Positions 1 to 44,281 of a stretch of 44,281 nt of DNA are shown one piece after another. The notes beneath the pieces are model-generated. The model did not search any database and was not told where the DNA came from. It was given only the letters and a program-made list of their open reading frames with translations. The stretch is from positions 1-44,281 of the forward strand of contig JAGAKF010000007.1 of NCBI GenBank assembly GCA_017625835.1, in the 5' to 3' direction. Both the position numbers and the translations under genes were made by a program. Origin of the DNA: Clostridia bacterium (GTDB taxonomy: Bacteria; Bacillota; Clostridia; Oscillospirales; Acutalibacteraceae). Positions within the stretch are counted from its first letter, which is position 1. Each line of letters starts with the position of its first letter.

Positions 1-1
1 C

Positions 2-265
2 ATAATGAAGATTTCAAAATCAAAAATGATTCGGTTTCTGCTTTATTACAAGAACATTAAAGAAGCTCCGCCTGTTGATTACACAGTTTTAATCAGAGAA
101 ATGAGAGCAGTCGGCAACAATTTAAATCAGCTTGCAAGAGTTGCAAATGCAAAAGGTTGGATAAATGAAAAGGAATTACGTGCCGTTATTCTATCTCTTC
201 GTGAACTCGAAAAGAAAATATCGGCTGAGTTTCAGTTGAGCAAGGAGGATGAATATTGGCAGTAA
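2..265 (+). CDS. MobC-like mobilization protein (5' partial)
   Basis: The product resembles the C-terminal part of MobC-type relaxosome accessory proteins, which help the relaxase bind and open oriT. The diagnostic stretch is the IKEAPP-VDY segment followed by VGNNLNQLARVAN. The frame is open to the window edge, and the ribbon-helix-helix part normally found at the MobC N terminus is missing, so the true start probably lies upstream; the ATG at 5 is internal to the family alignment. The 3' end overlaps the start of the relaxase gene by 10 bp, the usual mobC-mobA arrangement. Family assignment is by remembered motif. Confidence 0.75.
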   Translation: MMKISKSKMIRFLLYYKNIKEAPPVDYTVLIREMRAVGNNLNQLARVANAKGWINEKELRAVILSLRELEKKISAEFQLSKEDEYWQ

Positions 266-1641
266 CAAAAATATGGTCGGTTAAAGGTACACTTAAAAGT
301 GTTGTTGATTACGCAATGAATCCCGATAAAACGCTTAATGATTATTACAGTAATTCTGAATTGCAATCACTTAAAGATGTAATTGATTACGCAGTTGAAA
401 GTGAAAAAACTGAGATGCAATATTTTGTAAGCGGAATAAATTGTAACCCTGAGTTTGCACGTGACCAGATGACGGAAACAAAAAAGCTGTTTCATAAGCA
501 GGACGGGATAATTGCCTTTCACGGTTATCAGAGCTTTAAGCCGGGAGAGGTTACTCCTGAGCTTGCTCACGAAATCGGAAAAGAGCTTGCACAGAAATTA
601 TGGGGAGACAGACACGAGGTTATTGTTGCAACTCATCTTGACCGAGGTCACATTCATAATCATTTTGTTGTGAACAGTGTTTCAATGGTTGACGGTAAAA
701 AGTTCAACGCCTGCAAACAAAGTTATGCATTAATGAGAAAAGTTTCCGATGAGCTTTGCATCAAATACGGATTATCAATAGTTGAAAAGCCGCACAAGGC
801 TCCGAGAAGAATGACCTATCTTGCAGAGAAGAACGGAGAAAACCATCAGTATGATTTATTGAAATTTCATATTGATGATTGTTTATCACGCAGTTCAAAT
901 ATCAGAACTTTCATTTGGCTAATGGAAAAGAAGGGATATACTTTTGATTTCAATCGTCCCGAACCGACAGTTTATCACAAAAGATTTAACCGTCCCGTAT
1001 GGCTTTGCGATCTTGGTGACGGTTATGCAATTAATGATATTGAAGAAGTAATACTGACTAAAAGACATTACACGAGAAGAGTCACTCACGATTCAATCAC
1101 TTTCAAAACCTTATTCTTTGACGGCAACCCTTACAATTACAAAAGCGGTATCAGCAGCTCTTACACTTGTTTGTGTAAAGGGCTGCTTATGTTTAAGGAG
1201 CATCCCCATTGCAATGATGTCGAAATTTATCTTGAACAGGAGCTTTTGAAATTTGACCAGCTTTGTGAAGAACAGAACTTATTGCTTGATAACAATGTTG
1301 AAAGTTATGAGGACCTTGAAGCACTTATTTCTAACACGGAAAAAGAATTAAATGAAATGGACGAAGCAAGGAATGTATTCAGAAACAAACTGAAGTGTGC
1401 CGTTCGTTCAGGTGATGAAAATCTGCAGAATGAAATCCGTGAAGATATTGCAACTCTTACTGCCGCTATGAGAGTTGCAAGAAAGAATATCAAAATTTTA
1501 AACAGAGTTAAATACAGGGCTGAGGATGTAGTAAACAGAATGGATAGCATCAACGAGTATTCAAGAATGCATGAGCGTTATACCCGTGATGACTACAAAA
1601 CTAAAACAAATACAAACAAAATTCAGGAAAGGAGCCGATAA
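256..1641 (+). CDS. MOBP-type relaxase (MobA/VirD2 family)
   Basis: This 461-aa protein is a DNA-nicking relaxase that would cleave one strand at oriT and pilot it during transfer. Its metal-binding motif is clear: H127 followed by RGHIHNHF with H132, H134 and H136. Tyr19 in VVDYAMNP is a candidate for the nicking tyrosine. Residues about 350-440 are charged and likely coiled coil. I chose the TTG at 256 because AAGGAGG at 242-248 is well spaced from it and the protein then begins MAVTKIW, as in related relaxases. It overlaps mobC and runs directly into the parB-like gene, so the three are co-transcribed. No VirB/D4 genes are visible here, so mobilizable or conjugative status cannot be decided. 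Confidence 0.9.
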   Translation: MAVTKIWSVKGTLKSVVDYAMNPDKTLNDYYSNSELQSLKDVIDYAVESEKTEMQYFVSGINCNPEFARDQMTETKKLFHKQDGIIAFHGYQSFKPGEVTPELAHEIGKELAQKLWGDRHEVIVATHLDRGHIHNHFVVNSVSMVDGKKFNACKQSYALMRKVSDELCIKYGLSIVEKPHKAPRRMTYLAEKNGENHQYDLLKFHIDDCLSRSSNIRTFIWLMEKKGYTFDFNRPEPTVYHKRFNRPVWLCDLGDGYAINDIEEVILTKRHYTRRVTHDSITFKTLFFDGNPYNYKSGISSSYTCLCKGLLMFKEHPHCNDVEIYLEQELLKFDQLCEEQNLLLDNNVESYEDLEALISNTEKELNEMDEARNVFRNKLKCAVRSGDENLQNEIREDIATLTAAMRVARKNIKILNRVKYRAEDVVNRMDSINEYSRMHERYTRDDYKTKTNTNKIQERSR

Positions 1642-1642
1642 A

Positions 1643-2521
1643 ATGGCTAATAAAAAATTAAAAGCACCGGTAAATATCCCGGTGGAAAAAATTCATCCCT
1701 TTGAGGGACATCCGTATAAAGTTTTAGATAATGAAGAAATGAACACACTCATTGAAAGCATACAGCAGAAAGGTGTAATTTCACCTATTGTTGTAAGACC
1801 TCTTGAAAACACAGATGATGAATATGAGATAATCTCAGGTCACAGACGCCTGAGAGCATCAGTGAAAGCAGGGCTGGAAACAGTACCTGCTTTAATTTAT
1901 GCCGTGAGCAGAGATGAAGCGGCTATTATGCTTGTTGACAGTAATCTGCACAGAGAGCATATTTTGCCGTCTGAAAAGGCATTTGCACTTAAACTCAAAA
2001 TGGATGCAATGAGCAGACAAGGACAGAGAACTGATTTAACTTCCACCCAAGTTGGGCGGAAGTTAGAAACAGCCGAAATCATAGGTGAACAGATTAACGA
2101 AAGTAAAAATACGGTTAGAAGATATCTCCGTCTGACTTATCTCATTCCCGAACTGCTTGAAATGATGGACGAAGATAAAATCGCTTTGTCCGTCGGTGTT
2201 GAACTTTCATTCCTTGACGACCAAATGCAGTATGATTTGCTCCGTATAATCGAAGAACAGGATTGCACACCGTCATATTCTCAGGCTTGGCATATGCACA
2301 GAGATTTCAATTCAGGCACACTTACTGCCGACGGAATTGAAAATATGCTTATGGCTGAAAAGCCTAATCAGAAGGCTATGTTCAAACTCCCGCTTGAGCA
2401 AGTGCAGAAATTCTATCCTAATGCCAATAAGAAACAGCTTGAAGATTATGTTATGAAAGCCTGTGAGTATTACAACAGGGCTTTGCAGCGACAGCGAAGC
2501 AGGAACAGGGATGCGAGGTGA
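1643..2521 (+). CDS. ParB/RepB/Spo0J-like partition protein
   Basis: This 292-aa protein has the ParB N-terminal nuclease-like fold signature: a PVEKIHPF start motif, then KGVISPIVVRP and the GHRRLRAS box near residues 73-80. A helix-turn-helix central region with NESKNTVRRYLRL follows. ParB-like proteins on integrative elements bind DNA for stability or regulation, and no ParA is visible. I chose the ATG at 1643 because AGGAAAGGAGC precedes it and it follows the relaxase stop by one base; the frame is also open further upstream but that part overlaps the relaxase. The stop overlaps the start region of the next small gene. Confidence 0.85.
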   Translation: MANKKLKAPVNIPVEKIHPFEGHPYKVLDNEEMNTLIESIQQKGVISPIVVRPLENTDDEYEIISGHRRLRASVKAGLETVPALIYAVSRDEAAIMLVDSNLHREHILPSEKAFALKLKMDAMSRQGQRTDLTSTQVGRKLETAEIIGEQINESKNTVRRYLRLTYLIPELLEMMDEDKIALSVGVELSFLDDQMQYDLLRIIEEQDCTPSYSQAWHMHRDFNSGTLTADGIENMLMAEKPNQKAMFKLPLEQVQKFYPNANKKQLEDYVMKACEYYNRALQRQRSRNRDAR

Positions 2522-2526
2522 TGCAA

Positions 2527-2751
2527 ATGAAGTTTATTGATACCATCAAATATATTATTCATTATCTTAGTACCGATACCCGTGGCGAATTCTCTTTCAA
2601 ACCCATTGATTACAGCAAAATTGAATTGCCGAAAGAGGTGCTTGATTCTTTTGCTTCGGCTATGGTTCCCGAAATTAAGAAGTTTTACGAAAGCGATTTA
2701 GGTAAGGAATATTTTAAAAAGTGGTTAGAAAAACATCCTGAGTATGCTTAA
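2527..2751 (+). CDS. small hypothetical element protein
   Basis: This is a 74-aa acidic/aromatic protein beginning MKFIDTIKYIIHYL, and I do not recognise a family. The ATG at 2527 is preferred because GAGGTG lies six bases upstream; GTG at 2518 and ATG at 2521 are alternative starts in the same frame. It directly follows the parB-like gene and is followed by a strong hairpin, so it is probably the last gene of the mob-parB operon. No membrane segment or zinc motif is apparent. Confidence 0.6.
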   Translation: MKFIDTIKYIIHYLSTDTRGEFSFKPIDYSKIELPKEVLDSFASAMVPEIKKFYESDLGKEYFKKWLEKHPEYA

Positions 2752-2756
2752 TATAC

Positions 2757-2788
2757 AGCTCCCCGATATTTCACAGTATCGGGGAGCT
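2757..2788 (+). terminator. hairpin terminator after mob-parB operon
   Basis: A perfect 12-bp inverted repeat (AGCTCCCCGATA / TATCGGGGAGCT) with an 8-nt loop sits six bases after the small ORF. There is no long T run, so termination strength is uncertain. Confidence 0.6.
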
Positions 2789-2852
2789 TCACACATTCGA
2801 CAAAGAAAATAAATATAAATAAAATTAAAACAACAAATTCAGGAGGATTAAA

Positions 2853-4415
2853 ATGAATGTAGTTATATATGCCCGTTTCTCTTGTAAGAGACAGACGGAG
2901 CAATCAATTGAAGGACAGTTGAAAATCTGTTATGAATATGCGGCAGTCCATAATTATACGGTAGTTGGTGAATATATAGACCGAGCACAAAGCGGTACTT
3001 CCGACAACCGTTCAGACTTTCAGCGAATGATTGCCGACAGCGAAAAACACACCTTTGAGGGTGTTTTAGTTTATCAGCTTGACCGTTTTGCACGTAACAG
3101 ATACGACAGTGCAATTTATAAGGCAAAGCTGAAAAAGAACGGTGTAAGGGTGTTCTCAGCTAAAGAAAATATCACCGAAGATGCTTCAGGTATCCTTGTT
3201 GAGGGCTTGCTTGAAAGTATGGCAGAGTATTATTCTGTGGAGTTGGCACAGAAGATAAACCGAGGTCTTGCAATCAATGCAGAAAAGTGCCTGTCAAATG
3301 GCAGTAACCCCGGTCTTGGCTTTAAAGTGAACAAGAAGGACCGAACCTTTTATGTTGATGAAGATGAAGCGGCAATTGTCAGAGAAATCTATGAACGCTA
3401 TGCCCGTGGTGAGCCTAAAGTCGAAATAATCAAAGACCTAAACAGACGGCACATTAAAACCTCAATCGGCAACGAGTTCAGTTTCACAAGCCTGACAAGA
3501 CTTTTAAGTAACAAACGCTATATCGGCTATTATTTGTACAGCGGAAAGGAGACTCCCGGTGGTATGCCGAGAATCATTGAAGATGATTTATACTATCGGG
3601 TACAGGAGATTTTGAACAGAAACAAGAGAGCACAGGCAAAAACAAAGGGCGATGATGCCTATATTTTAACCACCAAGCTTTTCTGCGGTCATTGTAAGGA
3701 AATGATGATAGGTGTTTGCGGTACAGGTAAATCGGGAGCCGTATATCACTATTATGTCTGCAAGAGTGCAAGGAAGAAGAAATGTGAAAAGAAGTCTATC
3801 GGTAAACAACTGATTGAAGACCTTGTTATCAACGAATGCCTTAAAATGCTGACAGATGAAAAAATGCAATATATAGCTAAAAGGATATCGGAAGAATGCA
3901 ACAGAAATCCCGATAATCTATCTATCAAGAATCTTAAAAGCTCAATCAAGGAAATTGATGAGGCTATTGAAAATATGTGGTTGTCCATTGAAAAAGGCGG
4001 AGATGCAGTAGCACTTACAGAGCGAATCAACCGCCGTCAGGCAGAAAAAGAAGAGCTTGAGGAACAGCTTGCCATCGAGCAGAACAAGAGAGTGATTCTC
4101 AGCGAGGCTCAGATTTTAGCCTTTCTTAATTATGTCTGTGAGATGCCCGGTGATGATACGGTAAAACGCAGAGCAATCATCAATATCTTTGTTCATTCGG
4201 TCTATCTTTATGATGATCACCTAACGCTGATTATCAATGCAAGCAATAAGCCTGTCACCATAGATGACATCCCACTTGATGATATTGAAGCAGCCTTTAA
4301 TGGCGAAAAATCAGCTATGGAGCAATGTTCGAACACCTCGGACATTGTTCCACCAAAAACAATAATCCGAAACTTTTGTCAATCAGCGACGGTTTCGGAT
4401 TATTGTTTTTTATAA
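2853..4415 (+). CDS. large serine recombinase (resolvase/integrase family)
   Basis: This 520-aa protein is a large serine recombinase of the TnpX-like type, which excises and integrates mobile elements. It has the resolvase catalytic domain with YARFS (Ser10 nucleophile) and the QLDRFARN motif. A recombinase domain follows (GSNPGLGFKVNKKDR onward), then a zinc ribbon (CGHC ... C ... C, about residues 273-310) and a C-terminal coiled coil near 360-410. AGGAGG at 2841-2846 supports the ATG at 2853. It is the last gene before chromosomal DNA, as expected for an integrase next to its attachment site. The last 30 or so codons run through an inverted repeat and a terminator, so the tail may be dispensable. 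Confidence 0.93.
   Translation: MNVVIYARFSCKRQTEQSIEGQLKICYEYAAVHNYTVVGEYIDRAQSGTSDNRSDFQRMIADSEKHTFEGVLVYQLDRFARNRYDSAIYKAKLKKNGVRVFSAKENITEDASGILVEGLLESMAEYYSVELAQKINRGLAINAEKCLSNGSNPGLGFKVNKKDRTFYVDEDEAAIVREIYERYARGEPKVEIIKDLNRRHIKTSIGNEFSFTSLTRLLSNKRYIGYYLYSGKETPGGMPRIIEDDLYYRVQEILNRNKRAQAKTKGDDAYILTTKLFCGHCKEMMIGVCGTGKSGAVYHYYVCKSARKKKCEKKSIGKQLIEDLVINECLKMLTDEKMQYIAKRISEECNRNPDNLSIKNLKSSIKEIDEAIENMWLSIEKGGDAVALTERINRRQAEKEELEEQLAIEQNKRVILSEAQILAFLNYVCEMPGDDTVKRRAIINIFVHSVYLYDDHLTLIINASNKPVTIDDIPLDDIEAAFNGEKSAMEQCSNTSDIVPPKTIIRNFCQSATVSDYCFL
4319..4351. repeat. imperfect inverted repeat in recombinase 3' end, candidate att-proximal site
   Basis: Arms of 13 bp (GGAGCAATGTTCG and CGGACATTGTTCC, 11 of 13 complementary) surround a 7-nt centre. 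The position at the element end next to the serine recombinase is suggestive of a recombinase-binding or attachment region, but nothing in the window fixes the crossover point. Confidence 0.35.
4358..4412 (+). terminator. terminator overlapping recombinase 3' end
   Basis: A perfect 16-bp inverted repeat (4358-4373 with 4392-4407) is followed by a T run to 4412. It lies inside the last codons of the recombinase ORF, so transcription would end at about the stop codon. Confidence 0.85.
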
Positions 4416-4469
4416 GGCAATCTAAATCACATATTAATCAGACATATCAACTAATCCAATAAAACACAA

Positions 4470-4506
4470 ACCTCCTTGTAAATGGTATTGCCAAATACAA
4501 GGAGGT
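4470..4506. terminator. terminator downstream of SGNH hydrolase gene
   Basis: An 11-bp perfect stem (ACCTCCTTGTA / TACAAGGAGGT) lies between the convergent recombinase and hydrolase genes. T-rich sequence on the minus-strand side fits termination of the 4526-5950 gene. Confidence 0.75.
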
Positions 4507-4525
4507 ATTTTATTATATTTAGTTA

Positions 4526-5950
4526 TTATTCAGCAAAAGCTTTGAAATAACTTGCGGCTTCTGCTCTTGTTACAGTCGCCATCGGATTGAATCCGTGATC
4601 AGAAAGAACTTTGAAGAAAAGTGATATCGAATCAACTATACCTTCTAATCCGTTTTTCGCTCCGTTACTCAGGAAAGTAAAAGCAAGCTTAAGTGTACTG
4701 ACTTTTGAAGTATCATCAGTAGTGTTATCAGCACCGGTAATTACATTCAGCGCCTGATTGAGCTGTCCGATTGTAAGAGAATCGTCAGGTCCGAATGCGG
4801 TTGCTGATGCGGCATCCATTATACCGTTCATAAGAACATATTCGATATCGTTATAATACTTATGACCTGGCTTTACATCTTCAAATTTATCGGAAAATTC
4901 GGGATGCGGAAGAGCTTCAATAATCTTGTTTGCGATATGCACGTGACCGTCAGCATCGGGATGGCTGTCAACGTAAGTTGTTCCTGCAGTATCAACATAT
5001 GTATAACCGAACTTTTCCGCACCGTCAATCATCGGCTTATTAGCAATTTCCATAATAAGTCCGACTATCGATCCTGAAACAGCTGCAGCATCATCACCAT
5101 CAGCTACACCTGATATCTTCTCACCAACAACACCGTCATAATCATAATACTTGCCCTTAACTCCGTTATCACTCATACCGACTACCATAAGAGTTACGTC
5201 TGGATTTAGATCATAAATATCCTGAATCATAATGTCCCAGTTTTTATAGAAATTGCTGAGACCGTATTCGAGCGCAGTAGGAATAGTAGTAAGAAGTTCA
5301 GGAAGAGCGCCTGCAAGATGAGCGATTTCAACAAGTGATTCAATACTGCTCATATCCATTGAACTTTCAGCAATGACTTCCTGAAGCTTTTCCATGTATT
5401 CATCAGCTACGTTTTTCTTCTCAAGAACGTCAGCAACAACCCAAGTAAGGTATGCGCCCCAGTCGTTTCCGCCGACACCGAGAGTTATAAGATCAGCATC
5501 AGCGATTGCTTTCTTATACGCAGCTCTGAACTCTTCACTGCCCGCGTATCCTACTGCATCAAGCTGGCTGGGATGGAAAAGATAATCATCTGTTTCATCA
5601 AAGTCATCTTCGAGCATATATCTGATTTCTATTGTTCTGAATCCGGGTGCAGCAAAAGCTGTCATTGACTGATCGTTAATAATTGCATTTGCAAGAACAT
5701 CGGCATAAGAGCCAGGTACTCTGTAATATGTAGTTTCCTGATGAGCTCTATTAAATTCTCTGTCATTATCAGTAATCTGATCGCGGTAACCGCTAGCAAC
5801 ACTGTCACCGAGAAGAAGATAATTCTTATACTGTCCCTTGTGAAGATTCACCGCTTCACTGTTAAGATCCGCAGCAAAACAAGGCATAAAACCGACACAA
5901 AGCGCTAAAATTGCAATAACAGATACGAGAATCTTGAATGTTTTTTTCAT
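4526..5950 (-). CDS. secreted SGNH/GDSL hydrolase with SLH-like tail
   Basis: This 474-aa exported protein combines an SGNH lipase/esterase domain with a C-terminal S-layer-homology-like region. A signal peptide spans about residues 1-27. Ser50 sits in GDSVASGY, the GxND block is GVGGND with N162 and D163, and the last block is D328-S-H330-P, so the catalytic set looks complete. From about residue 355, FEDVKPGHKYYNDI... FGPDD and later TVTRAEAASYFKAF match SLH repeats, which attach proteins to secondary wall polymers. The substrate is unknown. It has its own promoter and terminator and is the first chromosomal gene after the mobile element. Confidence 0.85.
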   Translation of the reverse strand: MKKTFKILVSVIAILALCVGFMPCFAADLNSEAVNLHKGQYKNYLLLGDSVASGYRDQITDNDREFNRAHQETTYYRVPGSYADVLANAIINDQSMTAFAAPGFRTIEIRYMLEDDFDETDDYLFHPSQLDAVGYAGSEEFRAAYKKAIADADLITLGVGGNDWGAYLTWVVADVLEKKNVADEYMEKLQEVIAESSMDMSSIESLVEIAHLAGALPELLTTIPTALEYGLSNFYKNWDIMIQDIYDLNPDVTLMVVGMSDNGVKGKYYDYDGVVGEKISGVADGDDAAAVSGSIVGLIMEIANKPMIDGAEKFGYTYVDTAGTTYVDSHPDADGHVHIANKIIEALPHPEFSDKFEDVKPGHKYYNDIEYVLMNGIMDAASATAFGPDDSLTIGQLNQALNVITGADNTTDDTSKVSTLKLAFTFLSNGAKNGLEGIVDSISLFFKVLSDHGFNPMATVTRAEAASYFKAFAE

Positions 5951-5977
5951 AATAACCCTCCAAAATTATTTGTTAAA

Positions 5978-6006
5978 ATAATATCACATTTCATATATTT
6001 AGTCAA
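5978..6006 (-). promoter_or_regulatory. promoter of SGNH hydrolase gene
   Basis: On the minus strand TTGACT, a 17-nt spacer and TATTAT precede the hydrolase start, whose ribosome binding site is GGAGGG. Confidence 0.7.
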
Positions 6007-6030
6007 GTTTGATGATATGTATAAAAGTAT

Positions 6031-6061
6031 AAGCCTCCTGCAAATCAATTGCAAGAGGCTT
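6031..6061 (-). terminator. terminator of MFS transporter gene
   Basis: A 13-bp stem with one mismatch (AAGCCTCCTGCAA / TTGCAAGAGGCTT) lies four bases beyond the transporter stop codon. Confidence 0.75.
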
Positions 6062-6065
6062 GTTA

Positions 6066-7457
6066 TTATCTTCTGCTATGTTTAACTTCTTTAACCTCGA
6101 AACCTTTTTTAATAAGGAATCCAAGAGGAATAAACACAAGAACAGCAAAAATACAGCTGTAAAGGAACATACTTGATGACGGAACAATCGTTTCAACTCC
6201 GTACTCATTCATGTAAGTAACTGCTGAGTTACGGCATGCAATATCTCCCATTACAGGACCGACAACCATAGGAATAAGAACAACAAAAATCATTCTGATT
6301 CCCTGGAATAGACCCTCCTTGCCGACAGGAATAAAATCTCTGACCGCAGCATTAAACAGAATCATAAGAACAACATAACCGATAAGCGTCGGACCTACGC
6401 CGATAAGAACACCTACAAGGTTGGTTGTACGTGAAAGAATGAAAAGACCAATTACCAATAAAATAACCGCAGGAATTAAACCATAAGCCTTATTTTTACC
6501 TGAAACCTTCATAAGTATAACTATACCTGCTACAAGGAAAAGAATTACAAGTACTGCAGGAATAATTACACCGGCTGTAAGGAAATTGATTCCTTCGTTA
6601 GCGGGAAGAACCACGTATTGAAGATAAACAAAAAGATACGGGAAGAATACCTGGATAGCAATATTGTAAAGACCAACAGAAGCAAGAGTAAGATACAGTC
6701 TTGAGTTGCCGGATATAACAGAAGGTCTGAAACCGTAAAAAAGATCGCTCCAATAGCTTGACTTTGCCAAATTGTCCGCCTGCACTTTAGGTTCGGGATC
6801 TTCAAGTAAGAAAAGACCTACAACACCGCAAACAGCAACAACTGCGCCAAGAGCAAGGAAGAAAACCTGATAACTGATTGCACCGGACTGAGCAAAGCTA
6901 CCAATGCCCATAACTATAACCATTGAAATAAAACCTATGAACGTAAATGCTGTTTCAACCTTAGGTCTTGTTGACGGAGTAGTTACTTCAGTAACCCATG
7001 CATTGAATACGGAGTCATTACTTGTAGAACCCATAAATGTCATAATGGCATCCATTATGATTACCGCCCAGACTGTTACCGTAAGAACTGTTGCTGCATC
7101 TGACAATCCAAAAAGCGAAGCAATATTATCGCGAGTTATAAAACCAAACAAAGCTGTAATAATACCCCAAGCGATATAGCCAACAGATATAAACACCTTG
7201 CGTTTTCTCATTTTATCACTGAGTGTACCCATAATAAATGTTGTAAGCACGGCCGTAATAGCTGAGATTGCAACCATTCGGCTAATTGCCGTTGTCGGTG
7301 CCATAGTACCGGCAATAGCTTCAGCGGAAGCTCCTGCATATACTGAGTTATAAAGGAACGTGTTGAAATACATGTTTTCAACATTCCAGGCAATTAAGCC
7401 CATGAGGTTAAACAAAAGGATGTTAAACCAAAGGCGTTTTGAAAGTTTGTTTTCCAT
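6066..7457 (-). CDS. MFS transporter (sugar/GPH-like)
   Basis: This 463-aa integral membrane protein has about twelve hydrophobic segments and the MFS loop motif GTLSDKMRKRK after the second helix, near residue 80. The overall pattern suggests a major facilitator, possibly of the glycoside-pentoside-hexuronide type; the substrate cannot be read from the sequence. The ATG at 7457 is preceded by GAGGGGAG. The gene stands alone between its own promoter and terminator. It has no enzyme neighbours that would hint at a substrate. Confidence 0.8.
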   Translation of the reverse strand: MENKLSKRLWFNILLFNLMGLIAWNVENMYFNTFLYNSVYAGASAEAIAGTMAPTTAISRMVAISAITAVLTTFIMGTLSDKMRKRKVFISVGYIAWGIITALFGFITRDNIASLFGLSDAATVLTVTVWAVIIMDAIMTFMGSTSNDSVFNAWVTEVTTPSTRPKVETAFTFIGFISMVIVMGIGSFAQSGAISYQVFFLALGAVVAVCGVVGLFLLEDPEPKVQADNLAKSSYWSDLFYGFRPSVISGNSRLYLTLASVGLYNIAIQVFFPYLFVYLQYVVLPANEGINFLTAGVIIPAVLVILFLVAGIVILMKVSGKNKAYGLIPAVILLVIGLFILSRTTNLVGVLIGVGPTLIGYVVLMILFNAAVRDFIPVGKEGLFQGIRMIFVVLIPMVVGPVMGDIACRNSAVTYMNEYGVETIVPSSSMFLYSCIFAVLVFIPLGFLIKKGFEVKEVKHSRR

Positions 7458-7487
7458 AATAAACTCCCCTCTTATATTTATGCGATT

Positions 7488-7515
7488 ATTATAACATACA
7501 TTATAGAAAATTCAA
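7488..7515 (-). promoter_or_regulatory. promoter of MFS transporter gene
   Basis: TTGAAT, a 16-nt spacer and TATAAT on the minus strand lie about 30 nt before the transporter start codon. Confidence 0.7.
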
Positions 7516-7528
7516 ACATTAAAAACAA

Positions 7529-7560
7529 AAAATCCGAATCTATTTAAAGACTCGGATTTT
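7529..7560 (-). terminator. terminator of leucine dehydrogenase-like gene
   Basis: Arms AAAATCCGAATCT and AGACTCGGATTTT (one mismatch) with flanking A/T runs lie just downstream of the dehydrogenase stop. Confidence 0.8.
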
Positions 7561-7575
7561 TATGTAAAAGTTTAA

Positions 7576-8610
7576 TTATTTGTTGCCGTAGATACGCTCT
7601 TCTGCAAATCTTGTAGCGATAACTCCTTCAGGCTCACCTGTTTCCTTAGACTCAAGGAGAATCTTCTCGATTGTGTTGTAGATGTTGTAAACCTTCTCGA
7701 GAACTGCTTCTTCGTTGTAGTCGCCTGCTGCTTCAGCAGCTGCGTTGATAACGCCACCGCCGTTGATGATGAAGTCAGGAGCATAGTAGATACCTCTAGC
7801 CTTAAGAGCTTCGCCTGACTCAAGGTCAAGGATGAGGTTGTTAGCTGCACCTGCAATTGCACGGCAGTTGAACTTCGGAATGTTTGTCGGATTAACGATT
7901 GCGCCAAGAGCACAAGGAGCAAGGATATCGCATTCCTGATAAAGAATCTCGTCAACAGAAACTACTGTTGCGCCGAACTCTTCTACAGCCATATCAAGCT
8001 TTTCCTGCTCAAGGTTAGCAACGATAAGCTTTGCGCCAGCCTTATGAAGGTGGCGGCAAAGGTCATAACCAACCTTACCAAGGCCCTGAACAGCAATTGT
8101 AAGGCCTTCAAGGCTATCTGTGCCATTAAGAACCTTTGCTGTAGCTTTGATACCCTGGAATACACCGATTGCTGTGTAAGGTGACGGGTCACCGCTTACG
8201 TGCGGAAGACCGCAGATGTGATTTGTCTTACGTGCGATGATAAGAGCATCGTCGCAGCATGTATTAACGTCTTCAGCAGTGATGTAGCATCCGCCGAGAG
8301 CATTTACAGCTTCACCAAAAGCTTCGAACATAGCTTCTGTCTTCTGTGAAGGATCAGCAATAATAACAGCCTTACCGCCTCCAAAGTTAAGACCTGCAGC
8401 AGCATTCTTATGTGACATACCTCTTGAAAGACGAAGAACATCAAACAAAGCTTCTTCTTCTGAAGCATACGGCCAAAGACGGCAACCACCGATAGCCGGA
8501 CCGAGGTTAGTATTGTGAACAGCGATAATAGCCTTCAAACCTGCTTCTTCGTTGTTTACAAAGAGAACTTTCTCATGTCCCCATTTTGTAATTTCTTCCA
8601 TTACGTTCAT
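7576..8610 (-). CDS. leucine dehydrogenase-type amino acid dehydrogenase
   Basis: This 344-aa protein belongs to the Glu/Leu/Phe/Val dehydrogenase family and most resembles leucine dehydrogenase, which interconverts branched-chain amino acids and 2-oxo acids with NAD. The GGCRLWPY segment is followed by K68 and by K80 in NFGGGK, the spacing of the substrate-binding and catalytic lysines known in Bacillus leucine dehydrogenases. TAEDVNT supplies the acidic residue. G176-x-G178-x-x-G181 in VQGLGKVG marks the nucleotide-binding fold. AAAGGAAG precedes the ATG at 8610. Valine or phenylalanine preference cannot be excluded. It is a single-gene unit. Confidence 0.88.
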   Translation of the reverse strand: MNVMEEITKWGHEKVLFVNNEEAGLKAIIAVHNTNLGPAIGGCRLWPYASEEEALFDVLRLSRGMSHKNAAAGLNFGGGKAVIIADPSQKTEAMFEAFGEAVNALGGCYITAEDVNTCCDDALIIARKTNHICGLPHVSGDPSPYTAIGVFQGIKATAKVLNGTDSLEGLTIAVQGLGKVGYDLCRHLHKAGAKLIVANLEQEKLDMAVEEFGATVVSVDEILYQECDILAPCALGAIVNPTNIPKFNCRAIAGAANNLILDLESGEALKARGIYYAPDFIINGGGVINAAAEAAGDYNEEAVLEKVYNIYNTIEKILLESKETGEPEGVIATRFAEERIYGNK

Positions 8611-8810
8611 TGTACATCTTCCTTTACGATAGATTTAAATATATAAATAATATATTTAATACAAAATAATATACTCCAATTTTTTTTAGTTGTAAATATT
8701 TTTTTAAAATATTTTTAGGAAAAATATTTTGCTAAATTCGCAAAATTTGTATGCAATTTCACCAAATAAATCTGCAACAATTTTACAAGATTAATAAATC
8801 ACTTAAACAA

Positions 8811-8844
8811 AAAGCGACAATCCCCATTGGAAGATTGTCGCTTT
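8811..8844 (-). terminator. terminator of tRNA-Thr
   Basis: A perfect 12-bp stem (AAAGCGACAATC / GATTGTCGCTTT) directly downstream of the tRNA on the minus strand. Confidence 0.85.
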
Positions 8845-8848
8845 CTGG

Positions 8849-8921
8849 AGCTGCTAGGCGGACTCGAACCGCCGACCTCATCCTTACCAAGGATGTGCTC
8901 TACCACCTGAGCCATAGCAGC
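8849..8921 (-). tRNA. tRNA-Thr (GGT anticodon)
   Basis: The minus strand folds as a complete cloverleaf. The acceptor pairs GCTGCTA with TAGCAGC. The D arm is GCTC/GAGC. The anticodon stem CATCC/GGATG encloses the loop TTGGTAA. The T arm is GGCGG-TTCGAGT-CCGCC. The anticodon GGT reads threonine codons. No CCA is encoded, and the discriminator base is U. Confidence 0.95.
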
Positions 8922-8938
8922 GTGTCACAACGTCAGTT

Positions 8939-8967
8939 ATAATATCATAATTAAAGTTTAATGTCAA
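8939..8967 (-). promoter_or_regulatory. promoter of tRNA-Thr
   Basis: TTGACA, a 17-nt spacer and TATTAT on the minus strand just upstream of the tRNA, back to back with the coaX promoter. Confidence 0.75.
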
Positions 8968-8975
8968 GTTTAAAA

Positions 8976-9003
8976 TTGACATTACCTGAAAAAGTGGTAT
9001 AAT
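8976..9003 (+). promoter_or_regulatory. promoter of coaX
   Basis: Perfect TTGACA and TATAAT hexamers with a 16-nt spacer lie 30 nt before the coaX start codon. Confidence 0.85.
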
Positions 9004-9032
9004 TTTCACATAAACTCATTTGGGGTGAAATT

Positions 9033-9800
9033 ATGCTTTTAACAGTCGACATAGGCAATACAAATATAACTTTAGGAGTTTTTCAAGGTGATGAACTGCA
9101 GTTCACTTCGCGCCTTGCAACTGACAGAAAACGAACAGGCGACCAGTATGCGGTTGAGCTTCTGAATGTATTTAAATTATATAATGCAGAGATTTCTCAG
9201 TTCAGCGGCGCAATCATCAGTAGTGTTGTTCCCGAAGTTACTGATGCATTGAAGTCAGCTGTTGTTTGTGTTACAGGAAAGCAACCGTATGTACTCAGCT
9301 CTGATATCGGTTCCGGCCTTAAGGTTATCAACAATATGAATGGCCAGATCGGTGCCGACATCGCAGCCGTCGCTGTTGCAGCAATCGAAAAATACCCTCT
9401 CCCTTGCTTTGTTCTCGATTTGGGAACTGCAACCAAGATAATTCTTGTCGACGAAACAGGAATGTTTGTCGGTTGTACAATTTCTCCGGGAGTCGGTATT
9501 TCGTTGCATGCACTTGCATCACGAACCTCACAGTTACCTACAATTAATCTCGAAACACCTGATACTTCAATCGGCACAAACACAATCGACTGTATGAAAT
9601 CCGGTATCGTTTTCGGCACATCGGCAATGCTCGACGGACTTACGGAAAGAATGGAAAAGGATTTTGGCAAAAAGGTTGTCTCAACAGTGGCCACAGGAGG
9701 TCTTTCAAAGGAAGTTGTCCGCAACTGTACCAGAGATATTATCTATGACCAAAACCTTATTCTTGACGGTTTGAAGCAAATCTACGATAACAATAAATAA
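9033..9800 (+). CDS. coaX: type III pantothenate kinase
   Basis: This 255-aa protein phosphorylates pantothenate, the first step of coenzyme A synthesis. The ASKHA-fold motifs are present: D6-IGNTN (phosphate 1), IGAD near 107-109, D129-LGTATK (phosphate 2), and ISPGVGIS. The length is typical for CoaX. In many relatives the IGAD motif continues with Arg; here Ile follows, a minor departure. GGGGTGA precedes the ATG at 9033. It is monocistronic, with a strong promoter and a bidirectional terminator shared with ppa. Confidence 0.95.
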   Translation: MLLTVDIGNTNITLGVFQGDELQFTSRLATDRKRTGDQYAVELLNVFKLYNAEISQFSGAIISSVVPEVTDALKSAVVCVTGKQPYVLSSDIGSGLKVINNMNGQIGADIAAVAVAAIEKYPLPCFVLDLGTATKIILVDETGMFVGCTISPGVGISLHALASRTSQLPTINLETPDTSIGTNTIDCMKSGIVFGTSAMLDGLTERMEKDFGKKVVSTVATGGLSKEVVRNCTRDIIYDQNLILDGLKQIYDNNK

Positions 9801-9822
9801 AAGGAGGCATATGCCTCCTTTT
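9799..9822. terminator. bidirectional terminator between coaX and ppa
   Basis: A perfect 12-bp palindrome (AAAAGGAGGCAT / ATGCCTCCTTTT) with flanking A and T runs sits between the convergent genes. Confidence 0.85.
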
Positions 9823-10356
9823 TTATTTGCAGAAATTATCAATATAACGGTTTATTGCATCATCAATAACTTTAATCGCAGCTTCTCTGTCGCTGACTTC
9901 TTCAACAGCAGTCTCTTTATTCTCAAGATTTTTATATACTGAGAAGAAGTGACGCATTTCATCAAAGATATGCTTCGGAAGCTGATCAATGTTAGTGTAA
10001 TTATTATAGTTAGGATCATTATATGCAACTGCAATAATCTTTTCATCGTCGCGACCGTTATCCATCATAGAAATAACGCCAATGGGATAAGCTCTTACAA
10101 GAGTAAGCGGTTCAAGAGCTTGCGAGCATATAAGGAGAACATCCAACGGGTCTTCGTCATCACCGTACGTCCTCGGAATAAAACCATAGTTTGCAGGATA
10201 GTGCGTTGATGTATGAAGAATTCTGTCGAGCATCAGGAAACCAGTCTCTTTATCAAGCTCATACTTTTTCTTGCTTCCTTTCGGAATCTCTACAACCATC
10301 ATAAAGTCATCCGGGTTAATTCTTTTGGGTGAAATATCATGCCATATATTTGACAT
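9823..10356 (-). CDS. ppa: inorganic pyrophosphatase, family I
   Basis: This 177-aa soluble enzyme hydrolyses pyrophosphate to two phosphates, pulling biosynthetic reactions forward. The family I signature DDEDPLDVLL holds the metal-binding aspartates, and NYGFIPRTYGDD precedes it. EIPKGSKKKYELD is the conserved N-terminal strand. The length matches soluble bacterial enzymes. It starts 20 bp after the serine dehydratase stop, so the two are probably one transcript from the promoter at 11627-11655. Confidence 0.95.
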   Translation of the reverse strand: MSNIWHDISPKRINPDDFMMVVEIPKGSKKKYELDKETGFLMLDRILHTSTHYPANYGFIPRTYGDDEDPLDVLLICSQALEPLTLVRAYPIGVISMMDNGRDDEKIIAVAYNDPNYNNYTNIDQLPKHIFDEMRHFFSVYKNLENKETAVEEVSDREAAIKVIDDAINRYIDNFCK

Positions 10357-10376
10357 ATAAACTCTCCTTCCGTTTA

Positions 10377-11609
10377 TCAGTTTACATCAAGAGTTGCAAG
10401 TCCGCCGTCTGAGGTTTCCTTGTATCTCTTGGAAATATCAAGTCCTGTTTGTCTCATAACCTCTATAGCTTCATCAAGTGATATTTTTCTTGTATCACTC
10501 AAAAAACTTGCGAGGCTGACAGAATTAATTGCTCTCATTGCAGCAACCGCATTACGTTCAATACACGGTATCTGTACAAGACCGCAGATAGGATCACAAG
10601 TCAGACCTAAATGATGCTCAATAGCAATCTCTGCAGCGTACTCAATCTTGTCAAGATCAAGTCTGAAAAGCTCACCAAGAGCCGCAGCTGCCATTGCACA
10701 TGCACTGCCGATTTCAGCCTGACAACCGCATTCACTTCCGGAAATGGAAGCTTTCGTTTTAATAAGGTTTCCTATTACTCCGCCCGTTGCCAAAGCACGA
10801 AGAATTTCTGTGTCTGAGTAACCGCGTTTGAGCTGCTGATAATATAAGACAGCCGGCATTACCCCTGCAGAACCGCAAGTCGGAGCCGTTACAATTGTTT
10901 TACCGTCAGCATTCTGCTCACTTACAGCAAAGGCATACGAGCATACCTCTCTGTTTTCTCTTGTTTCGGAGCTTTCATCGATATGCTGCTGATTGTAAAG
11001 ATGCTTTGCACGCTTGTGAACGTTAAGACCACCCGGTAAAACTCCGTCAGCGTACAAACCTTCGCGGATACTTTTTTTCATCTGTGACCAGACTTCGTCA
11101 AGATAAATCCAGATAGCAGGTCCTTCGACTTTTTCAACATATTGCCAAAGTCTTATATGATTTTCTCTGCAATATTCAGAAATTGCTTCATACGAGGATT
11201 CAGGATAGATATATTCAAGCTTTTCAGCAACGTATCCTTCCATTTCAATATCTCCGCCACCAACACTGAGAACTCTCTTCTGATCAACAAGATCGTTATT
11301 GTTATAAGCGAACAAATCCATTGTATTCGGATGAAGCAAACCTGTCTGCGTATCATTGAACTCGACTTCACATTTCTTCGGAGCAAAGGTCTCGATGATA
11401 ATTCTGTCAGTTCCGTGACCGACACCGGTTTTGGACAGCGAACCGTAAAGAATCGCTTTAAAACTGTCTGCATCAGGATTCATCTGCATAAAAATCTTAC
11501 ACGCAGATTCGGGTCCCATCGTGTGTGAACTTGAAGGACCTCTTCCTATTTTATATAAATCACGAAGAGACTTCATACTGTCTGTTCGTTTTTTACCGCT
11601 AAGAAGCAT
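10377..11609 (-). CDS. sdaA: L-serine dehydratase, iron-sulfur, single chain
   Basis: This 410-aa enzyme deaminates L-serine to pyruvate and ammonia using an oxygen-sensitive 4Fe-4S cluster. The N-terminal part carries IGRGPSSSHTMGP, the hallmark of the beta region. The C-terminal part carries APTCGSAG and GLTCDPICGLVQIPC, which supply the cluster cysteines. Both halves are fused in one chain, as in E. coli SdaA, although this one is somewhat shorter. AGAGGTGG supports the ATG at 11609; the MKSLRD start at 11576 is an alternative. Co-transcription with ppa is likely. Confidence 0.92.
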   Translation of the reverse strand: MLLSGKKRTDSMKSLRDLYKIGRGPSSSHTMGPESACKIFMQMNPDADSFKAILYGSLSKTGVGHGTDRIIIETFAPKKCEVEFNDTQTGLLHPNTMDLFAYNNNDLVDQKRVLSVGGGDIEMEGYVAEKLEYIYPESSYEAISEYCRENHIRLWQYVEKVEGPAIWIYLDEVWSQMKKSIREGLYADGVLPGGLNVHKRAKHLYNQQHIDESSETRENREVCSYAFAVSEQNADGKTIVTAPTCGSAGVMPAVLYYQQLKRGYSDTEILRALATGGVIGNLIKTKASISGSECGCQAEIGSACAMAAAALGELFRLDLDKIEYAAEIAIEHHLGLTCDPICGLVQIPCIERNAVAAMRAINSVSLASFLSDTRKISLDEAIEVMRQTGLDISKRYKETSDGGLATLDVN

Positions 11610-11626
11610 TATACCACCTCTTGTTT

Positions 11627-11655
11627 ATTTTATTACAGTCAAACAAAAGTTTCAA
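11627..11655 (-). promoter_or_regulatory. promoter of serine dehydratase-ppa unit
   Basis: TTGAAA, a 17-nt spacer and TAAAAT on the minus strand, very close to the start codon. Confidence 0.55.
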
Positions 11656-11690
11656 GAGGGAAAGTGAAAAATATCAGCACTATAAAAAAC

Positions 11691-11712
11691 GCCGACATCA
11701 GAAGATGTCGGC
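11691..11712 (-). terminator. terminator of PHP-domain gene
   Basis: A perfect 9-bp stem GCCGACATC / GATGTCGGC with a 4-nt loop is followed by a T run on the minus strand. Confidence 0.85.
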
Positions 11713-11717
11713 AGATT

Positions 11718-13013
11718 TTATTTATTGATTATTGATCGGTCGATGATTACTCCCAATCTGGTGTCAAAGAAATCTTTCTTGCGCTGTTCTCTTTTAGTAA
11801 GACGCTTCTTCTCAGGAATCGGTTTCTTAAAGCGCTGAAGATCACCGTCATCACAGATAAACGGCTGCGTCAGGCATATTCCACCTTTACCCTTAAGCTG
11901 GGCACGAACATAGCAAGAAATACGGTTTTCAAATTCAGAAAAGTTGATTACTGACTCAATTTCACCGTCAGCATCGATGACGTCAGTTTTTATGATCTCA
12001 CCGTCTGCAATCCATTCTATAACTGATGCATTAACACCTTTAACTGAGATCGTCTGTGCATCATTATCAATATGAAGCTCAGTAACCTTCGGCCAAGGAC
12101 CGTGACCTACGAAATCTTCACCAAGCTCATTTTTTGCATAACGTGCAACAGAGAAAAATGTTCCGTTCTCCATGGCTGTACGGAGATTTTTAAGCGAATA
12201 TTCAGGAAGGATAAAATCCATAAATGCAGTATCGATTTCAGTTACTCTGTGTGCATCACTGTTACTGAATCCCCATACGCAGCGTTCACCTTCTGGAATC
12301 AATGTTTTTAAAAGCTCATCCCAAAGAATACGGTCACTTCGGTTAGGTCTGTCGTACATATTAAGTACTTCAATACCGAGGCAGGATCTGTATCTTCTTA
12401 ATAAATCTGCAAAGAAATTGATATTTTCAGGAACTTTTGCACATTCGGGATCCTTATATGCCTGCAACCAATCAGTAGGATGATTGATATGAGAAATACC
12501 GCCGCTGTTTTCAATCTTTCTTATCGGGTTTTCATAATCGTTTTCCTTACCGAAGATTCCCTCACAAGCGTTATCGGTAAAGTATCCGTTAACATGGTTT
12601 TTGACCAGAGTAAACATGTTAGCTTCAATCGCTTCAGGAACGCACTGTAAACCACGTTTTTTAGTTCTGAGATTATTGAATGTCTTATGTTTGCCGGCAA
12701 CTATATCCTTGTACTGTTTGGTTGTCGGATGTTCTCTCTTACCGTGCCAGAGATTTTGAAAAAGAAACAACGGAATTATTGTAGGATCCTGATCCCATTC
12801 TTTGCCGTAAATGCCATGTTCGGCAAAAGCAAGTATATCGAAATCATTATCGTAAAAGCCGTCAATCATCTCCGACATAGTGTTATTCGCATCACTATAT
12901 GTGGAGTGTGTATGAAGATTGGTTTTATAATGATTTTCCTCATTTGCGATCAGCTCTTCAATATCATTATAAGGGCTGATAATTTTAAAAATTCTCTTGT
13001 TTTCAGCAGACAT
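11718..13013 (-). CDS. PHP-domain metal-dependent phosphoesterase-like protein
   Basis: This 431-aa protein carries a PHP domain, a metal-dependent phosphoesterase fold. Motif 1 is H34-T-H36-STYSD, motif 2 is AEHG with E65 and H66, motif 3 is SHINHP, and SNSDAH supplies the last ligands, so the active site looks intact. Residues from about 320 form a beta-rich domain, and the C terminus is basic (KKRLTKREQRKKDF). There is no signal peptide. The substrate is unknown. It has its own promoter and terminator, and the start is supported by the CCGGAGG site just upstream. Confidence 0.8.
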   Translation of the reverse strand: MSAENKRIFKIISPYNDIEELIANEENHYKTNLHTHSTYSDANNTMSEMIDGFYDNDFDILAFAEHGIYGKEWDQDPTIIPLFLFQNLWHGKREHPTTKQYKDIVAGKHKTFNNLRTKKRGLQCVPEAIEANMFTLVKNHVNGYFTDNACEGIFGKENDYENPIRKIENSGGISHINHPTDWLQAYKDPECAKVPENINFFADLLRRYRSCLGIEVLNMYDRPNRSDRILWDELLKTLIPEGERCVWGFSNSDAHRVTEIDTAFMDFILPEYSLKNLRTAMENGTFFSVARYAKNELGEDFVGHGPWPKVTELHIDNDAQTISVKGVNASVIEWIADGEIIKTDVIDADGEIESVINFSEFENRISCYVRAQLKGKGGICLTQPFICDDGDLQRFKKPIPEKKRLTKREQRKKDFFDTRLGVIIDRSIINK

Positions 13014-13041
13014 AATATCCTCCGGAAAATTAATATGGTTT

Positions 13042-13071
13042 ATTATAACACAATAAAAATAATTATGTCAA
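13042..13071 (-). promoter_or_regulatory. promoter of PHP-domain gene
   Basis: Perfect TTGACA and TATAAT hexamers with an 18-nt spacer on the minus strand. Confidence 0.75.
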
Positions 13072-13077
13072 TTAAAA

Positions 13078-13114
13078 ACAAACAGCCCGAAAACAATGTT
13101 TTCAAGCTGTTTGT
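13078..13114 (-). terminator. terminator of tRNA-Leu
   Basis: An outer stem AAACAGC / GCTGTTT with an inner GAAAAC...GTTTTC stem lies immediately after the encoded CCA of the tRNA. Confidence 0.7.
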
Positions 13115-13197
13115 TGGTGCGGATAACAGGACTTGAACCTGCACGCTTTCGCACCAGATCCTAAATCTGGCGTGTCTGCCAATTCCACCATATCCGC
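13115..13197 (-). tRNA. tRNA-Leu (TAG anticodon)
   Basis: The minus strand folds as a class II tRNA with a long variable arm. The acceptor is GCGGATA/TATCCGC, and the anticodon stem CCAGA/TCTGG encloses TTTAGGA, giving anticodon TAG. The variable arm is TGCG-AAAG-CGTG-like and the T arm contains TTCAAGT. The CCA end is encoded, unlike the tRNA-Thr in this window. Confidence 0.95.
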
Positions 13198-13209
13198 TTT
13201 TGCCCGTTA

Positions 13210-13237
13210 ATTATAACACATGAAAGTTAAAAGTCAA
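13210..13237 (-). promoter_or_regulatory. promoter of tRNA-Leu
   Basis: TTGACT, a 16-nt spacer and TATAAT on the minus strand. The -35 element lies only four bases from the end of the sigma-tail ORF, so the cassette boundary abuts this promoter. Confidence 0.75.
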
Positions 13238-13240
13238 TAA

Positions 13241-13720
13241 TTAACTGTTTTTTATCTTTTTTAACGCACCTTTTTCAAGTCTACTAACCTGTGCCTGCGA
13301 AATTCCGACTTCATTTGCTACCTCAGTCTGTGTTCTTCCGAGCATAAACCTTAAATTCAGGATTCTTTTTTCTCTGTCTGAAAGCGCGCGTATTGCATCA
13401 CAAAGTAAAATCTCATCCATCCAACTGTCTGCCGTATTCCTGTCACCGATCTGGTCCATTACGAAAATTGCTTCTCCTCCGTCATTATACACTGGTTCAT
13501 AAAGTGAAATCGGATCAACAATCGCTTCTAGTGAAATTACTACTTGTTCTTTTTTCATATCAAGTTCCTTCGCAATTTCTTCAACTGTCGGTTCGCGGTC
13601 AAGCTCATTAGAAAGTTTTTCACGCGCCTGAATTGCTCTGTATGTCGTATCTCGCATTGAGCGACTGACCCTGACAGCATTATTATCCCTAAGATATCGC
13701 CTTACTTCACCGATTATCAA
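13241..13720 (-). CDS. SigG-like sigma factor tail, copy 1 (regions 2.4-4 only)
   Basis: This 159-aa ORF matches the C-terminal part of sporulation sigma factor SigG. It opens with LIIGEVRRYLRDNN, which in full-length SigG (about 260 aa) follows the region 2 core, and continues through VSRSMRD, the YEPVYNDGG segment and the region 4 helix-turn-helix TEVANEVGISQAQVSRLEKG. The core-binding and -10-melting parts of region 2 are absent. The listed start is a TTG, there is no Shine-Dalgarno upstream, and an in-frame stop lies about ten codons further up. It may therefore be a remnant. However, copy 2 differs mostly at synonymous positions with no indels, which argues for a selected protein. A split-sigma partner role (compare SigO/RsoA of B. 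subtilis) is possible. Confidence 0.65.
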   Translation of the reverse strand: MIIGEVRRYLRDNNAVRVSRSMRDTTYRAIQAREKLSNELDREPTVEEIAKELDMKKEQVVISLEAIVDPISLYEPVYNDGGEAIFVMDQIGDRNTADSWMDEILLCDAIRALSDREKRILNLRFMLGRTQTEVANEVGISQAQVSRLEKGALKKIKNS

Positions 13721-13765
13721 TGGAATGTTATGAGCAAGTTGAGACGTCGAAAAGGAGAGTTATCT

Positions 13766-14308
13766 ATGACACGTAAGGAAGCGTTAAAAAAGTCAATTGA
13801 CATCTTATCTGAATTCTCTGAAAACATTGATATTACAGGGCTTTTACAGGATATTCACGATGAATTACCACTGATACATTGGACTGATAAATCAATCAGA
13901 GATACAGTTGAACAATTTATCATTGACAACGGTAGAGTACCCACTGCAACCGACTTCAAGAAAAAAGGTATGCCCCCTCACCCGGTTTTTAAGCAGAAAT
14001 ATAGCAAAACACTTGCAGAATGGTTAATGGAAAACTATCCTGTTTCAAAAGTTTCATCAGAAGAGCTAAAGCTTAAACATACGGAAAACTTCAAAAAAGA
14101 TTATGAACGTATCAAACCAAAGACAAAAGAAGAATTTAATAAAAACAGCTCTAAAGGAACACTCAGTTGGCAATCAGTTGCAAAGTATTATGATTGTACA
14201 TCATGGAATAAGTTAATTGACACACTTGATTTACCCAAATACGTAGATCAAAAACAACATCCTACAATTAAAGTTAATATAATTACAGATTATGATTTTT
14301 TAGATTAA
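13766..14308 (+). CDS. HNR-like (homing-endonuclease-associated repeat) protein, copy 1
   Basis: This 180-aa protein is divergent from the sigma tail. Residues about 50-95 read like a homing-endonuclease-associated repeat: NGRVPTATDFKKKG, then HPVFKQKY and a WL ending. A second, weaker unit near 130-165 contains YYDCTSWNKLIDTLDLP, matching the F/Y-x-SW-x-x-L end of such repeats. These repeats are DNA-binding modules; no nuclease motif is visible. AAAGGAGAG at 13751-13759 selects the ATG at 13766, although the frame is open from ATG 13730. It is about 88% identical to copy 2 by my count. Function unknown. Confidence 0.65.
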   Translation: MTRKEALKKSIDILSEFSENIDITGLLQDIHDELPLIHWTDKSIRDTVEQFIIDNGRVPTATDFKKKGMPPHPVFKQKYSKTLAEWLMENYPVSKVSSEELKLKHTENFKKDYERIKPKTKEEFNKNSSKGTLSWQSVAKYYDCTSWNKLIDTLDLPKYVDQKQHPTIKVNIITDYDFLD

Positions 14309-14327
14309 TTTAAAAATCATATAGCAA

Positions 14328-14365
14328 GACCGCTACTGTTCAGTATTCACTAAACAGTAGCGGTC
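14328..14365. terminator. 13-bp perfect inverted repeat after HNR-like copy 1
   Basis: GACCGCTACTGTT and AACAGTAGCGGTC surround a 12-nt loop 19 bases after the stop codon. It lacks a T run, so it could be a terminator or an element-end inverted repeat. Nothing else is recognised between 14366 and 14558. Confidence 0.5.
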
Positions 14366-14558
14366 AATTACATTATTTAATTATACATAATACAAGCGAG
14401 AGGCTTGTCCTGTTGTCCAATGAAAAGCACACACATATATTGACATAAAACTTGACATGTGTTCATTTTTTGGGGACTGCTAAACAGCATATTCAAGTGC
14501 ACCTGCCAGTGTCTCCGGACACGGATATCGTTCAAGTTTAAACCATCAACTTAATGTT

Positions 14559-15479
14559 TTAATCTTTGCACGGTGTGGTCAGACCTGCTTTTTCGCAGGA
14601 GTAGCGGATTTCACGCTGCATAATTCTGCGTGCGTTATAGATATTCTCTTCTGCCACATTAGCAACAACCATAAGCTCAAAATGAGTTTCGATAAGCTGG
14701 TCAACACCCTTATAAACCGGAGCTTCCTTGAAGATATCGGGATACTCAGACGGAAGCTCGGAGAGCGCCTCTTTAACAGCCGCTTCTGCTTTTTCAAGGC
14801 TGTCCTCATAGCTGACAGGAACATTTACAACTGCAACCGATGTGTTATCGGAAAGGTTGATAAGTGAGCTGATTTCGCTGTTGTTGATAATACGGACATT
14901 ACCGCCGAGGTCCTCGATGCTTACGGTTCTCAGACCGATTGTTTTAACCTCACCGCGGAAGCCGTCAATTGTGATAATATCACCGATTGCAAACTCGCCC
15001 TCAAGGATAATGAACAAGCCTGTGATAATATCCTCGATCAAGGACTGTGCGCCAAAGCCTACGATAATTCCTACAACGCCTGCAGAAACAAGAATTGCGG
15101 TTGTGTTGACACCGAGACAGCCGAGAGCAACGATTGCACCAACGATATAAATCGCATAAACAACCAGCTTGCCTACCAGCTGATGCAGAGTTTCTGCACG
15201 GTTCTTTTTGTATTTTATATTGTTTGTAATAAACTTTACGATACTTGCGATTACCCACGTTGCAAAAAGTGTGAGCAATGCGGCTCCGACAGCCTCAAAG
15301 GTTATGCTTGAAACAATTGATTTTGAATAGTATATTCCGATAAATGTTGAAACAGACTCTCTGATTGCTTCAGGAATGAAGGTAAGGCGTGAGATGTTAA
15401 ACAATCCGATAATCACAATCAGAATTGCGACCAGCAGAACTAAAACACCGACACCCTTTTTATTGCTTTTCTTATTCAT
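14559..15479 (-). CDS. MscS-family mechanosensitive channel
   Basis: This 306-aa membrane protein is a small-conductance mechanosensitive channel, which releases solutes on hypo-osmotic shock. It has an N-terminal hydrophobic segment and two further segments. The pore-lining helix is rich in Gly and Ala (VSAGVVGIIVGFGAQSL), followed by the conserved IEDIITGLFIILEGEFAIGD and a soluble beta domain with FRGEVKTIGLRT. It starts 20 bp after the stop of the 1174-aa repeat protein, so both are probably one transcript under the boxed promoter at 19080-19121. That places an osmotic or membrane-tension valve in the same regulon as the zinc-ribbon/SPFH genes. Confidence 0.9.
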   Translation of the reverse strand: MNKKSNKKGVGVLVLLVAILIVIIGLFNISRLTFIPEAIRESVSTFIGIYYSKSIVSSITFEAVGAALLTLFATWVIASIVKFITNNIKYKKNRAETLHQLVGKLVVYAIYIVGAIVALGCLGVNTTAILVSAGVVGIIVGFGAQSLIEDIITGLFIILEGEFAIGDIITIDGFRGEVKTIGLRTVSIEDLGGNVRIINNSEISSLINLSDNTSVAVVNVPVSYEDSLEKAEAAVKEALSELPSEYPDIFKEAPVYKGVDQLIETHFELMVVANVAEENIYNARRIMQREIRYSCEKAGLTTPCKD

Positions 15480-15499
15480 AATAAAACTCCCTTTATCTG

Positions 15500-18400
15500 T
15501 TATTCTTCTTTGCGGGTTCCGCAGTGTTCACAAATATACGACTCAACCGGTGAGCCCGAATCCTGTACCCATGAATGTTGTGCGGGTATTATGTCAGGTG
15601 GCATATCAACATATCCGCAGATATCACACTGAAGACTTACGGTATATCCGTCCTCAGTACAGGTAGGCTCTTTACCCGGTATTTCCATAAGGTTATGGCC
15701 TGTTCTTTCGATAATTTCCTGTTCAACGAGTATAGTGTTACATACGCTGCAATGGACGCCTTCAGTCAGACCGTCTGTTTCACAGCCGGGCTCCACAGCC
15801 TCGTCAATAACCTCGGTATGTCCCAAAGGTTCAATAAGCATTGCCTGCACAAGCTCCTCAAAGCATATATCACAATATACTCTGTCGGACATTCCCGGTT
15901 CCTCACAAGTAGCGGGATATCCTTCCTCTACGATTTCGTTGTGTCCTGTTGCAGGCAGCTCTTCTCTTTCCTGAATCACTTCATCACAGTTACCGCAAGT
16001 TATGTGTTCTGTATAGCCTGCTTCTGTACAGGTAGGTGCGAGACCTTCTTCAACAACCTCCTCGTGGCCTAGCGGAGGAATTGTTTCTGATTCGATAAGT
16101 ACCTCATTGCATATACCGCAGAAGTAAGAATCTGTATATCCCTCTTCGGTACAGGTTGCGGGCTGTCCCTCAGCAAGAACCGGTTCGCCGTGTCCTGTTG
16201 AAGGTATTGCTTGCGTTTCTTCAAGTATTATTCCGCAGGTTGCACACATAAGTCCCGCTGTATGTCCGTCCTCGGTACAGGTTGCATCCTTTCCGACGAT
16301 TTCAATTTCACTGTGTCCCATTGCGGGAATAACGGTGCTTTCTGCAAGCACTTCGTTACACACCGCACAGTATCGTCCTGCCGTGTGTCCGTCTTCGGTA
16401 CAGGTTGCAGGCTGTTCAATAACGTCAACCTCACTGTGTCCTTCAGGCGGAAGAGTTTCACGCTCTTTGATTACCTCATCACAATTTCCGCAGGTTATGC
16501 GCTCTGTATAGCCTGCTTCGGTACAGGTGGGAGCAAGACCTTCCTTAACAACCTCCTCGTGACCGAGTGCAGGAATTTCTTCCGCAGGTGTATCAACAAA
16601 GCCGCACTGTTCGCATTTGAGGCTTACGGTATAGCCTGCCTGAGTACAGGTCGGTTCAACTCCCTGAACCTCGATAAGAGAATGCTCAAGCATATCTGTT
16701 ACTTCTTGTTCAACAAGAACTTCATTGCATTCCGCACAATGCGAACCTTCGGTAAGTCCTGTTGATTCACAGGTCGCTTCAACCGCTTCGTCAATAACCT
16801 CTGTATGTCCCTTCTCAGGAATCGGTTGAGACTCGGAAATAGTTTGTCCGCAGTATTTACATTCAACACTTTCGGTGTAGCCGCCTTCGGTACAGGTTGC
16901 AGCCTTACCTTCGACAATTACTTCTTTGTGGGGCGCTACAGGTGTTTCTGTCTGTTCAACAATTACCTTATCGCATACCGAACAGTGTGAGCCTTCCGTC
17001 AAGCCTGTTGCCTCACAGGTTGCTTCAACAGCCTCGTCAATAACTTCGGTGTGACCGAGAGGCTCAAGCTTTGTGCGATCTTTTATGGTTTCGTTACATA
17101 CCGAGCAATAGATAAAATCTGAATATCCTGCTTCTTCACAGGTAGGCTCAATGCCCGATTCGGTTACTTCCTCGTGTCCCTTTGCAGGAATAATTTCCTG
17201 CTCGGCTATTGTAGTTCCGCAAACCTCGCAGTGGCTACCTTCAGTAAGTCCACTTGCCGTACAGGTCGGTTCAAAAGCGGAATCAGTTATTACTGTATGG
17301 TCTTTCTTGGGAACGGTCTGCTGTTCTACTATAACCTCACCGCAATCAGAGCAGTGACTTCCCTGAGTCTTGCCTTCAGACTCACAAGTGGCTTCAACAG
17401 CTTCGTCGATAAACTCTGTATGGCCTGTCGGCTGTATTTCCGTGCTTTCTTTCAGAACGGTATTACATTCGGAGCAGATTTCAGATTCGGTATAACCCGC
17501 CTCTTCGCAAGTAGCATCCTTGCCCTTTACCGTTATTTCTTTATGTCCTGTTGCAGGGATTGTTTCGCTCTCCGCAAGGACTTCGTTACATACTGCACAG
17601 TAGCTTCCTGCTGTATGTCCGTCTTCCGTACAAGTTGCAGGCTGTGCAATTATTGTTATTTCGTTATGTCCCGTTGCGGGAATAACTTCACTCTCCGCAA
17701 GGACTTCATTACATACCGCACAATAGCTGCCTGCTGTGTGGCCGTTTTCTGTACATGTTGCAGGCTGTGCGATTGTTATTATTTCGTTATGTCCTGTTGC
17801 AGGAATAACTTCACTCTCTGCAAGGACTTCGTTACATACTGCACAGTAACTTCCTGCCGTGTGGCCGTCTTCCGTACAAGTTGCAGGCTGTGCAATTGTT
17901 GTTACTTCGTTATGTCCTGTTGCAGGAATAACTTCACTCTCTGCAAGGACTTCGTTACATACTGCACAGTAACTTCCTGCTGTGTGTCCGTTCTCCGAAC
18001 ACGTTGCAGGCTGTGCGATTGTTGTTACTTCGCTGTGTCCCGTTGCGGGGATAACCTTACTCTCTTCAATAACGGTGTTACATTCGGAGCAGTAGCTGCC
18101 CGCTGTTTTACCGTTTTGCGTACAGGTAGACTCAACTGCCGTTACGGTAACGACCGAATGCTTATTCGTAGCGGGAACTGTCTGTTGCTTTTCGATAACC
18201 GCTCCGCACTCTGAACAATGACTGCCTTCAGTCAATCCCGACTTACTGCAGGTTGCCTGAACTGCGGGGTCTGTTACGGGATTGTGTCCTGACGGCAATG
18301 TGCCGTTCCGTATAATTTCGTGGCAGACCGTGCACTCGGTATGGCGTCTGCCCTGTGATGTGCAGGTACTGCTTACATCTACAATCCAGCCCGATTCGCG

Positions 18401-19024
18401 GTGTGTGCCGCGCTCGGTTTCTCTTGTTTCGAGAATTACACCGCACGATGTACAGTGCTTTTCGTCAAGACCGTTTGAAACACAGGTAGCGGTGACCTTA
18501 TGTATCCAGTCGCCTGAAATGTGTTCTTTTTTCTGAACAGCTCTCTTTTCAATAATCTCGTTACACTCTTTGCACAAAAGCTGTTCTTCACCGTCAGCCT
18601 CACAGGTAGGCTCAAGCACCGTTTCCCAATCACCTGCAATATGCTCGTGATCGACAGAAATAACAGGTGCATCACTCGGGGGAGGCTCATTCTCCTGCGG
18701 CTTTAACCAATCAAAATTGATATTGACTGACGGAACAGCCATAAGCACCGTTGCCACGGCGATTCCTATTGCAACCGCTTTTATTGTGCTTACGGTTCTG
18801 GTCAACAACGAAACAGGCTTATTGCGGATAACTGCCGCCTCTTCTTCGTCTGACATTTCGTCAGTCTTTCTTTTTCCAAGTCCGACATAACAGTCGCGGT
18901 TATATTCATCCGCGTGGAAGAAACGCTCATCATATTCTTCGATTTCATTCAGAGATGAAAATTCATCACTTTTCAGATGATTGTCATATAAATCATCTCT
19001 TTGAAATTCATCATTATTTTTCAT
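15500..19024 (-). CDS. membrane-anchored protein of about 25 tandem Cys3His repeats
   Basis: This 1174-aa protein has an acidic N terminus (about 1-80), one membrane segment near residues 82-105 ([20 protein letters not shown]) and then an almost uninterrupted repeat array. I count 25 complete units plus a partial last one. Each is about 40-41 aa and follows PATC-x(10)-C-x2-C-x(12-14)-IPATGH, so each has three cysteines and one histidine suited to binding a metal such as zinc, though this is inferred. Units 5-9 are nearly identical, indicating recent duplication. There is no cleavable signal peptide, so a type II anchor with the repeats outside is likely. AAGGTGAG precedes the ATG. Similar repeats are common in gut clostridial surface proteins, but I know of no assigned function. 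Confidence 0.85.
17556..18047. repeat. near-identical 123-bp tandem repeats
   Basis: About four consecutive 123-bp units coding repeat units 6-9 of the Cys3His protein are almost identical at the DNA level, whereas other units of the same gene have diverged. Unit limits are approximate. Confidence 0.8.
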
Positions 19025-19079
19025 TTTATCCGCTCACCTTCTTTCCAGAAAAAGTGCAAAGTTATACTTATACGATAGG

Positions 19080-19121
19080 ATTATATACCTAAAAAAGATA
19101 AAGCACATTGTACTTTAGTGC
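19080..19121 (-). promoter_or_regulatory. box promoter 1 (Cys3His repeat protein-MscS)
   Basis: The minus strand carries GCACTAAAGTACAATGTGC at 19103-19121, then exactly 17 nt, then TATAAT at 19080-19085. There is no TTGACA; the box occupies about -48 to -30. The start codon follows about 50 nt downstream. Confidence 0.85.
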
Positions 19122-19134
19122 AGATTTTGCAAAA

Positions 19135-19167
19135 AAAGACCGCAAAATCAAAAATTTTGCAGTCTTT
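19135..19167 (-). terminator. terminator of DUF6935-like gene
   Basis: A 14-bp stem with one mismatch (AAAGACCGCAAAAT / ATTTTGCAGTCTTT) and a T run on the minus strand, located just before box promoter 1. Confidence 0.8.
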
Positions 19168-19195
19168 AATGTTAAAACATCACTATATTGTTTTG

Positions 19196-19813
19196 TTATG
19201 CCCACGGGTCAGCGGCGGCAGGAGTTCTGATATCTGCAAGCAGGAACTGTTCCCAGAGGAACCACTGACCTGTTGACGGCTTTGTGCGAAGCTTCACCTG
19301 ACGGGCAGAATCAGCACCGCCCGACTTGATGTGTAAGGTAATATAGCCATCACTCAAATTGTCACGACTGTACGGATTCTCAAAGAATGTAAGCGTGTAC
19401 GGTTCACTCGGCTCATAGTTGTTTTCTGGAGTTGCACCGTCAAAATATGAGCGCGGAACATAGTCCTTATCTCTGAAGCGGTCAGCGATAAACTGCTTGT
19501 CATAGGTGCTCAGCCCCTTGGGACCGTGCAGGAAATTGAGCATCTCAAAGCAAGCCTCTTTGTCCACGGGATAAATACACAACGCTGCAATAGTGAGAGC
19601 CGCCGCCTTTTCGGGTGATTTAAGGTCAGCCTCGGGCATTGACTGAAGCTGTGCAAGGTTGACAGGTAACTGCTGTAAGGTTACCTTATATGTTTTATTG
19701 CCCATACCCGAAACCGCATTCTTGGCACCCTGAACAATATTCTGCCCTGCCTGATTGGTAGCAGAGCGAGCAGCCTGAGCTGCCTGTCTTTTTAAAGTAT
19801 CGAATAATGACAT
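19196..19813 (-). CDS. DUF6935-like protein
   Basis: This 205-aa soluble protein begins with an Ala/Gln-rich amphipathic stretch (MSLFDTLKRQAAQAARSATN). A compact domain follows with PVNLAQLQSMPEADLKSPEK, LNFLHGPKGLSTYDKQFIADRF, YVPRSYFDGATPENNYEPSEPY, and the C-terminal WFLWEQFLLADIR...DPWA. From memory this matches the uncharacterised family DUF6935, whose function is unknown. AGGAGG precedes the ATG at 19813 at good spacing. It is a single-gene unit with its own box promoter and terminator, so it is coregulated with the neighbouring envelope genes. Confidence 0.75.
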   Translation of the reverse strand: MSLFDTLKRQAAQAARSATNQAGQNIVQGAKNAVSGMGNKTYKVTLQQLPVNLAQLQSMPEADLKSPEKAAALTIAALCIYPVDKEACFEMLNFLHGPKGLSTYDKQFIADRFRDKDYVPRSYFDGATPENNYEPSEPYTLTFFENPYSRDNLSDGYITLHIKSGGADSARQVKLRTKPSTGQWFLWEQFLLADIRTPAAADPWA

Positions 19814-19843
19814 AGTTAAGCCTCCTTATATTTCTGCATTCTC

Positions 19844-19885
19844 ATTATACATTTTTAATAAAATAAATACATTGTACTTTAGTGC
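19844..19885 (-). promoter_or_regulatory. box promoter 2 (DUF6935-like gene)
   Basis: The minus strand has the box at 19867-19885, differing from consensus only in its last two bases (TAT for TGC at the 3' end), then 17 nt and TATAAT at 19844-19849. A 24-nt leader with AGGAGG follows. Confidence 0.82.
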
Positions 19886-19890
19886 AAAAA

Positions 19891-19921
19891 TTAACGCGAT
19901 GCCGTTATGACACCGCGTTAA
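19891..19921 (-). terminator. terminator of the sensor kinase operon
   Basis: A stem TTAACGCG / CGCGTTAA, extendable by wobble pairs, lies immediately after the response regulator stop and is followed by a T run that merges into the upstream flank of box 2. Confidence 0.75.
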
Positions 19922-19923
19922 TA

Positions 19924-20556
19924 CTATTCATTCTTATATTCGTTTATAACAAGTCCGCATTCTCTTGCGCGGACGGCAAGCTCCGTTCTGTTTCTGAAGC
20001 CTGTTTTTTCGCGCATAGTCTGAATGTGAGCCTTGACCGTTCTCAGCGACATATGAAGCTTATCTGCAATCACCGCATCGGACTCACCGCTGATAAGTTC
20101 TCGGAGCACCTCAAGCTCCTTCGGAGAAAACTCACTGCTTTTCGCACTGCCGAGCTGAAGCGTCGGAGTGGTATCGGGATAAACAGATTCACCGTTCATC
20201 GTTCTGTCCATAACCTCGATGACCTTCTCTGCCGTCGATTCCTTATACCAGAAGCTGTCAACACCTATGCTCCTTGCCCTGTCAATAAAGCTGCATTCGG
20301 GCTGGCTTGTCATTATTATGACCTTGATGTGAGGAAAGCTTTTTTTAATTTTTGCCGCCGCATCAAGTCCGTTTGCGTTCATAGCGGTGCAGACATCCAT
20401 AAGAATAAGGTCAATCGGATTTTTAAAGCAATACATTTCAGCCATTGAAGCATTGTCAATGGTATGAGTAACCGTATATCTGTCGCTTTCTTTTACAAAT
20501 ATTTCAAGAAGCTTGCTCGCCATAGGGTCATCTTCAACTATCATTACCTTTGTCAT
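19924..20556 (-). CDS. LuxR/NarL-type response regulator
   Basis: This 210-aa protein has a receiver domain and a LuxR-type DNA-binding domain. In the receiver, D9 and D10 form the acidic pocket, D54 in LILMDV is the phosphorylation site, T83 or S84 lies in IIMTSQ, and the conserved Lys is in WYKES. The output domain (about 145-205) contains FSPKELEVLRELISGESD and the recognition helix region MSLRTVKAHIQTM. It is the last gene of a three-gene operon with two sensors; its start overlaps the kinase stop by four bases. Its operon is the only one in the 14.5-35.7 kb block without the 19-bp box, making it the natural candidate to bind that box. Confidence 0.9.
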   Translation of the reverse strand: MTKVMIVEDDPMASKLLEIFVKESDRYTVTHTIDNASMAEMYCFKNPIDLILMDVCTAMNANGLDAAAKIKKSFPHIKVIIMTSQPECSFIDRARSIGVDSFWYKESTAEKVIEVMDRTMNGESVYPDTTPTLQLGSAKSSEFSPKELEVLRELISGESDAVIADKLHMSLRTVKAHIQTMREKTGFRNRTELAVRARECGLVINEYKNE

Positions 20557-21830
20557 ATCCTGTCACCGCTTTCTTTCATAAGCTTTATCGTCAGTCTGAA
20601 TTCTGGCAAGCCCGAAACATACATCTCGCCGCCTGCATTTTCTATTTTTTGGCGCAAGGAGCCGAGACCGCCGCCTTCGGTAATTTCCTGCGTTTCAGGT
20701 ATTTTACCGTTATTTGTGAAGCAGACCACATAGCTGTCGGGCAATTCTTCGATTTCGATAATCATTTTTTGTGCATCTGCGTGCTTTACTGCATTCGTCA
20801 GAGTTTCCGTTGCCGCCGCCATAATCAGGAAGCGCGTTTCCTTGACACGGGGCATTCTGCCCTTTATCTCAATTTGTACACCGACAGATTCCGCCGACTT
20901 CATAAGTGCTGTCAGGTGGTCTGAATCCGATGACGGCTCCGCCTCCATCCGCAGAACGGCAATATTTCGTTTCCACAATGCGGCAATATCCTCAAGAGAG
21001 CCTTCCTCCTGCAGAGCGTGGTGAGTTGCAATAAGCGAACGGCCGAATTCGTTATGAATACGCACCTTTGTTTCAAGCCTCTCTTTAGAACGGGTAACCT
21101 CGTCAACATTTTCACCGTGCTTGCGCAGTCTGCTGTTCATTTTTTCAAGCTCTGCGTTCTTTTGCTCAAGAGTCTGAGTCAGCAAGAGATATTCAGTGAT
21201 ATCCGTTGCGGTAATCTGCACAACGGAATCCAGATTTTCCCTCGCAAAGCACCACACGCTTCCGTTTCTGAAGCGTATTTCGGGTTTTTCACCCGAGGTA
21301 AGACGCTCGACATCGTCATCAAGCTGACCGACACTTACAAGCTGCCAGAAGCTTTCCGCATTCTGCACATCTGAGCCCGTGAGCAGGTAGCTTAGGGTGT
21401 TCATCTGATGATTGACAAGCTGTACCATACCGTTTTTTCTTGAAAAGCAAAGTCCTGTTGGAAGATTGTCAAAGCCCTCCTTAACGGACGACGGCAGAAT
21501 TGAATTTTTTCGTTCACGGTTAAAGCTTACAGCAATCCAGCACAAAAAGGCTGTATTAACCGCAAAAACAGGAATTATCGGCAGAATATACCCCGAAAAT
21601 CCGTAATCTTCAAAATGAAGCTCGTTGACATCCGCGTTCTGCATACTCGCAAAATAGCCGAGAGACACAGACATAAACACTGTCAGCATAAGGCAGATAA
21701 GCGTTTTATACCACTCTTTTTTTCTTGCAACAAGTGTTATAAGCAAACACAGGTTCAGTGTGGTAATCAACAGCATAAACAGGAGTATTACCGAACGCAC
21801 ATAGATATTAAGGCTTAAAAAATCAATCAT
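20553..21830 (-). CDS. sensor histidine kinase (3TM-PAS, HisKA_3-like)
   Basis: This 425-aa membrane kinase has three hydrophobic segments in the first 110 residues, a PAS-like region (about 125-220), a coiled coil, the phospho-acceptor segment RIHNEFGRSL, and an ATP-binding domain with N-box TLTNAVKHADAQ and G-box GGGLGSLRQKIENAGGEM. It should phosphorylate the neighbouring response regulator. I chose the ATG at 21830 because GGGAGG lies just upstream and the overlap with the preceding gene then shrinks to 8 bp; the frame is open to an ATG at 21863. The signal sensed is unknown. Confidence 0.85.
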   Translation of the reverse strand: MIDFLSLNIYVRSVILLFMLLITTLNLCLLITLVARKKEWYKTLICLMLTVFMSVSLGYFASMQNADVNELHFEDYGFSGYILPIIPVFAVNTAFLCWIAVSFNRERKNSILPSSVKEGFDNLPTGLCFSRKNGMVQLVNHQMNTLSYLLTGSDVQNAESFWQLVSVGQLDDDVERLTSGEKPEIRFRNGSVWCFARENLDSVVQITATDITEYLLLTQTLEQKNAELEKMNSRLRKHGENVDEVTRSKERLETKVRIHNEFGRSLIATHHALQEEGSLEDIAALWKRNIAVLRMEAEPSSDSDHLTALMKSAESVGVQIEIKGRMPRVKETRFLIMAAATETLTNAVKHADAQKMIIEIEELPDSYVVCFTNNGKIPETQEITEGGGLGSLRQKIENAGGEMYVSGLPEFRLTIKLMKESGDRI

Positions 21831-23484
21831 TTGTGCCACCTCCCTTTGAGAGAATGACATCAAACACTATATCATTGTCCTGAATATCGTAGGTTATTTC
21901 GTTGTATTCAACGGCAAATTCAGGAATAGCATCTTCATTTATCTCGTTTTCGCAACCGATTTGTATGCGAAGCCTTACATCTCCGTTTTTACAGTGAAGG
22001 TGCACGAGAACGGCACTGATATTTTCAATAAACGCCTCAACGATATTTTCAAACAAGTCATAGGCAAGAACTGCAAATTCAACACTGAGCATATCGTCGC
22101 ACACGCTGTCAAGCGATATCAGAACATTGTTGAGCTCAATATTTTTAAGCGATTCGCGGAAGCAGTATTCAAGCTCCTTCGACTGAATCGACGGGTTTTC
22201 CTCGTTAAGCAAAAGCAGGTTACTTCTGCGCTTGATATAAGCACTCAGAACACATATCTGAAGAAGAGTTTCTCTTGTTTTTTCGGGATTTTCTTCGGCA
22301 AGCTGTAAGAGCTGTTCCGCCTTTTCAAGCTGTGAATAAACCTCGCTTGCGATACGGTCATACAGTCTGTTCTTTTCATCAAGGCGAACCTTGTTTTCTT
22401 TAAGCTCAAGCTCCGCTTTAAGAAGAACATTGTTTTCATTAAGATACTCCTGAGTTTCTGTCAGCTGAGCCATAAGCTGTTTTAAACGTGTCAGGTCATT
22501 CTGCCAGAGGATACGTCCTCCCGGAATTTCTTTACTGTTGAGGACAGTATTATCCTTATCAACAGGCTTTTGCTCGGCACGGCGCATTATATCCTCGGGA
22601 AAATCGTCCGCACAGGACGAAAGATAGCACACCTGATAATCCTTATCAACAATCTGAGCCGCAACCGTTGAAATTTCAAAAAGCTCGTGGTAGCCCGTAT
22701 TGGAACGGATAAGCCCGCTTTGTATTGCGCTTTCGAGCAGCACCGTAATCAACAGACAGTCGATTGCAACAAGGTCAACGCTGTTCATAATCCTTCTGTA
22801 AAAAATCCAGAAAACAACCGCAACTGTCATAATTACAATCGGCATTTTTTTGACAGAGCGTCTGCCCGGTGTACGGTTTTTGAGAAGAAGCATAATTACA
22901 AAATAAAAACCGAGAATGACAAACCAGGCACATACAATATAAAAGCCGAAATTATATCCGTAATCAAAGTTATAGTTTTTAATTCCGTTTGGAAAAACGA
23001 ATACAAGCTCGTGCAAATCATTTGTGAATATCAACACAAGCAACAACACCAAAGGGATATAAAGACGCTTCATTTTCTTTGGCAGAACATAATTTTCGGG
23101 TTTATCCACGCACTGAATTATAAAAACACCAAGAAGCGGAATTACAAGCATCGGAATATAGAAGGCATACCATATATATCTTCCGAGAGGGTCGGTATAA
23201 TGCAGAAAATCCCACTTGATAAATCTGACATTCAGCCACAGAAGCATCAGAGCTCCGACCCAAAGCAGATATTGCCGTATCTGCTTATTGAGTATTCTGT
23301 TATGTATTGATACGCACCAGACTATAAGCAGTCCCGAACGTATAACCTGTGAAACCAAGCCAAAGGACATTCTCACCCACGCTGATTGAGAAGTAAAATA
23401 CACTTCAAAAAGCAGGAAGCTTATAAACACAAGCACGCCTGCGGCAGTAAGATATAAGGTTGAGCGTTGCTGAACTCTCTGCAC
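21823..23484 (-). CDS. 7TM sensor with degenerate histidine kinase core
   Basis: This 553-aa protein has about seven to eight N-terminal membrane segments resembling the histidine kinase 7TM sensor region, then a PAS-like domain (about 270-345) and a long coiled coil. The region matching the kinase dimerisation helix reads KNRLYDRIASEVYSQLEK, with Tyr where the phospho-acceptor His would be expected. The C-terminal domain has a weak N-box-like segment (DLFENIVEAFIEN) and no clear glycine-rich box. It therefore looks like a catalytically weak or inactive sensor acting with the downstream kinase. It starts with GTG behind GGGAGGTG and heads the three-gene operon. Confidence 0.75.
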   Translation of the reverse strand: MQRVQQRSTLYLTAAGVLVFISFLLFEVYFTSQSAWVRMSFGLVSQVIRSGLLIVWCVSIHNRILNKQIRQYLLWVGALMLLWLNVRFIKWDFLHYTDPLGRYIWYAFYIPMLVIPLLGVFIIQCVDKPENYVLPKKMKRLYIPLVLLLVLIFTNDLHELVFVFPNGIKNYNFDYGYNFGFYIVCAWFVILGFYFVIMLLLKNRTPGRRSVKKMPIVIMTVAVVFWIFYRRIMNSVDLVAIDCLLITVLLESAIQSGLIRSNTGYHELFEISTVAAQIVDKDYQVCYLSSCADDFPEDIMRRAEQKPVDKDNTVLNSKEIPGGRILWQNDLTRLKQLMAQLTETQEYLNENNVLLKAELELKENKVRLDEKNRLYDRIASEVYSQLEKAEQLLQLAEENPEKTRETLLQICVLSAYIKRRSNLLLLNEENPSIQSKELEYCFRESLKNIELNNVLISLDSVCDDMLSVEFAVLAYDLFENIVEAFIENISAVLVHLHCKNGDVRLRIQIGCENEINEDAIPEFAVEYNEITYDIQDNDIVFDVILSKGGGTND

Positions 23485-23521
23485 GGTTTCACCTCCCGTT
23501 TAATATACCTGTAATAATCAT

Positions 23522-23550
23522 ACTATATCATAGATTTTCACTTTTTTCTA
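23522..23550 (-). promoter_or_regulatory. probable promoter of sensor kinase operon
   Basis: TAGAAA, a 17-nt spacer and TATAGT on the minus strand. It matches only moderately and has no 19-bp box. Confidence 0.4.
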
Positions 23551-23561
23551 CCTTCATATAT

Positions 23562-23591
23562 AAAAAGCTGACCGTTGCCGATCAGCTTTTT
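23562..23591 (-). terminator. terminator of the nine-gene zinc-ribbon/SPFH operon
   Basis: A perfect AAAAAGCTGA / TCAGCTTTTT stem with an inner loop, immediately after the TPM-domain gene. Confidence 0.85.
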
Positions 23592-23596
23592 TACAT

Positions 23597-24829
23597 TTAG
23601 AAGTTTCCGCCTGTTCCGCTGTGGGTTCTGCCTGAAGAGCTTGTGTGAGTCGAGCTGCGTGAGCCGCTGTCGCTATCATCACTGCTGTCCTTTTCCTTTG
23701 CAACCTGTTGTGTGTTTGAGTACAAAAATGAATCATACTGTGCATCCGGTTTGAGAACAAGGCTTCCGGGGCGTGCATAGTGCTGTGCATCGCGCTTGTA
23801 TACGGAATAGTTCTTGGATGTCATCTTTATTGTAACAAGCATACCTCCCACTGCACCGAAAAGAAGAAGAACAAATAACCACATCGGACTTACATTAGGA
23901 CGCATTATGTACTCCGCCTTATCAAGGTAGGCAGTGAAAGCACCGTTATAATCCTCGGCAACAAGAAGATCCTTCATTGCTGAATAAATTTCTTTTCTGT
24001 ATGTATCAACAAAATTCATCTCGCCCTTGCCGTGAGTTGTGATGTAGAGAGCACGCTCGCCGTCAGCACCGGGCTTGAAAAGAACGAGAATACCGTCGTC
24101 ATTCTTGCCGTAGCCGTAGCCGTTGTAATCATAGAAATCGTCGCCGTATTCCTCGTAGGTCTTGCCCTCTAAATCATTAACCGTAACGATTGCGATTTCC
24201 ATTTTATGCTCAGCTGTGAACGCCTCACATCTTGCAAGAAGAGCCTTTTCCTCCTCGTCAGAAAGAAGCTCTGCTCTGTCAACAACAAGAGGAAGTGTTC
24301 TTTCTACACGCTGGAATTCAGTTGTCGGCTCTGTTGCTTCAGTAGGCTTTTCCTCACCCTTTGTCGGCTGAGTCAAAGGTGCAGATTTAAGAACATTTTC
24401 CGACATTGTAAGAACAGCCTTGACACCGCCGAAATATGACTCGTTCTCGTCATAAAGTGTCATCATGTTATCCACAACGGCATCAGTGAAGATTTTTTCA
24501 GCCTGACCTGCACAGTACCACGAATAAACCTTTTCGGAAATATTGTGAGCAATTACAATTCCGTCCGGAGAATCTGTAAGAGCATCGTAGGAGGTCTCGC
24601 AGAATTCAGTAACAGACATTCCGTCAGTTTCGGAAATGATGCAGAAAACAACGGCTACACCGTAGGTGTTTTCAATCATCTGTGCCTGAGAGCTGAGCTC
24701 ACTGATTTCTGACTGTGTGAAAATATTTTCTGTATCAACGATGTAATCCTCTGTATAAGCAGCTGCAGAAACCATCATTGAAAGACAAAGTAACACTGCG
24801 AAGAATAAAGCAATTATCTTTTTAGTCAT
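23597..24829 (-). CDS. TPM-domain membrane protein (YdjH-like)
   Basis: This 410-aa exported protein has a signal peptide (about 1-25), two TPM domains (about 26-150 and 185-305), one membrane segment near 317-340 and a Ser/Gly-rich cytoplasmic tail ending GTGGNF. TPM domains occur in envelope proteins, and this layout recalls YdjH of B. subtilis, which works with the zinc-ribbon protein YdjG to hold the SPFH protein YdjI and PspA at the membrane. The second TPM domain has the typical LSDEEEKALLARCEAF and YGYGKNDDGILVLF. It is the last gene of the nine-gene operon, 14 bp after the YdjG-like gene. Confidence 0.85.
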   Translation of the reverse strand: MTKKIIALFFAVLLCLSMMVSAAAYTEDYIVDTENIFTQSEISELSSQAQMIENTYGVAVVFCIISETDGMSVTEFCETSYDALTDSPDGIVIAHNISEKVYSWYCAGQAEKIFTDAVVDNMMTLYDENESYFGGVKAVLTMSENVLKSAPLTQPTKGEEKPTEATEPTTEFQRVERTLPLVVDRAELLSDEEEKALLARCEAFTAEHKMEIAIVTVNDLEGKTYEEYGDDFYDYNGYGYGKNDDGILVLFKPGADGERALYITTHGKGEMNFVDTYRKEIYSAMKDLLVAEDYNGAFTAYLDKAEYIMRPNVSPMWLFVLLLFGAVGGMLVTIKMTSKNYSVYKRDAQHYARPGSLVLKPDAQYDSFLYSNTQQVAKEKDSSDDSDSGSRSSTHTSSSGRTHSGTGGNF

Positions 24830-24843
24830 TTTTCTGCACCTCC

Positions 24844-25917
24844 TTACAGTAACTCAATAAGCCAGAGAAGACCGTAGCCGATAAGACCTACCGCGGCACC
24901 GATAAGACCGCCCATAAGCCTTGCTTTCTTCTCGTCTGTCGGGATGTTACCGACAAACTTGCCTGTCTGACCGTTCATAGCGTATGTATAAGTCTTACCG
25001 TTCCAGGTTGTGTTTACAAGCCACACGGGAAGAAGTCCGTATCTGAAGAAGCCGTTGGTTACAGCCATATTGATATTTTTCTCACTAACCTCGTTATATC
25101 CTCTGACGGCATTTTCTTTGAACTCATCAAAAACAGCCTGACGGATTCGTTCGTTAGCTCTGACTGAGCCTTCGTCAACGCTGACATCAAATTTATCGGC
25201 AACATAGCCTGCAAGATATGCCGTATTGAAATCAACGGCCTGTGAAAGATCAAACGGCTCGATTGATTCCATAAGAGTGTCATCAATCTTTTTTGATGCA
25301 TCAGCAGGAACATTATCGAATGTAACGCTGCCTTCGCGGTAAACATCATAAGTGTCGGTCTTTATGTATTCATAATTTTTGTCTGACCAACGGGTAACTT
25401 TTTCGCCGTAGAAACTCACCTGTGAATAAGCATCGCAGGAGAAAAGCCAGTGCGGAACATAAACACCCTTGATTTCCTCAAGCTTGTTGTCATCGAGGAA
25501 GCCTTTGGGCATAAACTTTTTGCCTGAAAGGTGCTTTTTGAAGGCTTCCTTTGCGGCTTTTTTATCGAGCTTGAAGGGAATGATGAAATCAGGGCGATAC
25601 GCACCCGAGAACTGTCCCTTCATAACAACCTGATTGCCGCAGTACGGACAGCTTGTAGCACCTGTTGCAGCATCGGCAACGATTTCACCGCCGCAGGATT
25701 TACAGGAATAGACGCTGACACCGTCCAGCTCACCTGCACCCCACTGAGTTGCCTGTGAATTCCAATTTATCGGCTCTGCCGTGTTCACCTCAGCCTGAGG
25801 CATATCGGTGATTTCAAATTCTGTGTCGCAGAACGGACATTTGAGCTTCTGCACACCTACATTAAATTCGACCGCACCGCCACAGCACGGACATTTTTGT
25901 TCAGTTACTGCTGACAA
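24844..25917 (-). CDS. double zinc-ribbon membrane protein (YdjG-like)
   Basis: This 357-aa protein starts with a zinc ribbon (CPCC ... CPFC, residues 9-30) and a second one (CKSC ... CPYC, about 72-95). A conserved domain with YRPDFIIPFKLDK and IKGVYVPHWLFSCDAYSQ follows, and the C terminus is a membrane segment (GGLIGAAVGLIGYGLLWLIELL). Ribbon and membrane topology fit B. subtilis YdjG, partner of the TPM protein YdjH, which is encoded directly downstream here. Such genes are sometimes labelled as helicase or transcription-factor zinc fingers, which is misleading. It starts 2 bp after the preceding gene. Confidence 0.82.
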   Translation of the reverse strand: MSAVTEQKCPCCGGAVEFNVGVQKLKCPFCDTEFEITDMPQAEVNTAEPINWNSQATQWGAGELDGVSVYSCKSCGGEIVADAATGATSCPYCGNQVVMKGQFSGAYRPDFIIPFKLDKKAAKEAFKKHLSGKKFMPKGFLDDNKLEEIKGVYVPHWLFSCDAYSQVSFYGEKVTRWSDKNYEYIKTDTYDVYREGSVTFDNVPADASKKIDDTLMESIEPFDLSQAVDFNTAYLAGYVADKFDVSVDEGSVRANERIRQAVFDEFKENAVRGYNEVSEKNINMAVTNGFFRYGLLPVWLVNTTWNGKTYTYAMNGQTGKFVGNIPTDEKKARLMGGLIGAAVGLIGYGLLWLIELL

Positions 25918-25919
25918 GG

Positions 25920-26450
25920 TTAATCATCTCCTTGTGTATATGAATTTAAAATAGAATAAATTTCTCCGAAAATTTTATATCCCTCTCCCGGTATCTCATC
26001 AGAGCCTGAAACCGAATACATTTCACCGTCTCCGTAAGTAACGGTGAGGATTGTCTGCGGAGCATCAAGAAGCTCTAAATCACTTTTCGGAAGCTTGCCC
26101 CACGACAGAAGTCTTCGGCTGTAGCAAGCCTGCTGAATTTCAGTCAGCGCCATGGGGCCGACCTCGATTGTATAGCTTTTCTCCTCGGCACCGTTATAGG
26201 GACAGTCATAATATGACAGGTAGATTTTATTGTCTTCACCTGTGTAAACCTCTACGGAATTCGAGCCGCCATCCATACCTCCGCCCGTATAGTACCTGCA
26301 GGAGGTAATGGTGTAGCACGGGGGCCGCACCATACCGGGACCGTCGAGAATGTGTCTCTGCTTAAACCGTTCAAACATAAAAGCACCTGCTGTAACGAGT
26401 ACTGCAACCGCTGTGAAAACAGCGATTGCAATAACTATTGGTTTTTTCAT
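25920..26450 (-). CDS. membrane-anchored hypothetical protein
   Basis: This 176-aa protein has one N-terminal membrane segment (residues 4-27) and an extracytoplasmic domain of about 145 residues with four cysteines and repeated Tyr/Gly stretches (SCRYYTGGGMDGGSNSVEVY). I do not recognise a family. It is embedded in the operon, 7 bp after the DUF4428 gene and 2 bp before the YdjG-like gene, so it is likely an accessory part of the same membrane system. Confidence 0.7.
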   Translation of the reverse strand: MKKPIVIAIAVFTAVAVLVTAGAFMFERFKQRHILDGPGMVRPPCYTITSCRYYTGGGMDGGSNSVEVYTGEDNKIYLSYYDCPYNGAEEKSYTIEVGPMALTEIQQACYSRRLLSWGKLPKSDLELLDAPQTILTVTYGDGEMYSVSGSDEIPGEGYKIFGEIYSILNSYTQGDD

Positions 26451-26457
26451 TCTGTAA

Positions 26458-27477
26458 TCAATCTGTCAATTTTGCACCGCAGGCTGTGCAGAAGGCACTG
26501 CCTGTAAGCGGAGCACCACAGAACGGGCACTGACCCTGTGCCTGAGGCTGTGCGGGCTGACCGTACTGAGGCTGCTGATTGTAGCCGTTATTCATAGGCA
26601 TTCCCTGGTTATAGCCCTGATTCATCGGCATACCGCCGTTCATTCCCATACCGTTGTTCATCGGCTGATTGTAACCGTTGTTCATGGGCATTCCCTGATT
26701 GTAGCCCTGATTCATCTGGTTGTAGCCGTTGTTCATCGGCATACCGCCGTTCATTCCCATACCGTTATTCATCGGCTGGTTGAAGCCGCCTGCGTGTGCA
26801 TAGCCGCCGTTCATGCCCATACCGTTATTCATACCCATATTCATACCGTTGTTCATAGGCATACCCATGTTGGGCATTGCCTGACCGGGAAGAAGTGTGC
26901 CGATAACCTCCATAGCCATCTGCTGGAAGCGGTTGTATTCCATTGTACCCATACCCTCAACACGGTTGTCGTTGAGTCTTACTGTAAAGTCATCAAAATA
27001 GGGATGATTTACAACGAACTTGAGGTCGAAGTTATAGTAATACTTGTATCTCGGCGGTGTGTAGCTTACACGCTGACCGTCCTTGCCCTGTGTATAGATT
27101 TCGTCTCTGTCCTCGTCAATATCAAGGTTGATTGAGCTGATCTGTGAGAGCTGAATAACATCGGGATTTTCTTCGCTCCAGTTACCCGGTGAAAGACGGG
27201 AAACAACGATTGTTCCGTTTCTCTGATCAAGATAGATTTTCTTCTCTTCACCAAAGCATCTTGTTGAGGAGAAGCCTGCAAGAACCTGCTTGTTCTGCTC
27301 TCTGTAAGCGAGCTGCTGCTTGATCTGGTCAACTGTTGAGTGTCTTCTTTCATCAAAGAAGGGTGAAAGCTTCTTTGCGCAATCCTTACAAAGGTTGCCG
27401 TCCTCAAGCTTTCTGTTACCGAGAAGGCCTATCTTCTCACCGCAGATGTCACAAAATTTTTTGTCAAAAAGTCCCAT
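26458..27477 (-). CDS. DUF4428/zinc-ribbon protein with Met-Asn-Gly-rich linker
   Basis: This 339-aa protein begins with a DUF4428-type treble-Cys module (FCDICGEKIG ... CKDCAKKLSPFF, residues 8-45). A beta-rich middle domain (about 70-190) follows, then a low-complexity linker of PMNNGMGMNGG-type repeats (about 200-310), and a final zinc ribbon (CPFCGAPL ... CTACGAKL). There is no membrane segment. The linker resembles flexible or phase-separating regions, which is only a comparison. It lies between the SPFH genes and the membrane partners and probably belongs to their complex. Confidence 0.8.
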   Translation of the reverse strand: MGLFDKKFCDICGEKIGLLGNRKLEDGNLCKDCAKKLSPFFDERRHSTVDQIKQQLAYREQNKQVLAGFSSTRCFGEEKKIYLDQRNGTIVVSRLSPGNWSEENPDVIQLSQISSINLDIDEDRDEIYTQGKDGQRVSYTPPRYKYYYNFDLKFVVNHPYFDDFTVRLNDNRVEGMGTMEYNRFQQMAMEVIGTLLPGQAMPNMGMPMNNGMNMGMNNGMGMNGGYAHAGGFNQPMNNGMGMNGGMPMNNGYNQMNQGYNQGMPMNNGYNQPMNNGMGMNGGMPMNQGYNQGMPMNNGYNQQPQYGQPAQPQAQGQCPFCGAPLTGSAFCTACGAKLTD

Positions 27478-27510
27478 AATAAAATCTCCTTTATATAATT
27501 TTTAATTTAA

Positions 27511-28143
27511 TTATTTCGCATCGTTTTCGTTGAAAATGTCACCGCATTCGGGGCAGAATTTCGGAGGATTGTTCGGATCCTCGGGCTGCCAGCCACACTT
27601 GTCGCACTGATAAACGGGTGTGCTGACGGGATTTCTGCTTCCGCAATCAGGACAGAAATTACCGTTACTCACAGCACCGCAGGTGCATTTCCAGCCACCG
27701 CTCGGTGCAGGTGCCGTTGGTACGGGTGCAGGTACGGAATTCATTGCCGCCATTTTTGACAGCATTTTTTCTGTGCTTGGATCAAGCGTAATAACCATAT
27801 CGCTGATTCCCGTAAGTCTGACGCCTGCTCTGCCCTCCCAATCGGAAAAGGTGGACTCCTGCAATACCGCGCTCGCCTGAGTTTCAGTCTTATACTTCAG
27901 CTCATCGAGTGAGCATCCGCCCTCAAAAAGCTTTGTAAAAGCTCTTTCAACCGAGAGTGATGCTTCCCTTTTTAAGATATCAACGGGAAGCTGACCGCCG
28001 AACATAGTATTGAGCTTGCTTTGATCTGAAATCACATAATTGAGAGTTGCGGTAAAGCTGATTTTAGAAAGCAACGTCATACCGCCTTCAGCCACATCGG
28101 CATAAAAGTGTCCGTCAAAATGAATTCCTGTGAAAGGCTCCAT
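27511..28143 (-). CDS. short SPFH-related protein with double zinc ribbon
   Basis: This 210-aa protein looks like a shortened paralogue of the upstream SPFH gene. Its C-terminal ribbons (WKCTCGAVSNGNFCPDCGS, and CDKCGWQPEDPNNPPKFC ending CGDIF) are almost the same as those of the larger protein. Its first 130 residues resemble only the second half of an SPFH domain and lack its N-terminal part. It may form mixed complexes with the larger SPFH protein or modulate it. It sits 23 bp after that gene in the operon. Confidence 0.7.
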   Translation of the reverse strand: MEPFTGIHFDGHFYADVAEGGMTLLSKISFTATLNYVISDQSKLNTMFGGQLPVDILKREASLSVERAFTKLFEGGCSLDELKYKTETQASAVLQESTFSDWEGRAGVRLTGISDMVITLDPSTEKMLSKMAAMNSVPAPVPTAPAPSGGWKCTCGAVSNGNFCPDCGSRNPVSTPVYQCDKCGWQPEDPNNPPKFCPECGDIFNENDAK

Positions 28144-28166
28144 AGCATTTCCCTCCGTATGTTTGG

Positions 28167-29549
28167 TTATTTAATATCCGAGCCGTCGAAAATGTCACCG
28201 CATTCGGGGCAGAACTTCGGAGGATTGTGAGGATCCTCAGGCTGCCATCCGCACTTGTCACACTGATAAAGCGGTGCACCTGCCGGCTTGGGTGAGCCAC
28301 AATTCTGACAGAATTTGCCTTTATTTACTGCACCGCAGCTACATGTCCAGCCTTCTGCTTCTGCAGGCTTGGGTGAACCGCATTCAGGGCAGAATTTACC
28401 GTTTGCTGTTGCTCCGCAGGCACATTTCCAACCGCCCTGTGCAGGTGCGGATGCTGCTGCATTTGCCATTGCCTGAGCCTGAGCGTTAATCAACTGCTGA
28501 GCCTGCTGCTGTGCCATCTGCTGCTGTTGCTGCTGCATTCCTGCCTGGTACATTGCCGCGGGGTCAAATCCGCCGCCACCGGCACCCATTGCCATATTCA
28601 TTCCCATGAAGCCCATCATTGCTCCGTTTTCGTTTGCGGCAGCTGCTTCCATTGCATTCGCTCTTGCATCAGTCATTCTGCCTGCCATCATAAACGGGTT
28701 CGAGCCCATTGTTGCGGCATCTTCCATCTGATTGATTTTCTTCATATCCTCTTCTGTGAGGGTAATGGGATTGAGTGCGATTGACTCAACAGAAATACCT
28801 CTGCGCTGTGTCCATTCAATAGCCAATGCCTTGTTAAGTGCATCCTTGAGCTCTGTTGTATGTGCAGGAATCTGTGCAGGTCTGAGCTCAAGCTCTGTGA
28901 GCATTGCGAATGCAGGCTGAAGAGCTGAAATGAACTCTGTCTTGAGCTGATTGTCAATTTCTTCTCTTCTGTATTCATCACTTACGTTGCCTGCAAGCTT
29001 TGTGTAGAAAAGAAGAGGATCTGTAATTCTGTATGAATATACACCGTTACATCTTACCTGAACGGAACGGAAAAGATTGAGTCTTTTGTTTGCAACCTCA
29101 AACATAAACGGATTTGGTGTACCGAACTTGTTATCCATTATTTCCTTTGTGTTGAAATAATAAACTCTCTGATCCTTGCCTGTGTCTCCGCCGTATGTAA
29201 ATCTCTTTCCTACTGTTTTAAAGGTCTCCTTAAGAGTGTCACCGAGCTTGCCTGAGAAGATGCTCGGCTCTGTTGATGTGTCATAGGTAAATTCGCCGGG
29301 TTCTGCACAAACCTCGACAACCTTGCCCTGTTCAACGATAATCATACACTGACCGTCGGCAACAGCAATACCTGAACCGTTTGAAATTACGTTATCGTGA
29401 CCTTTTGTGTTTGATGAACGTCCGCCTACACGCTTCTGGCCTTTAACCATCAACACATCGTTTTCAAGTGAATCGCAGTAGAAAAATTCCTTCCACTGGT
29501 CAGCCATTACGCCGCCGAGTGCTCCGATTCCCGCTTTAATAAGTCCCAT
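28167..29549 (-). CDS. SPFH-domain protein with triple zinc ribbon (YdjI-like)
   Basis: This 460-aa protein has an SPFH/band-7-type domain (about 15-290; note FFYCDSLENDVLMVKGQKR and QCMIIVEQGKVVEVCAEPGEF). An Ala/Gln/Met-rich helical stretch (about 300-375) follows, then three zinc ribbons (CACGATANGKFCPECG, CSCGAVNKGKFCQNCG, CDKCGW...CPECG). This is the architecture of B. subtilis YdjI, which clusters at the membrane and recruits PspA. PspA itself is not encoded in the window. Partners YdjG-like and YdjH-like are downstream in the same operon. There is no membrane segment, so it is cytoplasmic and membrane-associated. Confidence 0.87.
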   Translation of the reverse strand: MGLIKAGIGALGGVMADQWKEFFYCDSLENDVLMVKGQKRVGGRSSNTKGHDNVISNGSGIAVADGQCMIIVEQGKVVEVCAEPGEFTYDTSTEPSIFSGKLGDTLKETFKTVGKRFTYGGDTGKDQRVYYFNTKEIMDNKFGTPNPFMFEVANKRLNLFRSVQVRCNGVYSYRITDPLLFYTKLAGNVSDEYRREEIDNQLKTEFISALQPAFAMLTELELRPAQIPAHTTELKDALNKALAIEWTQRRGISVESIALNPITLTEEDMKKINQMEDAATMGSNPFMMAGRMTDARANAMEAAAANENGAMMGFMGMNMAMGAGGGGFDPAAMYQAGMQQQQQQMAQQQAQQLINAQAQAMANAAASAPAQGGWKCACGATANGKFCPECGSPKPAEAEGWTCSCGAVNKGKFCQNCGSPKPAGAPLYQCDKCGWQPEDPHNPPKFCPECGDIFDGSDIK

Positions 29550-29587
29550 AATAAAATCTCCTTTCAGAAATCAATTTAAATTTATTT

Positions 29588-30682
29588 TCATCCCTTGGGC
29601 AAATCGTAATCAACAACATCTGTTATTGAATAGCCGAAAGGACTGCTTGCATCCGCTTTCACAATTACTGCAAGGCCTCTGTCTCTGTCAAACTCGACCT
29701 CGGGAGCTCTTTGATCGCGAATAAGGATTTTAACGGAATATGTTCCGTCCTTGTTTTTTTCAACTCCGTAAAATTCTTCGGAACAGAATTTATCAAAAAG
29801 ATGAGGCTCAACGAGATATTTTTCGCCTGTACTGAAGTGAGCTCCCACAACATGACAGTCTTCCGTAAGCTTAACCTTGCTTTCGTTCAGCGAGGGATAA
29901 AGCGTTCTGAAATAAGCATCTGCTTCCCAGTCGGAAAGACCGATCATATTTACATAATCTTCCTTGCCGTTCATTTTAAACTCGTTGAGTGTTACTGCGT
30001 AAGCAATGGTGCCCCATACAACCTCAGGCTCATGCTTGATAAGTCTGTCGTTATAAAAAACATCCGATACCGCACGGGCAACACAAAGCTGATAGAACGC
30101 AGAATCCTGAGTTATTTTGTCAGGACTAAACCTCTGTGCCAACATAAGAAGCTTCGTAACAACCTCATAACCGTCAATTACCATATAATAATCAGCGGTG
30201 AATTCTCCGCACTCCGCAACAAGTCTGAAATCGGGAATAGTTTCAGTTACATAGCATTCAAATTCATAAACCTTGTCTTTTTCCGCGGTAACTTCGAAAA
30301 GTGTGTCAACCGCTTCAAATCCGTCAACAATCGGCGACCACTCAATAGCCTCAAGTCTTACCTTCACACCGTCAACAGGAGAAACAAACTTGAAGTAACC
30401 TGCATCCGCTTCCGGATTAATACCTGTTTCTATTCGTTTCGGCTTGCTTTTAACACTCTTATAATCAGCTGAGCTTCGGTCAGCATAGAGTGTCAGCATA
30501 AGCTCGCCTTCGGAAAGCTTGTTTGCAGGCTTAGCCGGTGCCTGTTGTTCGGTTGTCGCAGTCGTAGTGGTGGTTGTAGTTGTAGTTGTTTTCTCCTCAT
30601 TATCTTTACTGCCGCAGGCGGCAAATGAAAGAACTAAAACAAAACACAAAGCAAGAGAAATAAAGCTTTTGATTTTATCCAC
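29588..30682 (-). CDS. lipoprotein with Thr-rich linker
   Basis: This 364-aa lipoprotein has a signal peptide with lipobox LSFAACG (Cys near residue 23) and a linker of ten consecutive threonines. Two extracytoplasmic regions follow. The first (about 65-165) is beta-rich, and the second contains LLMLAQRFSPDKI and GLSDWEADAYFRTLYPSLNE. I do not recognise a family. It lies between a small membrane protein and the SPFH gene, so it is probably the outward-facing component of the operon's envelope system. Confidence 0.75.
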   Translation of the reverse strand: MDKIKSFISLALCFVLVLSFAACGSKDNEEKTTTTTTTTTTATTEQQAPAKPANKLSEGELMLTLYADRSSADYKSVKSKPKRIETGINPEADAGYFKFVSPVDGVKVRLEAIEWSPIVDGFEAVDTLFEVTAEKDKVYEFECYVTETIPDFRLVAECGEFTADYYMVIDGYEVVTKLLMLAQRFSPDKITQDSAFYQLCVARAVSDVFYNDRLIKHEPEVVWGTIAYAVTLNEFKMNGKEDYVNMIGLSDWEADAYFRTLYPSLNESKVKLTEDCHVVGAHFSTGEKYLVEPHLFDKFCSEEFYGVEKNKDGTYSVKILIRDQRAPEVEFDRDRGLAVIVKADASSPFGYSITDVVDYDLPKG

Positions 30683-30694
30683 TGATATACCTCC

Positions 30695-30979
30695 TCACTT
30701 TTTATAAGGATTTTTGACAGACGAATAGGGATTTTTATTTTCCTTCGGCGGATCGGGACGGTTACCCTCTCGTATCAGCCAGGAAAAAACTGCCGTCTTT
30801 ATTCCGACACCGACAATCCACAGCGCGATTGCACCGACAAACCACAGGATTGATATATCCAGAAAGAAGTGGAGCGCAAGTGCTATCCACGCAGGAATTG
30901 TCCACTCAAGGTCGAAAACAAGATTTACACACCAGGCAACAATAAAGCCCTTGTTGCCTGTATACCTTTTCTTTTTCAT
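30695..30979 (-). CDS. small membrane protein
   Basis: This 94-aa protein has two or three hydrophobic segments (about 13-35, 38-55 and 56-72) and a Pro/Lys/Asn-rich cytoplasmic tail. No family is recognised. It starts 2 bp after the nucleotidase stop, and the next gene follows within 12 bp, so it is co-translated within the nine-gene operon. Confidence 0.65.
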   Translation of the reverse strand: MKKKRYTGNKGFIVAWCVNLVFDLEWTIPAWIALALHFFLDISILWFVGAIALWIVGVGIKTAVFSWLIREGNRPDPPKENKNPYSSVKNPYKK

Positions 30980-30981
30980 TG

Positions 30982-32448
30982 TTATCTGATAACAAGTCTG
31001 CCTGAAATCTCACGGTCAAGATTCTGATGATTTGAAAGATACTCATCAAAAATACCGCGGCAGGATGTTGAAACAACAACAGGAGTGCCATTTGCCTTGA
31101 TTTCGTCAAATGAAATGTTGAAGAAATCCTCAAGGTTGTTGTAGTGGAACTGCTGAAGTCCTACCTTATAAACCTTATTGTCATCAATCGGCTCGCCGTT
31201 GAAGTCGAATCTGATATACTCGTGAGTTGCTCTGTCATAATCAACACGGAGTCCCGTTGAAAGCTGATAGAACTCGCAATGCTCACCCTGCCATACACCG
31301 TCACGCACCATATGCTTGATCATACGCTTGAACTGTTCGCCTGTGACCTTAATCATATACGCTGCATCATCATACGGGAAGCATTCGCAAAGGTCAGAGA
31401 AAAGGACGATAGGACCGAGCTGCGTGCTTCTGACACTGCCTGAGCCGAGAAGCATAATGTCAAGTCCGAGGCTCTCGCGCATAATGTCGGAGAAAAGTCC
31501 TCCGAGTGCGGTTTCCTTTGTTCTTTCGGGGTGAGTAAGCTTTTTCTTGAAACGTGTAACAAGTCTGCCGTACTTCTCGTCTGTCTGTGATTTATAGTGT
31601 TTGAGAATCTTTTCAAGGTCCTCATCCTTCGGGCAATGCTCCTTGTTGATGGGAACACATTTCCACTTATAGCTGTCGATGCAGTTGTTGTCTGTATCAA
31701 TCTCAATGTCAAATCTACCGATCTGGTCGGTACCTGTACCTGCCTGAACAATAACAACATCGTTAACAACCGCGGGTTCTTCAATGAATGTATGTGAGTG
31801 ACCGCCGACGATAACATCAACGCCCCATGCAGGATCAAGTTGTGCGGCAAGCTTCTTATCTTCTTCAAAGCCGATGTGGGTAAGAAGAACGGTGAGGTCA
31901 ATGTCAATCGCATTATATGTATTACAGATTCTGCCGACCTCCTGAGCTGCTTCGTTGATATCAACAAAAGAACCGATAATACCGTCGTTCTTTGTCTGTG
32001 AAAGAACCTCCTCGGTGATGATACCGATAAAGAGAATCTTCATTCCGTCAACCTCAGCGATGTAGTGAGGTTTGAAAAGTCTTGCACCGTTTGTTTTGAT
32101 ATGTAAGTTAGCGTTGATAATCGGGAACTTGGCACATTTTTCAATAAAGAGAAGGTGTGCGATACCGTAGTCTGTTTCGTGGTTGCCGAGAGTAACAACA
32201 TCGGGAGCGAGCATGTTCATAATCTCAATTGTTGAAATGCCCTTGAACTCTGAGTCAATAACAGAGCCGCGGAACATATCTCCTGCGATACAGTAAAGTG
32301 TGTTCTTCTCTTCGTTTCTTACCTTGTTGACATAACCCGAAAGCATTGACACACCGCCGACAAGGTTATCGTCAACGCTTTCTGCAAGGAAGTCACCGTG
32401 CATATCGTTTGAGTGAAGAATCGTAAGTTTTTTGATGTTTTTTTCCAT
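30982..32448 (-). CDS. cytoplasmic bifunctional metallophosphatase/5'-nucleotidase, paralogue 1
   Basis: This 488-aa enzyme is of the UshA/5'-nucleotidase family, which removes phosphate from nucleotides using two metal ions. The ligand set is complete: D15 and H17 in NDMHGD, D57 in GDMFRGS, N89-H90-E91 in LGNHETDYG, LLTHIGFEED, and GGHSHTF. The C-terminal substrate-binding domain follows from about residue 310. Unlike UshA there is no signal peptide, so it should act in the cytoplasm. It is the first gene of the nine-gene operon, with AAGGAG before the ATG. It is closely similar to the next nucleotidase upstream. Confidence 0.88.
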   Translation of the reverse strand: MEKNIKKLTILHSNDMHGDFLAESVDDNLVGGVSMLSGYVNKVRNEEKNTLYCIAGDMFRGSVIDSEFKGISTIEIMNMLAPDVVTLGNHETDYGIAHLLFIEKCAKFPIINANLHIKTNGARLFKPHYIAEVDGMKILFIGIITEEVLSQTKNDGIIGSFVDINEAAQEVGRICNTYNAIDIDLTVLLTHIGFEEDKKLAAQLDPAWGVDVIVGGHSHTFIEEPAVVNDVVIVQAGTGTDQIGRFDIEIDTDNNCIDSYKWKCVPINKEHCPKDEDLEKILKHYKSQTDEKYGRLVTRFKKKLTHPERTKETALGGLFSDIMRESLGLDIMLLGSGSVRSTQLGPIVLFSDLCECFPYDDAAYMIKVTGEQFKRMIKHMVRDGVWQGEHCEFYQLSTGLRVDYDRATHEYIRFDFNGEPIDDNKVYKVGLQQFHYNNLEDFFNISFDEIKANGTPVVVSTSCRGIFDEYLSNHQNLDREISGRLVIR

Positions 32449-32501
32449 AATAAACTCCTTGAAAACCGGGCAAACAAGATATCTGCCCTATTGTTATATA
32501 C

Positions 32502-32543
32502 ATTATATTAGATCATTTTTAAAAGCACATTGTACTTTAGTGC
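32502..32543 (-). promoter_or_regulatory. box promoter 3 (nine-gene operon)
   Basis: The minus strand has the exact consensus box at 32525-32543, 17 nt, then TATAAT at 32502-32507. It drives nucleotidase 1 and, by the short gaps (38 bp at most), all genes down to the TPM protein. Confidence 0.85.
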
Positions 32544-32558
32544 AGATTTTCATAAAAA

Positions 32559-32587
32559 AGAGCCGATTTTTGTAAAAAATCGGCTCT
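32559..32587 (-). terminator. terminator of pncC-nucleotidase 2 unit
   Basis: A perfect 13-bp stem AGAGCCGATTTTT / AAAAATCGGCTCT with a 3-nt loop and a T run on the minus strand. Confidence 0.88.
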
Positions 32588-32593
32588 AATAGA

Positions 32594-34069
32594 CTATTCT
32601 TTTTTGCCTGTTATTGTTATTCTGCCGTCAAGGTCGGCATCAATATTCTGAACGGATGAAAAATATTCCTCCACGATATCCCTGACGGAGGTTGCAACCG
32701 TTCTTGTCGGATGCTTGTCCTCGATTTCGTTTATAGGCAGATTGAAATATTTTTCGAAGCTGCTGTACTGAAATTGCTGAAGACCGATTCTGTAAAGTGT
32801 ATCATCCTCAACAGCCTTGCCGTCAAAGGTAAATGAGGTAATTTCGCCCTTGGGGACATCGTAGCACACTCTTAACCTTTTTGAAATCTGAAAGAAGCCC
32901 GAGCCTCCGCCCTGCCATATCTCATCGCGAAGCATAAATTTAAGCATTGAACGAAGCTGACTGCCGCTGACTGTCAGCATCTTCACATTGCCGTCATATG
33001 GGAAGCATTCCGTAAGATTGCGATACTGAACAACGGGTCCGAGCTCCTCGCCGCGAATACTTCCCGATGCAAGGAACATCACATCAACCCCCAGCCTTTC
33101 GGCAAGAATATCGCAGAACAAATCACCAAGCTGTGTTTCGCGGTAACGGTCGGGATGAGTCAGTTTCTTCTTTAAACGGGCAACAACCCTGTTATATTTA
33201 ACATCGGTTATACTTTTGTATGACATGAGAACCTCGTCAATCGCCTCATCCCTCGGACAGTTTTCGGGGGTTATCGGTACAAGCTGCCACTTGTAATCGG
33301 CAAGGCAGTTATTATCCGTATCAACCGTAATATCAAATCTTCCGATTCCGTCCGTACCGACACCCGCCTGAACAATGGGAATGCCGTTGACGACCGCAGG
33401 ATCGTCAATGAATGTATGCGAATGGCCGCCGACTATTATATCAACACCCCACGCAGGGTCAAGCTGTGCAGCAAGCTGCTTATCCTCCTCAAAGCCGATG
33501 TGTGTAAGCAGAACGGTAAGGTCAATATCCGTCCGCCTGTAAGCGTCACAGATTCTGCCGACCTCCTGGGCCGCCTCGTGAACATCAATGAACGTGCCGA
33601 CAAGACCTTCGCTTTTCGCCTGCTTCATCACGCTCTCGGTGATAATGCCGATGAAAAGAATTTTCATACCATCAAGCTCAAAAATATGGTGCGAATTAAA
33701 CAGTCTTGCGCCGTTTGTTCTGATATGTAAATTCGCATTGATAATAGGAAACCTTGCACACTTTTCAATAAAAAGCAGATGTGCAACACCGTAATCCGTT
33801 TCGTGGTTACCGAGGGTAACAACATCGGGGGAAAGAATATTCATAATTTCGATTGTCGAAACACCCTTGAATTCGGAGTCGATAACCGAGCCGCGGAACA
33901 TATCGCCCGCGATACAGTAAAGCGTATTCTTTTCTTCATTCCTTACCTTGCTGACATAACCGGACAACATAGACACACCGCCGACGAGTTTTTCGTCCAC
34001 GTTTTCCGCAAGGAAGTCTCCGTGCATATCATTTGAATGAAGCAAGGTCAGTTTTTTATATCTGCTCAT
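32594..34069 (-). CDS. cytoplasmic bifunctional metallophosphatase/5'-nucleotidase, paralogue 2
   Basis: This 491-aa protein is a paralogue of nucleotidase 1 with the same metal motifs: NDMHGD, GDMFRGS, LGNHETDYG, LLTHIGFEED and GGHSHTF. It likewise lacks a signal peptide. The two share most of their residues across the whole length, so this is a tandem duplication followed by separation into two transcription units. It begins 3 bp after the pncC stop and shares box promoter 4. Pairing with PncC suggests pyridine or other damaged nucleotides as substrates, but that is only context. Confidence 0.88.
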   Translation of the reverse strand: MSRYKKLTLLHSNDMHGDFLAENVDEKLVGGVSMLSGYVSKVRNEEKNTLYCIAGDMFRGSVIDSEFKGVSTIEIMNILSPDVVTLGNHETDYGVAHLLFIEKCARFPIINANLHIRTNGARLFNSHHIFELDGMKILFIGIITESVMKQAKSEGLVGTFIDVHEAAQEVGRICDAYRRTDIDLTVLLTHIGFEEDKQLAAQLDPAWGVDIIVGGHSHTFIDDPAVVNGIPIVQAGVGTDGIGRFDITVDTDNNCLADYKWQLVPITPENCPRDEAIDEVLMSYKSITDVKYNRVVARLKKKLTHPDRYRETQLGDLFCDILAERLGVDVMFLASGSIRGEELGPVVQYRNLTECFPYDGNVKMLTVSGSQLRSMLKFMLRDEIWQGGGSGFFQISKRLRVCYDVPKGEITSFTFDGKAVEDDTLYRIGLQQFQYSSFEKYFNLPINEIEDKHPTRTVATSVRDIVEEYFSSVQNIDADLDGRITITGKKE

Positions 34070-34072
34070 AAT

Positions 34073-34582
34073 TTACTCCGCAATCAATTTAAAAAGCTCG
34101 TCTGCTATCTCTTGTGCAACAGCGATTTTATACTCAAATCTTGACGGCTGCGGCTCAAGCTCAAGATAGAAATCAAGAGTTTTGTCTTTTGTGCTCAGCG
34201 CAAACCAGACCTGACCGGGAATTGATGCCGCCGCGTTTGCAGGGTCAACATTTCCCATTGAGCCCGTCACACCCACACCGATGTCAGCGTTGTATGTTTT
34301 GCGGCAGGCTTCAGCCATAGCGCAGGCGGTTTCCTTTGAATAAACCGAATATTTATCTATTGTTTCTTCGGGAACACCCTGCTTGATTTTTGCCTCGTTT
34401 GAATATGTTACAAATGCACCCTTCATAATGCCCGATGCACCCTCGGTGTCGCTGATTAAAGATGCGAGTTGACCCGAGGTACAGCTTTCCATTGTTGTGA
34501 TTGAAATATTTTTTTCGATAAGCATAAGCGTCAGACGACGGTAATCGTCACGCACTTTCTTTTCGCTGTATGTTCTTTGCAT
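34073..34582 (-). CDS. pncC: PncC/CinA C-terminal family nicotinamide-nucleotide amidase
   Basis: This 169-aa protein is the stand-alone CinA C-terminal domain, which deamidates nicotinamide mononucleotide to nicotinate mononucleotide in NAD recycling. The signature TTMESCTSGQLASLISDTEG gives the catalytic Ser/Thr and Lys-region context, and VGVTGSMGNVDPAN is the conserved glycine-rich loop. The length fits PncC. It is the first gene after box promoter 4 and is followed at once by nucleotidase 2. NMN deamidase activity is known for the family and not shown here. Confidence 0.85.
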   Translation of the reverse strand: MQRTYSEKKVRDDYRRLTLMLIEKNISITTMESCTSGQLASLISDTEGASGIMKGAFVTYSNEAKIKQGVPEETIDKYSVYSKETACAMAEACRKTYNADIGVGVTGSMGNVDPANAAASIPGQVWFALSTKDKTLDFYLELEPQPSRFEYKIAVAQEIADELFKLIAE

Positions 34583-34611
34583 ATAACCGCCTCCGATAAT
34601 TATTCAATTGT

Positions 34612-34653
34612 ATTATAACATTATATTTAGCCCTGCACATTGTACTTTAGTGC
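34612..34653 (-). promoter_or_regulatory. box promoter 4 (pncC-nucleotidase 2)
   Basis: The minus strand has the exact consensus box at 34635-34653, 17 nt, then TATAAT at 34612-34617, about 30 nt before the pncC start. Confidence 0.85.
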
Positions 34654-34667
34654 TAAAATTCAAAAAA

Positions 34668-34689
34668 GCGGCGGTATTTCTACCGCCAC
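34668..34689 (-). terminator. terminator of DUF5067-like lipoprotein gene
   Basis: A GGCGGTA / TACCGCC stem with a 4-nt loop, extended by flanking pairs, and a T run on the minus strand. Confidence 0.8.
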
Positions 34690-34711
34690 TGAATTATAAA
34701 ATTATGTAATT

Positions 34712-35674
34712 TTATTTTACGGGAATCTGAATTGCCGCACCTGTTGTGTCACCTTTTCCGTAGATGTCATAGATTTCAAATTCAACTGTTGATGTTGAAG
34801 TAAGTTCATAAACTACTGAAGCTCTTACAGTTGCACCTGCATCTACTGAAGAAGTGTAGTTGCCGTCTTCGGGAATATAGTTTCCTGCACCTGATTCAAG
34901 AAGCTCAATACCATCCTGATATGCACTGATTTCAGCAAGTCTGTTGATATACAGGCTGTCGTCATTATTGTTTGTTACATCAAAGTAAACACGAATAAGC
35001 TTTTCGCCGTTGTCACCATCAACAAATTCAGATGTGATGTTAGAAATTTCACCCATACCGTCTCTGAATGTTGCTGTTGTCGGCCAACCCTTATTCCACT
35101 GCGGATCTGCAACTGTCTTAACCTTAAGGGCCTCTTTCGGAGCACCTGCAAGCTTTGCAAGGTCGATATCATAGCTCAGAATGTCAACAGGATTGGATGT
35201 AGCATTTCTGCCGACTAACTTATAGTTAACAGTGCCTGTTGTTTCTGTAAGTTTAAATTCTCTTACGAAACGGATTGTGTGACCGGGACGAACTCTGCTG
35301 TTGTAATGTTCAGCTTCTTTGAGCTCAACTTCATAAGGAGCACGAGCCATATCAAGTTCTTCACCGTTCTGTGTTACGATTTCTTCCGCTAAAACGTCAT
35401 GTGCTGTTGTTGTGTAATCAGCTGTTTTGTTTTCGAAGTCGATGTAAAGACGGAGTGCTTTTTCACCGTTTTCATCATCAAAAAGTTCTGTGCCCATAAT
35501 TCTGTACTCATAGTCGCCGGCTTTGTTTGTAAGCTGACCTTTAGCTAATGCCTGAATTTCAGGTGCCTTTGTTGTGGTTTCGCCACCGTCAGGTGTTTCG
35601 CCGCCGTCCTTACCGCAGGCAGCAAGCGCAAAAACCATTACCAATGCAAGCATCAATGCCAATAATCTTTTCAT
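34712..35674 (-). CDS. DUF5067-like lipoprotein
   Basis: This 320-aa lipoprotein has lipobox FALAACG (Cys20) and a short linker. Two similar beta-sandwich regions follow (about 45-165 and 180-315), each with a GEK-L-x-Y-DF/VTN strand and a closing V-x-PG/AGATV-x-x-x-x-Y-LT segment. These recall DUF5067-type immunoglobulin-like domains found in Gram-positive lipoproteins, here from memory. The function is unknown. It is a single-gene unit under box promoter 5. Confidence 0.78.
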   Translation of the reverse strand: MKRLLALMLALVMVFALAACGKDGGETPDGGETTTKAPEIQALAKGQLTNKAGDYEYRIMGTELFDDENGEKALRLYIDFENKTADYTTTAHDVLAEEIVTQNGEELDMARAPYEVELKEAEHYNSRVRPGHTIRFVREFKLTETTGTVNYKLVGRNATSNPVDILSYDIDLAKLAGAPKEALKVKTVADPQWNKGWPTTATFRDGMGEISNITSEFVDGDNGEKLIRVYFDVTNNNDDSLYINRLAEISAYQDGIELLESGAGNYIPEDGNYTSSVDAGATVRASVVYELTSTSTVEFEIYDIYGKGDTTGAAIQIPVK

Positions 35675-35730
35675 AATAGTACTCTCCTTTTGTTTTGAGA
35701 ATTTATGTATATTTGCTATACATCAATTGT

Positions 35731-35772
35731 ATTATATAACCTTTTTCTGCGTTGCACATTGTACTTTAGTGC
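35731..35772 (-). promoter_or_regulatory. box promoter 5 (DUF5067-like lipoprotein)
   Basis: The minus strand has the exact consensus box at 35754-35772, 17 nt, then TATAAT at 35731-35736, with the start codon about 60 nt downstream. Confidence 0.85.
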
Positions 35773-35884
35773 AGAATTTTAAGCTTTTTTGAAAGTTAAG
35801 GTCGTTAGGATAATTACACTTATTAACCACAACGATTCGATTGACGATAAGGATATTGAACTGTGCAGTTCCGATTAAACAATT

Positions 35885-35919
35885 AAAAATGCTGGCAGAG
35901 CGAATCTGTCAGCATTTTT
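35885..35919. terminator. hairpin with A/T runs on both sides
   Basis: Arms AAAAATGCTGGCAG and CTGTCAGCATTTTT pair with one mismatch around a 7-nt loop. It could terminate transcription in either direction; no complete gene ends here. Confidence 0.6.
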
Positions 35920-35992
35920 CTGTACTTGAAGCTTATCGCTTTAGTTTTTCTTTTTTTATTAAAATTCTTTTTATCTAACATATTAAAACTGA

Positions 35993-36115
35993 AGACACAG
36001 GCTACCAGAGATTCTCACACAGGGACAGATTCTTGTCGCTTGTGGGTGGACGAGCAATACGGATATGCATTAAGTATTTGTTCGTCCGCTGAGATGCCGT
36101 GAGGTGCGATTTTTA
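35993..36115. ncRNA. candidate structured RNA
   Basis: A GC-richer segment within AT-rich flanks contains a long stem (36048-36060 with 36074-36087, GGACGAGCAATAC against GTATTTGTTCGTCC, mostly paired) and a preceding stem-like pair (CACA..GACA with TGTC..TGTG, about 36016-36045). It ends before a T-rich run. I do not recognise an RNA family, and the strand is undecided. Confidence 0.3.
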
Positions 36116-36181
36116 TGTTTTTATCGCCTGTAGAATTACCTGAACACTTTTGAATCAGTACTTTATGTACCAACTAAAAAA

Positions 36182-36208
36182 CAGAGTTGATTTTTATGTT
36201 CAACTCTG
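36182..36208 (-). terminator. terminator of sigma tail copy 2
   Basis: A perfect 9-bp stem CAGAGTTGA / TCAACTCTG followed by a T run on the minus strand, 19 bp after the stop codon. Copy 1 has no equivalent; its downstream flank is the tRNA-Leu promoter. Confidence 0.75.
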
Positions 36209-36226
36209 CGATAACACTAAACGATA

Positions 36227-36706
36227 TTAACTGCTTTTTATCTTTTTTAATGCACCTTTCTCCAGTCTGCTTACCTGAGCTTGGGAAATACCAACTTCCT
36301 CAGCAACTTCTGTTTGAGTTTTCCCTAGCATAAAGCGAAGATTCAATATACGTTTTTCTCTTTCAGACAAACTTCTTATTGAATCTTTAATTAGAATTTC
36401 ATCCATCCAACTGTCAGCAGTGTTTTTATCGCTTATCTGATCCATTACATAGATAGCTTCGCCTCCGTCATTGTAGACAGGTTCATATAAAGATACAGGA
36501 TCAACTATTGATTCAAGTGCAATAACCACCGTTTCTTTTTTTAAGTCAAGTTCTTTTGCAATCTCTTCAACCGTCGGCTCACGGTCAAGCTTATTGGAAA
36601 GATTATCTCTTATCTGAATTGCTCTGTAAGCAGTGTCACGCATAGACCTGCTGACTCTGACCGCATTATTGTCCCTGAGATATCTCCTGACTTCACCGAT
36701 TATCAT
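36227..36706 (-). CDS. SigG-like sigma factor tail, copy 2 (regions 2.4-4 only)
   Basis: This 159-aa ORF is the same SigG C-terminal fragment as copy 1, with about 87% identical residues (21 differences by my count) and no gaps. It starts at the ATG that corresponds to the internal PMIIGE methionine of full-length SigG; again there is no Shine-Dalgarno. The region 4 helix-turn-helix TEVAEEVGISQAQVSRLEKG is intact. DNA divergence from copy 1 is far larger than protein divergence, mostly third positions, consistent with purifying selection. It has its own terminator, unlike copy 1. Pseudogene status is possible but not favoured. Confidence 0.65.
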   Translation of the reverse strand: MIIGEVRRYLRDNNAVRVSRSMRDTAYRAIQIRDNLSNKLDREPTVEEIAKELDLKKETVVIALESIVDPVSLYEPVYNDGGEAIYVMDQISDKNTADSWMDEILIKDSIRSLSEREKRILNLRFMLGKTQTEVAEEVGISQAQVSRLEKGALKKIKSS

Positions 36707-36751
36707 CGGAATGTTATGAGCAAGTTGAGACGTCGAAAAGGAGAGTTATCT

Positions 36752-37294
36752 ATGACACGTAAGGAAGCATTAAAAAAGGCAATTGAAATCTTATCTGAAC
36801 ACCCTGAAAACATTGATATTACGAGATTTTTACAGGATATTCACGACGAATTACCACTGATACATTGGACTGATAAATCAATCAGAGATACTGTAGAACA
36901 ATTTATTATTGACAACGGTAGAACTCCAACTGCAACCGACTTCAAGAAAAAAGGTATGCCCCCTCACCCGGTTTTTAAACAGAAATATAATATGACGCTT
37001 GCAGAATGGTTGAACGAAAACTATCCTGTTTCAAAAGTTACATCAGAAAAGCTAAAGCTTAAACATACGGACAACTTCAAAAAAGATTATGAACGTATCA
37101 AACCAACTAGCAAAGAAGAATTTAACAAAAACAGATCTAAAGGAACACTTGGTTGGCAATCAGTTGCCAAGTATTATGATTGTACATCATGGCATATATT
37201 AATTAACACACTTGATTTGCCGATATACGTAGATCAAAAACAACATCCTACTATTAAAGTTAATATAATTACAGATTATGATTTTAAGGATTAG
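36752..37294 (+). CDS. HNR-like (homing-endonuclease-associated repeat) protein, copy 2
   Basis: This 180-aa protein is about 88% identical to copy 1 (22 differences by my count) and of the same length. The repeat-like segment NGRTPTATDFKKKGMPPHPVF is nearly unchanged, and differences cluster elsewhere, for example HPENIDITRF and WHILINTLDLPIY. At the DNA level it is much closer to copy 1 than the adjacent sigma tails are to each other. AAAGGAGAG precedes the ATG at 36752. Function unknown; DNA binding is inferred from the repeat family. Confidence 0.65.
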   Translation: MTRKEALKKAIEILSEHPENIDITRFLQDIHDELPLIHWTDKSIRDTVEQFIIDNGRTPTATDFKKKGMPPHPVFKQKYNMTLAEWLNENYPVSKVTSEKLKLKHTDNFKKDYERIKPTSKEEFNKNRSKGTLGWQSVAKYYDCTSWHILINTLDLPIYVDQKQHPTIKVNIITDYDFKD

Positions 37295-37304
37295 ATATAT
37301 TACA

Positions 37305-37332
37305 AAAGGATGGCATTTCTGCCATCCTTTTT
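37305..37332. terminator. bidirectional terminator between HNR-like copy 2 and the cohesin operon
   Basis: A perfect 12-bp stem AAAAGGATGGCA / TGCCATCCTTTT with a 4-nt loop lies between the convergent units. Confidence 0.85.
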
Positions 37333-37358
37333 GCCTATTGTTTCTTTCCCCTATTTTA

Positions 37359-39476
37359 TCAATACCAGATCCATCCGAAGAGAACAATAACGATAATCCA
37401 CTGCCACCACTTATATTCAACTTTTACCTTACAAGTATCTTTAACTGTATTACCGTATTCATCTGTTACTGTTACCGTAATTGTAGCTTCGCCCCTATCA
37501 CCTGTTGAAATATTGCCGTTTGCATCAACAGATGCAACAGAGGGACTGGAAGATGAGTATCTAACTGAGTATTTCACACCTGAGTCAACTTTAATTGACG
37601 GTGTAATTGTCGCTGAATCCTTGTAGTAGAGTGTTACATCAGATACAGAAACGCTGTGAACCTTACCTATAACTACAGGAATTATTTCTGTCTTTAACTC
37701 TACACCGCAAACGGAGCAGCTCATTGTCTTAATACCCGTCTGAGTTGAAGTAGCAGGAGTTGTTACAACCCATTTGCCTTCTGTATGACCCTTTGCAGGT
37801 GTATAGTCAGCGATATAACTGTCACCGCAAGAGCAAGTGTATGTTGTATAACCCTGCTCAGTACATGTGGGAGCTGTTACAACTGCGCTATGGCTGTGTG
37901 CTGTGATCTTATCAATCACTTCTGTATAGCTCTTGCCACATGCACAAGTGTATGTCATAACACCTGTTGAAGTATGTGTTGCAGGAGTTGTAACCTTTGA
38001 TGTGTAACTGTGGCCCGTTGCCGGGATTACTGTTACATTAATTTTGCTATCACATTTTGTACAATGCTGTGATTTGCTGCCTGCCTTTTCACATGTTGCT
38101 GCTACGTCAATTGTATAGCTTGTTGAATAGTTGTGACCACTTGCTGCAATTGCTTCTGTATAACTCTTAGAACATCTTGAGCAAGTAAATGTCTTCACAC
38201 CTACTTTTTCACATGTCGCAGCTGTTGTTACTTTTGAAGTATAGTTATGTCCTAATGCTGGGATTGCCTCTGTATAACTCTTTGAGCACTTTGAGCAAGT
38301 AAATGTTTTTACACCTGCTTTTTCACATGTTGCGGGTGTTGTTACCTTTGATGTGTAACTATGGCCAGTTGCTGGAATTGCTGTTACATTCTGCTTGCTG
38401 TCACACTTTGTACAATGCTGTGATTTGCTGCCTGCCTTTTCACATGTTGCTGCTACGTCAATTGTATAGCTTGTTGAATAGTTATGACCAAGTGCTGCAA
38501 TTGCTTCTGTATAACTCTTTGAGCACTTTGAGCAAGTAAATGTTTTTACGCCTGCTTTTTCACATGTTGCGGGTGTTGTCACCTTTGATGTATAGCTATG
38601 ACCTGTTGCAGGGATTGCTGTTATATTCTGCCTTTCAGAACATCTTGAACAATGCTGTGATTTCTCACCTGCTTTATCACATGATGCAGCTACATCAATC
38701 GTATAGCTTGTTGAATAGTTATGACCAAGTGCCGCAATATCTTTTGTTTCTGACTTCTTACATACTGAACATGTACGTGTCTGCTTACCTGCTGCCGTAC
38801 ATGTTGCTGGTGTAGTGGTTGTCCATGCACTGAAGCTACAATTGCCTAACGGAAGCTTTGCATCTGAACCAGAAATAACTTCGCCACAATCATTACAACG
38901 TGTATATGCATTATTACCCTGTACTAAACATGTTGATGCTTTAGCTGCAACTTTTGTAGTATTAGTGTGCTTACAAGCAGCTGCTTTAACATCGATTGAT
39001 CCATTGACAAGACCAAAAGAAATCGGATTCATATCCTTGTCGATTACTTCATAGTTATCAACATCATATGACACAGTAATTGAATACTTTTTAACAGTCG
39101 CATTGTCTGCAACCTTGAATTTCAAAGTAACTGCTGTACCGTTGTTTGTAATATTTGTTGTCGCTGTATCATTTGCCCAGCTCAATGTATACGGATTCTT
39201 GTAGTTGTTGCTGTGGAATGCCGAGCCAAGAATACCGCCATCTGTTACTCCTGTTAATGTAAGTGCAGATGAATCGAAACCAATTGTTAACAAAACTGAT
39301 GTTACACCGGGGTTGTTTGCAATATTAACTGTTACATCTACAGTGTCGCCCGGATTTGCTTCAACGTTTGATGCTGAAATTGTGGGATTTGCTGCTGTTA
39401 CGGAAAAAATTGTCTGTGGTACAAGCATTAATAAAGTTAACATCAATGCTATAACCGAAGTAAGTGTTCTTTTCAT
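37359..39476 (-). CDS. secreted cohesin-like protein with Cys/His repeats, Ig-like domain and C-terminal anchor
   Basis: This 705-aa protein has a signal peptide (1-28) and a cohesin-like domain (about 30-165, with PGDTVDVTVNIANNPGVTSV). About eleven Cys/His repeats of 30-36 aa (PATCEKAG..TFTCSKCSKSYTEAI..LGH) follow, then a bacterial Ig-like domain (about 600-690, ASVDANGNISTGDRGEATITV) and a terminal hydrophobic WWQWIIVIVLFGWIWY. Cohesins bind dockerins in scaffold complexes; dockerins occur in the two genes upstream in this operon. The final hydrophobic stretch without a charged tail may anchor it to the membrane. It starts 15 bp after the M23 gene. Confidence 0.8.
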   Translation of the reverse strand: MKRTLTSVIALMLTLLMLVPQTIFSVTAANPTISASNVEANPGDTVDVTVNIANNPGVTSVLLTIGFDSSALTLTGVTDGGILGSAFHSNNYKNPYTLSWANDTATTNITNNGTAVTLKFKVADNATVKKYSITVSYDVDNYEVIDKDMNPISFGLVNGSIDVKAAACKHTNTTKVAAKASTCLVQGNNAYTRCNDCGEVISGSDAKLPLGNCSFSAWTTTTPATCTAAGKQTRTCSVCKKSETKDIAALGHNYSTSYTIDVAASCDKAGEKSQHCSRCSERQNITAIPATGHSYTSKVTTPATCEKAGVKTFTCSKCSKSYTEAIAALGHNYSTSYTIDVAATCEKAGSKSQHCTKCDSKQNVTAIPATGHSYTSKVTTPATCEKAGVKTFTCSKCSKSYTEAIPALGHNYTSKVTTAATCEKVGVKTFTCSRCSKSYTEAIAASGHNYSTSYTIDVAATCEKAGSKSQHCTKCDSKINVTVIPATGHSYTSKVTTPATHTSTGVMTYTCACGKSYTEVIDKITAHSHSAVVTAPTCTEQGYTTYTCSCGDSYIADYTPAKGHTEGKWVVTTPATSTQTGIKTMSCSVCGVELKTEIIPVVIGKVHSVSVSDVTLYYKDSATITPSIKVDSGVKYSVRYSSSSPSVASVDANGNISTGDRGEATITVTVTDEYGNTVKDTCKVKVEYKWWQWIIVIVLFGWIWY

Positions 39477-39491
39477 TTGTTTTTGCTCCTT

Positions 39492-42400
39492 TTAATTATT
39501 ATATGGAAGTGATTCATAACCGGTCCAGTTTGCAATGAATCTCGTGAGAATTACACGGTCAAGGGTATTTACCTTACCGTCACAATTCACATCTGCTGCT
39601 ACTGTGTTAATGCTTCCCTCAGGATACTCTGTCCAGTTTGCAAGGTATCTTGTAAGGACTACTCTGTCAAGCTGATTTACTTTACCGTCGTTGTTAACGT
39701 CACCAATGATAACATCAATAACATTTACGCTACCACTTACTACGTTAAATTCAACGGGATTCATATCCTTGTCAATAATATCGTAGTTATCGTAGTCATA
39801 AGTAATTGTAATCGGTGTTGAACCAAGTGCGGCACCATCTTTAATCTTGAAAGTGAATACAGCAATATCACCGTTATGTGTGTAGTTTGTTGTTGCTGTA
39901 TCATTTGCCCAGCTTAATGTAAACGGGCTGTTCAACGAGTTACTGTGGTATGCTGAACCGAGGTTGCCACAGTCTTCTACAGAGACAAGCTGAAGTTTTG
40001 TTGTGTCATAACTTACCTTGAGCAACATTGAAGTAATACCGGGGTTATTCTTAAGTGAAACTGATACCTTAACCTGATTACCCGCTGTTGCACTTGCTGA
40101 AGACATTGTAACAGTTGCACTTACAGGATTCGGGTTCGGCTGTTTACAATATGAGCAAACACCGTTAACATATTTATGTCCTGTTGCAGGAATTGCTGTT
40201 ACATTCTGCTTAGCTGTACATCTTGTACAATGCTGTGACTTGCTTCCTGCTGTTGTACATGTTGCTGCTTTATCTGTTGTATAGCTTGTTGAATAGTTAT
40301 GTCCGAGTGCCGCAATATCTTTTGTTTCAGTCGTTGAACACTTTGAACAGGTTCGTGTCTGCTTACCTACTGTTGTACAAGTTGCTGCTGTTTTAGTTGT
40401 CCAAGAACCGAAGCTATGACCTGTTGCTGCAATTGACTCTGTGTAGCTGTGTGAACACTTTGAGCAGGTATAGGTTCTTACACCTGTTGCAGTACATGTA
40501 GGTTCCTTTGTTACTTTTGATGTGTAGCTATGACCTGTTGCAGGGATTGATGTTGCATTCTTTGTACTTGAACATCTTGAGCAATGCTGTGATTTGCTAC
40601 CCGCTTCAGTACAAGTTGCCTCTTTATCAACCGTATAGCTTGTTGAATAGTTATGTCCGAGTGCTGCAATATCTTTGGTTTCAGTCTTACTACATTTTGA
40701 ACATGTACGTGTCTGCTTACCTGCTACGGTACAGGTTGCCACTGTTGTAGTTGTCCAAGAACCGAAGCTATGACCTGTTGCTGCAATTGACTCTGTGTAG
40801 CTGTGTGAACACTTTGAGCAGGTATAGGTTCTTACACCTGTTGCAGTACATGTAGGTTCCTTTGTTACTTTTGATGTATAGCTGTGAGAATTCGGTGAAC
40901 CTTCAGTAATCTTACAAACTGAACACGTTTTCGGTGTTGAACACGTAGCTGCTGTCCACTTGTGTCCTGCTGCAGGAATCGTTTCAGTGTAGCTGTGTGA
41001 ACAACTCGAACATTTATATGTTCTTACACCGGTAGCAGTACACGTTGCAGCTGTTGTTACTGATGAGGTGTATGAATGTGTATGCCATACTGCGTAGAGA
41101 ATTGTATCTACATTCTCCGTAAAACTTTCACCTGCCGAATATGTCGGACTGGTAGCCGTGCTGTCTGTTGACCAACCAAGGAATGTACAGCCCGAGCGTG
41201 TCGGTTTTGTTGTGCTCAAGGTTATTGTCTGACCATAAGTTTTAGTCTGACTTGACGGCGCACCACTACCACCGTTAGCATCGTAAGAAATAGTATAGGT
41301 TTCAGCGGTCCACTGTGCATAAAGTGTGGTTGAAGAACCTGTTAATACTGTAGAAGCTTCTACCTTGGTTCCTCCGGTTTTAGCCGTATACCATCCTTTA
41401 AAAATGTATCCTTCTCTGCTACTTAACGGCAAAGTGCCAACTTGAGGAATTGACCAGACGGCATATAATGTTGTGTTTGCATTTAAGGTGAAGTTTGCAC
41501 CTGCAGAATATGTTGCAGATGTTGCAGATGAAGATGTGCTCCATCCTATAAATGTGTAGTTAACATATTTGCTTTCGGTGTCTACATATCCGCCACACGC
41601 ATCAAAGTTAACCTGATATGATTTAACAGGCTTACTGCTTGATAAGGTTAAATTAACACCGTGAGTCTTTGTCTGTGTTGCAGGAGCACCGCTACCACCG
41701 TTAGCATTATAAGTAATTGTATACTTATTCGGAGTCCAAACAGCATATAATGTAACTGCTGCGTTATTAGTATAGGTTGCACCTGCAGCGTAATTTACAG
41801 ATATTGCCGAACTGCTTGTTGACCAACCGGCAAATGTATAGCCAGACTTAGTCGGCTTTGTGCTGCTCAACGCAAGATCAACATTATATTGCTTTGTCTG
41901 TGATGCCGGCGCACCGCTACCACCGTTAGCATTGTAAGATACAGTATAGGTATAGCTAGGTATCTGGTTCTGATAAATCCAACCAATCTTGTAACCGCCA
42001 CCATACTGTGCATCAATCGGATAAAGTACCTGAGCGATCTGACCTGCTACAGCCGGTGTTCTGCTTAAAACAAAGAATGTATCACCACTTGAAATATACC
42101 ATGTTACGGTAGCTTTCATATCCGCTTTCGGGAACACCTGTATCTGTGCATTCGATACATATTTTTCAGGAGTACATCCGGTATCATGAACAAATGCTCC
42201 CAGCGGTGCGTATTTTTGTTTTGTTGTTGATCCCGCGGGATAAGTTACCAAGCACCAACCATCAGAATATACTGCATCTATTGTGCAATAATCATCCACA
42301 AAAAGCTGACCAGCGTATGTAGTGTGATCGGATTCATAAACGTTCTGACGCGTGTCGCCTGACAGAATATAACCCTTGATAGGAGTATACGGACTAAATC

Positions 42401-43802
42401 TCGCATCAGTACTGGGTGCAGTATAGTTCAACGCACTTGAAAGCACCCAACCGAGTTTATTACCTGAACTGGTCGGATAAATTGCCTGCGAATAACTTCC
42501 CGAAGTAGTCGTAACATAACAAACATCACCTGCTGAAACTGAACCAATGCTTGTCGATGCATCTGCCCTGCTATAGGTCGTAGATTTAATACCTGCTGTC
42601 TTTTGGGTTAAACTTGTACCCATAAAATTAGATAACTGAGTATATGCGGTTTTGTTTCCCGATGATGTGGGATAAACCACTTCACACCAGCCATTTGTAT
42701 ATATTGCAGTAATTGTACATTCATCTGTAGACCAGATTTCACCACCGGTTAACGTTGAACAATCACGATTGTACGGATAAACCTTACTTGTACCTTTAAG
42801 ATATGCTTTTATAGGCAAAAGAGATGAATAAGATGTATTGTTTGTAAGCGTGACGGACGCACCTGAAATATTAACTGTTTTCGAGCCAATAAGCGTATTG
42901 CTTCCTCCGCCTACATTTATCGCATAAACATAAACGGTCTGAGAGCCTGTTTTGCTTGTATTAATAGTTGCGGAATAACCATGATTATTTCCGCATCCGT
43001 AAACATCATTTACATCTGCCCTGCTTGTGTTTGCCTTAATACCGCTGTGACCTTCTGCACTGGAGCTTCCTGCAGGACCACCAATATAAACATGAATATC
43101 AAGCTGTGCATTAATATCGTCCTTATCAAAAGCCCAACCGCTGACACTAACTTTTCCGCTTTCAGCGGAAGCACTGTCTAGAGCACCGATAGGAGAATGA
43201 ACTATAGTTCCTGAAAAAATTTGCTCATAGTATGGATATGGATTGGGATTATCCAATGTTGCATCATTGGTACTTTTAGCCGCGCCAGTTCTTCTTCCAG
43301 TTCTTAATTCAACATGAGTGTGAACACCCATTGATGTAGGAGCAGTATTTGATTCTAATGCAATGGCTTGACCAGTTGTTACAGTCGCACCTGTAGATAC
43401 TTTAATACCTTTGGTATGCATATAAATGATTGTAACATTATAAGTTGAGTTATAAATTACTACCATTCCATATGATCCACCAGTATATGTGACTACACCA
43501 TCAGCTATTGCATAAACTGTTTTGCCTGATCCAAGTGCACAGTCAATACCTTCGTGTCTGCCTGGTGTGCTTACATATCCGTCAAAATCACATGTAATAC
43601 GACCACCTGCACCATTATACAAGCGTCTCAATAGTTCAGCCTGTATTTCGGATTTTGTTGCTGCTTTCGCTTCAATTGATGTGTCAAGCAAGTTATGGTT
43701 ATGATCCACACCAAAAAACTCACTCAATGGTGCTACCGTTAATGTCAGCACTACAGCCAACATTACGGATAACGTTCTGATTAATAGTTTTTTCACTTTC
43801 AT
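39492..43802 (-). CDS. secreted M23 peptidase with SH3-like, InlB-type and Cys/His repeats, cohesin and dockerin
   Basis: This 1436-aa protein has a signal peptide and then an M23 LytM-type peptidase domain (about 60-170) with H83-x3-D87 and H161-x-H163, so it should cut peptidoglycan cross-links. A GWAFDK-type domain follows (about 205-310), then several SH3-like segments with WC-x-V-x-YP, and about four Listeria-Bacteroides (Flg_new/InlB) repeats (YNANGGSGAP, LYAVW). About eight Cys/His repeats, a cohesin-like domain and a two-loop dockerin (DVNNDGKVNQLD and DVNCDGKVNTLD) complete it. AGGAGG precedes the ATG. Cohesin and dockerin in one chain would allow chaining or docking to surface scaffolds. 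Confidence 0.85.
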   Translation of the reverse strand: MKVKKLLIRTLSVMLAVVLTLTVAPLSEFFGVDHNHNLLDTSIEAKAATKSEIQAELLRRLYNGAGGRITCDFDGYVSTPGRHEGIDCALGSGKTVYAIADGVVTYTGGSYGMVVIYNSTYNVTIIYMHTKGIKVSTGATVTTGQAIALESNTAPTSMGVHTHVELRTGRRTGAAKSTNDATLDNPNPYPYYEQIFSGTIVHSPIGALDSASAESGKVSVSGWAFDKDDINAQLDIHVYIGGPAGSSSAEGHSGIKANTSRADVNDVYGCGNNHGYSATINTSKTGSQTVYVYAINVGGGSNTLIGSKTVNISGASVTLTNNTSYSSLLPIKAYLKGTSKVYPYNRDCSTLTGGEIWSTDECTITAIYTNGWCEVVYPTSSGNKTAYTQLSNFMGTSLTQKTAGIKSTTYSRADASTSIGSVSAGDVCYVTTTSGSYSQAIYPTSSGNKLGWVLSSALNYTAPSTDARFSPYTPIKGYILSGDTRQNVYESDHTTYAGQLFVDDYCTIDAVYSDGWCLVTYPAGSTTKQKYAPLGAFVHDTGCTPEKYVSNAQIQVFPKADMKATVTWYISSGDTFFVLSRTPAVAGQIAQVLYPIDAQYGGGYKIGWIYQNQIPSYTYTVSYNANGGSGAPASQTKQYNVDLALSSTKPTKSGYTFAGWSTSSSAISVNYAAGATYTNNAAVTLYAVWTPNKYTITYNANGGSGAPATQTKTHGVNLTLSSSKPVKSYQVNFDACGGYVDTESKYVNYTFIGWSTSSSATSATYSAGANFTLNANTTLYAVWSIPQVGTLPLSSREGYIFKGWYTAKTGGTKVEASTVLTGSSTTLYAQWTAETYTISYDANGGSGAPSSQTKTYGQTITLSTTKPTRSGCTFLGWSTDSTATSPTYSAGESFTENVDTILYAVWHTHSYTSSVTTAATCTATGVRTYKCSSCSHSYTETIPAAGHKWTAATCSTPKTCSVCKITEGSPNSHSYTSKVTKEPTCTATGVRTYTCSKCSHSYTESIAATGHSFGSWTTTTVATCTVAGKQTRTCSKCSKTETKDIAALGHNYSTSYTVDKEATCTEAGSKSQHCSRCSSTKNATSIPATGHSYTSKVTKEPTCTATGVRTYTCSKCSHSYTESIAATGHSFGSWTTKTAATCTTVGKQTRTCSKCSTTETKDIAALGHNYSTSYTTDKAATCTTAGSKSQHCTRCTAKQNVTAIPATGHKYVNGVCSYCKQPNPNPVSATVTMSSASATAGNQVKVSVSLKNNPGITSMLLKVSYDTTKLQLVSVEDCGNLGSAYHSNSLNSPFTLSWANDTATTNYTHNGDIAVFTFKIKDGAALGSTPITITYDYDNYDIIDKDMNPVEFNVVSGSVNVIDVIIGDVNNDGKVNQLDRVVLTRYLANWTEYPEGSINTVAADVNCDGKVNTLDRVILTRFIANWTGYESLPYNN

Positions 43803-43815
43803 AAAAACCTCCTAT

Positions 43816-44281
43816 TTAATTATTATATGGAAGTGATTCATAACCACCCCAGTGAGCGATGTATCTTGTGAGAATTACTCGATCAAGCGTGTTGACACTG
43901 CCGTCACAATTCACATCGGCTGCTACCATGTTAATGCTTTCTGCAGGATATTCTGCCCATTTAGCAATGTATCTCGTAAGAATTACTCGGTCAAGAGTAT
44001 TGACATTACCATCGTTATTTACATCACCAATGAGAACATCAGTAATATTTACACTACCGTTTTCTACATTGAATTCAACGCGGTTCATATCCTTATCGAT
44101 GATATCGTAGTTGTTATACTCATAAGTTACTGTAATCGGAGTTGCACCAACCTCTGCATCGTCTTTAACTTTAAACGTAAGCACAACGATATCGCCATTA
44201 TATGTGTAGTTTGATGTAGCTGTATCATTTGCCCAGCTCAATGTAAACGGACTGCTTAATACATTGCTGTGGAAAGCAGAA
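43816..44281 (-). CDS. cohesin-dockerin protein C terminus (5' partial)
   Basis: Only the C-terminal 154 residues are inside the window; the frame is open to the edge. They comprise the end of a cohesin-like domain (SPFTLSWANDTAT ... ITVTYEYNNYDIIDKDMN) and a complete dockerin with two calcium-binding loops (DVNNDGNVNTLD and DVNCDGSVNTLD). The sequence is very close to the C terminus of the following M23 protein, so the modules were recently duplicated. The gap to that gene is 13 bp, so they share a transcript whose promoter is outside the window. Confidence 0.85.
   Translation of the reverse strand, partial: SAFHSNVLSSPFTLSWANDTATSNYTYNGDIVVLTFKVKDDAEVGATPITVTYEYNNYDIIDKDMNRVEFNVENGSVNITDVLIGDVNNDGNVNTLDRVILTRYIAKWAEYPAESINMVAADVNCDGSVNTLDRVILTRYIAHWGGYESLPYNN

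Follow-up and report, generated by a model that had tools for sequence, protein, structure and literature searches.

Among the response regulators of the VraR/LiaR/CesR/DesR type, PMC11034029 places the pneumococcal VraR motif, a 16-bp inverted repeat, 31–34 nt before the transcription start and gives the DesR operator as ATGACA-N2-TGTCAT. S. mutans LiaR requires an A-rich stretch adjoining its repeat (PMC4447274). On the gene-content side, PMC8581546 and PMC11237479 describe pspA-ydjGHI of B. subtilis, in which an SPFH protein with a zinc ribbon, a TPM-domain protein and a zinc-ribbon protein are co-encoded. We analyzed a 44,281-nt stretch of DNA from the genome of a gut-type bacterium of the Clostridia (hereafter the window), in which five similar promoters serve one gene cluster that also encodes a regulator of the same build. 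The palindrome at these promoters sits in the same place as the pneumococcal VraR repeat, assuming a start 7 nt after TATAAT, and its A/T-rich flank resembles the A-rich stretch described for LiaR. In contrast to the known systems, the operator letters differ (TGYAC-N4-GTRCA and others), a conserved ATGT hexamer lies at −35, two kinase-like proteins are present, one of them without kinase motifs, and the regulon comprises a single cluster.

Allowing up to three mismatches, a 19-bp box has exactly five matches in the window, all on the minus strand, at positions 19103, 19867, 32525, 34635 and 35754. Four copies are exact and the one at 19867 carries two changes, in agreement with the initial annotation. 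In shuffled versions of the window 0.01 matches were expected, and 0 of 100 shuffles reached five. TATAAT begins exactly 17 nt after the end of the box at 5/5 promoters, the 17-nt spacers differ in sequence among all five, and TTGACA is absent from the −35 position; the perfect TATAAT at this distance, the dissimilar spacers and the missing TTGACA had been noticed before, and each was re-found at the five sites.

Sites in relatives split the 19-mer into a 14-bp imperfect palindrome, TGCACTAAAGTACA, and a separate hexamer, ATGTGC. The palindrome is centred at −42.5 with the layout TGCAC-N4-GTACA (here TGCAC-TAAA-GTACA) and starts one base ahead of the box, reaching as far as box position 13; four of its five arm pairs match, or three of five at the 34635 site, whose first base is A. 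If transcription starts 7 nt after TATAAT, the repeat covers −49 to −36, and ATGTGC, the last six box bases, lies at −35 to −30, 17 nt from the perfect TATAAT. The symmetric 19-mer around GTAC (GCAC...GTGC) that had been proposed was not borne out and was dropped, because the relatives' palindrome stops ahead of ATGTGC: the true palindrome is shorter and shifted, and the hexamer belongs to the −35 region. The related idea of an activator site replacing the −35 element survives in its class-II position without TTGACA, but with a shifted palindrome and with ATGTGC occupying −35.

All five promoters and their genes lie on the minus strand. Promoter 1 (19080..19122; palindrome 19109-19122, ATGTGC 19103-19108, TATAAT 19080-19085) serves the gene of a 1174-aa repeat protein (15500-19024), and promoter 2 (19844..19886; palindrome 19873-19886, ATGTAT 19867-19872, TATAAT 19844-19849) a DUF6935 gene (19196-19813), their units together occupying 15500..19813. 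Promoter 3 (32502..32544; palindrome 32531-32544, ATGTGC 32525-32530, TATAAT 32502-32507) precedes a 5'-nucleotidase gene (30982-32448), which heads a long unit. Promoter 4 (34612..34654; palindrome 34641-34654 with the outer pair lost, ATGTGC 34635-34640, TATAAT 34612-34617) is followed by genes for a CinA-like protein (34073-34582) and a second 5'-nucleotidase (32594-34069), and promoter 5 (35731..35773; palindrome 35760-35773, ATGTGC 35754-35759, TATAAT 35731-35736) by that of a DUF5067 protein (34712-35674); the units behind promoters 4 and 5 fill 32594..35674. According to ORFs and Pfam, the long unit (23597..32448) encodes the 5'-nucleotidase, 94-aa and 364-aa proteins, an SPFH/band-7 protein with zinc ribbon (PF13421, 9.9e-22), a DUF4428 protein, a 176-aa protein and a TPM-domain protein (PF04536, 1e-37). 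Its two zinc-ribbon proteins lie at 27511-28143 and 24844-25917, the zinc-ribbon matches of the latter being below cut-off. This cluster and pspA-ydjGHI have in common that an SPFH protein, a TPM-domain protein and a zinc-ribbon protein are encoded together; the B. subtilis operon is sigma-W controlled with pspA first, whereas here a two-component system is nearby, and PspA had no Pfam match in the 20 window proteins scanned. The best reading of the gene content is a single-cluster envelope regulon of SPFH, TPM and zinc-ribbon proteins, 5'-nucleotidases and secreted proteins.

Downstream of the TPM gene, on the same strand, follow HKa (21823..23484), HKb (20553..21863) and the NarL/LuxR-type response regulator (19924-20556); no terminator-like site is listed on the minus strand between TPM and HKa. 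The regulator matches a receiver domain (PF00072, 5.5e-15) and a GerE/LuxR-type helix-turn-helix (PF00196, 9.6e-14), both above the Pfam cut-off. Its best PDB matches are VraR (4.2e-27) and DesR (7.1e-24), with NarL also among the nearest solved structures, and no LiaR equivalog appears among the 25 of 68 NCBIfam matches listed. HKb is a histidine kinase; visual inspection of 31 aligned rows showed the phospho-acceptor histidine, N-box and G-box in all 31, and NCBIfam gave a UhpB-like C-terminus below cut-off (5.3e-8). HKa is a membrane protein with a weak 7TM sensor match (HisKA_7TM, 2.1e-5, 24.9 bits, under the cut-off of 28.6); neither the histidine nor the N-box was seen by eye in 30 aligned rows, suggesting a 7TM pseudokinase. 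HKa takes the place that the LiaF-like protein has in LiaFSR/VraTSR, and no LiaF-like accessory membrane protein family was found in 20 window proteins (Pfam, 1e-3). The estimate of about 14 regulated genes depends on operon ends: ORF counts give 18 if the 32448 unit extends through HKa, HKb and the regulator and if 15500-19024 is followed in its unit by the channel gene 14559-15479, and 14 or 15 otherwise. The regulator gene is probably the last of the longest unit, an arrangement that would provide positive feedback.

The same scan of the genome's own assembly (2,087,655 bases, 77% complete; up to three mismatches) revealed no box copy beyond the five, so the proposed local regulon is supported to that extent. 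Box-N17-TATAAT was present in 4 of 18 congeneric genomes, and a close regulator orthologue (70–100%) was found in exactly these four, a coincidence with a chance of 1 in 3060 if the two were independent (calculated by hand). G002 encodes a distant regulator (39%), and the box was not found there. Together with the recurrence of the geometry beside its homologues, this co-occurrence strengthens the earlier suggestion that the LuxR-type regulator is the likely binder of the palindrome.

In other genera, palindromes next to homologues of the regulator have different arms (CCTAC, CAGCC, CRCTA, GTGCC) at an unchanged −10 distance of 30.5 nt, and the hexamer is often ATGT-like. Counting each palindrome once, a −10 lay at 29–31 for 32/35 TGYAC-type, 10/10 CCTAC-type and 18/23 CAGCC-type sites, the last count excluding L085, whose helix (SVARVK) fits another group and whose five matches had no −10; L058 and L066 were omitted from some locus scans, their genomes being already represented by other loci. 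CCTAC sites with 0–1 mismatches in G092 and G202 (3 + 3) were all on the cluster contig; G092 had three 2-mismatch matches on other contigs, with 2 control matches. Across 80 regulator-homologue loci, a palindrome followed by xTG, a filter picked post hoc from an already inspected site listing, gave 48 sites in 33 loci at distance 30, against a mean of about 10.5 sites in about 9 loci over 25 distances outside 29–31. With the filter omitted, distances 30 and 35 had equal numbers of perfect palindromes (18 each), and the excess by lineage was slight (17 at 30, 16 at 31, 15 at 36). A fixed-rule search near the regulator gene returned a site in 29/76 regulator lineages and none in 47/76, so many homologues are unexplained. 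Neither strict nor further scans found a site in G020; in G148 the strict scan gave none and a looser pattern one, TGCACTATAGTACG, 30 before TAAAAT.

We consider it likely (probability roughly 0.8) that the cluster is driven by a two-part promoter module, an operator for the cluster regulator joined to a weak −35 hexamer and working by class-II-type activation. The regulator is best read as a VraR/LiaR/DesR-like activator. HKa and HKb would sense a membrane or envelope signal and phosphorylate the regulator, whose dimer would dock on the palindrome adjoining the weak −35 and keep the housekeeping sigma factor in place, allowing the five promoters of one envelope cluster to fire in concert.

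Activator-dependent promoters are expected to have a poor −35 alongside a good −10, the pattern seen here, where the hexamer is poor compared with TTGACA and the −10 is perfect. This argues against repression, in which the regulator dimer on the palindrome would cover the −35 region and exclude RNA polymerase until the signal arrives; the fixed distance to the −10 would also be unnecessary for it. We regard repression as unlikely, even though the palindrome abuts the −35 position and a related regulator, S. mutans LiaR, is known to repress hrcA (PMC4447274). Rather less probable still is that a different DNA-binding protein reads the palindrome, the regulator and box being merely co-inherited. 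Each could simply mark cluster presence, and arm type goes with the general kinship of the regulators no less closely than with the helix: similarity of the arms correlates better with the receiver domain (r 0.46) than with the recognition helix (r 0.36), and helix/arm co-variation beyond kinship is weak (partial r 0.18; 91/5000 permutations as high). However, the sites adjoin regulator homologues in otherwise dissimilar surroundings, in many CAGCC-type loci directly upstream of the regulator gene itself, and their position and repeat layout agree with VraR-type operators.

An alternative sigma factor recognizing ATGTGC/TATAAT, with the palindrome as an accessory, is the most improbable reading. 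The hexamer is the most over-represented one at N17-TATAAT in the regulator-homologue loci (25 seen vs 2.35 expected), and the window encodes sigma-factor fragments; these are, however, SigG C-terminal halves, the −10 is the housekeeping consensus, and most CCTAC-type promoters are without the hexamer. Moreover, ATGTGC-N17-TATAAT occurs only four times in the own genome, all inside the cluster. The idea of a general promoter element of this form was rejected: any match was found in 58 of 200 family genomes, mostly one or two per genome, and a reversed control pattern also matched in several genomes (G033 also has four, on four contigs).

Within the activation reading, a bolder and tentative possibility is that ATGT(GC) serves as a −35 element dedicated to this promoter class and co-read by sigma and the docked regulator. 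The operator would then be exchangeable, its arms having changed together with the regulator into six or more versions, whereas the geometry relative to RNA polymerase and, for most types, the hexamer stayed frozen. The new aspect is a non-TTGACA −35 hexamer common to diverging operators, the kind of regulator and operator itself being already known. The results point to its conservation in these activator-type promoters and its absence elsewhere in the own genome at N17-TATAAT. Naturally occurring pairs of regulator and operator that share a single fixed geometry could serve to test the DNA-recognition rules of NarL-type helices via helix swaps, and relatives with a kept geometry but altered switch letters would help explain how these regulators choose their DNA. 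We further propose a regulator, together with an envelope-stress logic, for this conserved and uncharacterised clostridial membrane cluster.

Scanning the window gave the five copies of the 19-bp box that the initial annotation had described (chance expectation 0.01 by shuffling): four are exact, and one differs at two positions. All lie on the minus strand, at 19103, 19867, 32525, 34635 and 35754. The constant gap and the unlike spacers also held: every copy stops 17 nt before TATAAT, and the intervening 17-nt stretches vary among the five. Terminator-like stems of the preceding unit sit before four of the boxes (two from the scan, two by eye). In agreement with the proposed local regulon, the organism's own assembly (GCA_017625835.1; 2.09 Mb, 77% complete) contained no further copy at up to three mismatches. 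Of the five units, one begins with the gene for a DUF5067 protein, one with a CinA-like gene that precedes a 5'-nucleotidase gene, one with another 5'-nucleotidase gene ahead of SPFH, zinc-ribbon, DUF4428 and TPM genes, one with a DUF6935 gene and one with the gene for a 1174-aa repeat protein (15500-19024), for which Pfam returned no family above cut-off. Large proteins of Cys-containing repeats flank the cluster on both sides (15500-19024, 37359-39476 and 39492-43802).

Among 18 genomes of the genus, several of them incomplete, box-N17-TATAAT (≤3 mismatches) was present in four, and the NarL/LuxR-type response regulator proposed to bind the box (19924-20556, minus strand) was detected in five (E up to 1e-20). 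Regulator identity was 70 to 100% in the four box-bearing genomes and 39% in the fifth, G002, which lies outside them. At E up to 1e-40, 23/200 family genomes encoded a homologue. Two genomes of another genus, G092 and G202, retain much of the cluster: both have SPFH, DUF4428, zinc-ribbon and TPM genes, and G092 also has a 5'-nucleotidase and DUF6935.

The promoters of G092 and G202 carry CCTAC-N4-GTAGG, centred 30.5 nt upstream of the first T of the -10 element, and TGCAC-TAAA-GTACA in the window is centred at the identical position; if TATAAT occupies -12 to -7, the palindrome centre falls at -42.5. The 19-mer is therefore not the single palindrome of the initial reading: its palindromic part spans -49 to -36, and ATGTGC takes up -35 to -30. 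LuxR-family activators are often centred near -42, and the targets of NarL-family regulators are commonly paired 7-bp half-sites with a 2-bp gap.

We then used the best 80 of at least 487 loci with regulator relatives. Going by their titles, most come from metagenome-assembled Clostridia, many of them sampled from ruminant gut; Bacilli and Erysipelotrichaceae account for some of the rest. Palindromes with at least 4/5 arm pairs followed by xTG, a filter picked after inspection of a first listing, had a single favoured distance to the -10 (48 sites in 33 loci at 30 nt, against a mean of ~10.5 sites in ~9 loci over 25 distances outside 29-31). Perfect palindromes without the filter showed no clear peak (18 at 30 vs 18 at 35; by lineage, 17 at 30, 16 at 31 and 15 at 36), so the distance signal depends on palindrome and TG combined, and on the arm-class counts. 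Counting each palindrome once and excluding locus L085, a -10 stood at 29-31 nt for 32/35 TGYAC, 10/10 CCTAC and 18/23 CAGCC palindromes.

At N17-TATAAT in the same 80 loci, with one mismatch allowed, the hexamer in greatest excess was ATGTGC (25 vs 2.35 expected, including several near-duplicates within genus), and TTGACA occurred 29 times vs 3.28 expected; at least 4/5 arm pairs lay immediately upstream in 17 of the 25 ATGTGC sites. With lineages set at 85% regulator identity, ATGTGC was found in 11/76 among the matches listed, eight of them with such a palindrome; other palindrome-linked hexamers there were ATGTAA (4), ATGTTT (3) and TTGACA (1 of 76). CCTAC-type promoters mostly carry TTGACT, GTGACT, TGGATG or others instead of ATGTGC, which GTGCC-type promoters likewise mostly lack. 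All four ATGTGC-N17-TATAAT sites of the own genome lie inside this cluster. With 0-1 mismatches, the CCTAC operator-N23-TATAAT occurred three times each in G092 and G202, always on the cluster contig; at two mismatches G092 had four, three of them on non-cluster contigs. The reversed control pattern matched 2 and 1 times, respectively, in G092 and G202.

Palindrome arms vary among regulator lineages. TGYAC arms accompany the recognition helix S[LV]RTVK, CCTAC SQYTVR, CAGCC/CATCC SV[AP]TVK or SLATVK, CRCTA or TACTA S[VA]WTVR, and GTGCC APGTVK, SPGTIK or SAGTVK; CATCA, CACCC and CAATC are each known from a single locus (L114, L035 and L037). Strand-wise matches with a -10, whose rates are halved because most palindromes match on both strands, numbered 26/46 in matching-helix loci vs 5/24 elsewhere for TGYAC, 10/19 vs 0/3 for CCTAC, 18/41 vs 0/25 for CAGCC, 3/8 vs 0/4 for CRCTA, 1/1 vs 0/17 for CATCA and 3/7 vs 0/18 for GTGCC; these counts are descriptive, as the classes were defined from the same data. 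Four of the five TGYAC exceptions fall in L050 and L054, whose genomes encode this regulator on a different contig, and one in L086. Under fixed rules with one site per lineage, a site lay near the regulator in 29/76 lineages and none was found in 47/76, among the matches listed. The correlation of arm distance was higher with receiver-domain distance (r 0.46) than with helix distance (r 0.36). Given an arm-helix partial correlation of 0.18, reached in 91/5000 permutations, co-variation exceeding kinship is suggestive only.

A first ORF was readable by a simple rule behind 64/65 sites. In relatives these ORFs include members of the same families as in the window, very large proteins with signal-like starts and, in many CAGCC-type loci, the regulator gene itself. 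In eight loci (L022 715, L023 1289, L070 6662, L071 9275, L078 2584, L083 5834, L090 3843 and L096 3444) the operator precedes a 127-140-aa protein that by eye resembles a degenerate stand-alone receiver and may act as a feedback component here. Genes like the kinase-like HKa (21823-23484) and HKb (20553-21863), both on the minus strand, precede the regulator gene in the regions compared. Inspected by eye, 31/31 aligned HKb rows retain the phospho-acceptor His, N-box and G-box, and 30/30 HKa rows lack the His and N-box (one short row dropped, some ending early); HKa matches HisKA_7TM weakly, under cut-off. We infer that HKa is a sensor pseudokinase controlling HKb.

Elsewhere in the window, 13241-14308 and 36227-37294 each hold a copy of the C-terminal half of SigG (about residues 89-252); the copies share 84.6% identity over 1068 bp. 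Where the N-terminal half would be expected stands a divergent 192-aa ORF that matches no known family. Near full-length SigG was present in 9/18 genus genomes, one with an inner stop, and was not found in the 77% complete own assembly. By eye, ORFs at 5-4415 resemble a mobilisation protein/relaxase, a ParB-like protein and a serine recombinase, which points to a mobile element integrated close to the sigma fragment.

In its SPFH, TPM and zinc-ribbon genes the cluster resembles Bacillus subtilis pspA-ydjGHI, which is under sigma W control (PMC8581546, PMC11237479); none of 20 scanned window proteins matched PspA. Among solved structures the regulator is closest to VraR, with DesR and NarL next. 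PMC11034029 describes a 16-bp inverted repeat 31-34 nt upstream of the start for pneumococcal VraR and ATGACA-N2-TGTCAT for DesR; Streptococcus mutans LiaR requires an A-rich stretch adjoining its repeat (PMC4447274), and the sites here likewise show an A/T-rich flank. Among the open-licence papers listed, none dealt with this system. By analogy with VraR/DesR/LiaR-type regulators and operators, the working principle is already known; this system differs in its operator sequences, its pair of sensors, its regulon confined to one cluster and its ATGT hexamer.
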